Shown: in pieces, positions 1-64,000 of the stretch | How the letters are laid out: every line of letters starts with the position of its first letter | Position numbering within the stretch: position 1 is the stretch's first letter | Assembly (NCBI GenBank): GCA_030272155.1 | Contig: CP126198.1 | Coordinates: 4,588,001 to 4,652,000 of the forward strand | Source of the DNA: Tetradesmus obliquus | Taxonomy: Eukaryota > Chlorophyta > Chlorophyceae > Sphaeropleales > Scenedesmaceae | Length of the DNA: 64,000 bases | Direction: 5' to 3' | Program-made: the position numbers and the translations under genes | The notes under the pieces: model-generated | What the model was told of the DNA's origin: nothing | Databases searched by the model: none | The model's input: only the letters and a program-made list of their open reading frames with translations

Positions 1-2924
1 GTGCTCCTCACATGTCGCCCACAACAAACAACCACAACTTACAAACTGAGCCCCACCTGCAGGTTTTGGAATTGCTGGTAGCCCGTGTTGATGTCGTCGA
101 CCAGCACCTGACTCAGCACGATGATCTGCTGGTCAGGCTTGGCCACGAGGCTGTTCAGCGCCTTGTCCACCAGCCGCGCATGTGCATGTCAACGGCAGCA
201 CCTTACGAACAACGCGGCTGCTCAGCTGACCCGCCCGATAACCCGCTCGTGACTTCATAATTCTTCAAACAAAATCACAAATAACAACAGCCCACCTGCA
301 GGTTTTGGAACTGCTGGTAGCCTGTGTTGATGTCGTCGACCAGCACCTGACTCAGCACAATGATCTGCTGGTCGGGCCTTGCCATGAGGCTGTTCAGGGC
401 CTTGTCGACTAGCCTCCGCGGGCTGTTGCTCATCCAGTCATCGCCGTACTCGTGAAGGTACGGCTGACTCAGCGGCACAAACACGAGACCTGCATGTTCA
501 AAAAACACAGAAGTAACAACAAACTGACAGTCAGTTGAAGAAATGACAAGTTTGCAAGTTTTACTCCGGCCATTCAACCAAACAGGAGGAACGGTGAGGC
601 AAAGTAGTCGGTGTTATTGGTGCGTGTTCAGCGCCTTATCAACCAGCCGCCGGGGGCTGTTGCTCAACCAATCGTCACCGTACTCGTGAAGGTAAGGCTG
701 ACTCAGCGGCACAAACACGAGACCTGCAGGAGAAGTTACACAAAAGTAACATAGAAAAACAGTTAGTTGAAAAAGTGACCAGTTTGCATGTTCTGATTTG
801 GCAAATCAACCCAACAGGAGGAAGGGCGAGGCAAAAGTTTGGTGTCTAGTGGTGCGTGTTCAGCGCCTTGTCCACCAGCCTCCGCGGGCTGTTGCTCATC
901 CAGTCGTCACCGTACTCGTGAAGGTACGGCTGACTCAGCGGCACAAACACGAGACCTGCAAAAAATTCAGCCAGCACAACCGCACCAGCTCTCTCAGCTT
1001 GCATACAACCCTAATGCAAACACTCTGTAAAGACATGCAATGCCACACTTCTGCCACGCGACTCCAGGCCGCACCTGCGTGGATGAAGTAGCTGGGAGTT
1101 GGTCGTACTTGTACTCGCCTGGGTTGGCTAAGCACACACACAACAACTGACACTTGCAAGAACCGGCACGTTTTTCAAAGCATCAAACGGAACTGCACCT
1201 GCGTAGATGAAGTAGCTGGGCAGCTGGTCGTACTTGCAATAGCCCACCTTGGTCAAGGCAGGTGACATACAACAACCCACACAAGCGACGGACAGCACAA
1301 ATATAACTTTATCATGAATCACAGGCCGCACCTGCGTAGATGAAGTAGCTGGGCAGCTGGTCGTACTTGTGCACGGGCACCAGCGTCTGCAGCGGGTCAA
1401 GCTGCAGGTCGTACTCCAGCACAGAACCACCACGCAGCACCTGCAGGAGAAATAAGGCAGAAACCACCTACAGATATGAGAACAGGGCATTACAACAGAC
1501 ATTTTCACAGGCACGGGCAGCCTGCAGCGGGTCCAGCTGCAGGTCGTACTCCAGCACGCTGCCACCGCGCATGACATTCAACCCTTCACACCCCGAGCCC
1601 ACCTTGACGCGTGCCGTGCTGCCGGTGGGTTTCAGCGTGATGAGGCTTGTGAAAAAGATGCGCTCACGCGCCATGAAGTGCACCGTGCCTAGGCCCTGAA
1701 ATCCAAAACCGGGAACCCTAAGCCGTAACCCCACCTTGACGCGTGCTGTGCTGCCGGTGGGTTTTAGGGTGATGAGGCTTGTGAAAAAGATGCGCTCACG
1801 CGCCATGAAGTGCACCGTGCCTAGGCCCTGAAACACAAACCATAAACCCTCAGTCATAAACCCACCTTGACGCGTGCCGTGCTGCCGGTGGGTTTTTGGG
1901 TGATGAGGGAGGTGAAGAAGATGCGCTCACGCGCCCTGAAGTGAACCGTGCCATCATTAGCAATGGCCACTCCATCAAACTCCATCAGCACGTCACCCTT
2001 GCGCAACACCTACAGCAGCAGCAGCAGCAATGTGAGGCAGCAGCAGCACCAGCAACAACAAGCACGGTGAGTTGTTTGTGGTGGCCACTCCGTCAAACTC
2101 CATCAGCACGTCAACCTTGCGCAGCACCTGAGGGGCAGCAGCAGCAGCAGCAGCAGGCGCAGCAACAAGTTTGGGGTCCCACGGTCATAATGGCTACACA
2201 AACTGCTACTCTGGACCTGTGGCTAGCATGAATCAAGCCCTGTTGCCATTTATATGCTGTTTGTGGGCCAGGTGATCATGATGTCCGACTGACTGTTGGA
2301 CATAAGGTTTTTGATATTGGAACAACACAATTATATGGTGCTAGCGGCTGGATGTGGTGTATCATGACGACAGACTGGTCATTTAGTCACATCTTGACCA
2401 AGGACACGTACTGACCAAGGATCAAGGACCAAGGAAACGTACCGACGTGGTGCTGGTGGTGGGCCGGATGCGGTTGACACAAGACTTAACCATGAACACT
2501 AAAAACAACCGCATCACAGACACGTACCCACGCGGTGCTGGTGGCGGCTGGATGCGACGAGCATGGCGCCACACTGGTGATCACAATCATATAATGAATA
2601 TGATGGCTATCAAACTTATTCACCTGCGCGGTGCTGGTGGTGGGCTGGATGCGGTTGACACCAGACTGCTTGTTCAATATCCAACACAGCAAAAACATTC
2701 ACCTGCGGAGCCGGGCTGTTTGTTCAACATCCAACACGACAAAAGCATTCACCTGTGCGGTGCTGGTGGTGGGCTGGATGCGGTTGATCATGACACCTGA
2801 CTGGTGGGCTGCCATGCCCAGCGCGCGGCGCAGGTGCGGGTTGTCCATGGTCTGGAACACAATGCCCAGGGAGCAGAAGCCACGGTAGTGCCCGTACAGC
2901 ATCACCTCACTGCATTGACCGTAC

Positions 2925-2964
<40 letters not shown>

Positions 2965-5900
2965 TTAGTGTGCATTGGGGTTGTCCATGGTCTGGAACAC
3001 GATGCCCAGGCTGCAGAAGCCGCGGTAGTGCCCGTACAACATCGCCTCGCTGCAGTGACCGTACACAGCAGCAGCAGCAATTAGTTTGTGCATCGAGGTT
3101 GTCCATGGTCTGGAACACAATGCCCAGGGAGCAGCAGCCGCGGTAGTGCCCGTACAGCATCACCTCACTGCATTGATCGTACACAGCAGCAGCAGCAGCA
3201 GCAGCAACTTATCAGCATGAGTTTGCAGCCAAAGGAAGAGGCGACTTTGAACAACACAACAGCATCGGGTCACACCACATTGGGTGACTCAAGGCAGGTT
3301 CTAACCCTGACAGAACTGCCTAAGTAAGGATGATGTTGATGACAGAGCTGTTGAGTCAAGGTCTTTTAATCAACAACACAGGTGTTTGGTCAACCAACAA
3401 GACAGCACACCTGAGGAAGCGCCGCACCACTGGCAGCGGGATGATGTAGCCGATGTTGTCAGCATGCGGCAGGTTCTGGAAGGCCACGCCAACCACCACA
3501 TCACCACGCAGCGCAGGGCCGCCGCTGTTGCCTGCAGGCATTAACACAGCACGCAGCACATCCAAACCGTGCAGGCCCGGTGAGCAGACAAAGTGTTATC
3601 TTGTCTGTTGTAATCAAGGCATGTTCTAGAGGGCCACCCCAACCACCACGTCGCCACGCAGCGCAGGGCCGCCGCTGTTGCCTGCAGGCACGATAAGGAG
3701 ACAGAGTGTTTATCTTTCTGAGTCCATTTGAATTGCCATGAGTTGCCACGCAGCATGCACGCACAGGACAGAGCAAACATCTTAGACATTGTGTTACAGC
3801 GTCACAGTGTTGGCACACCTGGGTTGATGGCTGCATCAATTTGAATCATCATGAGGTGGCTTGCGACGTGCATACACAGACACGTCATTCTTCAACCGTT
3901 TTAGATTGCAATATGTACTGCAATCTGTATCACACACCTGGGTTGATGGCTGCATCAATTTGAATCGCCATGAGGTGGCTTGCTGCGTGCACGTACTGCG
4001 TGACTTCCACGCGTGACACCACGCCGCTGGTGATGCTGGTGTTGTCGCCGCCTGTGGGGTAACCCACCACCAGCACTTGCTCCTGCGCGCGGCAGGATCA
4101 AATAATACACAAACAAAATATGCACCATAATGTTCAGGTGAAGTCAAGTAAACACACAAGTACTTCGAAGGCTGGTGCAGTGAGGACTGCATATGCAGGG
4201 ATCCTACATCATGAATCCTACGCACCTGCAGCTGCGGCACGTCTCGCAGCTGCAGCGGCTTCATGGGCCCACCCTCCTCGCTGCCACCCTCCCCAACTAC
4301 ACATCGTAAGTAGCAATGACCAGCAGATGCAGTTCGTGTAAGCTCTCACCTGCAGCTGTGGCACGTCCCCAAGCTGTAGGGGCTTCATGGGCCCTCCCTC
4401 CTCACTGCCTTCCCAGAAGGCCTCATCCTCCACAGTAAGCAGCGCCAGGTCCACGTCATGACCCACACCGACCACGTCTGCGAGGATGACAGAATCAACC
4501 AGCAGAAATATTGGCAGCAGCAGCAGCAGCACACAGGCTTCTGTTGGTCAGAGCTGGTGGGGTGGCAGCAGCAGCAGTCGTAGGAGGCACACCACTCATG
4601 GCGGCTGCCTGCTCTGCATGCCACTCATCACAACAAGCATACGCAAAAGCAAACAGTGCATGCATACACACCACAAAGCAAACAGCGTGTGCCGCACCTG
4701 CCCTGTACTTGGTGCCGCTGCCGTGGCGCTTGACCGTCACATATGTCTGGTCAGCCACCACGTGTGCATTGGTGAGCAGCAGCCTGTCCCGGATGACAAA
4801 GCCGGTGCCGGTGCTTTCACGCTTGGGGTGGTTCTGCCACGGCAGGAAGTAGTCTGGCCTGCAAAACATCATAAAAATGACAATTTGGCAGTCAGAAAGT
4901 GAGCAGCAGCCTGTCCCGGATAACAAAGCCGGTGCCCGTGCTCTCCCCCTGGGGTGGTTCTGCCAGAGGAGGAAGTAGTCCGGCCTGTGCGGTGGAGAAT
5001 ATCAAAATAACAAAATGACGATTTCATAATGATCCAGAGGAATGTGATGTGTGAATGGCGTTCAATTTGCAGCAACTGTAGGCAGAGCATTGGCTGATTT
5101 AACATGCAGGAAGCACGCCAGCAGCTGGACGTTGTCTGTCTGTCTCCAGGCTGATAGGGCAGCAGCTGCAGCACTTGGCACGCCCAGCTGCTGGAGCAGC
5201 ACTTGCACAGCAGCCAATCAAGTTGCTTGCTGTCCTGGTCCTGGCGATCCTGATGCTGTTCGTGTGATTGTCACAAGTACTCAAGCGGCTGCAGCGCTCG
5301 AGGAGCATGATGTGGCCATAAAGAGTCACTGCTGCCTCGTTGGTTAGGAAGCAGCATTCAGGCTCCCTGTACAACGAGGCAGCAGTGACTCTTGAAACAA
5401 CAAGCGATGCCAGAATATTCCGGCCATGACTCGACTCATTGCGGTTCTAGCGGTTCTAGCAGCCTGTCAATAATACGGTTATACTGTTACTAACAGTAGT
5501 GTGCATCCAACTGTTGCCCCTCTGCCAGTGTGCAGCGCACACGGTTCTGCATCCTTTACTATCCTGCATGTAAAGCTGCTGCAGTCATTTTGAATGCAGG
5601 CAGGCAGCATCATGTGCTAATGCTACTGCCATTGCACTCCGGACAAACAGTAGCCGACTACAACAGCCTGAGGGTGTGTGCTGTGCTTGAGCAAAGCGAA
5701 AGCCCAGCCGCTCTCTTGAGGCCGCTCACGTAACCGGCTTGAAAAAGCCGGCTGTGGTTTGTGAAACCGGGGGAGTGGTGCTAGATTTCGCTGCTGCAGA
5801 GGGTTTGGCACATTCAGCTGCACAGTGGCTGCAGCCAGCGACTTGGGTTCTTCTGCGCTATGCATGCATGCATATGCGATTGCTGGCGCTGCCCCACACG

Positions 5901-6341
5901 CTGCAAAGCTGGAAAGCAGCAACTGATCCTAAACCCTAAACCATACCTTGAGTAAACAGTGTACACTTTGACTATGGAGTCCAGCACTTCCACACCCCGG
6001 GCAAACTCAGTAGGCTCGTCAGCAAGGCTGGCAAGCGCCTTTCTGGCTGTCTCAGTGTCCCATTTCGGCTTGATTACGGGTGCTTTTGCCGCAGTAGAGT
6101 TGCAGATGTGCCTGCTAGCCGACAGCTGCCGCAGCTGGGGTACTAGGGATGGCAGCTGCGGAGCCTGGGGGCGGGCATGATGCTGCTGCTGCCGATGCTG
6201 CTGTAGCACGGCCGCGCATGCAGGCATCGGCGCTGCCAAGTGCCTGACACCACATTTTAGAGAGGGTAGCTGAAGCATGCTCGCGACGTGTGTGCTGCTG
6301 TACAAAGAGACCCTATACAGGAAACTTTTGGCGAACATCAA
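1..6341 (-). CDS. DEG: DEG9/DEG10-type trypsin-like serine protease with PDZ region (3' end outside window)
   Basis: ATP-independent HtrA-family protease. Modelled exons on the minus strand: 6341-5947, 4858-4698, 4477-4350, 4082-3938, 3531-3411, 2909-2753, 2009-1866, 1440-1332 and 489-296. All phases agree and give 518 codons before the gene leaves the window. The catalytic triad is visible: His164 in TNAHVV, Asp195 in HDVDLALL and Ser279 in PGNSGGPA. These are followed by GVAFQNL...NIGYIIP, which is typical of plant DEG9/DEG10, then a PDZ-like part ([19 protein letters not shown]) and the C-terminal part with [16 protein letters not shown] and [13 protein letters not shown]. The first about 100 residues are rich in Arg, Ser, Ala and His with almost no acidic residues, which suggests a mitochondrial presequence (inference; plant DEG10 is mitochondrial, DEG9 nuclear). 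The start is the first Met of the open frame; an internal Met near 6276 is an alternative. Almost every exon has partial copies in its flanking introns. Divergent from the starch synthase gene. Confidence 0.93.
51..190 (-). repeat. downstream copy of DEG exon 489-296
   Basis: Repeats the 3' two thirds of the exon ([13 protein letters not shown] region) with few changes and again ends in a GT donor context. The parent or the copy could be spliced to the next exon, which lies outside the window. Confidence 0.85.
600..957 (-). repeat. two upstream copies of the 5' part of DEG exon 489-296
   Basis: Copies at about 600-722 and 862-957 carry the acceptor plus the [22 protein letters not shown] part of the exon, then diverge into intron sequence. 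They lie upstream of the intact exon on the minus strand, so they are candidate decoy acceptors. Confidence 0.85.
1070..1240 (-). repeat. two downstream copies of the end of DEG exon 1440-1332
   Basis: Copies at about 1070-1115 and 1195-1240 repeat the [17 protein letters not shown] exon end together with its donor (GTGCGG type). A further, upstream-side copy of the exon start is at about 1503-1571. Confidence 0.85.
1597..1830 (-). repeat. two downstream copies of the end of DEG exon 2009-1866
   Basis: Copies at about 1597-1699 and 1730-1830 repeat the [12 protein letters not shown]...TARVK-coding part. An upstream copy of the same exon's start lies at about 2072-2128, so this exon has copies on both sides with the expected polarity. 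Confidence 0.88.
2447..2663 (-). repeat. three downstream copies of the end of DEG exon 2909-2753
   Basis: Short copies at about 2447-2480, 2525-2558 and 2627-2663 repeat the [17 protein letters not shown] exon end and donor region. Divergence differs between copies, which suggests repeated rather than single duplication. Confidence 0.82.
2978..3185 (-). repeat. two upstream copies of the start of DEG exon 2909-2753, separated by (CAG)n
   Basis: Copies at about 2978-3063 and 3090-3185 include the acceptor and the VMLYGHYRG...GIVFQTMDN coding part. The copies and the true exon are separated by CAG runs of different length (about 2927-2962, 3066-3081, 3185-3207), so the microsatellite is part of the repeated unit. 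Confidence 0.88.
3616..3863. repeat. partial copies around DEG exons 3531-3411 and 4082-3938
   Basis: About 3616-3690 repeats the start of the GNSGGPA exon with its acceptor but reaches a stop after about 20 codons. About 3819-3863 repeats the end of the IQIDAAINP exon, including its donor. The catalytic-serine exon is therefore preceded by a decoy that would truncate the protein. Confidence 0.85.
4222..4290 (-). repeat. downstream copy of the end of DEG exon 4477-4350
   Basis: Repeats the [15 protein letters not shown] coding part and donor with a handful of substitutions. Confidence 0.85.
4901..4985 (-). repeat. upstream copy of the start of DEG exon 4858-4698
   Basis: Repeats the acceptor and the PDYFL.WQNHP...[13 protein letters not shown] coding part, but breaks off before the catalytic His codon and runs into a stop. 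Confidence 0.87.
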
Positions 6342-7876
6342 TCACGCATGCTGCAGCGTTTCCTGCTAACAGAACACTCAGATGCAAGTAATTTACTGTG
6401 GTTGCTTCTTGGTTGCCTCGGAAGCTTAGATCGCAGCGGGAACAGAGCAAGGGCTGTGAAAGTCACTGACAAGGCTCGAGGGTGTCAGAAAGGTCAATTG
6501 CCTAAACGCATGCACGTATCAATCTGATCAATTGTTGGTGCTTCGTGTCACGTGCGAACGAGGAGTGCAGTGGACTCCACCACTCTGGACTATCTGCATT
6601 TCTTGTGCAGGGTCCTGCTGGCTACATTCACTCGCATTGCAACAAATAAAACACTACAAAAGTAAACGTTGCACGGGCCGCAGCATTTGCACGCTATGCG
6701 CTGAGTTCCCAAGTGCAGCACGTCTGAAGCACTTTCATGTCGGTCAGTTCAAAGTGCGCTGGCTCAGCCGGCCTCAGGCAGGCTGGGGTCAATGCCGTTC
6801 CAACCCCTCTAGGTAAGGGCATTGCTGCAGGTCGCCGAAATGCTGGCTCGCGAGGGCAACCCCTGACTTGGTCCCCTCTCTGCTGCCTAGGTGCTCGCCC
6901 ACGACTCTCCACCCTGCGAGCTGGCGATAGCAGTTCCCTCAGGAGGCTATGTGCAGCACAGCAGCGTCCCAGGACCCGCCAGGTGCGCCAGTGAAGGAGA
7001 GCGCGCAGATAGCGAAAAGCGAGACTGCTTTCGGTCCGATCTCGCGTCTGCCCCAATGCAGCGAGGCAAATGTGCAGACAAATGTTCGTATTTTATTTTG
7101 ATATTACAGATCCACATTGGGTTCACCCGTCGAAAGCAGGAACGGATTGAATGCAGCAGCAGCACTGCCCCTCAGGCACAGCCCGGCATTTGCAGCCCGA
7201 TCGCCTGCATGTTCACTTTGGCGTGTCAAAAGCCATTTTGGGACGTCACAGAAGCTTTCAGCATTGCCAGTATTGCTGCTGCAGCATAGAGTGCTCCTGA
7301 GTCTGCTTACTGCAGCTGTGTTGGCAGCAGCGGACATATGTAGCGCGACCAATGCAGCAACTGCAATGCACTTTTGACTCCCTGCATGCATCTTTAGATT
7401 CAATCTCAGTCAATTTACTTTTAAGGCAGTGTAAGAACACTAGGCTTACTTCAAGCGGCACAAATGCGGCCACCGTGCAAATGCACTGCCTGCGAAACTG
7501 CAATGCAATTGTGCAACCCACACACCGGCGGAACGCACGTCTTTGATTCTAATGCAATGCATGTGGATAACACCGCAAAAAGCATCAGACCTCTTTCTTG
7601 CTGACCAACGTAGTGCATCCCACTGTCTTGGAACGATCAGAGCAGTGTGGTGGCATTCGCTTGCACAGGCCGTCATCGACTGTGTGACACCAATCATGTG
7701 ACCCGCGTTACATTGACCATTATGTTATTTATATGTTACAGGTGGATGTGTCGGTTGCCAGCCAGCTGCCTCAGGCTGAGCTTGAGGAGCTGCTGGCTGA
7801 GGATGCAAAGCAACTGTAAACACTCGTGACAACTTATAACATGTTAGTATGTGTTACTTTTATGTTACTTCTGCAG
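6342..7876. other. region between the divergent DEG and starch synthase III genes
   Basis: DEG starts at 6341 on the minus strand. The first resolved starch synthase exon is at 7877 on the plus strand and is preceded by an intron acceptor, so the starch synthase first exon (plastid transit peptide) must lie in this interval. Ser/Ala/Arg-rich open frames around 7117-7300 could contribute, but no splice path could be chosen. The bidirectional promoter should lie here; no defined promoter element was recognised. Confidence 0.5.
7742..7816 (+). repeat. upstream copy of starch synthase III exon 7877-7993
   Basis: Repeats the ASQLSQAELEELLAE coding start with an AG acceptor and ends after about 25 codons. 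The existence of this acceptor-side copy supports an intron, and not the transcript start, upstream of 7877. Confidence 0.82.
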
Positions 7877-10800
7877 GTGTCCGTGTCAGCTGCCAGCCAG
7901 CTGTCTCAGGCTGAGCTGGAGGAGCTGCTGGCTGAGAATGCCAAGCTGAAGCAGCTGCTCAACAGCTACGCACACAAGCTCAAGCCAGAGCAGGTGGGCA
8001 AAATGGCCGTTTTACAGTATGCAGTTTGAATGTATTCAAGGTTGTCGGTGCCTGCACATGTTATCTGTGAAGTCTGCATGGAACGCGAAGAAGGGTGTAG
8101 CTGGCATACTTTGTCGCTATCACCGCGGGAACCTGTCAGTTCCCTTTGCCGCCCTCCCGTCTTGTTAGGACCCGTACTAGCCCAGCGGTCTTTTACCTGC
8201 TATTGAGAGTTAGATTGCATGGAACAAAGCGATCGGCGCATCAAGTATAAGACCAGGTTGATGACGAACAAAAGCGGGTCCTTGGAACGATTGTTATGCG
8301 GTAGGCATGGCATGGAGAACTCATCCGAGAGCAGGGGCAGCGATTAGTTACTGTACAGTTGCTTGAGCGCATGCTGAATGACCTGCCTCAGAGCATATGA
8401 GCCTCCGAGTGGACTGTGTGACTCCTGCAGCAGCCATGCTCGTAGCAGCTCAGCCCTGCAGCAGTTGAAGCAACAGCGGCACCATACAAATACATGTTGG
8501 CATGGTGCTCCAGCTTCGTAAAATGAATTGTCTCTGTCTCCCTGCTGCTGCTGCTGCTGCTGTCAGGTGGAGAAGCTCACAAAGCAGTATGAGGAGATTG
8601 CTGCACTGGCAGCAGCAGCAGGCCTGCAGCTAGAGCCGCTGCCGCTGCCAGGCACGCCAGGGGCACCCGCTGCACCTGCTGCTGCTGCTGCTCCGGCTGC
8701 CGCTGCCGCGCCTGCTGCTGCTGCTGCTGCCGGCAGCGGCCCTGCTGCAGCAGCAGCAGCAGCAGCACCTGCTAAGCCTAAGGCGGTTGAGTTTGCAGAT
8801 GACAAGGTGGGAAGGGTTCTGTTTGTATATATGTATTTTGTAGTTTGTTTTCTGTGCTGCCGTGGCTGGCGCATTTGCTGAAGTGTCTGTCAAATGCGAG
8901 GCAAACAGAGAGCTAATAGCTGTGAAAGAAACCAGTATACCTGACCAAGCATTATGGCTATAAACAGCACAAAGGACGGTTTGTATCTGTTTAGACGACC
9001 TGGAATGCAAGCGCGTAGACAGGCAAATTACCCGGCAGATAGGTAGATAGGCACATCGCCTGTTATGCAGCCAAGCACGTCGCCGACGGGCACACCTTGC
9101 CGTAACCCCAAAACACTTCGCCACAACCCTACACCTTGTAAGACCCTTGCTGAACATTTGAACCTGTTCAAAACACTGGTGGTACAGGTGAAGGCGTGGG
9201 TGGAGAAAAAAGGGGATGTGCTATCATTCAAATTCGAACCCAACGCGCCAAAAGGGAAATCTGGCTCAGCAGCAGCAGCAGCACCCGCAGCAGCAGCGCC
9301 GCAGGCGCAAGCAAAGCCAGCAGCAGCAGCCCCAGCAGCAGCAGCTGCAAAGGCGCCAGAGCAGCCCAAAGCAGCAGCAGCAGCAGCCAATGGGCAAGCG
9401 CCGGCGCCAGCAGCAGCTGCGTCAAACCCTCCTGCTGCTGCGTCTGCTGTCGCAAACTTCATACAGGCCACGAAGAGCAAGGCCACTGCTAAGCCCACAA
9501 CACCTCAGCCGGCAGCAGCAGCACCAGCAGCAGCACCAGCAGCAGCTCCAGCAGCAGCTCCAGCACAGGCTGGCAGCAGCAGCAGCAGCAGCAGTGGCGG
9601 CAAGAAGTGGCGCTCAGCAATGGGAGAAGATGACAAGGCACCTTCAGCAGCAGCAGCAGCAGCAGCAGCACCTCCAGCAGCAGCAGCAGCACCTGCTGCA
9701 CCCAAGGCGCCAGCACAGCCCCCACAAGCTAGCAGCAGCAACAGCAACGGCGCAGCAGCAGCAGCACAGCCAGCAGCAGCAGCAGCAGCTGCCGTCCCAC
9801 AGCAGACAGGCGGTCTGCGGCCGCCGCCTCCTCCTGCTGCTCGCGCAGGCAATTTGAAGCTAACCCCTGCACCCCAGCAGCAGCAGCAGCAGCAGCAGAA
9901 GCCGCCTGTGCAGGAATTCACAGGCCCTACTCCAACTAGCCCGCTCTTTGGCAGCAGCAGCAGCAGCAGCAGCGCAGCACCTGCTGCTGCTGCTGCCAAA
10001 GCCGCGCCGCCGGCTGCAGCAGCGCCTAGCAAGGCACCAGCCGCCGCCAGCAGCAGCAGCAGCAGGCCTGCCGGCAGCAGCAGCAGCAGCACTGCGATCG
10101 TGGATGTGGGTCCGCCTCCGCCTCCTCCTAAAAAGGAGGAGCCTCTGGACATTCCTGATCCAGTGGAGAAGGCTGTGGCAGCGGTGAAAAAGCTCACCCC
10201 TGAGGAGCAGGCTCGGCGTGATGAGGCAAAGCGTGTGCTGCGTGCCAATGCGCAAAAGGAGGTTGACACGCATGATCCAACAAAGCTTGCGGCCACGCGG
10301 CACAGCTGGCTCATCTTCACAGTGCCTGAGAAGCCCGTGGCAGGTGCGCTAGGGTTCTGCAGTTCGTGTTTGGGGTTTTGCTGTGGGGTGAGGGTTTGAT
10401 TGCCCCAAAAATGCGACCACGCGGCTCAGCTGGCTCATCTTCACTGTGCCTGGGAAGCCGGTGGCAGGTGGGATCAAGGGTCTTGCGTTGCACTCAACCT
10501 GGCTGTGACGGCGCCTGCGAAGCCGGTGGCGGGTGCGTTGAGCATCTGCTGCGTTGTGCAAAGTAAAGCTGGACAGTCTAGCATGAAAATTGCAAAGCTG
10601 CGCACCTTCAAGCATTGCTTGTCCAGGAGACCTCCCGCCCAAGGTCCCCCGGCGCTCCAAGTGGGCTGTCTACGCAAGCACTGCTGTCCAGCATCATGGC
10701 ATCATAGTATCATCACTGTGCCTGCTTCTTTGCCACAGCTTGCTGCTCTGGCAGCATTGGGGTTGCTGTGTTCACGGTTTGGGGTGTGCTGGGGAGCCAT

Positions 10801-13800
10801 AATCAACTAACCTTATTTTCCTGGTCTTCTTGTGCAGGCGCGGACGTCATGATCTACTACAACCGCACTCAGAGCGAGGCGCTGCGTGAGCGCAACCGCA
10901 TCCAGGCAACCCTGGGCTACAACGCATGGGAGATGAACCCTGAGCAGGCGCGCGTGGACTTCTACCCGAGCCCCATCCCGCACGTGGACAACTCCGACTT
11001 CTGGGCGACGCGCTTCAGGGTGAGTGGCGGTGTGAAGTTGGGTGTGAAGTTTGTGGTGTGAAGTCCTTGGTGTGAAGTTGGTGGTGTTGTGGTGGGAGAA
11101 TGACATCTACCCGAGCCCCATCCCGCACGTGGACGACTCCGACTTCTGGTGTGGTTGATTACCATCAATAATCAAAGCAACACGCTATCACAAACCGCCC
11201 TCCTGACGTTATCACCAGGTGAGTGACTGGATGTCACAAGACTTTTGTCAACATGTGTCACTATCTGTCATTTTTGCAGATCCCGGAGAACGTGTACGAA
11301 CTCAACTTTGTGATGACGGACGGCGAGTCGCTGTTCGACAACAACAACGGCCAGGACAATCACTGCTGCCTTACTGTCACCAACTGTCACATACTGTCAC
11401 TAACTGTCATTTTTGCAGATCCCGGAGAACGTGTACGAGCTCAACTTTGTGATGACGGACGGCGAGAGCCTCTTTGACAACAACAATGGCCAGGACTACA
11501 CCTACGCCCTGCAGGCGGGCATCACCTGGGAGGAGTGGCAGGTGCAGGCGGTGGAGCGGGAGGAGGCGCAGGCACGCGCAGCAGTGGAGGCGGAGGAGGT
11601 GCGGCGCTGCGGTTGACTTGGTATGTTTGGGCATGTTTGGGCATGCGCGGTTGGGCATGCACGGCAACCAAGTGCGGCTCCCAGGGCTGAGATGACGCTG
11701 CTTGTTGGCATGATGGCTGTGGGTATGCCGGTGGTTTGCTTGGAACTGCCGGGCGTTGTCGTTGACCTTGCTGATCTTGTCTTGCTGCTGCTGCTGCTGC
11801 TGCTGCAGGCGCGGCGTGCGGAGGAGGCCAAGCAGGCTGCCGAGGAGAAGAAGAAGCGGGACAGGGACAACGCCACCAAGCGCGTGACAGGTGCGGCGTG
11901 TGTGTTTTGTATTTTCCTGCACAGCCATGGCGTGTGTGAACTTTTTGCTGGCTTCAGGCAGCAAGGCCAGCAAGACAACATGTGCAATTGTTTGTTGAAA
12001 AAACGAGAAATGCCTGTGTGTGGCGTATTTGGGTGCGGCAAAGGCAGCAGCATCCAGTTATCGTGCATCCAATCAGGATCCAGTGCTTGTTTTTGCACCC
12101 GCAGACCTGAAGAACGGCTTTAGGTGGCTGCGCGAGGGCGGTGTCAACAAGCGCAAGGTCAGCGATGACCCCAAACAAATCAAATAAACTTACCATTGAT
12201 TTATTTGTCGTTTTCTCCCACCCCGCAGACCTGAAGAACGGCTTTGTGTGGCTGCGTGAGGGCGGTATGAACAAGCGCAAGGTGTCTGATGACCCTGATG
12301 CCAAGACCTGGTGGAGCATGGCACCCACCCCCATCTCACAAACCTCTTTCAACCCTATGTTTTCACCCCGCAGATCTGAGAAATGCTTTATTGTGTGACC
12401 CGATAAGCAGCATCCACTTATCGTGCGTCCTGTGCTTGTTTGTCATACCCGCAGACCTCAAGAACGGCTTTGTGTGGCTGCGCGAGGGCGGCGTGAACAA
12501 GCGCAAGGAGAACGACCACATAGAATCACCATCAAAACTTTGCGTGTATTGCTTCTGTTTGTTGTATCTATCCACCCCGCAGACCTCAAGAACGGCTTTG
12601 TGTGGCTGCGCGAGGGCGGCGTGAACAAGCGCAAGGTGTCTGATGACCCTGATGCCAAGACCTGGTGGAGCGTGGCACCCACCCCCCTGGTGGCTGGCAA
12701 GACAGCCACGCTGCTGTACAACAGCAAGGCGGGGCCGCTGGCGTGGATTGAGGACAAGCGGCCCAAGGGCAAGGTCGTCACATCAAGTGGGTGACAAAAA
12801 TATGACGTTATGTGACATTAGTGTGACAGCATTGTGACAGAGTGTGACACAAGCTGTTGAAGTAAAGACAAGCGGCCCGAGGGCAAGGTCGTCACATCAA
12901 GTGAGTGACAATGTATGACAACATCGTCGCATTTGTAACATGTTAAATTTGCTGTGTTGCGGTAGGGAGAATTGTGGAGAGCCAGCTCAGCACAGTTGAG
13001 CTGCCATCAAGGAGCAGCCTCTGCCCACAAGGTTGTTACATCGCAAGTCACATTGTTACACCATATGTTACATTTATAAACATGTTGTGTGTTATTTCTG
13101 CTGCAGAGATGATGCCGGAGGGCCAGCAGGTGCCCAAGCTGCTGCGCGGCTTCAACAACTGGGCCATCAAGGAGCAGCCGCTGCCCATGAAGTTGTTATG
13201 TCATTGCTACATTTGTAACGTGTTACGTGTTAATTCTGCTGCAGAGACGATGCCGGAGGGCCAGCAGGTGCCCAAGCTGCTACGCGGCTTCAACAACTGG
13301 GCCATCAAGGAGCAGCCGCTGCCCATGAAGTTCAGCCGCATCACCGGCGAGGAGGATGAACTCTGGTGGGAAGTTGACTTTGAAGTTCCCAAGGACGCGG
13401 CCTGCGTGAACTTCGTGGTGAACTGCGAGAACGGCTGGGACAACAACGGCGGCAAGGACCACAAGGTGGGTGGGGCTTTGGGGTTGGTTTGAAAAATAAG
13501 TGAGGCAGCCGACATGACAGTGTGACACAAGTGCAGCCAGGGGGATATGCAGCCGGAATTGCTATCACTGCGCCTACCTGTGGCGATCAAGGCCTCCACA
13601 ATCAACTCACTTGCCGTTAGACCGCTGCTGTTGTAGCTGAAGTTCTCGTCACGCAACGCTCCTGGGGCTGCTGACATGTGCACATTCAAGGCTGATGGAT
13701 GCAAACACATTGCCGCTGCTACTGCAATGCACGCGCAGGTGGCTGTGGCACTGCCGCCGCCCTACACGGCTGAGACGGTCAACGAGTGGGCTGAGTCCTT

Positions 13801-15431
13801 CTTTGAGGGCTTCCTGGCTGAGGAGACTGCCACGCGGCTCAAGGCAGAGGAGGAGGCAGCGATCAGGGACGCCAAGCGGCTCAAGGAGCGCACGGAACAA
13901 AAGGTGAGTTCAGTAAACTGACGCTGCTTTTGTTGTTGAGGCCAAAACAGACAGGTTATCTTGCAGACTGTGCGGCAGTCGGAGATGCCAAGCAGCTCAA
14001 GCAGCGCACCGCAGTACAGGTGAGAGCTTGGTTTCTGGTGTTTGATCGCTTCTGGTGTAAGAGGGCTTCCTGGCTGAGGAGACAGCAACAGCGGCTCAAG
14101 GCAGAGGAGGAGGAGGCGATCAGGGACGCCAAGCGGCTCAAGGAGCACACCGAGCAAAAGGTGGGATGCATTGTTGATGGATTCACAGGAAGAGCAATCT
14201 AATAGTCCTAAGTGGGTCCTGGTCGTCATTTATGGGCCCTATAACAATGCCAAAGATAGGAAGAGCCACAAAATATTGGGTTGTGACTGCCGCCGGGGCG
14301 GAGTCTGCTGCTGGATATGGTGCCTGGCGACCCTGCCAACACTTTGGCTCTGCAGGCCATCAACAGCATGCGTGTGACTGTTAAAAAGTGCTGTAGCACA
14401 CAGCTAACACACTCAAATGTGTCTGTTGTGCCTGCAGGAGAAGGCCAAGGCGGTGCTGCGGCGGCAGATGAAGCACGTGATGTTCACGGAGCCATCATAA
14501 CATCTCAATGCATGATTTGACTGTTATAACATAATTTGAATTGCCTTGACTTTCTGTGCCTGCAGGAGAAGGCCAAGGCGGTGCTGCGGCAACAGACGAA
14601 GCACGTCATGTTCACGGAGCCATCATATCATATTTCAAAATGTGTTGAACTTATGTGCCTGCAGGAGAAGGCCAAGGCGGTGCTGCGGCGGCAGATGAAG
14701 CACGTCATGTTCACGGAGCCTGAGGTCATTGAGGCGGGCAAGCCCGTCACGGTCTACTACTGCCCCGACGACACAGCACTGGCAGGCAGCAAGTGAGCGC
14801 CTTTTTTGTTTTGGATTGTTATTCTTTGACTTTAAAAACCTGTTTAAATTCCGAGGCGGGCAAGCCCGTCACGGTCTACTACTGCCCCGACGACACTGCA
14901 CTGGCAGGCAGCAAGTGAGTGGTATCACTGTGTTGGCTGCAGTCTACCTTTGCAGCAGCTCCAAAGTGCTGCATCGGTGACGACTCCCGTCATGCTGTGG
15001 AGGGAACAGCACCAACAGCGCGAGGCGGAGCAAAGGCTTTCAAATTTCAGACATCGCTTGCTGTTCATGTTGAGCGTACAGCTAACACAGTCTTCATTTG
15101 TTGTGCTGTGCTGCTTTGCGCTGCTGCAGCCAAGTCTACTTCACAGGCGGCTTCAACCGCTGGGCGCACAAGCGCCAGCTGGGCCCTGCAGCGATGCGAC
15201 CGCCAGGCATCAACGGCAGGCACTGGCAGGTGAGGCTGCTGCTGCTGCTGCCGCTGCTGCTGCTGCTGAACCAGAGGCAGCATGTATCAGCGTGTTGAGC
15301 TTCCTATCATCAAGCCGTGGGGTTAACAGCACAATTGTTGCTCAGCCCTGCTTGACGACGCGCTGGGAGGGCAGCTGTAGGCTGTGCCTGAGGGGCAGCG
15401 CTTGTCATAATGATCAAGGAGGAGTGCTCAG

Positions 15432-15463
<32 letters not shown>

Positions 15464-16111
15464 CAGATTCGCTTCAACGTGCCCAAGGACGCGCTGCAGC
15501 TGGACTTTGTGTTCAGCAACGTGCCAGGCGGTGACGGCCTCTACGACAGCCGCAGCGGCTTCGACTACCACCTGCCCATAACCGTGAGTATGTTTGACTG
15601 GCAGCAGTGTGTTTGACTGAGCTTCGACTTTGTTTGACCCAGGCATTGACTGTAAAGTGAACGGCCTGTATGACAGCCGCAGCGGCTTGGACTACCACCT
15701 GCAGCTCATGGTGAGCTGGGGACACAACATGTTTGACTGTCGATACTGTGTTTAACTGACGGTAGACTGTGTTTGACCAGGCGTTGCCTGTGGAGCGACA
15801 GCTTGTATGACGGCCGCAACGGCTTCAACTACCACCTGCCCATCACTGCAAGAGGCATGTGTGATTGGCGGCAGGGTTCATCCAAGTGAGAAGAGTTGAC
15901 TTCGTTTGACCGAGGTGTGCAGGCATCTATGACAGCCGCGTTGTGAAGATGCTTGGGGGTTTGCACGTGGGCAACATCCCGGCTGCAGCCACTCACGCAA
16001 CTGCTGCTGCTGCTGCTGTTTCTTGCAGGGCGGCATCGGCAAGGCCTGGGCGGCTGCACGTGATCAACACCCCTGCTGCAGCATCCCACAAACACACACC
16101 CACACCCTTCA

Positions 16112-16145
<34 letters not shown>

Positions 16146-19100
16146 ACTTCAGGGCGGCATCGGCAAGATGCCTGGGCGGCTGCACGTGGTCAACACCCCT
16201 GCTGCAGCATGCGACAAAAACACACACACACACACACACACCCCCCTCTTAAACTCCTGCTGCTGCTGCTGCTGCTGTTCTTTTAGGGCGGCATCGGCAA
16301 GATGCCTGGGCGGCTGCACGTGGTCAACATTGCAGTGGAGATGGCACCAGTGGCCAAGGTCGGCGGCCTGGGCGACGTTGTGACAGCGCTTGGCAGGGCG
16401 GTGCAGGAGGAGGGCCACCTGGTGGAGGTCATCCTGCCGCGGTGGGTGGCGGCTGTTACATTGTTATGTTTTTGTGTTATTGTTGGTAATTTGACCGCTG
16501 GCATATGGCTTGCACCTGTGTTGGCGGCCTGGGTGACGTGGTGACAGCGCTGGGCAGGGCGGTGCAGGAGGAGGGCCACCTGGTGGAGGTCATCCTGCCG
16601 CCGTGCGTGGCGGCTGTTACATTTTTACATTGTTATGTTATTGTTGTCATCACCCCTGCCAGATGGTATGGAGGTCGAGAGGTGTGGGTTGTTTCATGAC
16701 TGTCACCTGCAATTGCTGTCTCTGATTGCCTGGCCAGATGCTCCGCTTGACCCATACAACCCCCACTCTGAACTTTTGCTCTGCATGACATTCAACCCCA
16801 GTTTTTGCATTCGTCATTTTGTCGCGCAGGTACGACTTCTTCCTGCAGTCGCCGGTGCTGGCGGGCCAGATGCGCTACGAGACGGAGTTTGACTGGGGCG
16901 GCACGCGCATCTTTGTGAGCACCGTTATCGTGGAGGGCCTGCGCTGCTTCTTCATCGAGCCGCGCAACGGCTTCTTCCAGACGCCCACCGTGTACGGCCG
17001 CTACGACGACGAGGTGGGCGGCGTGCCACGGCGGGAGGGTTTTGCAGGAGGTTTTGAGGCAGGAGGTTTTGAAGGTTGAAAGGAGAGCAGGGTTTTGGGG
17101 TTTGGGAAGGAGTTGGTGTCGGAGAGCTGACGGGTCCTGCAAGCTTGCAAATGTTTGCACAACAGTGGATATGTTGAGTGTATGCAGTCCTGGCGCTGGT
17201 ACGTGGCTTGTTACTGACATGTTATTGTCCGGTCAAACCTTTGCAGGTGCGCTTTGACTTCTTCTGCAAGGCCGCGCTGGAGTTCTTGCTGAAGACTGGC
17301 AGGAACCCCGACATCCTGCACTGCCACGACTGGAGCACTGCACACGTGGCCAAGTCCTTCTGGGAGGACTACCAGCCGTACGGCCTGTCGAAGCCCAAGG
17401 TGCTTGCAGGAACTTACAGGAAACATGCAGCAGCTTGCAGGAAGCTTGCAGGAAGCATGTGGGCTGGGTGATCTTGATTCAGGATCTTGCTGTGCCGTTG
17501 CGGATGGATGGTAGCGTCCAGCGGCAATGTGCCCTGCTTGCTGCTTTTATCTGAATAAGCACATCAGCAGCATGCTCTCAAGCTTCTGGTTTTCTGAAGC
17601 TTCTTGCCCACCTGCTGCTGCTCGCGCTGAACTTCCAGGTCATCTTCACCATCCATAACATGAACTACGGGCAGAAGAAGATCGCAGAGGCGGCCAACTA
17701 CTGCCAGAAGTTCACCACGGTGTCACCCACCTACGCCTTCGAGGTGGGTACTGCGTACACCATGCCGTCGCGGGCGACATTTGCCTGCAACAAAGTTGTC
17801 ATTTGCGTGTTTTTGCACTGCCAGAAGTTCACCACCGTGTCACCCACATACGCCTTCGAGGTGGGTACTGCATACACCGTGCCGTCGCGGGCGACATATG
17901 CCTGCAACAAAGTTGTCATTTGCGTAATTTGTACTGCCAGAAGTTCACCACCGTGTCACCCACCTGCGCGTTCGAGGTGCGCACCGCTGCGCGCCCATGT
18001 GCCGCATCTGCAGCTGGGGGCGTCTTTTGGCATCTGCAAAGCGCTGTACTAGTGCCTGGTCTGCCTCCATGCCTGATGTGTTTGCCCACAATGTTACTTT
18101 CCCCGTCTCGCGCAGGTGGGCGCACACCCTGTCAACAATATGTGTTCCAATTACCTGCGTGCAACATATGCTTGCACCAACTCTGTCATTTGCTTGTTAT
18201 TGTATTGTCATTTTGTGTGCAGGTGGGCTCTCACCCCGCCATCGCCGGGCAGACGCACAAGTTCATGGGCATCCGCAACGGCATCGACACAGAGCTGTGG
18301 AGCCCCACGGAGAACAAGTTCCTGCCGCTGCCTTACGACGCTGACACGGCAGAGGAGGGCAAGCGCAGGTGCGGCGGTTTGTTATGAATGCATGCAGGGC
18401 GGGAAGGGGTCTGCATCTTTAGTCCTGCCATGTTCAGGAATTCAGAAGACAGCGTATTTTTTGCAGCCGCTTACTTGATGGGAAAGAATGCGCAAGCGCG
18501 TCAGCATGAGCGGCTGGCAGGACAAGCCCATGGCGGTGTTTTATACTTGCTGCTGCTGCTGCGTCTGCCTGTGCTGCTGCTGCTGCCAGGGCGCGCGAGC
18601 AGCTGCGCCAGCGCGTGAACATGAGCGGCTGGCAGGACAAGCCCATCGTGGCCATGTCTAAACCTTTCTGCTGCTGGTGCTGCTGCTGCTGCTGCTGCTG
18701 CTGTGTCTGCCTGTGCTGCTGCTGCTGCTGCTTCCAGGGCGCGCGAGCAGCTGCGCCAGCGCGTCAACATGAGCGGCTGGCAGGACAAGCCCATTGTGGC
18801 AGTGGTCAGCCGCCTGACCCCGCAGAAGGGAGTGCACCTCATCAAGCACGCGGCATACAAGGTGGGGGCTGCTGCTGCTGCGGCTGCTGCTGCTGTGCTT
18901 GTATGTGCTGTTGCATCTCATCAGGCATGCGGCGTACAAAGTCGGCTCTGCTGAAACTGGCGATTGCGTTATTGCGGCTGCGCGTGGCTGTATAGCAGAC
19001 ATACTCCGTCGCTTGGTGCTGAGGAGTTTATCGGCAAAAGGCTTCACCTGTTGGCAGCCTTTCTTCAGCTCTTGTTGCGAATGGTGACGGAGCACCAGTT

Positions 19101-20724
19101 CCAGCAAACTGTCTTGTCACTGCTACTGCTGTGCAGGCACTTGACCGCGGCTGCCAGTTTGTGCTGCTGGGCAGTGCGCCGGACCCCAAGGTGCAGGCCG
19201 AGTTTGATGAGCTGGCAAACGAGCTGGGACACGGCCACGTGCAGGACGCCGGCTTTGTGTTTGCGTACGACGAGCCGCTGAGCCACCTGATCTACGCAGG
19301 CGCTGACGTCATCCTGGTGCCCAGCAACTTCGAGCCCTGCGGCCTCACGCAGGTGTGTTGCAACATGTTATAACATGTTATGACATGCGATGGCGGCCTC
19401 TGGGCTGGCTTCAATGGGGCAGCAGATGTACAGCGATTACAAACAATACGGCAATGCGAGCCTGACTCGGCACACGTACCAGCCCGGCTTGTACGAAAAG
19501 CAAGGATAGCGAATTAGTATGGAATGTGATTCATTTTTCTTGTGAAGTACTAAACATGGCACCCAAAAGCAAAAAAGCCGCGACGCGCACATTCTACCGC
19601 ATAAAGGTCAAATGCACTCGCCCCAATGAGCCGCACGAGACAGAGGAGAACATTCCCGACACCGGCGACTTCATTGATGACCTCAACGACTTGCATGTTA
19701 TGACATGTTACATTATGTCCATATTCGTGGCAGGTTTCTGCAGCCACATGTCTCCACTTCTGCAGTCTTGCTTTTTATTTGTCAGCGACTGCTGCACATG
19801 CTGCTCTTGATCACACCCCTGCTCACTCTTCTGTTCCCTGCTGCTGCTGCTGCTGCTGCTGCAGATGATCGCCATGCGCTACGGTGCGGTGCCTGTGGTG
19901 CGCCACACTGGCGGGCTGCGTGACACGGTGTTTGACGTGGACAATGACAAGCCCCGTGCAGCCTGGGAGGTGGTGGGCAGCAGCGACTACTTGCGGGACA
20001 AGGTGGACGAGACCAACGGCTTCGCCTTCGAGGTGCGGTGGTTTGGCGGTATTGTGCAAACAAAGGGTTGTTTGCGCTTTGCGCGTGACCATCAGCTTTG
20101 TGTTTGAAGGGGCGGCGGTGTCTTGCTGTGGTTTTGTGGTGTGCGCTGCACACTGCTTTGAATTCACTGCTGTCAGCTTCATGCGGGACAAGGTGGACGA
20201 CACCAACGGCGTCGCCTTCGTGAGGTGCGGTGGTTGGTGGCGCTTTGCCAAGAGGTGTTGCAGAATGTGTTGGCAGCATCAGGGCTTGTTGCACACAGCC
20301 CTGTGACCGGCCCTGCCCCGCATCATCTGCGTGTAGACACTGCCACCTCCATGCTCACAGAATGACGTCATTCTTAGGGTTTCATCAATCCCTGCCTTAA
20401 ATCACCATGCCTGGTTTGTGTATTTGGCTGTTTTCTTGCGCAGGGCATGGACTCTGACGGCTTGGACTACGCCTTTAACCGCTGCCTCTACCAGTATCTG
20501 ATCCTTACACATGTGATTCTCACACGTCCTCTTGTTGTCAAATGCGTTTGCAGGGCATGGACTCTGACGGCTTTGACTACGCCTTCAACCGCTGCATCGA
20601 CGCCTACTACAACGACCGGGCGTGGTTCAGGGCGCTGCAGGCGCGCGTCATGCGCCAGGACTGGAGCTGGAACAGGCCAGCCATCGACTACGTGGAGCTC
20701 TACTACAGCGCCATCCGCTCGTAA
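7877..20724 (+). CDS. SS3: soluble starch synthase III (GT5 with three CBM53 modules), 5' exon(s) unresolved
   Basis: Plastid ADP-glucose:alpha-1,4-glucan glucosyltransferase that elongates amylopectin. Resolved exons: 7877-7993, 8567-8806, 9188-10343, 10838-11019, 11419-11598, 11809-11890, 12583-12786, 13245-13465, 13739-13903, 14665-14792, 15130-15229, 15467-15583, 16287-16441, 16830-17013, 17247-17399, 17639-17743, 18223-18368, 18738-18861, 19137-19352, 19865-20032 and 20554-20724. Phases agree throughout and give 1437 residues. In order: a short coiled-coil-like segment, a long Ala/Pro/Ser/Gln-rich linker, three starch-binding CBM53 repeats (YELNFVMTDG; LLRGFNNWAIK; VYFTGGFNRWAHK), then the GT5 catalytic domain. 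The catalytic domain shows KVGGLGDVV (ADP-glucose binding), DILHCHDWST, IRNGIDTELWSP, VSRLTPQKG, VPSNFEPCGLTQ and RHTGGLRDTV. It ends at IDYVELYYSAIRS and a stop. No key residue appears missing. Most introns carry partial copies of the adjoining exons. It converges on the NYN-domain gene. Confidence 0.95.
10413..10532 (+). repeat. two downstream copies of the end of SS3 exon 9188-10343
   Basis: Copies at 10413-10467 and about 10515-10532 repeat the SWLIFTVPEKPVAG-coding exon end, each followed by a GT donor. Confidence 0.85.
10576..10650 (-). repeat. dispersed repeat, copy 1 (inside an SS3 intron)
   Basis: On the minus strand this shares a core (GCATTGCTTGAAGGTGCGCA) and a preceding GGGCGGGA.GTC.CCTGG region with 22745-22802 and 24868-24955. 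Probably one family of short non-autonomous elements. Confidence 0.65.
11105..11357 (+). repeat. paired exon-edge copies in one SS3 intron
   Basis: The intron 11020-11418 holds a copy of the upstream exon's 3' end (about 11105-11149, YPSPIPHVD) followed by a copy of the downstream exon's 5' start (11280-11357, PENVYELNFVMTDGE). This one intron shows the polarity of the duplications clearly. Confidence 0.9.
12105..12507 (+). repeat. four upstream copies of the start of SS3 exon 12583-12786
   Basis: Copies at 12105-12157, 12229-12333, about 12374-12398 (degenerate) and 12455-12507 each begin with a CCCGCAG-type acceptor and encode (D)LKNGF..WLREGG..KRK. The copy at 12229 extends about 105 nt into the exon. 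A copy of the exon's 3' end with a stronger donor (GTGAGT) lies downstream at about 12867-12900. Confidence 0.92.
12996..13194 (+). repeat. two upstream copies of the start of SS3 exon 13245-13465
   Basis: A short copy at about 12996-13031 and a nearly exact 88-nt copy at 13107-13194 (MPEGQQVPKLLRGFNNW), each ending at the same exon position. Both upstream introns use the same AT-rich TGTTAC-containing sequence before the acceptor. Confidence 0.88.
13972..14160 (+). repeat. two downstream copies of the end of SS3 exon 13739-13903
   Basis: Copies at about 13972-14020 and 14061-14160 repeat the EEEAAIRDAKRLKE..EQK coding end and are followed by GTGAG or GTGGG donors. Confidence 0.87.
14438..14914 (+). 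repeat. copies flanking SS3 exon 14665-14792
   Basis: Two upstream copies of the exon start (14438-14493 and 14566-14621, EKAKAVLR.Q.KHVMFTEP) and one downstream copy of the exon end (14853-14914, EAGKPVTVYYCPDDTALAGS plus the donor). Confidence 0.9.
15661..15942 (+). repeat. downstream copies of the end of SS3 exon 15467-15583
   Basis: Copies at 15661-15710 and 15798-15847, and a fragment near 15931-15942, repeat GLYDSRSGFDYHLPI. Divergence is already enough to change residues. Confidence 0.82.
15947..16196 (+). repeat. three upstream copies of the start of SS3 exon 16287-16441
   Basis: Copies near 15947-15978 (degenerate), 16029-16071 and 16153-16196 repeat GGIGK.PGRLHVVN and its acceptor. 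(CTG)n or (CA)n tracts lie before each acceptor. Confidence 0.87.
16520..16602 (+). repeat. downstream copy of the end of SS3 exon 16287-16441
   Basis: Repeats the VGGLGDVVTALGRAVQEEGH coding end with its donor, so a second copy of the substrate-binding loop lies in the intron. Confidence 0.9.
17819..17976 (+). repeat. two downstream copies of the end of SS3 exon 17639-17743
   Basis: Copies at 17819-17860 and 17934-17976 repeat CQKFTTVSPTYAFE plus the donor. The repeated unit includes about 75 nt of intron. Confidence 0.88.
18499..18654 (+). repeat. upstream copies of the start of SS3 exon 18738-18861
   Basis: A fragment at about 18499-18535 and a copy at 18590-18654 repeat AREQLRQRVNMSGWQDKP. 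(CTG)n tracts precede the acceptors of the 18590 copy and of the true exon. Confidence 0.86.
19388..19693 (+). mobile_element. 306-bp foreign-looking insert in an SS3 intron, bounded by 14-bp direct repeats
   Basis: The intron 19353-19864 contains a block bounded by identical 14-bp copies of CATGTTATGACATG (19374-19387 and 19694-19707). Inside are a complete 39-codon ORF (19390-19509, ending TYQPGLYEKQG), a 46-nt A/T-rich spacer, and the start of a second ORF (ATG at 19556, MAPKSKKAATRTFYRIKV...) that stays open to the right-hand repeat. Codon use is unlike the neighbours: there is no CAG bias and Lys/Tyr/Asn content is high. Two closely spaced ORFs suggest a fragment of a compact genome such as a small virus or a virus-like transposon. 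The family was not recognised. The flanking repeat is nearly palindromic and related sequence recurs nearby, so it may not be a true target-site duplication. Confidence 0.6.
20180..20490 (+). repeat. exon-edge copies between the last two SS3 exons
   Basis: About 20180-20222 repeats the end of exon 19865-20032 (RDKVD.TNG.AFE). About 20447-20490 repeats the start of the last exon (GMDSDGLDYAFNRC). Confidence 0.86.
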
Positions 20725-22845
20725 AGCAACAGCAGTAGCAGCAGCAGCAGCGCCCGGACTGGAGCTGGAACAGGCCAGCCATCGACTACGTGGAGCTGTA
20801 TTACTATGCCATCCGCTCGTAAAGCAACGGCAGCAGCAGCGGCAGCAGTGATGCAAGCAGCAGCAGCAGTAGCGGCGGCAGGAGCAGCAGCGACTACTTG
20901 AGCTCTACTACAGCATGATCAGGAGCCAGGCAGTGAGCCTGGTTGGAGCAGCGGCAGCGGCGGCAGCAGCCGCAGCAGTGGCAGCAGCAGCAGCAGCAGC
21001 ATCGACTACGTGGAGCTCTACTACTCTGCCATCCGCAGCTAAGCAGCAGCAGCAGCATCACCGCGTGCAACTGTGTGGCGGGGTTACGGCGGCAGCAGCA
21101 ACAGCAGCAACAGCCGCTGTACGGAGCTGTACTCTGCTGGTATGCGTAGCTGTGTGCCGGCGCTTGTTTTCCTGCAGCTGTGCACCGGCGTAGTTTGTGC
21201 CAGCTGCTGCCAGATGCGTCCCTTGCGTGCTTGGCTGGTGTTAGCAGCTGCGTGGCTGAAGTAAGGGCAGCTGTGCAGTGGTGAAGGCATTGTGCTGTTC
21301 AGGGTAAAGGCTTTTCTGCATTGGGGCTGTTCAAGGGTGTTGAGGCAGGGGTGTTATGTGGGGTATGGGATGTGGGCGGATCGGGACGCGATGCCTTGCA
21401 CATATGTGGCTCATGCATTCGGCGTGAACTCAAAAATTGCTGGTGGCGGCAGAGCAGGGCAAGGAAGGGTCCCGTGTTACATTGCGTGTTACATTCCGTG
21501 TTACATTTGCAGGATGCTGGCAGTCACCTATTGTGGCTGCTTGTGGGGTTCGCACAACATCACCGCTGCATCAGTCGGCGTCAGTGCAATCAGGGGGTTG
21601 TAGGGTTTTGGGTGTGTTCCCTAAACCCCTAAACCCTAGACATCACCGTTGCATCGGTCGGCATCAGTGCATTAGCTCCCAGCCTGTGTGGAGGGTCACT
21701 GGTTGAGCTACACGTGCATGTGCTGCGTGGCAGTTGGGTTGCAGAGCATTGGCTCACGGCTGCGTTTGAAGTGCACGGTGTGTGTATGCTCGCAGCGGTT
21801 GGTGTTGTGGTTGGTGTTGTGATAGTCATATATGTACTGGCATTGTGTGGCAGTATGTTTCGGCATGGAAGGGCAGCAGGGGCGTATTTGCAGTGGCATC
21901 AGCATTGCTTCTCTCAGCTGCAGCCCTCTGTACGAACCTCATGGAAGTCTAGCAGTTAGGTTGTGGTGTGCCAAAACATCAGGTTGTTTGGCGGCTGTGT
22001 GCGCATGTGTGGTGCACTGCAATGCAAGGAGGATATGAAACATGTGCATTTGTTGAGCAGCACTCTATGCGTTGATGTGTGTGAGTACCGCGCTGGCTTG
22101 GCACAATTGTTGAGCTTTTTACAGTTTAACGGCTCATCAGCAGTCAGTGCGCATGAGGCGTGTGGTCAGGGCACTGGCGCAGCGGTGATCTGTCCAAAAA
22201 GCAGTTGTAGGGACAGGTCGCAAGGTGGTCAAAGTTTGACTGAACAATTTGACCAGGCAGCTGGGAGTACTGCTGGTGGCTGCAGGATTGCGCTGCGGCC
22301 TATCTGTGCATGCGCTAGGCCTGCAAGGAGGTCTTGTTTATGTTTCAGTCGTCAAGAAAGCTGGCACGATGGTGCGCCGGTGGCATTACACCGTGCATAT
22401 GTGTGGCGTATGCAGCAGCTCAAGTGTACTTGCATCCTTGTAACACTCAAAATGTGGGAGACAATGAATTGTGCTGAAGGCACAGGCATAGTATACTTCG
22501 GTGTACATGTGTTGCCAACGGCAGCCACTGCGCAGGCTGGAACTACCTGTGCCGCCGGTATTGCTGCAACCGTCGCCAGCAGAAAGTCAGCTCGCGTCGC
22601 TACGAAGATATTATTGAAATGCCTTGGCCTTGACCTTGGTACGTTTTACCCCTTGAAAAGAATGCCTCTGCTTGCAGCAGGCCCTCATGCAGCATCCAGC
22701 CATCAGCATCGTCAGGGTTCACATGTACCCAGCACCGCCATCCACATTGTTGGCGGGGGTCTTCTGGCTCAGCATTGCTTGAAGGTGCGCAGCTGTGCAT
22801 GACCAGCGTACTTTGGTATCCTGGCTTTGTCTAGAATTCGTCATT
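20725..22845. other. 3' region between the converging SS3 and NYN-domain genes
   Basis: Degenerate copies of the end of the last SS3 exon lie at about 20757-20823, 20884-20925 and 20999-21043 (YVELYYSAIRS-like, each with a stop), mixed with CAG/GCA repeats. A telomere-like tract (CCCTAAACCCCTAAACCCTA) lies near 21620. A dispersed-repeat copy is at 22745-22802. No further gene could be supported: open frames here lack splice or family support. Confidence 0.6.
22745..22802 (+). repeat. dispersed repeat, copy 2
   Basis: Shares AGCATTGCTTGAAGGTGCGC and flanking G-rich sequence with copies at 10576-10650 (opposite strand) and 24868-24955. Confidence 0.65.
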
Positions 22846-25800
22846 TTACAACGAAAAAACATCCCACCCCCACACACCATCATCATCGACATCACTACCA
22901 AGATCCTCACCCCGCACAGCAACCGGCTCCACGCCATCCATTACGTCATCCCAGCTGATGATTACTATGTCATCCAGCCGCCCCTCCAGCCAGCCGTTAG
23001 ATGACTCAGCAGCAGAACCAGCCAGCGCAGCACGCAGCGGTGCCTCCCAGCCCGCCATGCTGCGTGTTGTGACCAGCATCACGCCTGCACCACCCTTGCG
23101 CAGCCACCTGCATACGCTGCTTGCGAAGCCCCGGTCGTCGCTGACAACCACCAGCACTGACTGCTGCAGAGCTGAGGCAGCGGCCGGCGCCGATGGCAGC
23201 TGAGCTGCTGCTGACATGTCAGCGTCCTCGGCGGCCGGCCCCACCTGCTGCTGCTGCTGCTGCTGCTGCGCTATGGCGTAATGGTACGCATCCCAAGCAT
23301 GTGCCAGCCACGTGGGTGTGTCACCTGGTTTGAACTTGCTGTTTGAACGCGGCCGCTGGATGTAGTTGGTCCAGATCTTGCTCCACTTCTGTTGCTTCTT
23401 GGGCAGGTGGGATCCCACCTTCTTGAGGTATGCCCAGGCAGAGCGCAGATCACCTTCAGACAAAGACACGATAATGCATTGATTATAATCTTGAGGAGTT
23501 ACGGCAGCTTGGATTGTATCGCATCAAGCAACTACACGTCAATGCAAGTAGTAGTTGGCTACAACTTGACTGATTGTAACAGCTGGCTATCTCATTGTAC
23601 CTGAAAGGTCAGGAGGGGTAGGCAGCCGCAGACCACACTCACCTTCGGACATAGATCTCATCTCTTTCAGGCAGGCATCTGCAGACGGCAGCGCCGCCAG
23701 CAGCGGCCGCAGCGCACTGCTGACCTCCCCTGCAGCCAGGTCATCAGCGTCATCCGCTGCTGCTGCTGCTGCTGCTGCTGGTGCCGCTGCTCTTGGCTCT
23801 GCAGTTTGAAGCTCGTCTAAGAGGCGATCAATGTGTCTGTCGATGGCCTCATCTGCTGCCTGCTTTTGGCTAGCCACCTGCAGTGCAGCAGTGCAAAAGG
23901 GCCTTGCACATCTCACACAGCATCCACCAGGCAGCAGAGGGTAAGGGGGACTGGCACACATGGCCAGTCAGCGTGCTTCAGGGCCTTCAGCTTTTTCAAC
24001 AACACACGGCCGACCATCCAGAAACAGCACGGCACTGACTGTACAGATACAGCCGTGCAGCGACTGGATGCAACTGCACAGCACCAAATGCTGGAGTAGT
24101 TGCTTTTTATAACTGTTATTTTAGCATTCAGCTGTGCACACCTCACAAAGACTGGTACCATCCAAAAATTGGTCCGACTTATTGTTACAGTCGATGTGGC
24201 ACATTGCAATGGCAGTGTGCGTCACCAAAATGTTCAAATCACTCAGGTACTGTCTGATCATCCGAAATATGTTCAGCAACAAACGCTTGGCATCCTCACC
24301 TCAAACACCTTGACGCCTGCCTTCTGCAGCACAGCGCGCACCAGCTGGCCACTGCTGCCAGCCCTGTTCTTCTTGGGGGTGCCGTAGAGGCTTCTGGCTT
24401 CCCTGCAGCCCCCAAAAAAGGAGGATCGGTGCCTTGGATGATAACGCCATTGTTGGAAAAAGGAAGTGTCACACTGTCACCCCGCGGATGCATGACGGGC
24501 GCGTCCTTACCAGTATCGCCACCACCGGGTGACAATGATACAGGAGCGATATAGCCCATGTTTACTAGAAACTGTCCAATGATCAAGACAGCATCACAAC
24601 GTGCGATGGTGAACCAGTACATGCCAGCTCAGTCCTTCTTGGGCGCGCCATACAGCGCCCCAGCAGCCCTGGACACGCAGCACGTCACACGTCACATACG
24701 TATGTGATATACGTTCTTCAAAAGTTCTTGGAAGGGAGCTCCAACTTGTGCAAACACTTGGCAACATGGTTCAGTGGTCAGAGAAGTCAACTACATGCAG
24801 GTGATGTACGCGTTTTACACACAAGCAGTGCAAGCCAGCATTACAAACCGCTACATAACATTCTGAGGAGAGCATGGGCGGGACCTCTTGGTCCCGCATT
24901 GCTCGAAGGTGCGAAGCTCTGCATTAACCTTGAACGCTTGAAGTCTAGCAGCCGTATAAAAATCTCACTTTGTCGGCATTGCCACAGCCTTCAGCTGGCA
25001 ATTGGGACCAGAAATTACACCATGTATTACAACTGGACCCACCTGACACGCGCTGCTTTGTCGGACTTGGAGTACTTGGCGGCATGCTTCTTGGGTGCCC
25101 CCAGCTTCTTCTGGTGCTCGCGCTCGTGCAGCTGCCTGAAGTGCTTCTGCAGATCATCAAAGGACTTGCAGCGCCTGCATACACAGCAGCAGCAGCAGCA
25201 GCAGCAGCCGCAGCAGCAGCAGCAGCAGCCGCAGCAGCAGCAGCAGCGGCAGCGGCAGCAGGTTCTGCAAGTGCAGGTGTAGAGATCACATTTGAAACAC
25301 CATGGCCTGCAGGCCGCTCTGGGCAAATGTACTACTGTTGCTTGAGCCCTGTCGCACGGCCGAGGCCTCACCTGCCGCACAGGGGGCACCTGGTGTCCTC
25401 TACTTCCACCTCCTGCTGCAAGCCCCACCCCTCTACCTGCCTCACCAGGGTGTGGCTGTTTGCGTAGCCCTAAACCCTCAGCGGCGTCTGCTAACCCTTT
25501 CGCAACTGATGTAAAACCCTACAAGGCACTTGTATTCCCTTCAAGGGCGTCTGCTTGAGCCCTGCTGCACACCAGAGAGCCTCACCTGCCGCACAGGGGG
25601 CACCTGGTGTCCTCTTCTTCCAGCTCCTCCTGTAAGCCCCACCCCTCCACCTGCCTCACCAGGGTGTGGCTGTTTGCATAGCCCTGCAGCTGCTGCAGGC
25701 GGCCATACGGCTTCAGGGCTGACCGCAGAGACCTGAATGGTGCAGCGCAGGGCAGTGCAGCACAGGGAAGCACAGCAGTGCAGTGCAGCGAAGATGGCAG

Positions 25801-27126
25801 TGACGCCATGTGAGCACATGACACTGCAGGGTAGCAGGGATGGCTAGTGAGTGAGTGAGTGACTACCCAGGCAGCTCTGCAACTCCTGGGTAAGTTAAAG
25901 CTGGTAAAAGGCGCGTGTGGCCAGGGGCGGCGCCCCTGGGCTCCAAGCCCTCTACCGAGGGATGGCTATATATACAGTGGGTGGCCTGGTATGGTTTGGT
26001 GCGCAATCCAAGTAGGTGCAGCAGCAGGCCCTTACATGAAGTCTTGGCGGCCGCTTCATGCTCACAACTGCTGGTGTTCTCTGTTTTCAAGCCTTTGCAG
26101 GCACACCATGCTGTAATGCTGAGTTGGTGGCACAGAAGCAGATGAGGCAGCAGAAGCAAAGGTCGAGAAACAGGTTCAGCTGCACAGCACAGCCACCAGC
26201 AAGGCCTTTGATACAGAATGTGTAAGCCTTATGCCATAAGATGTCTCTGCTGCATCTGCGCTGCATCTCTGCGCATTCGCGTTGCTCCCTGGATGACGCA
26301 CCGGACGAGGTCGCTGGAGCGGCCCCAGTGCTCAGGCTTGAGGTTATCCAGGTCCCAAAACACATGCATGAGTAGCTCCGAGCCAGTATCGGGGCGTTGC
26401 CACCAGTGCAGCTGCACGGCCTGCTCTTCAGTGTCCTGGTGCTGCTGCTGCTGCTGCTGCTGCAGTGGCGGCAACAGCTGTTTGTCTGTGGCTGTTTGCC
26501 GCCGCCGACGCCTGGATGCTGGCAGCTCCTGCTGTTGCTGCTGCTGCTGCTGCTGCTGCTGTCGCTGTTGCAGCCCTTCGTTGATGCTGCTGGCTGTGTC
26601 TGCAAGGTCGTAAACATTGAAAGGAAAGGCAGGTGTAATTTGTTGAGAATTTGTTGGGCTGCTGAGTCAGGCAAAGGGCACGCAGCGGATGTGTCTGCTG
26701 CAGTGTAAGGGGAGCTGCGCCTCTGTGAAGTTCAGCTGCGGGAAGCTTCCAGCGCAAAGGAAGGATGTGACCTGTGTGACATGCCTGTTATGCTGCGCTC
26801 TCAGTGCCTAGGTAACAAATACTGAAGGTCAGAGTGCTCTAAGAGCTCTACTTGACAGCTCAGGCACATGCACCTGTAATGTACAGCTTTCTGCGCCTCC
26901 TGCCTGTGGTCCCTGCAACTGCCGGTGTCGCTTCTGCGTTGCTGATATCTGCGGATCCTGATGCAATGATGACCGATCTACTACGGAACTGTGTTGCCCG
27001 CAAGCTCAGTTGGCTTCTGCCGCTGCATGCCTGACTTGTATGCTGCACCTGCTGCTGCAGTGCCAGTGCACACTTCCGAGAGCCGTGGAGCCTACAAGAC
27101 GCTGATACAGAGCTGCCATTCATCAT
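22846..27126 (-). CDS. NYN-domain-like endonuclease with C2H2 zinc finger, predicted organelle-targeted
   Basis: Resembles the plant group annotated as putative endonuclease or glycosyl hydrolase with a C2H2 zinc finger (At5g61190-like); NYN domains are PIN-like RNases. Modelled exons: 27126-26874, 26599-26302, 25732-25586, 25174-25043, 24402-24300, 23877-23643 and 23453-22846. All phases are consistent (591 residues). The N-terminus is Ser/Arg/Ala-rich and presequence-like (QLSLRATQFRSRSV), followed by a Gln-rich linker and the NYN start FWDLDN at about 165-170, whose acidic residues fit metal binding. Next come YANSHTL and a C2H2 finger C228-x2-C231-x12-H244-x4-H249 inserted in the domain. 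Then LYGTPKKNRAGSSGQLVRAV...GVKVFE and AADEAIDRHIDRLLDEL. The C-terminal part has WSKIWTNYIQRPRSNSKFKPGDTPTW, then VLVVVSDDRGFASSVCRWLRKGG, which may be a second Rossmann-like strand pair. The substrate is unknown. Confidence 0.82.
24626..24672 (-). repeat. upstream copy of the start of NYN-gene exon 24402-24300
   Basis: Repeats ARSLYGTPKKN as a diverged ALYGAPKKD followed by a stop. Confidence 0.7.
24868..24955 (+). repeat. dispersed repeat, copy 3 (inside an NYN-gene intron)
   Basis: Contains the GCATTGCTCGAAGGTGCGAA core, a G-rich left side (GGGCGGGACCTCTTGG) and a right side reaching AAGTCTAGCA, which also occurs near the copy at 10576. Confidence 0.62.
25372..25462 (-). repeat. downstream copy of the end of NYN-gene exon 25732-25586
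   Basis: Nearly exact repeat of the exon's last about 90 nt (YANSHTLVRQVEGWGLQ...DTRCPLCG) with its donor. It duplicates the first half of the zinc finger. Confidence 0.9.
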
Positions 27127-27273
27127 TAGCTATTATTTGCTGGGGCGTTTGAGGTGGAAGTGTGACCCAGGCAACTGGCGCGACAGGACGTTGGACGTGT
27201 GTCGAGAGACGCTTTGACGACAACCAGTGCCTCCTTGCTATATGTATCATCACGTCAATACCACTTTGTAACA

Positions 27274-27312
27274 CAGCACTGCAAACCTGCGCGGCGCAGG
27301 TTTGCAGTGCTG
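27274..27312. repeat. perfect palindrome, 19-bp arms with a 1-bp centre
   Basis: 27274-27292 is the exact reverse complement of 27294-27312. It would form a strong hairpin and abuts the hAT-like element. The 8 bp CCTGCGCG at 27286-27293 recur exactly at 27698-27705 on the far side of the element. Confidence 0.85.
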
Positions 27313-27318
27313 TCACAG

Positions 27319-27697
27319 CAGGGGTGTTCCATTTCAGGTTTTTGGCTCCTCGTGAAAGAAATTTCATGAAATCTGAAATGAAATGAAAAGTGAAACGCGG
27401 AACGTGTAATAGTGAAAGATGGCTGAGCAGCAGCAACAACCAGCGGGCGGGCAAGTTCAAACTGCAAGCTCTGCCCGAGTCGGACTCGCGCGTTCACGGC
27501 ACGCACTCGGCAACGATGATGAAACGTCTAACAAGAAGCAAAAGGGTGCAGCCCCCAGCTTTGCTCGCGACTGGATCAAGATGGTTCAGGGCAAGCCCCA
27601 CTGCACCCACTGCAACGAGATTGATTGAAATTTGAAATGAAATTTCAGTGAAATTACTGAAACAACTAAAAGTGATATCTGTAACGGCACACCCCTG
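27319..27697 (+). mobile_element. short non-autonomous hAT-like element
   Basis: Ends form imperfect terminal inverted repeats (CAGGGGTGTTCCATTTCAG against CAGGGGTGTGCCGTTACAG, 16 of 19 matching). CAGGG(G)TG ends are typical of hAT elements. Inside, 27419-27628 is a 69-codon ORF: a basic N-terminus, KKQKGAAPSFARDWIKMVQG, then KPHCTHCNEID, which looks like the start of a BED-type zinc finger cut off after its first Cys pair. Flanks next to the TIRs are A/T-rich with GAAAT repeats. No transposase domain is present. It is probably a deletion derivative keeping only the first part of a transposase ORF. Confidence 0.65.
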
Positions 27698-28421
27698 CCT
27701 GCGCGCTCTAGCATGACATGCGTCTGGGGTCAGCGATTGTCACATTTCAAACAGCTGCAGAGTGATGAAGTGAACACCAGAATGCTGCACCACACTGAAC
27801 TGAACCCAAACATTGTCAGGGCCACTAATTTTCATCATCTCTTTTTGATCGCTCCAATGCGGAGTTGTTGGTGTCAGCAGCTGTAGACAGGTGTTTGCAG
27901 ATCTGCAGCTGGGCACGCCTGAACTTTGCAAGATGCAGTCACGAACTGTGACTTAGCAGGAACATGTTTAGCAGATCAAAGAAGTAAGCTCTTTGGAACG
28001 TCTGTAAGTGCACAATAAAAACGATTGGCATGCTGTGCAAGTTAGTTATGCATCAAGGGTCTTGTGTTTATTTCTGAAGTGCTGTGCCTTAAAGATGCGC
28101 TTGCACACCGTGCAGCGACACACTGCTGTATGGAAAGTACAAAATGAAGCCATTCAGGCGCTCCTGATGCTCTGGACGCCAGCTGGCTGGCGTACTGCCT
28201 TACGACTGTCATCTGGTCGTTTCAGCTGCCGTTGACAAAGCCATGCCTGGTGCGATGAGGGGTTGACTACGTGTGTGGTTGCTGCTGAAGTTGAGTCAAA
28301 CCCGTTTCGCGTCTTACCGTGCTCGCTGACAGCAGGGGCCCCTAGCTCATGAAAACTGCGCGCATGTAGAACAGATTTAGATTCGGCAAGACAGCCTTCG
28401 CAGACCGCCTAGCAAGCCAGC

Positions 28422-29721
28422 ATGCCACCTCTGAAGAAATGCGAGCACCACTATGTTCAAAAGAGGAAGCAACTGGAGCTGCACGCCGCAGCTGTGCAGC
28501 AACAGCTCGTAGAAGCAGGAGAACAGCAAGAGGCCATCAAAGCCAATGCCGAGGTGCGAGATGCTGCTGCTGTCTGAGTCAGTGTCTACCTTTTGCCATC
28601 ACAATCTGGTTGCACGACTGTATCACGCACCGGCAGCACAAAGCACGTCTATGGTCAGAGATCTTTGGAGTCAGCTGCAGCAGCTGTCTGTAGAGCACTG
28701 CAGCTAGAAAGTTATTACAGCCACTTGCATGCTCAACTGGCTGGCATGCAGGTGCTTGCCTGGATCATCCAGCAGCAGGAAAGCTTGCAGCTGGAGCTGC
28801 AACGGCTGGTGGCATTTAGGCTGGCCGGTGCTGATGGGCTGCATGACAGCACCAGCAGCAGCACTCTCCCAGAAGCAGCAGCAGCAGCAGCAGCAGCGAA
28901 TGAACCTTTGTATGCTGAAGGCGCCAGCAACAACGCCGCACATACGCAGCAGCAGCAGCGGCAGCAGCCTCAGCACAACTACTGCTGCAGCCTGCTGGCG
29001 GCAACAACAGAGCAGCAGTGGCATCAAGTGCTGCAGATGACTCCTGAGGTGCGTGTTATCTCCCTCTGCCCGATGAGCCCGTCATAGGCACCCCAAACTG
29101 CCGTAGTTGCCCGTGAGTAACTTGCACAATGTGCGTGAGTTCAGGCAGCGGTGCCAACCACTGATTGCGACCCCTGCAGCAGCTTACACCTCTGACTCGT
29201 CTCAGCACACACCTTGACACATGGAAACATCAACTTAGCCACTGCTGCAGCTGTCCATTACCAGCTCGCCTCAGCACATACCGCAACACATGCATGCGGC
29301 ACAGGGCGTGCCACCACAGCACAGGCAGCCACGCACCTCAGCATCACATGCATCGAGCGCAAGTGTCACACTCAGGTCAGCAGGTCGCCGCGGTGGACGC
29401 TGAAACTAGGTGAGCCCTGCAAGGAAGCCTTCCCATGCTGCTGCTGCTGTTGCTGCAGGATTGGTGCTGCTTTGGTGCCGCCACAGCAGCCAGGCTGAGC
29501 CTACTCATGGAGCTCATGCGGCGGGAAGACGGCGCGGATGCTGCAGCAGCAGCAGCAGCATCAGGAGATGTCGCAGGAGGCAGCAGCAACACTGCATGCG
29601 GCAGTGAACAGGAGCAGCAGATGCGGCGGGAGAAGGGTGCTGGCATGGGTGTGGCAGTAGCAGCAGCAACAGGAGAGGCACAACCTGGCAGCAACAGTGG
29701 CAAAACCAGCATGCAGGAACC

Positions 29722-29756
<35 letters not shown>

Positions 29757-29819
29757 CCGAGATTGCACCTCCAGCCAGCAGCAGCAGCAACACAACCCAG
29801 GACCTGGCTGCACCAGCAG

Positions 29820-29859
<40 letters not shown>

Positions 29860-30620
29860 GCTCAGTGCAGCAGAGCAAGAGCTGTCTGCATTGGTTGACC
29901 ACTTCTTCACATGCAACGCGCTAGAGCAGATCTTGAACCGCGCAGCAACATACCGCATTGCTGGCTTAGTTAACTTAGCTACTGGAGAGCAGCTGACTGA
30001 CGCAGTGCCAGCGAGTCATTGGCAACAGGTGGCAGATCAATTGGCGGTTACACAGCAGCAGCGGCAGCAGCTAGCAGTCGTGCTGCAGCAGTTTGTGCTG
30101 CAGCGGCAAACCCTTGCGCAGCGGCAGCGGCGGCTGTGCGGCGATCTGACGGACGACACAGCACGCAAGCTGGCAGCACTGTGCATTGGCGGCAGCAGCG
30201 CTGGCAGCAGCAGCAGCAGCGACAGCGGCAGCGGCAGCGCAAGGGGTAGTGCAGTTACAGAGGGTATTGTGTCACCTTTGAATGGCACGCTGTGGGGCCT
30301 GACCACTACTACTCAGATGCTGGCGCAATGCATGCTGAATACGCTGAGTCCGCTGCAGCTGGCCAGGATGATTGTGGCCTCGTACCCCTTCCTGCCGCAA
30401 GCAGGCGCAGGTGAGATGCTGCTGCTGCTGCTGCTGCTGCTCTCGTGTTGAGTGGTTGGGGGCTGTGGGCTCTTGCACCTCGTGCTATGCCTGCTCATTA
30501 TGCTCTCACCCGTGCAGGCCAGCAGCTGTTCAGTCTTTGGCTGCATGTCTGTGTATGCAACCGTCTGTGAAGATGTTCTGCAAGCTGCATGCCCACTGCT
30601 GCTCATGTGCGTGGCCTTGC

Positions 30621-30668
<48 letters not shown>

Positions 30669-30984
30669 AGTTCTAGGGCAGGTCTGCAAAGAATGATGTT
30701 GGTGTGCAGCTTGCGTTATCAATGCTGCTCATGTGTGTGGCCTTGCTGCTGCTGCTGCTGCTGCAGTTTTTGGGCAGGTCTGCAAAGACTTCATTGACAA
30801 AAGCACCAGCCAAGCGCTGCAGGAGGCAGCTGCTGCTGCTGCCGCGCCCCAAAGGAAGCAGAAGCATTGCAACAAGCACTGTCAGCAGCGCAACCAGCAG
30901 CGGAAACAGAAGCACCGGCGGCAGCAGCAGGAGCAGGAACAGGCGCTTGCGTTTCTAGCGTTGGATGGGAAGTTGCTCTGCTGA
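28422..30984 (+). CDS. Gln/Ala-rich coiled-coil protein, possibly a bZIP-like transcription factor
   Basis: Four exons with matching phases: 28422-28553, 28704-29048, 29459-30410 and 30767-30984 (548 residues). The start is the first Met of an exon beginning MPPLKKCEHHYVQKRKQLEL, a basic segment running into a heptad-like coil that continues across the first splice (LQLESYYSHLHAQLAGMQVL). A long Ala/Gln/Ser linker follows, then a non-repetitive domain with SALVDHFFTCNALEQILNRA, a Gln-rich helix and TLSPLQLARMIVASYPFLPQA. The C-terminus is basic and Gln-rich. Basic segment plus coil plus Gln-rich regions fit a transcription factor, but the classical bZIP N-x7-R signature is not clear, so this is inference. 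A degenerate copy of the last exon's start lies at about 30668-30692. Confidence 0.62.
30625..30766 (+). repeat. (CTG)n tracts and decoy copy before the last exon of the coiled-coil gene
   Basis: A (CTG)n run (about 30625-30668) is followed by a degenerate copy of the exon start (TTCTAGGGCAGGTCTGCAAAG). After about 60 bp a second (CTG)n run ends at the true acceptor, 30766. The decoy carries an in-frame stop near its start. Confidence 0.82.
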
Positions 30985-31695
30985 TATGTGTTGTGATACA
31001 CAGCAGGCGCCTGGTTGTGCTGCAGGCAACCTACAGCAAGCCGGCCCAGTCAGCACTTGCAGGGGCAGCAATTGCACTGCAGTTGTGCATCGCAGCAGGC
31101 AGCTGCAAGCACAGTGTGGCTGCAGGTGCTGAGAGGTTTCATGGCGCTACAGGGTTTCAGCAGCACTGGATGTGCTGGATTTGCTTAGTGCGCCTGACAC
31201 CGCATTCAGGCAGCATGCTGATGTGCAGACAATGGCTTGAGCTGTGTAAGGCTGCAGTCTATGTCATTTCCCCGTTACTTCAAACCTATATTATATTATT
31301 TACATGGTGTTTGAGCACTAGTGCCTTGTCGCCTGGTGGTCAACTCCCAACTTCACAGCAGGTAGTTGATTGTTGCAGTTGCTCTGACCTGCTCACAGCA
31401 ACTGGGTGCTTGAGCTGCACTGCTGTATCAGGCACATGGCTTGCGTGTACGGTGCACTGCACATATAAGCAAGGCGCACGCTCTGTGCAGCACTGCACAT
31501 ACATCCTGTGCGTTCACTGCAAAAAGGCGATGACATTGCTGTGTTGCCGTAGCCCTGCATACCAGTAATTATTCTGGGGCAGATGGCCTTGCAGGTGTAT
31601 GCACACTTCTGGCCAGCCTTGTCATGAGAGGTCCTCTTATGCGCCGTGCGTGGCATGGTCCTTTTCCTGTGCTCAGTGTGCAGTTCACACATCCC

Positions 31696-31905
31696 GTGGC
31701 TGTTGTGCTGTTGATTGTCACCTGCCAGATCATCAGCCAGCTGATAGGCACATCCCTCGCATCGCATAGCTGTTGTGCTGTGTGTTATCACCAGCCAGGT
31801 CCTCAGTCGGTTGGCAGCCACCTTGCACTGCCGCTAGGTGGCTGTTGTGACGGTGACTATCACCTGCCAGATCGTGCGTCCGCCAGTAGGCGCCCTGTAC
31901 TGGCC
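31696..31905 (+). repeat. about 71-bp tandem repeat, three copies
   Basis: Units start at 31696, 31766 and 31838 and share GTGGCTGTTGTG, then TCACCTGCCAGATC after about 10 bp. The middle copy is the most diverged. Confidence 0.75.
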
Positions 31906-32457
31906 GCTTGTAGGCACTACTACTATAAATGCTACTGCTGGAATGTGTGCTTCAACACAATGCCGGCTTGAGGCAGGGCTCGCGCAAACTGTGCTGCTGC
32001 TTGGCTGCAAGCCCGCCGCAGGGCAGTGTTACCCAGGGCTGTTAGTAACACTGTCATAAAGCATTCCGGCGCAATGTGCGCTGTGTCAGCTTGAGACAGT
32101 ATCCAGCCCTGTCGGGGCAGCAGCATGGACACAATGTGATTCATTGTGAATGTGAAAGGCAGCTGGCTCTTGATGTGGCTGCATGGGATTCCTGTGGTGC
32201 TGTTCGTGTGGGCAGGGCGGCTGGATTGCTTTGTTTGCCCCGCCATTTGCCCAGCAAACACACGAAAGGAGGAGGGTTGATGTTGTTGTCAGGGGGTGGG
32301 AATCTCACGGGCTGGTCAGATAGCGGCCGTGTTTGTGTGGGTGGGGCGGCTGATTAGTAGTGCAGGCCGATCGGGTGGCTCATGCGTGCTTGTTGTGTTG
32401 CGTCTGGCCTGCAGCCGCTGCACCTGCAGTAGCTCTTGGGGCTGTTGTGCCTTCCAG

Positions 32458-32665
32458 CAGCACCTGCATCAAGCACTGGTTGTATTCTCACAGTCATGGT
32501 AGTGTTGGAAGGTCTGTGAACCTATCATCATGGCTGCTGTGTAGCAGACTCGTGCTGTCTGCACACACCTGCACCTGCAGCACCCGCGGCAGCACCTGCA
32601 GCAGACACTGGTTGTATTTTCACTAGTCAGGGTAGTGTTGGCAGGTTTGGAAACCTATCATCATG
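32458..32665 (+). repeat. two-copy tandem repeat, offset about 133 bp
   Basis: 32458-32535 and 32590-32665 share CACTGGTTGTATT, GGTAGTGTTGG and ACCTATCATCATG in the same order. Confidence 0.72.
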
Positions 32666-34857
32666 ACTATATCATTACGGTTGTGCAGCAGGCTCAGGAG
32701 CTGTCCGCTCGGCAGAGGTTGACTGTGCTGCTTTGGCAGTTGCAATTGGTTGGGAACGCAAGGTTATCATCAGGCGTGCATGGTCTGCTGCCTCTTTGTT
32801 GCCCAACACTGAACAGCATGACAGCTTGGCAGCACATGAGCTGCTGGTTTAATGAGGTATCTGGGGCTGGCGCTGGCACCGCTGCAGTGCGTCGTTCGTG
32901 TGTGTCGTATGCTGCTGATGGTAGATTGTGATCATCTGGATTGGGTTGTGATCATCAGGTTGTGAAGGATAGTCGTCAGTTGGATCTGGCCAGTTGAACT
33001 GTGATTAGTAGGGTACATTAGCATCTGCCTGCTGCTGTTGTCAGTACTCACACCACCAGTAGCTGTGTGCTTCGCGAAAACCCGATGAAAAAGTGTTTTC
33101 AATTGTGTTCCAGTGTGGTGGCTTGCATTGTGATGGGGAATGTGATCCGGTGGACTGCGATCAGTTGTTTGAATTTGGCCAGGTGGCCTGTGATCAATGC
33201 GGCTGGACAGTTGCCTTGCATTCAGTCGGCTTGCGATTGGCAGTGATCAGTAGAACTGGGATCAGTTGGATGTGGGAATCTGCAAACGCCATTGGTCAAC
33301 ACGCCGCAGCTGGTGCTGCTCAGCAGCATCCCACACACAACCATATTTGTTCAGCCCGCCCACAGCTGAAAGCAGCTGGCTATGCAGCAGCGTGTGTCTG
33401 TGTTGAGTAGTGTTGCTGCAGCGTGAATGTTGCATGCTTGTTGAGGCAGGCCGTGTCCCAGGATGTGTCATCATGCCAGTATCGGCTGCAGCTGTGTTGT
33501 GCATGTGTGTTGGATGAATGGGCAGCTGTGGTTGCACTCATACTAATGCTATTGTGTGCGGGTGTTCGGCATGCTACATACAGGCGGCTTTGGCACAAAA
33601 TTCATCTGGTGGGAGCCGGCCGCGATGAATGAAAAGCACCGCACCAAATGCATGTGGGTGCTGCACCTGCTGCTACTTAAAAATGTACTTGTCTGCATGT
33701 GCTCCCCAGCAGCAGCTCATATGCGTGCTGGGCAGAGCATTGTCCAGTTTGGGGTTGTCAGTTCTCCGCTTTGCAGTCGTGTTGCACTGGGTGGTATCAG
33801 CATGTGCTTTGGCTCTGTTTGAAGCACGTGCTTCATTGGTGCACCATTGATGGCCTGACCTCTTGACTATGTTTGTAGATAGCTTGGCTAGCACCATGCA
33901 CGTGCGATACGAGCTAGCGTGTTCCTGGCTGGTACTGGCTGGTGCATCATGTATGTCACGGGCAGCATTTGCGCTGCGCAGCTGCATGATTGTTGCGTTA
34001 GCAACGGGCGTGCTGTTGAATGACTGTAACCATGCTGAGCTAAATGCAAACTTTGAGCTGGTCCAGCGGCATTTCTCAGTCAAATATGTTCACCTGCTGA
34101 ACATCATTCGCAGAGTACAATCTGCTTGTGGCGCCATCAGACTGCACGGTGCACGTGAATCATGACTAGCAGCTGGCAGTGGACAGTAGTGCCGGGTACT
34201 GCCCATTCCCGCCCATGCTACCAGCAAGGACCACGAAGCTCCCCAGAATCTCCTGTTGTAGACACAGATAGGAGTTTTTGCTCGCAGCCGAGGCAGTGCG
34301 ACGCAAACCCAAGTCTACAACCAACCTCGTACCTAGCTGAGCTTGATCAGTTACAGCGGACTGCATTTTTGAGGAGGAATTAGAGCATTGAAGCGTGTAT
34401 ATCAGATTTTTTGTTTGCGTTCAGCGTGGCACAGCGTCGGCATAGCGATTTCTCGAGAATCACAACTCCAAGTTTGCAGGTGGGTGGTGTGTGGCTACTA
34501 CAAAATGATGTTGGCTTTGTTTCAATGTCTTGTGCCAGCCTCGACGCTCCCTGGTGACTTGAACGGAACACAGTGAAACACTGGCAGTACCTTGGCCTCA
34601 TAATCCCTGCTCTCTGAATGCTTCACGTGGGAGCGTGCTGCTGCTCTCGAACATAATAACCTGCTCTCAAACTCATATCGCCCACATCTGTCCTTCTGCT
34701 CTTGACTCTGTGCTTCTGTCCACTGGTGGTGGTGCTGCTGTTGCTTCTGGTTCTGCTGCGGCTTCTGCTGCGCAACAGCAAGGACTATGCAGTGGGATTT
34801 CCGCACCTAACGGTTAGCTGCACTCAACTGCAAACAGCAGCAGAGTAGCAGCAGCCG

Positions 34858-35113
34858 ATGGTGCCGCATTCTGCCGGCCCAGCCTCACGAAGCAGCGGCA
34901 TCAGCATAGAGGTGCCATTAGCAAACGGCAGCAGCACTGCCAGCCGCACAACGGCCAGCAGCACAGTTGGGTTCTGCAGCATGCGCCCTGCACAATGCTC
35001 TACTGCTACAACCGCAGGCGAAGCAGCAGCAGCAGCAGCACGACCAGCCGGCTTGAAGCTGTCTGTGCTGCTGGCGATTGGGCTGGGAACCATCTTGGAA
35101 TGTGAGTGAGGTG

Positions 35114-35169
<56 letters not shown>

Positions 35170-35489
35170 CTTGTTGTGCTGACTGTAGTGCTGTTGCCTG
35201 GTGCAGTGCCACTGCACAGAGGTTGCATAGCGCATGCTTCAGCAGTGGTGCTGGTATCAGCAAGAGCTTGCTGCTACAGTTGTTGGACGTGCCACACAGC
35301 CAGCAGCAGCAGCAGCAGCAGCATTGCAAGGCAGCAGCGGCAGGCAGCAGCTGGTCTTTTCTGCAGCTCCTATGCTGGGGCTTTCAAATGCTCATCCTGC
35401 AGAGGTGTCACACAACATCAGCAGCGCAAGGACAGGCATTGTTGCGTCTGCATTCAAGAGCTTGCTGCATCTTCTGGTGAATGTGCTGC

Positions 35490-35533
<44 letters not shown>

Positions 35534-36079
35534 GCACCGTCACGACGACAACACATCACAACAGGGTATGACTTCACAGTGAGTAACAGCCCGGATTTCA
35601 GAAGCAGATGTGTGATTTCTCAGCAAGCACAGCTCGCCCCAGCCACCACCTTCCTGCAGCCACATCAAACGCGCCTGCAGCAGCTGCTGCCACCATCTTT
35701 ACTGTGCTGCCACACCTGCATCGGCTGGCTGAACAAATGATATGCCATCTGCAGTACAACTGGCATGCCTTTGATTATGCCTTCACTGCACCACAGCAAC
35801 TGCCTGCTGCACTCAAGTTGCAAATGCATGCACACTGTGCATGCACCATGCATTGAATGCTCTGCAACCCTTATGCAACGTGCCATCCCTTGCTTGAATG
35901 CCGCAACATGCTATTTGATGTGGTGAAGTGACATGTTACGTGACATGTTATATGACATGCCAGATCTACACAAAGATGACGCGAGAAGGTGGCGGCGGCA
36001 ACATCTTGGCTCGTGTGTTCTTCCCTCCTGGGGATGCAGCGGCACAAGCACTGGCAGTGTGGGGCGTCTTTGCAGGTGC

Positions 36080-36115
<36 letters not shown>

Positions 36116-37329
36116 GCAGAAGCAGCAGCAGCAATGTGCCGGTGACACAAGTGGAGCTGGACCTGGTGTGACACACATGCGCATTTGGATCTCGTGCAGT
36201 TTGAGCAGCAACAGCAGCCCGCCGAGCACTGCTCTGCAGTCTTCCTGCCCGCCGCACCCCCAAACCAACATGCACCATATCTATGCCTGCCACCTCGACA
36301 CTGCCAAACACTGCCGCACTGCAGTGGGCTTTGTGACGCGGCCGCTGGGTGCGCTGCTATTCGGCCGTTTCGGGGATACTCACAGGGCCCTGATCAGCGT
36401 TCTGCCGTCATATCTCACTGAACCCACACCAGATTGCGCATATCTGAACCCTGCTTGCTGCACACCGTTATCCTGCAGTCGGCTTCGTGACCCGGCCGCT
36501 GGGTGCGCTGCTATTCGGTCATTTTGGCGACACCCGTGGCAGAGGCATCACGCTGCTGCTGAGTGTGCTGGGCATGGGTGTGCCAACAGTGCTCATAGGC
36601 TGCCTGCCGGGATACACGGAGATCGGCATTGCTGCACCAGCGCTGCTGGTAGCACTGCGAGCAGTGCAGGGCATAGCCATGGGTGAGCGTTTGATGGAGC
36701 TTGTAGGGTGGGTGCTTGGGCATAAGTTTTGGTGGTTGGTTGGCATGCAGGGTGTAGGGTTGGGGCAGCAGTGCAAACTGTAGAGGTGGCAACCGACTGT
36801 GGATGCTGTTTGACAGTTTTGCTGGTCATACTTCAAAAACATACGCTTGGTATGCTTCCATGGCAGCGCCAGCTGAGGCTGTTGAGTCGCGTCATTAAAA
36901 CTGGCTTGCACCCAACAGCAGCTGTGTCTGTATCTGTCCATGTCAAGCCAGCAATGACACTCGGCATTGCTCACACAAACATCGACTGCTGCTAGCGCTG
37001 ACACTCTGCACATGCCTGCCGCTGCTGCTGCTCCTGTCTGCATTTTGTGGCTGTGGCTTGACCTGCAGGAGGCGAGTTCGGCACGGTGCGTGGCAGTGCT
37101 CAAGTAGCTTCTGTGGCAGCACAGAAACTGATGTCTACATGCATGCAGCCAAGGCTTGCAGATTGCTGCAGCAGTGACTGCAGCAGCAGCGAGTGGGTGC
37201 TGCAGCATCTCATTGTCACGGTGTGTGTTCTGCACGCCAGGGTGCTGCAACAGCTCAGCAGCGGTGACAGTAGCAGCAGACGCGGCAGCCAGTGCACCAT
37301 GCTTGCGCCCGCACACGCTGCGAAGAGCA

Positions 37330-37378
<49 letters not shown>

Positions 37379-37725
37379 AGGCGCTGGTGTACCTGTACGA
37401 GGTGGCCCCTGAGCATCAAAAGGGCCTGCTGTCCTCCCTTGGCTGCGTGTGCTTAGGTCTGGGGGTAGCACTGGGGGCAGCAGTGGTGGCGGCGGTGGGC
37501 GCGTTCATGCCGCCAGGTGCGTAGCTGTGACTAGCAAAGTACTCGCTTGACACACGTGGTACAAGTTGAGTACTTGCTGGTGACGAGCTGCTGGTGCTGC
37601 TTGCGTGGCTGTGACTGGTTGGGGGCTGCTGACAACTGCGGCCTTTCCGCACTGAGAGTCGCTGCTTTGCAGGTGCAACAAATGGAGCTGTGTAACAGTT
37701 CCTTACATGCTTCTGCTGCCATTCC

Positions 37726-37762
<37 letters not shown>

Positions 37763-38355
37763 TGCAGCCTCGCTGGTGACGCTGGGCTGGCGCATCCCGT
37801 TCCTGGCGTCATCACTGACACTGGTGGCTGCCATCATCGTGCGCTTCAACATGCCCGAGTGAGTCGGCTGATGTGTACATACTTGATGGTTTGCTTGCTC
37901 CCTCTCTATCAGACGCGCTTGTTGTTGCATTCAGTTATCCGCAACACGGGCACTGTCCCTGTTAACCTGTTATTGCTGACACTGGTGGCGGCCATGGTTG
38001 TGCGCTTCAACATGCCCGAGTGAGTGCACAACGGCATACTTCCTACTTGCTTGAGCTTGTAGTAGCTTGCAGCAACTGATCCGTTGTGTGTGGGTGTGCT
38101 GTGTTGCTGTGGAAACCATCTGGCATCAGCACTGTACAACCACCACCACAGCAGCGGCCTGCCATGCCGCATGGCAGCAGTATGCTGCTCAGCACTGTCT
38201 GCCCTCCTCCTGAGCTCACTTTTGTACTGGTGCGTTGACACCTGCTTGTTTTGTCTCCCTGCGTTCAGGTCAACAGAGTTTGCCATCAGCCATGATGAGA
38301 TCGAACAGGAGTTTCACCGCCGCCTGCAGCAGCAGCAGCAGCAGCGCCGCAAGCA

Positions 38356-38386
<31 letters not shown>

Positions 38387-40624
38387 GCCGCAAACAGCAG
38401 CAGCAGGCCCAGCCGCTATAGCTGCAGCCTTGCTCCCATCCCTTCATGCTCAGACTTGAGCTGCAGCACCCGGCTGGAAGGTGTTACAAATTATAATTCA
38501 AATTTAAAAAATAACAACAGCCGGCTCGATGATCTGGAGGCGGTGCGGAAGCTGCTGCTTGCTGAGAGGCACTATGTGCCAGTGGTGGAGCTGTTGCGGG
38601 GCCACTGGGGTGCACTGCTGCTGCAGTGCGGCTACCAAGCATGTGAGTGGATCGTTTGTTGGACCACCGGTCTTGTTGCTATGTATTCTGGTGTGATGTG
38701 ATGCATGGTAGCACGTACATTGTTTTGCCCCACGATACTGCGCTGTGGCGCAGTGCGGCTGCCAAGCATGCGAGTGCCAGAAGCTACTGCTATGTGATGC
38801 TGTGCTGTACATGACCTGCATGGTTTTATTGCTTGCAGTCAGCGCAAAAACCTGCTATCGCTACTGAGAAGTTCAAGTGAAGTTGTTGACATGCTGCGTT
38901 CGTTGTGGTTCCGGCAACGCAGCAAACACCTTGCTCGACACATGCATGTGCTTGTTGTACTAAATCTGTCACGATGTGCATTGCAGGGATCGCCGCTGCG
39001 CTGCATTTGGGCATCAACTGGCTGTTCAAACATTTGAAGCTGTTGCAGGTGCATCTGCGCTTGTGAATGTACTGCTCTATGTGCCATGTGCATTGCAGGG
39101 AGTGCTGCTGCGCTGCATTTGGGCATCAACTGGCTCCCCGGCTACTTCCTGAGGCAGGCGGGGCTGCCACAGGCCCTCGTGCTGTGGATGCTGCTGTCAT
39201 CCATTGCGCTGTTTGCTGCTGCGGTGCTGGCAGCGGGGGCAGCAAGCGACAGAGGGGTGGGCCGGCTGCGGGCGACGATGGTGGTGTGCGGCATTGCAGG
39301 CAAGTATATTCTACATATATGAATTGGTTGCCGCTGTTGGTTTTGGTGTGGATCTACTAAGTTCACTAGTGCGGTTTGCTTGCAGTCAGGAGGCAGTGTG
39401 TCTGTGACGTCAGTGCAGAGCATCGGGTCGTGCAGTCCCTCGTGCTGTGGATGCTGCTGTCATGCATTGCGCTGTTTGCTGCTGCTGTGCTGGCGGCCGG
39501 GGCTGCAAGCGACAGGGGCGTGGGCCGGCTGCGGGCGGCAATGGCTGTGTGCGGCATCGCAGGCAAGTGTAGGGCGCTGACCCTGGTGATGATATATAGC
39601 TGATATCAGAAATCCAGAGGGTGCAACGCTCAGTGATTGAAGACATCTCAGGCACAAGAAGCACGATGACACAGTACAATGCTAGCTGGCTAGTTTCTTC
39701 TGTTGCCCCTGCTGCAGCCGGTCTTGCTGGCTTGCGACATGCAGCCAAAGCACCACCATGCTGCAGCAACCCTAATGTGGTGCACTGGCTGACTGCCTAC
39801 ATCCTTGCTGCTGCTGCAGCCATCAGCTCTATCCCCATGTTCATCGCCCTCAGCAGCAGGTCCCTTGCCGCCTGCTGGCTGACTCAAGCTGCCACGCTGG
39901 CGCTTGCGGGCGCTGCTGCGGGCATGCTGCCAGCTATGTGCTGCTCGCTGTACCCTGCTGGGGTGCGCATCAGCGGCGTGTGCCTGGGCTTCCATGCAGG
40001 TGCGATAGTGCGTGCTGTGTGCATGCCCAGAAGGTCATGACAGATCGTTGTTGCAGTGAATTTTACGTGTGTTTGTGATCATTGGCATGTGCTATTGCGC
40101 GTACCTGGCTGGTCACGTCTGCTGCAGTTGCGCCTGCCCATCGTTGCTCTGCATGTTGAGTGCAGCAAGCAGGTCACGTGCAGGGTTAGCTATACATGCA
40201 TCGCAGTGTTTGGTGCATTCGCTGTGCATGTGGATCAGTGACCAGCCTCGGTAGCAGTCAATGTGCTCTGCTCTTTTCTGGTTCAAACGTGAATGCCACA
40301 TGACAAGAGTGACATGGTGAACTCCTGCCTGGCTTGTGCTGTTGCGCTGCCGTGTCCTCGCCCCTTGCAGGCATGCTTGCTTTTGGCGGTGAGGCGCGTG
40401 ACTGCGACTGTTGGTGGGATCTGGATTGACAGGTGGCTTCATGTAATCAGAAAGCAGTGTGTCTGCAGCTGCAGCCGGCAGTATGCTGTGCGCACACGTG
40501 GACCACAGCACAGTAAATTTCGCTGTTGGATCACGCCATTGCAATGCGTGCTTGCTTGTGCAGTCTCAACTTGTAACCAACCATATCACCGCGTGACTGG
40601 GCACCACTTCTTTTCTGCCTGCAA

Positions 40625-40673
<49 letters not shown>

Positions 40674-40824
40674 AGTGCTGACGCCGGTGGTGCTCTCAGC
40701 CATAAAGACAGCAGCCGGCCCGCTGCTGCTGGCGCCCGGTGCCTGGATGACTGCGCTGGCTGTGCTCAGCATTGTCTGCGCTGCAGCGCTTGCCCGCATG
40801 TTCCCGCATGCTAATGGGGCTTGA
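34858..40824 (+). CDS. major facilitator transporter, metabolite:H+ symporter (MHS) type
   Basis: Proton-coupled carrier of the ProP/ShiA-like MHS group; the substrate is not predictable. Eleven exons: 34858-35101, 35565-35578, 35964-36075, 36479-36682, 37069-37085, 37381-37516, 37768-37858, 38269-38642, 39099-39299, 39820-39999 and 40676-40824 (573 residues). An in-frame stop 12 nt upstream fixes the start. Visible in order: a cytosolic N-terminus, TM1 (LSVLLAIGLGTILEWYDF), then VGFVTRPLGALLFGHFGDTRGRG (124-146), the MFS loop 2-3 motif. GGEFGT (192-197) and LGWRIPFL are MHS hallmarks. The central cytosolic loop carries a Gln-rich insert. C-terminal helices contain GINWLPGYF, SDRGVGRLRA, LYPAGVRISGV and a closing VLTPVVLSAIK. 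Exons 2 and 5 are only 14 and 17 nt. The intron after 39299 appears to use a GC donor. The gene stands between two gene-poor stretches. Confidence 0.9.
35115..35168 (+). repeat. (CTG)n microsatellite in the first MHS-transporter intron
   Basis: An almost uninterrupted run of about 17 CTG units shortly after the first donor. Confidence 0.95.
36325..36378 (+). repeat. upstream copy of the start of MHS exon 36479-36682
   Basis: Repeats the acceptor and GFVTRPLGALLFG.FGDT-coding start, then diverges. Confidence 0.88.
37331..37380 (+). repeat. (CTG)n tract ending at an MHS-gene acceptor
   Basis: About 16 CTG units end in CAG, which is the splice acceptor of exon 37381. Similar tracts end at 37767 and 40675 in the same gene. 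Confidence 0.92.
37976..38021 (+). repeat. downstream copy of the end of MHS exon 37768-37858
   Basis: Repeats LTLVAAM.VRFNMPE with the same GTGAGT donor. Confidence 0.88.
38984..39573 (+). repeat. copies flanking MHS exon 39099-39299
   Basis: About 38984-39030 is an upstream copy of the exon start (AALHLGINWL). About 39434-39565 is a long downstream copy of the exon end (LVLWMLLS.IALFAAAVLAAG...) and keeps the GCAAGT donor. Confidence 0.9.
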
Positions 40825-43800
40825 TTTGCTATCACGCTGTCATGGCCACCTGTGCCTGTAACGTGGCATGCTGGGGTTGGTGATGCTGGTCCCCGGCGCC
40901 TGGATGACTGCGCTGGCTGCGCTGAGCATTGCTGTGCTGCAGCGCTTGCCCGCCTGTTCCCGCATGCTAATGGGGCTTGACGTGCTGACAGGTGCAGGCG
41001 CATCAGTGACTTGCAGTGTGGCATGCTTAGGGTTGGTGCTGTGCGCTGCAGCGCGGGCGCGGCTGTTCTTGCACGCCAATTGGACTTGACACGCTCTCAG
41101 GCACGCCTGTGCCTGCTACGAGCTGGGGTTGGTGCGCTGCAGCGCTGGCGCGACTGTCTCCCCACGGCAATGGAGCTTGATATGCTCTTGAGCGCGCCTG
41201 CGCCTGTATGACGTGGCATGTTGGGGCTGGTGCTGTATGCTGCAGCAGCACATTCCAATGCATAGACAGCACACGTCCTTGTGCACAGCAGACTGAATAA
41301 GACGATGGTTGAAGGACTGCATGTGTTGGAAGTGGATGTGTGGTGAAGCTTTTAGCAGTTGCAGGGCCTTGAAAAAGTGTGTATAAAGTTTGTGAGCCGC
41401 AGGCTCATCTGTACAGCTGTTTCATTTGCGGCTGTTGCTTTGCTTGCCTGCACATGTCGGACTGTGTGGGACTGCGCCTGCTGTCGGTCACAGCAAGTAT
41501 ATAGCCCTGTTACATCCCCCGAGTGTCTTCAGCACTGCAGTACAGCGCATGCGGGTTCTACTGTTGCACCGTGTGGAAGTCCTTGTGCCTTTGGAAGGGT
41601 ATATATATTTTCTCTTTGGTAGGCTTGGCGACTTGCGGGCAGCGTTGCTGCAAGTGCTTGCAATTAATGTTGTTCTGCTGCAAGCGTGCACAGGATCTGT
41701 TGCACAGCTTCCGCTAGTTGGCGCGCATGCTTTCTGCGCTGCATCAGCACAATACAGGATTTGGCATGCACGCATGTGCAGTTGCTGGTCTGGCTGCTGC
41801 TGTTCAACTGGAGGCTGTAAATGGTTCTGCTGTACTGCTACTGGCACGGCTACTGCGTTAGATAGTATCAGCACTGCCCTTGTGTTTTGCTTTCGTGTTG
41901 TTGAGACAGCCGTAGATTTGAAGTCATGTAGTGTCCTGCAGTTTGCCACTTGTTGAGTATCTCTGGTAGGCAGTCAACTGCGGCTGCGATTGTTTACTGT
42001 GCTAAGTACTGTTTTGTACTTAAAGCTGTCTCAACGGACCACCTGCCAGTGGCGTGCACGCAATTTAGTCGTAAGGTGTTACAGGGTATACTGCGCTTGT
42101 GCCTTTGTCACGGCACTGTTTCATTGTGTGCAGATTGGCGGCTTCCATTTGCAATTGACTCGTTTTCCGCCGCAGCTTCATTGGAGTTGCAAAAGAGATA
42201 CTTTTCAATGCCAATCGGATTGGTTGTTGATTGTTGAGAGAGGAAGCCTGTATCATGTCACAATATGTTAAATATGTACCAAGTGTGGTATGTTTCCAGG
42301 GGCATATAGTGCTCTGCTTTCTCTTGTCTACCTGCACTTGACCTGTCGCAAGGTCTGGCGTGCAGTGTGCTGCAGATCAGCACGGTCCACACCGCTTATG
42401 CTCTGTCTGCAGGTGTTTGGGCCTTGTGTGAGTGGTCAGCAGGCGCTCAAGGGCTCAATAAGATTTGTTCGCAGATCTGCTGCGCGTTTTGCTTTTTGCG
42501 TGGCCTTCATGCTGCTGGTGCTGTACTCCACAGCATAGCATTGTCAAGTTGTCAGCTTCCCAGTGGATGGCTGGGCAGCCACGGCCCTAACACTCAATCG
42601 TTTTGTATGCATCATGCGTGAGTCACGTCATGGGGTAAGGATGCACTCTGCTGCCATAACTCACGACAAAGAAAGCAGCTGCCGGCAGTACGAGCAGGCA
42701 GTACGAGCAGGCGGTACAAGCTCTGCATGAGCAGATGCTGCAATGGCAGCTACTGACGCACCAGGCGCTGTGCAGGGTTTTGCTTGTCAATACCCTGCAC
42801 TGTTTTTTTTAGTGTGTCTGAGATCTGGGTCTTTTGCAGCACTGCAGTTGCTACATGTTATGTATGCAACATCTTGAGAGCTTATGTGCCTGCCGCATAC
42901 GCATGCCATGCACCTGTTGGGATGCGTGTATGTGAATTACTTTTTTGATACAGCTGCGCCGCGGTTACGCAGTGTGGTGCTGCTCCTTTTCCTCTTGTGT
43001 GCCCTTTTTCAAGACTCCATAGGTTGATTAAAAGAGTGTCAAATTTTACAAGCTGTAAAGCACCTGTGCACCTTGATGATGCCTGCAAACTGCTGCTGAG
43101 TGGTACTGACTAAGAGTCAGAGACCAGACAACTCAATTTGCATGGTATCCTGCATGCTCTGCGCAGATGCCGCACGTACAGTCGGCAACAGCGACTTTGT
43201 ATAATGTTACAGCAATAAGCCTGCAGGTTGCAGCCACACAGCCTGTCAGCATGCGGCAATGGCTGCGAATCAGCAACGCAACTCACAACTTTCTGCCCTT
43301 GGCAGATGCAATGACTATGGCTTGAAGCAGAGCACTTGCATGCAAGTGCATCTGCTACTGCTTGGCATATGCCGAGGCAGCCATGCCTTCCATTGAAGCA
43401 CAAGGAGAAGCACGTGCAATGCTGGCATTTCAGTAGACACAAGTGCACACGACCACCACATCACTCCTGTGCATTTGAACCCATCCTGTGACAGCCTTAA
43501 AAGTGTGGTTGATATTGATGCTAGAAAAGCGCACAAAGCATATGCCAAGCAGGGTGACACCCCTGCTCTAATGCACATGTACAAGGCAAAGTTATGAACA
43601 CCTGATGGCTATGTTCAGCTGACTGCGCTGCAGCTGCGTGGAGTCAGCCAACACACGCTGTGTTAAAAACTATATCAGTAGTACCACAAAGCTTGTGTGC
43701 GACTGTATGACTGCTACAATCTTGCAGAAGGAAAACATTACTGGAGAGCTCCCTGCACCTCCTTCGCCTGCCAGCAGCAACTGAAAACCATCTCCACAAC

Positions 43801-44880
43801 TGTCACCATAGACTGCCGTCACAACATGCAAACTGTGCCCCTTAAACTGCCCTGCCGCGACGGCTGCTGCTACAAATCTGTACAAGCTGCGCCAAGCATA
43901 CTGACCACAACTGCGCATGCTGCACAGCAGCAGCTGCACACTGGACAGCTGCAAGCTCAAGCACACTTCACAATGGCCAACTGCCTCAATCTGAGCGTAC
44001 AACCAACACTCTACAGACAGAGACACACAACACAGCAGTGCCCCAGCACACATTGCCGAGCCGTGCCAACCACTACGCAAACACTTTATGACCAACCATT
44101 GACAATCCCCCCTCCCCAAGCAAGCAGATATCAGCAGAGACATCTGCTGCTAATGTACAGTTTCAACCACCACCATGTTATGTACACACATGCAGCAGGC
44201 GCAAGAAGCAGCAGCATGCACCACCCAAATGCACTGTCTACCCACCACAAGGCCCTCTGTACAAGCCGCTACGCTATCACACACCGCAAATCCCCCAATG
44301 CTTAAGCTGGCGAATCACCCAACCCCCAGAGCAAACAGCATGACCCCAGCCCAACAGCAGCTACCATCATCATCATGTTTACCATTTAAGCCATAGCAAC
44401 AGCATCTACCATGACGTAATGCCGCTGCTGCTGCCGCTGCTGCTGCCGGTGCTGCTGCCGCTGCTGCTGCCGCCGCTGCTGCTGCTGCTGCTGGAGCCCT
44501 TGCACACCTGGTCCAAGTCCCACTGCTGCTGCTCAGGAGGGGCCCTTGCATGCCTGATCACCATGCATACTGACCAAGCCGCTGTTGCTCAGATCAGATC
44601 GAACTCCGGACAAGATCAGATCGAGCGCTGGGGTGCCTGCGAGCCAACCGGCAGCACCGCCCCACCAGGTACTGCTGCTCACATCAGATCAGGTCAGATC
44701 AGATCGAACTCCGGACAAGATCAGATCGAGCCCTGGGGTGCCTGCTCCCACCACCGCCCCACCAGGCACTGCTGCTCACATCAGGTCAGATCAGATGAGA
44801 TCAAACCCCATCAGATCGAGCCCCCAACACTGCCCCACCAGGTATTGCTGCTCAGATCTGAATAATCAGATCAGATCTGA
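40825..44880. other. 4-kb stretch without a supportable gene, beginning with decayed copies of the last MHS exon
   Basis: About 40860-40980 repeats most of the last MHS exon (GAWMTALAALSI...RM.MGLD-like, with stop). Further, more diverged copies lie near 41027-41090, 41119-41180 and 41213-41255. Beyond 41300 nothing was recognised: open frames are short and lack family or splice support. Around 44420-44495 is a CTG/CCG run. From about 44580 to 44880 are partial copies of the end of the neighbouring minus-strand gene. Confidence 0.55.
44600..44880 (-). repeat. three or more copies of the 3' end of terminal exon 45064-44881
   Basis: Units near 44615-44675, 44720-44775 and 44780-44850 share the reverse complement of the VGRWWEHAPKGSI-coding end plus GATCTGATC-rich 3' sequence. 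They lie immediately downstream of the exon. Confidence 0.82.
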
Positions 44881-45405
44881 TCAGATCGAGCCCTTGGGCG
44901 CGTGCTCCCACCACCGCCCAACCAGGTACTGCACCGCGCGCTTGCCAGACTTGGGATCCAAGCAGCACTGCCTTGCCACCAGCACCTTGCCTTCCTCCTC
45001 AAACCGCATGTACTCCTCCAGGATGACGTCCACGTCGTTGCCAAACATTGGACGCGTCCAGACCCTGCAAGGGATTTGCAGCGCGTGGAATTTTGTGTGG
45101 AATTTTGTGTGCGCGTGTGCGGCAGCGCAGCGGCAGCGGCAACACCCATTGCCGTTGGAAACGTCGCACCCCAGCGCGTGAGTGGGAGAGTTGCTACACC
45201 AAGTTGCTGTGGATGCCGTTAGATGGATCCCTTAGGGGGTTTGTCCCAGTGGTGGCCTACTAGGTACTGCACGGCATGCTTGCCGCTCGCCACCTCGAGG
45301 CAGCACTGGCGCGTGACCAGCGTCTTGTTTTTGGGGCCCTCAAAGCGCACATACTCCTCTACTATGTAGTCTACTACGTTTGAAAACATCGGCCGTGTCA
45401 TGGTC
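44881..45405 (-). other. duplicated terminal exons (alternative C-termini)
   Basis: Exon A (45405-45219, stop TAA) and exon B (45064-44881, stop TGA) both follow an acceptor, both enter in phase 1 and encode homologous about 60-residue C-termini that differ mainly in the loop after RFE and before PKGSI. Only one can be used per transcript. Confidence 0.8.
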
Positions 45406-47148
45406 CTGCACAGCCAAACAGCCACACAAGGTTTTAGGGTTGAGCAGTCAAAGGTGCTTAGGGTTGAGCAATTGGATGTGCTGTTAAGGTTGAGCAGTGA
45501 AAGGGGTGGCGAGAACAAGATGCACAAGAGCCGGCAGAATCATGCACAGTGTGAAGGTTGAGCAGTTGAAGGGATGTGTTGCAGTCAAAGGGATGTGTCA
45601 ACAAGATGTGTCAACAGGATGGCGAGAACAGGAATGCACAAGAGCCGCCAGGAGCCACTGCTGCTGCGAGACCGCCGTCGCTGGAAAGCACAGGCAGCAG
45701 CCGATGTTTTCAAACGACGCCGGCCCGGCAGCAGCAGATTGAGCATTGCTCTGCGCTACAGCTGCATTGAGAAACAGTGCCGCACCACCACCAACAGCAG
45801 CAGCAGCAACACGCCGCACCTGAAGATGATGGTGCCACCGGTCGCAAAGAAGCGCCACCAGTAGCCCGCCACAGCCGTCAGGATCATTCCGTTTGCAGCC
45901 ACGCAGGGCAATGCCGCAAACCATCGCAAAACAGGGACGCAGCTGTTACAGGCCGCACACACAACAAACCCCAAATACAACAGACCAAAATCAGACTGCG
46001 CCGCCGCACCTGAGGATGATGGTGCCGTCGGCAGCAAAGAACAGCCGGCCATAGCTGCGGCCAGTCTTGACGCCGCTATGATGCCGATTGCTGCCATCAG
46101 AATGCGGCCACAATGCCAGGTTGCACATTACACGGGCGCAAACCACCCCAGATGGCAGCAACAACAACCCAATCTGAACAAAAGTAGACGGAAGCACTGC
46201 CGCACCTGAAGATGATGGTGCCGTCAGCCGCGAAGAAGATGCGCCCGTAGCTGCGCCCCGTCTTCAGGTCGCGCCGCAGCGCCCACGTCTTCTCCTCCTT
46301 CTGCGTCTTGTCGTAGTACTCCTGTGTAGCAAAAGAAAGCATGCAGCGTTTGTTGAAAGCAGTGCAGGGCCCTGAGCAGTGTGTCAAAAAAGCCTGCGGC
46401 CTCAAAGTGAAACTGCCATTTTCTGCCTCTTGTCGTAGTACTCCTGTGTATTTAGCAAAGCAGGACACAATACGCAGTTGTCATTGCAATGCCTGTGTGT
46501 TCAGATAGGCGCCCACGTCTTCTCCTCCTTCTGCGTCTTGTCGTAGTACTCCTGTTTAGCAAAAGAAAGCAGGGGGAACACGATGTGAGTGTGGTTGTTA
46601 TTGAAAGCCCACGTTGTTGAAAGCGCACAGCCAGGAGGCCCACGTCTCTTCCTCCTTCTGCGTCTTGTCGTAGTACTCCTGTGTAACATAAGAAAGCACG
46701 AGGCGTTTGTGCGAAAGCAGCGTGGCACAAAGGCCTGCAGCCTCACCCCAACCCGCCACCTTCTGTGTCTTGTCGTAGTACTCCTGGAGGCGAGAACCGC
46801 ACGCTGTGTTGATCAAGCAGTAGAATACAAAAGCCTGCGGCCTCACCCTACAACCTGAAACTGCTACCTACAGACACGGCAATTGAACAATGTTGCTAAC
46901 TTAGCAATGCTAAGTGAGGGGAGCCAGTCGCTGCACAGCTGCCTCAGCTACCAATGTAACGGCACCCCAAGGCGATGCCTCTGTCCTCACTTTCGGCCTA
47001 AAGACGATGCCTCTGTCCTCACTTTCGGCCTAAAGACCACGTCGCCTTACATCAACCCCTGACCATCGCACCTGGTAGCGCGGGAAGCCGGGCGGCACGA
47101 AGCGCGGCTTGACCATCATGTTCAGCTCCTTCTCCGTCTCCTCAAACT

Positions 47149-47183
<35 letters not shown>

Positions 47184-48325
47184 TTAGCAGTGGTTAAGAG
47201 GTGATCGTAGCAGTTGCAGTTGGTGTATGGGTTGAACCGTCACTGTTAGCATCATCGCCAGCAAGGACGCGCAAGCGCAAGCAGGAGTGCACCAGCGCAC
47301 TCATGCCAGCCAGCCAATCATGTCACTCCGCACTCCAGCAAGAACACATACACCCGCGCAATCAAGCAAACAATCAACCAATCAAGCCGGCCACTCACAA
47401 ACACGCCCGGCACGGAGTTGTGGCTCTTCTGCACCATCCAACTCGCTTTCAGCATCACGTCAATGGGCAGCGGCGGCGGCGTGGTGCGGTCGTCGTCCTT
47501 CTCCCACCAGCCGGCAAGGCCCAGCTTGGCCGGCACGGGGATGAACTGCATGTTGGGCACTGCAGGGGGAGGCAGGAAGCAGTGCAGATGCATAATTGAG
47601 CAAGCAGGCGTACAGGACGAAGCGTCAAGTCGTCCTTCTCCCACCAGCCGGCAAGGCCTAGCTCGGCGGGCACGGGGATGAACTGCATGTTGGGCACTGC
47701 AGCACAACACAGCGGGCAGTGCAGGCACACAGGCAGGCACAACCTGCATGTTGAGCACTACAGCGAGACACAGCACGAGACAGGCAGGCAGATACGGCAG
47801 GCACAGGTGTCAGGCACACAGGCACAAATTGCACCTTCAGCACTGCAGCACATGTTACTACAATTTATTACTGCTCACCTGCGAATGACAGCGGCGGGTC
47901 TGGCACCCAGGACCCTGTGGGGGGCGCCAGCTCCTTGACCATGGACTACACCTCTGCCAGCATTGCATAGTGGTCATCATTACCACCTTACATTCTTACA
48001 AAATAACATGTTACTAACAATTGCTTACCTGCAAAAGACAGTGGCGGGTCTGGCACCCAGGGCCATGTGGGCGGGGCTGGCTCCTTGACCATGCTTTCCA
48101 CCTCTGCCAGCACGGCGTGGTGATCTCTCACTAACTGTTAAATAACACGTTACTGACGGTTACCTACCTGCAAATGACAGCGGTGGGTCCGGCACCCAGG
48201 GCCCTGTGGGCGGGGCTAGCTCCTTGACCATGCTCTCCACCTCTGCCAGCATTGCATGGTGGTCATCGTGGCCCCAGGATGACGCTGCATCAAACCACTC
48301 CGCATCTGCACATGTACATGGCAAC

Positions 48326-48365
<40 letters not shown>

Positions 48366-48440
48366 GGTTAGTGGTGGTCATCGTGGCCCCAGGATGACGC
48401 AGCATCAAACCACTCCGCATCTGCACATGTACATGGCAAC

Positions 48441-48480
<40 letters not shown>

Positions 48481-48549
48481 GGTTAGTGGTGGTCATCGTG
48501 GCCCCAGGATGACGCAGCATCAAACCACTCCGCATCTGCTCATGACAAC

Positions 48550-48592
<43 letters not shown>

Positions 48593-49991
48593 GTCAGCAG
48601 CAGCAGGGATCGTTGGTGGTCGTCGTGGCTCCAGGATGACGCCGCATTAAAACCACTCCGCAGCTGCGCATGTACGCAGTTGCACGCACTGCACAGGAAG
48701 CCCCAGCACCACCTGCCCCGCCATCATCCACGCAACAATTCACGCGCAACCCCCAACCCAATCCAACCAACCCAACCAACCCACCTGAGTACATGCTGCT
48801 GCCCATGCGCCGCAGCAGCACCGCAAACCCACATCACACCTGCAAGCCCTTCACTGCAACAATGCATCCTCACACGCAACCAGCCAAGCACCCAATCCAA
48901 CCAACCAAACCCACCCAGCACCCACCTGAGTACGCGCTGCTGCCCATGCGCCGCAGCGACACCCACTTGCGCGCGCTGCTGGTGCGTCGTGACATCTGGC
49001 GCCGGGACGCGCCACCGGCAGCACCAGACGCAGTCCTGCCCAGGCTGCTGGCAGCACCTGATGCACCATAGCCGATTGAGCCGCCGGGTGCAGCAGCCCC
49101 GCCCGGCACAGCTGCAGCACGCAAGAATGTGGCCACAAAAGAGAGCAGCGGCACGATGGCAGCGTACATGGCAGCACAAAATTTGGTCAGGATGAGGCGC
49201 GTGCATGAGGAGAGTTGTGTGGCCCGCACGGCCCGCACGGCTGCAAGGCGTAGCAGCAGTGTGCAATGCGAAATAGGATAAGGCACACGTCTCATGAGCA
49301 TTTTGATCTGGTGATTGCAGCAGGGTGAGCATAAGCAGGTGTGAATGCAGGATTGGCGTGCTGCAGGATTGGCATGTCATGCATGGGCCATAGACCCGCC
49401 AGGTGCAGCTATACAGCAGCAGGGCCGCCCAGCATGGCTGCAGCAAGCAGATGCATTGCAATAGAGCACAGCGCCGCAGGACTGCATGCGCTCAGCACAC
49501 CACGATGCCCCGTCTAAGAACCTTCACCACCAAAACATTTCAATGAAGAAGTGCAAAACCAAGTGCACAACCTGAAAAACTCGGCACACACCTGATGCAG
49601 ATCGGCTGTCAGAAGAGATCTCTGGCACAGACGGCTCCCGTAGGCAGGAGCACGTCAGCAGCGCCAGCAGCCCGCCGCGGCGCTGCTGCTGCTGCTGCCG
49701 CGCCGCATGGCCTGCTGCGATGGATGCTGCCTGCGCGCTGCTGCTGGCGAATACTGTTTCCTCTTGCAGGACTTCATCTTCTGGCACGGGGATGTGTACA
49801 GTATCACGCTGGCCCAGCATGGGAGCATCACGCGTGTTGGAAGCATCTGCGCGTGGCTTGGGGCTCAGCTGGGCAGTGTCTTTGACGGTGTTTAGGGTGT
49901 GCAGCGTAGGCGCGGCGGGTGATGCTGCTGTAGCCATGTTGGAAGAAGGACAGATGCTGGGCAAAGCAGGGTTGGGTGCCTGCTGCTGCAC
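44881..49991 (-). CDS. conserved-looking protein of unknown function with two alternative last exons
   Basis: Family not recognised. Exons on the minus strand: 49991-49592, 49111-48926, 48305-48168, 47559-47399, 47146-47072, 46321-46206, then either 45405-45219 or 45064-44881. Both last exons are in phase and end in a stop (420 or 419 residues). The N-terminus is Ser/Ala/Gln-rich with LLALLTCSCLREPSVPE; a basic stretch follows (RRQMSRRTSSARKWVSLRR). The compact C-terminal half has EWFDAASSWGHDDHHAMLAE, GPWVPDPPLSFAVPNMQFIP, GLAGWWEKDDD, KASWMVQKSHNSVPGVF, MMVKPRFVPPGFPRY, EYYDKTQKEEKTWALRRDL and SYGRIFFAADGTIIFR. The last exon encodes TRPMF.N.VD.I.EEY.RFE...QCCL...SGK.AVQYLVG..W...PKGSI. The density of Trp, Pro and Phe suggests a folded, conserved domain. 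No membrane helix or known catalytic motif was seen. A second Met (MATAASP) is a possible start. Confidence 0.75.
45818..46070 (-). repeat. two downstream copies of the end of exon 46321-46206
   Basis: Copies near 45818-45862 and 46008-46070 repeat SYGR.FFAADGTII.R plus the GTGCGG donor. Confidence 0.87.
46425..46785 (-). repeat. four upstream copies of the start of exon 46321-46206
   Basis: Copies near 46425-46448, 46508-46554, 46640-46681 and 46760-46785 repeat EYYDKTQKEE(K/E)TWA with the acceptor. They form an irregular array with a spacing of about 100-120 bp. Confidence 0.9.
47630..47700 (-). repeat. upstream copy of the start of exon 47559-47399
   Basis: Nearly exact VPNMQFIPVPAELGLAGWWE with acceptor. 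Fragments of the preceding intron are repeated further up to about 47850. Confidence 0.87.
47876..48110 (-). repeat. two downstream copies of the end of exon 48305-48168
   Basis: Copies near 47876-47945 and 48028-48110 repeat VKELAPPTGPWVPDPPLSFA and the GTAAGC- or GTGAGC-like donor. Confidence 0.87.
48327..48660 (-). repeat. array of (CAG)n plus exon-start copies upstream of exon 48305-48168
   Basis: Three units, each a (CAG)10-14 run plus about 55 bp coding EWFDAASSWGHDDHH and an acceptor, lie at about 48327-48440, 48441-48550 and 48551-48665. The two inner units are almost identical; the outermost is more diverged. Confidence 0.92.
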
Positions 49992-51164
49992 AGCAGGGGC
50001 CTGCCAGGCCTGTTGAGGCCTGATCAGAACTGCAAGGGCGTAGAATAAGCACCGATGTCAGTGGTGTGACGATAGCGTCGGGGGAAGGGCAGCTGTGCGC
50101 GTTTCAAACTGAGCTGAGGCCCTTGCTGCTGATCTACTGTCAAGCACCCACGACATCCGAGCACAACATAGATACACCGACGTCTGCTATGTTTCTTTAT
50201 ATTCAACGGTGCCACCCCAATGATCCCTCAAGCTAGATGCAGGTAGTGCAGGTGCCCCGCACCTGCTGTCGTCAAGGTCCAGTCGATCACAGCACGCACG
50301 GCGATACGCCGGAGCCAGAACCTCCTGTTCTGTGAATGATGCTGGCCGTTGTTGCAGGAGGCGCTGCAAGGCGCACTTTGTGTCCCAAAGGCAAAGCAGC
50401 AGCCTGAATCGCGGGTAGAACCAATGAAGGGATCTGAGATAGTAAACACTAATCAGCGACGCTTCACGACCCCAAGCTGATATCCACAAGATCGCCGGAA
50501 CAAGTCACTCGCACACAGTGACAGCCAGCCCAAAACGATGGTCGCTCGCTGCCACCCTTGTTCACACATGCACAAAGTGCATTGGATGTAACATCAGATT
50601 TGTTTGATTTTCCTGCGAACGAAGCTCGTATGGCCGCTGAGGCAACCCTAGTGGAAGGTCAGTCGCGTGGCAGTGCCAGCCGAGAGGTCCAAGGAAGCTG
50701 CAGAACCACAGGCTCAAGTGCTCCAGCTGTTGCTTCGGCATCAACTCGTATCATGAGCTGCAGGAAAGACATTGCATATAACTCGTTATTGCGAGTCTTT
50801 GCAAGGCGGATTTTCGGATAGCAGCTGGCAGACAACGCTGCAGGCACCTGATTGCTGGTTGCAGCAACCACGCCTCGGAGACACACTGTGATCACTTTTC
50901 AACTTGAACTTGTCACCAAGTACAGCAGAAGCTCTCCTGCCCCGGCGTAAAACCAAAACCACCTGTCAGCACAAGTTCAAGTACATATCCGTAATAACAT
51001 GTGCAGCCATGCTTGGGCATGCATAACAATATGCAAGCACACCACCTGCAACGGCTGTGACACAACATTGCAGACAGCTGAGAGCTGATTGCGGCTCAAT
51101 GAGCACCGGACCCAGCCAGAAACACAAACCAGCCACCGCACGTTATCATGCATTGCAGCCGCTT
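49992..51164. other. intergenic region, no supportable gene
   Basis: It lies upstream of the gene starting at 49991 and downstream of the one ending at 51165 (both minus strand). An open frame at 50558-50821 (plus) is not CAG-biased, but has no recognised family or splice partner. Confidence 0.5.
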
Positions 51165-53467
51165 CTAACCCACAGTCGGAGGCCGGACTGGCTTTGGCAG
51201 CAGCGCTGGAGCCTCTGCTTGCTCATCAGCCACATCAGCAGCAGCAGCAGTGCTCACTGCAGCTTGCTGCCGCCGCCGCTGCTGCTGCTGCTCGCTGCGG
51301 GCCACCTCACCATCATCTGCTGCACGTGCCTTGCTGCTGCCCTTGCCTGCACGCTTCCTGCCGCTGCCACTGCCTGCTGCTGCTGCCGGATCATTAAACA
51401 CCCCTTGGATGCTCATCTTTGCCTGCATCTTCGCTTCTCCATCAAGCGAGGGATCTGCATCGATCTGCGACAGCAGATCTGACAGCCCCAGATCTTCTTC
51501 ACTGAGAACTTCTGCCTCGGCCCCACCGTGAACTTCACCATAGCCTGCTGCATTACTGCCGGACGCTTCCAGCCAATCTTCCACCCCGAGATCTGACCAG
51601 ACCTCTTGCTGGACCTCATCCCTGCTGCTAGCACCCCGCCGCGCTGCTGCTGCTGCTGCTGCCGTCGCGCTGCCGCTGCTGCTGCTGCTTGGCTCGTCAT
51701 CATCGCCATTCACTGCTGCCAGCATGCGCGCAAAAGCAGCGCCATCTGCCTGCATCATCTGCTTCAGCTGCGGGTCCTTCTCCAGCCAGTCCTCATCATC
51801 TTCACGGTCAAGTTCATACTCATCTTCTCTGCCAACTTCATACTCATCCTCATCCTCATCTTCCAGGTCACCGCCAAGCACCTCCCCGCGCTGCATTGCT
51901 GCTGCAGCAGCTTCAATATCTATCTGCGGCTGCTTTGAAAGCTCTGAAGCCTCCCAAGCAAGCAGCTCTGCTGCAAGGCTGCCAGGCCTGCTGCTGCCAG
52001 CTTCGCTGCTGCTGCCATCTGCAGCAGCAGCAGCAGCAGCAGCGTCGTCAGCTGCCAATGCGTCTGCAGCAGAGCGGCCGCGCTGCTGCATTGCTGCTAC
52101 TGCCGCAAACAGCTCATCTGCCTCGGCATCGTCAAACCCTGACAGGTCAAAGCCATCCACGTTTGAACTGCTGCTGCTGCTGCTGAGCCCTGCTGCTGAG
52201 CCCTGATCCTCCTCCACATAGGGCTCAACAAACTCGCTAAACCCAGATGCCTCATCATCACCCAAGAACCCCGCCAGTGGGTCTGACAGCGGGTCACTGT
52301 CAATAACACTGTTATAACCATCTGGTCCTGCAAGCTGCTCTGCTAGCTCTAGCAGCTCCTGCAGTAGCACCTGACCCTCTGGGTCTATAAGAGAGGAAGA
52401 TGCTGCTGCCGCTGCTGCTGCTGCTGCTGCTGGTGGTGGTGTTGGTGTGGCTGCTGCTGCTGCAGCAGCAGTGGCAGCGGCACCAGCAGCAGCTGAGGCA
52501 GTTGAGCCTTTCATACGCTGCAGCATCTGCTGCTTGCGTTGTGACAGCCCCCCGCGACTGCTGCTGCTGCTGCTGCTGCTGCTGGCTGCTGGTGTATCGC
52601 TAGCAGTGGTGGCCTCGCTGCTGCTGTTACTGCTGGTGCTGCTGCCAGCTGCAGCACTTTCACTCTGCTGCTGCTCAACGGCAGGTGCTGCTGCTGCTGC
52701 TGCGGTTGCCTCACCCTCACCAGCAGAGCTCTGCAGGATCTGTGCTGGCTGCTGCTGCACGGCAGCTGCTGCTGCCGCGCCATTGCCTGCAGCCTGCTGC
52801 TGCTGCTGCTGCCTGGGCTTGTTTGCAGGCTTTGGCCGGCTGCTGCTGACTGTTTTGCGGTACTGCTGCACGCTGCTGCGTGCTGCGCTTGCCCAGCCAA
52901 ACTGCTGCTGCTCCTTCTTAACCTGCTTTTGCCGCTCCTCTGTTGACAGTGGATGAGTGTGCACAGCACAAGCAGAATGTGACACACAACACCAACTGTA
53001 ACACGCATTCTTATGCTTACACCCTCAACATGCGGCAGATCAATTATCGTGCGATAAGCTAAGATCAATTATCGTGCATGGTACATGTGCCAGCACATGT
53101 TTGAGTTGGTAATCAGCTGTTCAATGGACAGCAAACCAGAGTCAACTGCTAATTCGCCTGTAGCACTTTGATGGGTAAGAGCACCTGGCAGCAAGCAAAG
53201 GCCAAAGCTGCCAGTTCTGCCCAAAGTGTAGGTCAAGAGGCCATTCTAGTTGCAGCAGCCATGCAAGCACTTCACAACCACCCTTAATGCAGGCCCAGCA
53301 TGCGGCTTACTTGCTGGCATGGTGCAAACCCTGCAGTGGCTGCTGCTGGTGTTGCTGATGCGGCGCATGAGCATGCACTGCCAGACACTCACCTGGGCTT
53401 GGCTCTTTCGTGTTGTCCACCGGAACGTATTCGAAGTACATGCCCTCATTCTTCTGGTTGCCTTTCG
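51165..53467 (-). CDS. acidic, low-complexity protein of unknown function (5' end unresolved)
   Basis: Two exons can be joined with confidence: 53467-53393 (acceptor tentative) and 52939-51165, phase 1, reading NEGMYFEYVPVDNTKEPSPEERQ across the splice. A short conserved-looking N-terminal part (EERQKQVKKEQQQFGWASAARSSVQQYRK) is followed by Ala/Gln/Ser-rich linker. Then come amphipathic or acidic blocks (LLQELLELAEQLAGPDGY, DPLSDPLAGFLGDDEASGF, EDEDEDEYEVGREDEYELDRED), the segment EEDLGLSDLLSQIDADPSLD and a basic tail (GRKRAGKGSSKARA). No catalytic motif was seen. An earlier exon near 53640-53690 (FVECTSSPPL) is possible. The mirror-strand poly-Leu/Ala frames over this exon are shadows. Confidence 0.6.
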
Positions 53468-55120
53468 CTAAGCACCGCAGGCTGTTGCCACTGCGACTGG
53501 AGTGCCGTGTTGCTGCTGCCAGCGGCTGGCGAGCTGTATGGTTTGAAGGCGGTGACACATACATTGTTAGTGATGTAAAGTTCTAAAGCGTATAAGCGGA
53601 ATTGAGCGCTTAAACTACTGCTCCATCCACAGTGTCGAAAGTGTGGTGACAAATGAGTGGCGGGCTGGAAGTGCACTCCACAAACACCTGCAGATAATGT
53701 AAACAATAGTTCGTTAAACATGCATCCAACAAGGCTGTGCTGCATGACAAGCAGCGCGCGAAACCATGCTGTAACACCCTGACATGTTGCATGTGCCACT
53801 TCTCACTTCTGACCACCCGAAGTCATCTGCCGGCTGCCTACAGATGACCCAACTTGTGTCCCGACATACCAGAGGTTCACTGCTTGACACCTTAACAATG
53901 GTGGCTTCTGCCTCCTCAGCTCCACAGCGGAGAGCATCCCTAACTTGTCAGGGTGCCTGGCAGAGAAACCACGGCAGAGCGCAGGCCTTGGCAGCAACCA
54001 AGGGCCGCAAATCACCACCTGTGACAGAACAAATACATGCAGTGTACAGGACACGGACCAGTGCACCACTCCAGCATTTCAGGAGCTACTTTGCCAGCTG
54101 GCACAGCAACCTGCGCAAGGCATCGAATGTCGATGTCTGGCACATGACAGGCAGCAGATTTTGACCACCATTACGCATCATCAACCACCGTTTGATCTGC
54201 GTTCACCGTACCATGCACAGGCAGCAGGCGGCAGCAGCCAGCCTGGCGCATAGTCAGGCCCAAACCTGTACTGTACAGCCTGCACAGCTGTAGGGTAGCT
54301 TGCAGGCCCGTGCATACGTTAGACGCCCAGAGCTAATGAAATCAACGCAAAGCAACATCTTGCGTGCGCTTCTTGCCTTCAGCGCCCCATCTACGTCAGA
54401 TAGCACGAGCATGAGAGGGGGGTTACGATTGCGGAAAAAAAGTGACCGCTTGTCAGCTTTCCCCTGACTTCTTGGACTTCATACACTTTCTCTTGAGATT
54501 GTTGAATTGTTCAGTCAGACGATCATGCGTCCGGTTACGCTTGTACACGTCAACTGCAGATGTTTGCCTGCGTCCGGGTCGCCACAGCGTAGCCTCGTCT
54601 TATCTGTCGCAGCTGGTAGTTTAACTTTGTTATATCGGTTCTTTGGATTCGTTTCAAAGCTGGGATACGGCAGATCCTGAGCAGGTGCGCTGCGACATCA
54701 GTGCCGGTGTGCTCAGGCTGCTGTGCTGGCACGCGGGGTCTCGTTTCCAGCGGAACGAAGGTGTAAACTATTATGAACTGCAGCTTATTTGCTTGCCAGG
54801 ATTCCATGCTAGCTGCCTGAGACGCTGCAACAGCAACCTTGGAGCACTACTGCCAACACAATGTTCACCCTATGTCATGTTCTGTGCCTTTCTTGCCCGA
54901 TCTTCGTCCCTGCAGGAAGCGCTTTGTCGCAACAGCCTGCTGCCTGTAGCTTACTTTGGAGCCGCTCAGTCTTTTGGAGCCGCTCAGTCTGTCGGCGGCA
55001 AAATCCTGCAGTACAGCAACCGCTTCCCAGCAACTGGCACGCTGCGGTCCAGTGCCGGCAGCAGCAGGCATCTGCTGAAGCAGCAGCGGCACTTGCAGCA
55101 GCAGCAGCAGCAGCAGCAGC
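53468..55120. other. region between an unknown minus-strand gene and the SWEET gene
   Basis: It should contain the 5' exon(s) of the minus-strand gene and the SWEET promoter and 5' UTR. No convincing exon was chosen. A CAG run at about 55096-55121 directly precedes the SWEET start codon, so the 5' UTR probably carries it. Confidence 0.45.
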
Positions 55121-57361
55121 ATGGAGGCCCGTGACGCGTTCATGCTGTACGCCTGCCCCAGCCTGGGAGCGCTGCTGGCCTTCTGCATGTTCATATCACC
55201 CATGCGCGCAGTGTTGGCCGTCAACAGGCGCAAGCAGCTTGGGGTGAGTTCATTATGCAGAGCACTGCAGCATGCATATGCCAGTGGCTACCCAGTCTGC
55301 ATCAGCAACTTCGTGTTGGCAGTTGGCATGGCTGTCACTGCTTGTTCGTGCAGCTGCTGGTGCCCAGCAGCAACCGCCCGCAGCTTGTGTTCAGCATTTG
55401 CACAGCCGTCTGTAATGCGTGCAGATTGTCTCATGCAATCATCTACATCTCGCGCTTGCTAATTCTCTCACAAGTGTGCACACCTGCTTGCACACTTGCT
55501 TGCCCCTGCAGGAAGTGAACCCGCTGCCCTTTGCTGCCATGATCGCCAACGGCATGGGCTGGCTGGCCTACGGCCTGCACATCCATGACTACTTTGTGTT
55601 TGGCAGCAATGTGTCGGCGCTGCTGCTGGGCCTGTTTTACGTGATGACAGTCAGCAAGTTTGCTGAAGAAAAGGTGCGCCTACTGCAGCACGCACGCAGG
55701 CCTCTGATTTATTGATGCACGGTGTGCCTGCTTTTGAGTAGTAACACATGCGGTGTCAGTGCCATTGCATGCTATGCTGTCAGTGGCATTGATGCACGCT
55801 GCTCAGTTTGGCAGCTTGCTTATTCAAGCGTGTTGCCGTCATTTAAACTGTTACAACACCAGAACGCGCCCCTGGAATCGCCCGCAGGTGCAGGACTTGC
55901 TGCGCAACATCCTGCTGGCGCTGTGCTGCTTATTCCTGGCAGTGTCTCTGGTGTTCATGCTGTTGTCTGCGCTTCAACACACCTGATAATTTGTCTCTTG
56001 CAACACCTGCAGATGCAAGGACCTGCTGCGCAACATCCTGCTGGCTCTGTGCTGCCTGTTCCTGTCATTGTCTCTGGTGTTCATGTAGTTGTCTGCGTTT
56101 TAATGCACTTGACAATGTGTCTCTTGCAACACCTGCAGATGCAAGACCTGCTGCGCAACATCCTGCTGGCGCTGTGCTGCCTGTTGCTGGCAATGTCTCT
56201 GGTGTTCATGTTGTTGTCTGCGTTTTAGTGCACTTGACAATGTGTCTCTTGCAACACCTGCAGATGCAAGACCTGCTGCGCAACATCCTGCTTGCGCTGT
56301 GCTGCCTGTTCCTGGCAGTGTCCCTGGTGTTCATGGGGGCTGGGCTGGATGCGGCAGGCAACAAGTCCCTCTGGTGAGCAGAAAGTGCTGTGTACAGTAG
56401 TTCCTGCAAGAGGGTTCCTCAGCTAAAGTTGTGGTGTTGCTGAAAGTTTGTGGTTGTTGGACTGTAGCACAGGCTTTCTGTGCTGAGGAGGAGAGGTGGT
56501 GATGTATCAGCAGCAGGCAGACTAAGCAGATGCAGCTGGCACAAGCAGCTTTGAGGGCGCATTTGCGCTGCTGAGTACGCACATGCGCACCTTCTATGCC
56601 ACCTGTTGATTTCACAGCTGCCTGCGGCTTCAGCAGGCAACACTGCATACCTCCCCAGAGTTTAATGTTACAGAGCATTGTCTGCACAACTCAGCTGACA
56701 GTGCCACTTTGGGTTCTGCAACTTGTGCAGGGGCTCCACTGCGGTCGCCATCCTGGCCATCTACTATGTCAGCCCCCTCACCACGCTGGCAAAAGTGCTG
56801 AGGCGCAGAGACTCTTCCAGCCTCTACAGGCCAATGCTCATCGCCAACATTGGAAACGGGCTGCTGTGGTTTGCGTACGGACTTGCAACACACGACTGGT
56901 TCCTAATCATGCCAAATGGCATCGGTGCAGCATTCAACGTGCTGAGTTTGGGCATTAGCTTGATGTTTCCAGCAACGGAGCGCAACAAACGCCTGAAGCA
57001 GCAGCGGCAGCAGCAGCAGGAGCAGGGGCAACTAGGGAGTTTCAGCAGGAGAGTGAGTGACTCAGCAGCTGAGGACGCAGTTGGTGGTTCTGCTGCCGGC
57101 ACGCGTCCGTTGTCCTGGTTGACAGGCATAGCAAGGATGCCTGGCAGCAGGCAAACAGCAGCAGCAGGGGGAGGAGGTGTGTCGCCGTTAGCAGCAGAAG
57201 AGGCGATTCACGGTCCTGACCGGATGTTAGACGCGCAGGATGGGACAGATTTCAGAGCAGTTGCAGCAGCAGAGCAGCAGGCACTGCATGTGGTTGGATT
57301 TTCAGCTGCCAGCAGGACACATCTAGGAAGGTTTGACGGGAAAGACGACAGCATTGTTTGA
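55121..57361 (+). CDS. SWEET: SWEET (MtN3/saliva) sugar uniporter
   Basis: Bidirectional sugar transporter with seven predicted membrane helices (two MtN3 triple-helix bundles and a linker helix). Exons 55121-55243, 55512-55673, 56264-56373 and 56731-57361 are all in phase (341 residues). The first bundle (about 1-95) has MFISPMRAV with the TM1 proline, then EVNPLPFAAMIANGMGWLAYG. The linker helix is LLRNILLALCCLFLAVSLVF. The second bundle has IYYVSPLTTLAKVLRRRDSS and ANIGNGLLWFAYGL, with the paired Asn and Pro residues expected of the substrate pathway. The cytosolic tail (about 120 residues) is Gln/Ala/Gly-rich and longer than in most land-plant SWEETs. The linker-helix exon is preceded by three tandem copies (from 55888). 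Confidence 0.95.
55888..56263 (+). repeat. tandem exon-plus-intron copies before SWEET exon 56264-56373
   Basis: Copies begin at 55888, 56013 and 56139; the true exon begins at 56264, giving a period of about 125 bp. Each unit has the acceptor, about 70-80 nt of linker-helix coding sequence and about 50 nt of intron. A unit spliced instead of the true exon would read into a stop or a frameshift. Confidence 0.92.
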
Positions 57362-58319
57362 CACTGCTCAGTGCAGAGCAGGGAACAAAGCAATTTGGTG
57401 GTTAAATGAAGATTTTGTTTGTTTGTGGTTGTCTTTCTGTTGAGTTTTGTGGTGCATGTGCCCATTTAACGTTACGTTACATGCTCCACTCATCCAAAAA
57501 GTGGGAATCCCAATCAGGAAATTAGTATCTGCAGCAGCAAGATGCAGCATGCTGTTATGATGTGGCACAATGTTTCTGTCTAGCGGTGCTTCAAGATTGA
57601 AATTGGTGAATATTGTGCCCTGCTGGTGTGGCACCATGACTCCTATGATCCGGTTGTATGGTATCCAGTTCACGTTGCCATCAATTTGATCGTATGGTCC
57701 AGGACATCTGTCTGTTAGGGTGCTGCAGTGCCTGCAGGGGTCTCGAGCCTACTGTGGTTCAGCGTTGATGTTGTCAGTTGAACAGCCGCAGATTGGGGTG
57801 CTGCCCTGCTATGTTGGTGCATAATGACCTGGTGCATAATGACCTGATAACGAAATTGTAGCAATCATGACTACACGCCTCACCATGCTGGAAGGTTTTT
57901 GGCGGCTAGCTTAATAGGGCCGTGGGCGTGATCACGGCCTGTGATGCCACATTTTCGAACTGCAGTTCACACAGTGTGCAGATGTGGCAGTGCACCAGTT
58001 CCATTGGCAGGACATGCATAGGGGTCGTGTTCCTCTGAACTAAGTCTTAAGTGGCCGTTATACGTGTTCGTCATCCAAGGGGGACTGTTCAACGTTGGAG
58101 ATGTGCATTGGTCAACTACAAATCTACCCGAACCCTAAACCCCCTGTCCTTGTCGCCCATCGGAGGTCACCGTGACCCTCACGCCAAACCAAATCCGATG
58201 TTACCCTACATATATGGATTAGATTAAAAGCTGTGGGATTGCTGCTCATTTGGCTACCGCAAACCATGTTGCACGCAGACCGTCAACGGCAGCATTGAAT
58301 TGCGAGCACACGTTCAAGC
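57362..58319. other. SWEET 3' region and promoter of the first helical-repeat paralogue
   Basis: No gene was recognised. AACCCTAAACCCCCTGTCC at about 58131-58149 and CAGACCGTCAACGGCAGC at 58276 recur upstream of the second paralogue (about 62457 and 62594), so this promoter region belongs to the duplicated unit. Confidence 0.6.
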
Positions 58320-61300
58320 ATGGCGGAACTTGATGCTCCTGACTTGGACAAAGATAAGATGTACGAGCTGCTTGAGGCAACCTTTGCAGGTGCGATGCTT
58401 GCATTTGTTCGTTGCGCTAGCAGTACTGCTGCAAGTACTTTCAGCTGTGCATAGGAGTACTGCCTGCTGCATGTTTAATGATGTTGCCTTTCCTGCGACA
58501 TATTATTGCACGCAGAGTGCCTTAGCTTCACTTTCACGTAATCCATTGCTTCCCTGTGGTTGTGATGCTGCCTGCTACATTGCAGCTGGTGCTTGGAGCT
58601 TGCTGGATGTCTGCTGCATGTGTGCAAGCAGCAAGCTGCTGCGCTCCGCATGGCTGCAGCTGCTGAGGCAGCAGCCTAATCCTGCCTGGCTGCTGGCAGC
58701 AGTAGCAGATGCGGCACACGCCAAGACATTTCCACTGCGGGTCAAGGCGAATGCAGTGATGCACTGGCTGCTCAACAGCCTGCCAGAAGCACGCCTGGCA
58801 GAGCACCCCAGCATTCCTGCAGGACTGCTGGCCATCCCCCGCATGCCGGAGAATGTGGCCAGGGAAATGTACAAGCTGGGCATCAGGGTGCCGTACAAGG
58901 ACATTGTGGCAGCAGCCAGGCTGGGCGTGGAAGGTTAGTGGCGGAGTTGCGACCACTACTGTCCCTGAGCTCGCCATGAGATGCTCAGGCGCCTGCTCAT
59001 CAAAGCTCAGCAGTGGTGAGATGCGCCCGTGGGGTATGTTGCCACTTTCATCTGGCAATCATGCACTGCACTCTCTCTACTCAATTGCAGAAACGCCAGT
59101 ACAGGTTGCCATAGCATGATACGTCAATCCTGCAAGATTAACGCACACCATGCGCAGGCACTGCATTAGTAGTGCACGGCCGCATCTGAGCACTGCCCGT
59201 GCCTAGCATGGAGATGAGAACTTACCAGATGGCCTTGAGTTCAACCCTCTTCTTTGTGTGCGTGTTGCTATGCAGGTGTTGAAACATGGATCATTGTGAA
59301 GAGCTTTCTGGGCCTTGCAGATGACATCCCGCACTTGATCAAGAACCTGTACAACGGCAGCGCTGGCAACACTGCGACCTGGGACGACATTCGTCAGGTA
59401 AGCCTGGACATAAGCAGCATGTCGACAGTGAGCTTGATTAGATATGTGCGCGACCTGTGCTGTCGTGCTCTGTACACATGCTCGCTTGTTATGCCAAGTT
59501 ACGTGCCCAGAGTGAGGCACCCAATGTCGAGCCTGCACAGCAGTTGCTGGCTGCACCTTTTACTACTACTGCTGCTGCTGCCGCTGCTGCTGCTGCTGTC
59601 ATCCACGCTGCCACGGCTGTCCAGATTGATGATGCAAGCCTGTGCGACGTCCTGTACCTGTCCATCAACAGCAACAACACAGCAATACCACGTGCAGTTA
59701 ATCGACTGGCGTGCACCTCACGCAGCACTGCCCAACTTTCCACATCAGAGGTCCTGGACCTACTACGCACTGCTGTGGAGCGCGGCCACACCTATGCACT
59801 GAGCAGCATCCTGCTGCGCTTGGGCATCCTCAGTTGCGTTGCTGAGTTGACCCCAGAGCAGCTGCTGCCAGTCATGAAGCGGGCTATTGTGCTAGATGCC
59901 AGCACCTCATGTCGTACATTCGATGACAGCATACCCAGCTACACCGGCGTTCCGTGCTACCGCCTGTTGGGTGTACTTCCTCTGCCAGCTGTACAGCAGC
60001 TGCCAGCAGATGCAGTAGCAGCCCTGTTGAGCATGGCATTGGAGGTGGCAGCCTGCGGCAACCTGGAGGCGCTGTGCAAGCTGCCAGCTGCCAAGCACAT
60101 CGGCCCCGCTCAGCTGTCCAGCATTGTAGTGGCAGCAGCAGCAAAGGAAGACTATGACAGCTTGAAGCTGCTTGCTGAGGCTGCTGCATTTCGACAGCTG
60201 CAGCCAGCTGCAGCAGCTGCAGCACTACAGGCAGCGGTGCGAGCAGGGAGCACGGACCTTCTGACGTTGCTGCTGAACTCCACGGCAGTGGCTGCTGCTG
60301 ATGATGTGCTTGCGCCTGCTCTGGTGCTGGCGATGACAGTGCACCAGTACAAATTATCAGCACAGCAGGTGCTGAGCGCAATGCTTGACAAGGCCGGTGT
60401 GTCAATGACACTCGCCCCAGTTGCAGTCGAGGCAGCCCGCTTCAGTGCCGACGGTTGTTGCCAGGTGTTGGCAGCAGCACTGGAAGGCGGCAACATGAAA
60501 GCTTTCCAGCGTCTGTGGAAGCTGCCAGCAGCAGACAGCATGCAGGGCAAGCAGCTTGAGCACTTGCTGCGCTGCGCAGCTGCAGCAGCTCTGCCACCAT
60601 GTGGAGGCCCCTGTATCATGGAGTTTGCACGGTTTGTGGACGGCTACCTGAAGCAGCACCCTGCCTGGAGCAGCGTGAGTGAAGGCAACAAGCAGGCATG
60701 GCAGCTGATGCAGGCAGTGCAGGAAGGCGCCGACTGCCGCCCCTGCTTGGAGGGACCTGGCCCACCAGTGGTGGATACAGACACTGCCATGCACTTGTTG
60801 GAGCTTGCAGTGTCCACTCAGCACAGCAGCAACGTAAGCGCCTTGCTGCCGTTGCTAGCGGGTGCCGAGCTGGCCAGATGGAGGGTTGAGCGGCTGCTGG
60901 AGGATGCAGTGGACGCTGCAGTGCGCTCAGCAACTAAGACAGCATCAGTGTGCCCTGACAAGCAGAACTTTCCACAAGCAGCGCCAGCAGCAGCAAGCAA
61001 AGCACCACAACAGCAGGATAACAGCAGCAGCCAGCGCCTGCAGAGGCACGACCCTGATCTGCTGGAGAACGAAAGCCGGGCAGATGCAGCCAGCAGCTGC
61101 CTATCTCTGCTATGTCAGTGGGATGCAACAGTCAACGTGCATGGCCGGCGGCTAGCCCGCTTCTTCAGGGTTGCCATGCGAGCCACACATGGAAGTGGTG
61201 CTCAACCAGTGATGAGCGTCATGCAGCAGCTGTGCAGCAAGCAAGGCAGCAGCCAGCATCAGGTCAGTGATTGAGCTGGGCTTCCTGCTGGAGTTGGCCA

Positions 61301-62013
61301 TTGCTACCAGGCACTCTGCCTGCGTCAAGCTGCTGCTGCAGTGCCCCGCTGCAGCGGAGATCACACCTGATATCGTTGGGCGGCTGCTGCCGCACGCATT
61401 TACCTGCCACAGCAACTACATCGCTGCAGCCAGTTGCAAGCCAGTGGATGCGTGTGACCTGCCTCGAAAGGCTGTCAACCACCGCGATGAGGCGGACTGG
61501 TCACACTGCCCGGCAGACACTATCTCTGTGGCCAGCTTCCTAGCAGGCCAGCGCTGGCAGCTCGGGCACGTCACAGCTGAGCTTGTGGTGCTGCTGCATG
61601 CAGCAGTGCAGCAGCAGGACGGGCCTCAGGTGGCGGCACTGTGTGCCTGCCCAGCAGCAGCGCAGCTGGACCTGGCAGTGATGCACGGGCTGCTGCTGGC
61701 AGCTGCTGCCCTGCCAACCTACACGTGTTTGTATGAACAGCAGCAGCTCCCAGAGGACAGTGAGCATAGGCCATCATGGGCAGCAGGGCCGGGTGCTGGG
61801 GCAGCAGCAGGCAGCAGCTGCAATGTGAGGTACAGCGCACCGTACAGCGGTGCGCAGGATGGTGGAACAGGCGCAGGGTATCCACAGCCGCCCCAAGCTG
61901 GGGTGGCGCCTGCTTTTGTGTTTGGGGCATGGCCTCCACCACTCGCTTCAGTGGCCCCTGCCCCATGCGGCAACTGGGCCTGGCCAGCTGCTGCTTCAGA
62001 CAGGCGGCATTAA
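58320..62013 (+). CDS. large helical-repeat protein, lineage-specific family, copy 1
   Basis: Family not recognised. Exons 58320-58389, 58586-58933, 59276-59397, 59511-61262 and 61342-62013 (987 residues, phases consistent). It starts MAELDAPDLDKDKMYELLEA, followed by WSLLDVCCMCASSKLLRSAW and LNSLPEARLAEHPSIPAGLL. The long exon is made of irregular, leucine-rich helical units resembling a solenoid: LPADAVAALLSMALEVAACG, LEALCKLPAAKHIGPAQLSS, LLELAVSTQHSSNVSALL. The 79-nt intron 61263-61341 keeps protein homology when read through (LLELAIATRHSACVKLLL resembles the preceding repeat), so the splice may be recent or the reading frame may be broken there. No signal peptide, membrane helix or catalytic motif was seen. 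Confidence 0.7.
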
Positions 62014-62646
62014 GTCAAAACCCACGGTTGGGTGCAGCCGGCCCGGCAGAGTGCCCGGGCTAGAGCAGCCAAGCTTGCAGGAGTGGCTGTGCTGCGAGCT
62101 GCAAGCCGGCGCGCTTGACTGAGCAAAGGACCGGCAGTGTTTCTGTACTGTTGAGTTCAATTGGGGTTGCTTGTCTTTGTGCTGGTGGCTAGCTTAAGAC
62201 TGCTTGCATCTCACTGGGCATATACATTGTACTGGACTGATTGAGCAGTTGATTTAAATGCTCTGTGACTCCGTGTGCGCATTTGACAAAGTGATCTTGC
62301 TTCTTTGGCTTGAAGATGGTGTAGTATTCATTGGCATGGCATCCGATGCTGTACCACAAGAAGCTAAGCCAGATTTATTCCGTGTCTGTAACTGTTTGCT
62401 GTAGTTGCTGCTTGTAGCTGCACCGCGTGGGCGTTTATCCATTTTTTGAAGGGACCAAACCCTAACCTCCTGTCCACTGAAGGGTTAGCCATTGCTTCCG
62501 CAGGTACTCCCTGCACACGAGCACAATGTTGAAGAAGTGCTGTGAAACGGAGTTTTAAATACCATCCCAGCCTGCTGCATATCTCGACATGCCCAGACCG
62601 TCAACGGCAGCCTCGAAGCTTTGAACTTCAGAGCCTTGAAGACAGC
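62014..62646. other. spacer and promoter between the two helical-repeat paralogues
   Basis: Contains sequence homologous to 58130-58300, including the AAACCCTAACC tract and the CAGACCGTCAACGGCAGC block. No other gene was seen. Confidence 0.6.
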
Positions 62647-64000
62647 ATGTGCGAACATAAGACACCCAGTTCACGAGACAAAGATGACGTTTACGAGTTG
62701 CTGGAGGCGAGCTTTGCAGGTGGGGCACAAGCATACTGAATACTGAATTGCGCCAGCAGTGCTGAGCAGTACTGCTGTCAGTTGCTGATAGGAAGTGGTT
62801 GCTGTCCTCTACCACGTGCTTTTAAGCACCAAAATATTTGAAGAATACGCTGCATTCGTTAAGCTGCACATGTGTGCCGTGTTGCTGCCTGCTATCTTGC
62901 AGCTGGCGCATGGAGCTTGCTGGACGTCTGCTGCATGTGTGCAAGCAGCAAGCTGCTGCGCTCTGCTTGGCTGCAACTGCTGAGGCAGCAGCCTGATCCT
63001 GCCTGGCTGGTAGCAGCAGTGTCAGATGCAGCAAATGCCAGGACACCCAAGCTACAGGCCAAGGCGACTGCAGTGGTGCGCTGGCTGCTCAAGAGCCTGC
63101 CAGAAGCACGCCTGGCAGAACACCCCAGCATTCCTGCAGGACTGCTTGCCATACCCCGTGTGCCACGCCAACTGGCTGAGACACTTTGCAAGTTGGGGGT
63201 GCAGGTGCCTTATAAAGAGATTGTGGAAGCAGCCAGGCAGCGCGTAGAAGGTGCGGGGTCGACTCCACGGAGCCACTGGTGGTCTGCCGGGTGCACAGCA
63301 GCTTTCAGCAGGTGCCGTAGCAGCCCTGATGCACAAGGCGCTGGCAGTGAAAGCGTGCAGCAACCTCACTCTGGAGTTGCTGTGCAAGCTGCCAGCTGCA
63401 CAGCAACTGCCAGCAGATGCAGTAGCAGCTGTGATGAGCGCTGCGCTGGAAGCGCGGACAAGCAGCAACCTGAGGGCGCTCTGTGAGCTGCCAGCTGCCA
63501 TGCACATTAGCCCTGCTCAGCTATCCAGCATCGTTGAGGTGACTGCAGCAAAAGGAGACTACGACAACTTGCAGCTGCTTGCTACAGCTACTGCCTTTCA
63601 TCAGCTGCCGCCAGCTGCAGTGGCTGCAGCTCTTCAAGCGGCAGTGCAGGCACGTTGCATGCGGAGTCTTGCAGTGCTACTGAGATGCAGGTCAGCAGTA
63701 GCTGCTTATGATGTGCTTGTGCCTGCTGTTGTGCTGGCAGTGCACACTGATGCAGGGGAGTTGCTGAATGCCTTACTTGCAAGAGCCTTATCTCGGTGCA
63801 AGGCATTTACTCTAAGTGAGGGATCCTGCTTCAGTGCTGATGGGTGTTGCGAGATGCTGGCAGCGGCATTGAGATGCAGCAGCACTTTTGACCGCCTATG
63901 GCAGCTGCCAGCAGCAGCTGACCTGCAGGGCAGGCACTTGGGGCAGCTGCTGCGCTGTGCAGCCGCGGCAGCACCACCGCAGTTTTGTATGCAGTGGCCC
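62647..64000 (+). CDS. helical-repeat protein paralogue, copy 2 (internally deleted, runs off the window)
   Basis: Tandem paralogue of 58320-62013, offset about 4.3 kb. Exon 1 (62647-62719, ...DKDDVYELLEASFA) and exon 2 (62903-63250) match copy 1, exon 2 with identical length. After 63250 the sequence jumps to the region equivalent to about 59985 of copy 1, so roughly 1 kb (exon 3 and the start of exon 4) is missing. The coding frame changes at this junction. A 58-nt GT-AG intron (63251-63308) would restore it, but the same bases encode GLPGAQQLS in the homologous frame. Beyond it the frame stays open to the window end (LCKLPAAQQLPADAVAA..., LLRCAAAAAPPQ). It may be functional with a short intron or a decaying copy. 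Confidence 0.6.

Follow-up and report, generated by a model that had tools for sequence, protein, structure and literature searches.

In a 64,000-nucleotide stretch of the Tetradesmus obliquus genome (hereafter the window), the edges of many exons recur as partial copies, and we asked how such copies arise. The original prediction placed them in most internal exons of seven genes. Partial exon-edge copies are indeed present on both strands, and comparison of the window with itself gave 81 matches: 73 direct repeats less than 1 kb apart, 3 inverted repeats less than 1 kb apart and 5 others. The offsets between repeats cluster at ~110-160 bp and multiples thereof. Twenty other 10-kb loci were sampled from the genome; 15 of these contain at least five local direct repeats, with an offset peak at 110-130 bp and a second at 230-250 bp. 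Within 1 kb, these loci hold 164 direct and 6 inverted repeats, so inverted copies are nearly absent. Local duplication at exon-intron borders with retention of splice sites, as predicted, is thus found on both strands and at most sampled loci.

True exons were defined by mapping independent proteins on the window, P0001 (transcript-like) for a DEG protease and P0121 (OEZ85_014309) for a starch synthase, SS3; SS3 blocks with ends between 8000 and 10000 were excluded from the count of borders and copies. At least one copy is present at 29 of the 61 borders defined in this way. In gene-finder models for the sampled loci (L017 excluded), a copy accompanies 133 of 281 exons and lies at 172 of 532 borders; of 116,608 intron bases, 27,188 fall within duplication spans. 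An aligned copy exists for 53% of the mapped coding nucleotides of DEG and 27% of those of SS3, so that "most internal exons" describes DEG and overstates SS3. The NYN and coiled-coil genes have few self-matches. Overall, the interpretation first put forward is partly supported.

The DEG (HtrA-type protease) gene lies on the minus strand at 293-6302, where P0001 maps to exons 293-493, 1330-1440, 1863-2009, 2750-2911, 3413-3532, 3936-4085, 4350-4481, 4699-4860 and 5946-6302; its copies are all on the same strand. Downstream of exon 293-493 is an exon-end and donor copy at 57-175, with Lys for the intact Arg, and the same exon has acceptor and exon-start copies at 625-723 (10 synonymous and 1 nonsynonymous codon changes) and 857-955. 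For exon 1330-1440 we found two exon-end and donor copies (1065-1112 and 1199-1236) and an exon-start copy that has lost the acceptor AG (1506-1571). Both exon-end and donor copies of exon 1863-2009 (1603-1689 and 1735-1821) have Leu for the intact Gln, and its acceptor and exon-start copy is at 2082-2127. Exon 2750-2911 has exon-end and donor copies at 2443-2477 and 2624-2658, and acceptor and exon-start copies at 2978-3049, with a serine block switch, and 3097-3167. Further acceptor and exon-start copies derive from exons 3413-3532 (at 3618-3681) and 4699-4860 (at 4950-4984), and exon-end and donor copies from exons 3936-4085 (at 3819-3872) and 4350-4481 (at 4226-4285).

The SS3 gene occupies 6737-20721 on the plus strand in 33 mapped blocks, identified by P0121, of which 1413 of 1486 amino acids map on the window, and by PDB relatives. 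It includes the GT5 catalytic part and repeats that we take to be of the CBM53 type in Pfam. Acceptor and exon-start copies, all on the plus strand, were found for exons 7874-7996 (7742-7811), 11419-11598 (11280-11357, with a serine block switch), 13245-13465 (13107-13194), 18738-18861 (18590-18652) and 20554-20721 (20444-20491). Exon 12583-12786 has three such copies, at 12105-12159 (a serine block switch lies just past it), 12229-12332 and 12455-12508 (exon part identical), plus an exon-end and donor copy at 12867-12900. Exon 14665-14792 has two, at 14438-14493, which runs straight into a stop, and 14566-14621, and an exon-end and donor copy at 14853-14914 whose post-donor intron is unrelated. 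Similarly, exon 16287-16441 has acceptor and exon-start copies at 16029-16069 and 16153-16195 and an exon-end and donor copy at 16523-16602. Other exon-end and donor copies belong to the exon ending at 10343 (10412-10467), to exon 13739-13903 (14061-14160) and to exon 17639-17743 (17817-17860 and 17932-17976). The exon-end copies of 15467-15583 are decayed (15661-15710, and 15797-15847 with the donor lost); another exon-end copy, of 19865-20032, is at 20182-20224. Two further copies, at 20750-20838 and 20949-21057, derive from the end of the final coding exon, and neither is a donor copy.

Copies also occur in other genes of the window. The MHS/MFS transporter (plus strand) has an acceptor and exon-start copy of 36479-36682 at 36325-36379, an exon-end and donor copy of 37768-37858 at 37976-38019, and an exon end with donor present twice, at 39170-39308 and 39433-39571, either of which may be the one used. 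Gene-finder models alone define the remaining cases: two repeated stretches in the NYN gene (25339-25471 and 25552-25685, minus strand), four exon-start copies upstream of border 46321 in a gene of unknown function (46421-46786, minus strand), and three exon-edge copies with a period of 125 in SWEET, upstream of the copy starting at 56264 (55881-56210, plus strand).

All 41 copies at protein-defined borders show the predicted polarity, the 20 exon-start copies lying upstream and the 21 exon-end copies downstream; two of the 21 exon-end copies reproduce the terminus of the final coding exon, at 20720, and involve no donor. With gene-finder models for 264 kb (the window and the 20 loci), 133 of 157 border-copy pairs follow this rule: donor copies lie downstream in 72 cases and upstream in 7, and acceptor copies upstream in 61 and downstream in 17. 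Thirteen of the 24 exceptions are within the window, 10 of them in DEG or SS3. These 10 disappear with protein-defined exons, because the gene finder took a copy as an exon or read through one.

This polarity does not call for the special mechanism that had been proposed for it. The copies are direct, at short offsets and truncated on the intron side, as expected of tandem duplication across a border. With exons about as long as the ~120-nt unit, a duplication spanning an acceptor would produce the order intron, exon start, intron, exon, and one spanning a donor the order exon, intron, exon end, intron. In either case the incomplete arm falls within the intron, which forces the polarity. Selection would retain duplications that leave an intact exon and eliminate units fully inside an exon, and whole-exon copies are expected for short exons only. 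Among the 107 duplications located in genes, 96 cross a border, compared to 49.5% under random placement; 10 are intron-only, compared to 44.4%, and a single one is exon-internal, compared to 6.1% of placements (offset 105 nt, frame kept). Intron-only copies are also harder to detect, so the excess at borders need not reflect the anchoring first proposed. Their deficit is not predicted by plain tandem duplication unless this detection bias is strong.

The intron flanks of the copies indicate how far the duplicated unit extends. At +7 to +20 (best shift), flank identity is 0.68 for donors and 0.71 for acceptors, compared to 0.44 for unrelated introns, and it drops to 0.51-0.54 at positions 36-50. 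The duplicated intron can be followed on average to ~50 nt; flank likeness is unrecognisable in 27 of 65 adjacent pairs. When spacers were compared with the flank that tandem duplication predicts, 17 of 59 outscored every control in sets of up to 25 (~2.3 expected). Because the similarity fades over ~50 nt, the intron side belonged to the duplicated unit, and we found no support for "partial splicing and reintegration". Some arrays have one common junction, as at 14438/14566 and 625/857. Of the 41 protein-defined copies, 38 retain the splice dinucleotide, as do 77 of 95 copies at gene-finder borders. At the truncated ends, GT was found in only 4 of 59 acceptor copies, and AG in 13 of 59 exon-end copies where the intact exon has it in 5 of 59, a weak excess. 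That duplication is ongoing, as first suggested, is weakly indicated, given that matches at least 95% identical number 2 of 71 among those spanning exon and intron; the corresponding figures are 24 of 127 for mostly exonic matches and 6 of 64 for those with no labelled exon. The intron breakpoints of the duplications are mostly decayed.

We next consider how the copies diverge. Across 92 borders, copy and exon differ by 172 nonsynonymous and 283 synonymous codon changes, a ratio of 0.61 (95% CI 0.48-0.77). One free branch with the intron substitution spectrum would give 2.78, and our own arithmetic, with an assumed omega of 0.1, gives ~1.5 for a free copy and a constrained exon. The copies therefore differ from the intact exons in the manner of working genes, unlike decaying junk, which was unexpected. 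In 384 codon pairs, DEG copies show 62 synonymous changes, 20 nonsynonymous changes and 1 stop; SS3 copies show 45 synonymous and 39 nonsynonymous changes in 505 pairs. Switches between TCN and AGY serine codons occur in 6 of 128 serine codon pairs, compared to 0.13 expected; three of these six entries reflect a single event, leaving four codons, and protein-defined exons yield six distinct switched serine codons. An earlier, cruder count had placed 49.5% of changes at third positions, near neutral decay. Copy-to-copy changes within arrays are nearer to neutral (104 nonsynonymous and 78 synonymous unique changes), and substitution divergence is 12.8% in aligned intron and 14.7% at third codon positions. 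None of the 39 nonsynonymous SS3 differences falls at the 5 of 938 inner residues where P0121 differs from the window. P0001 and the annotated DEG protein P0016 (a truncated public model of 365 aa, compared to 647 aa in P0001) differ at 2 of 353 residues, and the copies match P0001 at both. Since the relative P0002 shares the Leu and Lys, these two residues could be ancestral states in old copies. The copies themselves are absent from P0001 and from the annotations P0016 and P0121, and PDB alignments of the SS3 and DEG relatives (the latter DEG9/DEG2) pass over most of them.

We consider it quite possible, if slightly short of probable, that the copies are products of break repair by strand extension and then end joining, probably often with a diverged allele as template. 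This proposal starts from the observed geometry, unit size, direct orientation, spread, polarity and synonymous bias, and from the absence of the copies from available proteins. A double-strand break in or near an exon would lead to extension of the end on a homologous template (synthesis-dependent strand annealing); copying would halt after ~100 nt, annealing of the extended end would fail and end joining would follow. Each copy represents the incomplete arm left by a tandem duplication in direct orientation, local in extent, with a unit of typically ~120 nt made up of 30-120 nt of exon, a splice site and some intron. We infer that a diverged functional allele often served as the template, or as the partner in a later exchange, because this would account for the coding-type differences of the copies. 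The match of the copies to P0001 at both DEG residues favours such an allelic source; the lack of any SS3 copy difference at the residues where P0121 departs from the window, and the possibly ancestral state of the two DEG residues, count against it.

A simpler tandem duplication within a single chromosome, through slippage during replication or unequal exchange and with neutral decay of the copy afterwards, is consistent with the geometry, the arrays, the direct orientation and the polarity. The similar divergence of aligned intron and third positions and the clear decay of certain copies, such as 15661-15847, also fit. However, the synonymous bias is far from the ~1.5 expected, the serine switches and the retained splice dinucleotides speak against it, and young full-unit duplications are few; we regard it as a rather unlikely, if serious, contender. 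Assigning the copies a use as alternative exon edges in some transcripts, under weak purifying selection and possibly for a long time, would explain the coding-type divergence and the kept splice dinucleotides, with introns free to diverge. In P0014, a transcript of a related alga, the end of the matching DEG exon is followed 129 nt downstream by an exon-end copy; the T. obliquus copies at this exon are at 131 and 263 nt, and 0 of 2000 shuffled tails score equally well. If inherited from a common ancestor, this copy means that copies can be old and maintained, not recently templated. Yet it is reached by intron read-through and the protein terminates there, some copies meet a stop at once (the 14438 copy), truncated ends rarely carry GT and show only the weak AG excess, and the proteins P0001, P0016 and P0121 lack the copies. 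We judge such use improbable.

An assembly artefact, in which two diverged haplotypes were joined with ~120-nt overlaps, would make the allele-like differences between copy and exon simple to understand; a second T. obliquus assembly (OEZ85) exists with a differing protein, and a relative is reported to be likely diploid (PMC7955037). Against this, the assembly comprises 104.66 Mb in 17 contigs with no N in the 264 kb read, arrays hold three or four distinct copies with one common junction, exon-internal duplications are nearly absent, unit length is regular, and the independent P0014 transcript carries an exon-end copy. We therefore consider an artefact very improbable. Slightly more doubtful still is gene conversion between old copies and the intact exon. 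In 47 of 65 adjacent pairs the first 30 exon nucleotides reach 90% identity or more, and intron likeness at +7 to +20 is at most 0.6 in 27 of 65, as conversion of the exon part would have it. By our reasoning, however, conversion templated by the local exon should put the nonsynonymous share at or above the level of neutral decay, not below it; conversion is viable only with another functional allele as donor, and then merges with repair from an allelic template.

The proposed break repair has counterparts in known systems. Short, closely linked duplications in vertebrates have been attributed to synthesis-dependent strand annealing and include exons and splice sites (Pace et al. 2009, PMC2671141); the size and orientation of the short local duplications in T. 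obliquus are compatible with such an origin. Here, in contrast, they are direct tandem units, ~120 nt long, that affect roughly one in two of the exons sampled from a small algal genome, and their divergence is of the coding type. In C. elegans helq-1 mutants, tandem duplications arise from failed strand annealing and are joined by polymerase theta (PMC8654963). There, too, the unit is the tract copied before end joining and the duplication is direct and tandem; the sizes given run from ~100 bp to 10 kb (median ~1 kb), whereas in the natural genome of the alga they lie in a narrow range near 120 nt. Two HTH_61 (PF20470) matches occur in T. obliquus, which gives no indication that the helq-1-type helicase family has been lost.

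Intron gain by tandem genomic duplication also involves tandem duplication of coding regions adjoining splice signals, but here existing borders were duplicated, and the truncated ends generally lack splice sites. Introners likewise add abundant intronic sequence, but the window gave no sign of a common element: nearly all matches there are local, to the copy's own exon (5 of 81 fall outside the direct and inverted classes below 1 kb), and one array used as a query against the genome matched a single place. Mutually exclusive exons are an unlikely reading, as the copies are truncated, without a donor at the truncated end and absent from the proteins seen.

If confirmed, the exon-edge copies would be a concrete source of long introns in T. 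obliquus and a natural test bed for how splicing disregards nearby, near-perfect splice sites. They are also an annotation hazard, as a simple gene finder mistakes many of them for exons. Should the copies prove to be allele-templated, they would directly document repair events involving diverged homologues. More speculatively, and in our view unlikely, the copies may be, instead of debris, a standing reserve of splice-competent exon edges, added or refreshed next to the exons by repair from the other allele in a species whose alleles are strongly diverged; one such edge may replace the working edge after loss of the intervening sequence. Were this true, exon edges and flanking introns could be renewed while the protein stays outwardly the same, and allele divergence would drive intron growth.

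We observed that the truncated copies of exon edges in DEG and SS3 lie exactly as the original prediction had claimed, with exon-start copies upstream of the intact exon and exon-end copies downstream. In DEG (HtrA-type protease; 293..6302, minus strand) and SS3 (starch synthase 3; 6737..20721, plus strand), exons were mapped from outside proteins, replacing the models of a splice-aware gene finder (home-trained, GT-only and repeat-masked) that supplied all other models and labelled some copies as exons. The DEG protein, P0001 (647 aa), is transcript-like, since its source contig is at most 2.2 kb; the SS3 protein, P0121 (OEZ85_014309), is the starch synthase of a second T. obliquus assembly. 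In a PDB comparison, DEG aligned with Arabidopsis DEG9/DEG2 and SS3 with starch synthase 4, and these alignments skip most copies still present in the query. Copies occur at 29 of 61 protein-defined borders (41 copies in total; SS3 blocks whose ends fall between 8000 and 10000 omitted), with 20/20 exon-start copies upstream and 21/21 exon-end copies downstream. The copies also keep their splice sites, as predicted: the dinucleotide is intact in 38 of these 41. At gene-finder borders 77 of 95 copies have it, with L017 (a locus sampled outside the window) and all arrays exceeding five copies left out. With gene-finder borders over 264 kb, these two genes included, the direction held less strictly: 133 of 157 border-copy pairs agree and 24 do not. 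Ten of the 24 lie in DEG and SS3 and are copies that the finder either called as exons or ran through; the other 14 lie outside these two genes. The finder labels 16% of the sequence as coding, in agreement with the 15.7% given, beside a mean intron of 462 bp, in a report on T. obliquus UTEX393 (PMC5966456). The public model of the MHS transporter, OEZ85_014310 (P0138), looks incomplete: it lacks an exon that is present as two copies in the window.

We compared the window, from a 5.92-Mb contig, with itself. Among 81 matches, 73 were direct and three inverted within 1 kb, and five belonged to neither class. Mutual repeats at 58562-60589 and 62879-63972 (3.3-4.3 kb apart, 71-83% identity) are probably a tandem gene duplication at the end of the window. 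Self-complementary stretches of 41-83 nt lie at 5321-5393, 8609-8688 and 27273-27313. The genome comprises 104.66 Mb in 17 contigs, from which we took 20 further 10-kb loci at set coordinates: one at 1.0 Mb on every contig, and one at 3.0 Mb on three of them. Of the 20, 15 contain five or more local direct repeats, so such local duplication is widespread across the genome. Summed over these loci, there were 164 direct and 6 inverted local repeats; offsets show a main peak at 110-130 bp and a second maximum at 230-250. Two sampled loci contain satellite-like arrays, L017:1-3959 (unit near 274 bp, ~95% identical) and L005:1-1135 (unit near 191 bp). No published description of the pattern was found in the open-licence PMC literature searched.

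The polarity is what tandem duplication predicts, because a tandem unit across a border must leave its truncated arm on the intron side. Were the duplicated unit to begin within an intron and stop inside the next exon, the exon start would be truncated in the first arm, while the second arm would enter the whole exon; were it to begin within an exon and stop in the following intron, the truncated arm would be the second. A tandem duplication that spares one whole exon permits no other arm order. Random placement of a ~120-nt unit in the gene models gave 49.5% border-spanning, 44.4% intron-only and 6.1% exon-internal positions, compared with 96, 10 and 1 among 107 observed duplications (offsets up to 175 only; 16 in unlabelled sequence and L017 set aside). 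The offset of the sole exon-internal duplication, 105, is divisible by three, and the scarcity of this class is consistent with selection; detection may partly cause the scarcity of intron-only duplications.

We observed that the intron side was part of the duplicated unit. Outside repeat-containing introns and at offsets below 175, identity at +7 to +20 from the splice site (shift of 3 allowed) had dropped from that of the exon to 0.68 for donors and 0.71 for acceptors, compared with 0.44 for unrelated introns, and fell to 0.51-0.54 at 36-50 nt. For 17 of the 59 spacers between copies, the resemblance to the tandem-predicted flank beat every one of up to 25 controls (~2.3 expected). Adjacent pairs numbered 65, and in 27 of them intron identity at +7 to +20 did not exceed 0.6, near the unrelated level. 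The drop is abrupt at the DEG and SS3 donors (21 copies), from 0.86-0.95 up to +5 (0.67 at +4) to ~0.24-0.67 from +6. Since the intron belongs to the unit, we rejected splicing-coupled reintegration, one of the routes that the original prediction suggested.

In their coding parts the copies do not resemble decaying debris. Comparing copy and exon in 136 pairs from 92 borders (L017 excluded, like any array exceeding five copies), we counted 283 synonymous and 172 nonsynonymous codon differences, a ratio of 0.61 (95% CI 0.48-0.77, bootstrap over borders); nearest copies alone gave 212 and 115. This set and an earlier one of 162 pairs both dropped copies walked for fewer than 27 coding nt. A single free branch that followed the aligned-intron substitution spectrum would give a ratio of 2.78; for a free copy paired with a constrained exon, our own arithmetic, with an omega of 0.1 assumed for the exon, gives ~1.5. 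Protein-defined exons showed 62 synonymous and 20 nonsynonymous differences and one stop in 384 codon pairs of DEG, and 45 and 39 in 505 of SS3. Serine was retained through a switch between TCN and AGY in 6 of 128 serine codon pairs, where intron TC/AG double changes predict 0.13; as three of the six trace to a single event, four codons remain. Six distinct switched codons lie in protein-defined exons (DEG 1910, 2872 and 1425; SS3 12639, 11467 and 20707). A first, cruder count, with HSPs consisting mostly of CAG-type repeats dropped, gave 456 changes at codon position 1, 417 at position 2 and 855 at position 3. It resembles neutral decay because finder labels treat some copies as exons, and cleaner sets moved the result to a synonymous bias. 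Within arrays, copy-copy comparison gave 104 nonsynonymous and 78 synonymous unique changes. As this and the first count lie closer to neutral, the copies form a mixture. CAG/CTG-type trinucleotide runs are common across the window, often between exon copies.

Read from the codons, these differences fit copy and exon having both been working exons while they diverged, i.e. different alleles. Between P0001 and the OEZ86 annotation of DEG (OEZ86_014578, P0016), 2 of 353 residues differ, both within copied stretches, and the copies have P0001's residue at each. The same residues occur in P0002, from a relative, and may therefore also be an ancestral state that an old copy has kept. The public OEZ86_014578 model looks incomplete, with a late start and 365 aa. 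In SS3, P0121 and the window differ at 5 of 938 inner residues (block ends and blocks starting between 8000 and 10100 omitted), and none of the 39 nonsynonymous copy differences falls at these five sites. A related Scenedesmus is described as likely diploid with separated alleles (PMC7955037).

A copy also appears in another alga. The transcript-derived DEG protein P0014 (GHRR01027342) matches 73% of the DEG query at 89% identity. It continues beyond an exon end for which T. obliquus has two copies, at 131 and 263 nt. Within residues 414-464, the exon end LKPTGSTVHVKVG is followed by LKATGSTAPVKVG, a repeat 43 codons (129 nt) on that none of 2000 shuffled tails matched in score. This is an exon-end copy with donor, downstream and of the same unit length, visible because the intron was read through; the protein is compatible with either inheritance or independent origin. 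By eye, no duplicated edge was seen in five other algal DEG proteins, as expected of spliced products, in which introns are out of view.

This transcript shifted the odds slightly. It raised those of maintained copies, which we still consider unlikely, and of gene conversion, and lowered those of the favoured break repair and of an assembly artefact, now a very improbable explanation. The copies are unlikely to serve as exon pieces, as truncated ends (arrays of more than four copies omitted) carry a donor in 4/59 and an acceptor in 13/59 against 5/59 in the intact exon, a weak excess with no general splice motifs, and the copies are absent from P0001, P0016 and P0121. Local gene conversion would keep the exon parts of copies alike, but alone it cannot lower the nonsynonymous share, and we give it very little chance indeed. 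Introners were rejected on the window self-matches, the local-repeat count and a whole-genome search with one array, which matched a single place. A search for HTH_61 (PF20470), presumably part of Hel308/HELQ/POLQ helicases, gave two matches in T. obliquus (G000:C4:2778859-2778993 and G000:C9:2101788-2101913), and so does not show helicase loss; of 14 control genomes three had the domain, and these three are archaea.

We tentatively favour, at close to even odds, break repair in which an end is extended on the homologue and then end-joined; that the template was allelic, we infer. Tandem duplications arising from failed annealing are described in C. elegans (PMC8654963), and primates have short duplications attributed to repair (PMC2671141). 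In T. obliquus, an end broken within an exon would be extended on the homologue, so that the remaining exon edge is copied together with its splice site and part of the intron. The extended end would then fail to anneal, because the introns of the homologues do not match, and would be end-joined. This one step would yield the geometry, a unit size equal to the copied tract, the direct orientation, the sharp exon junction, the diverged introns and the allele-like exon differences.
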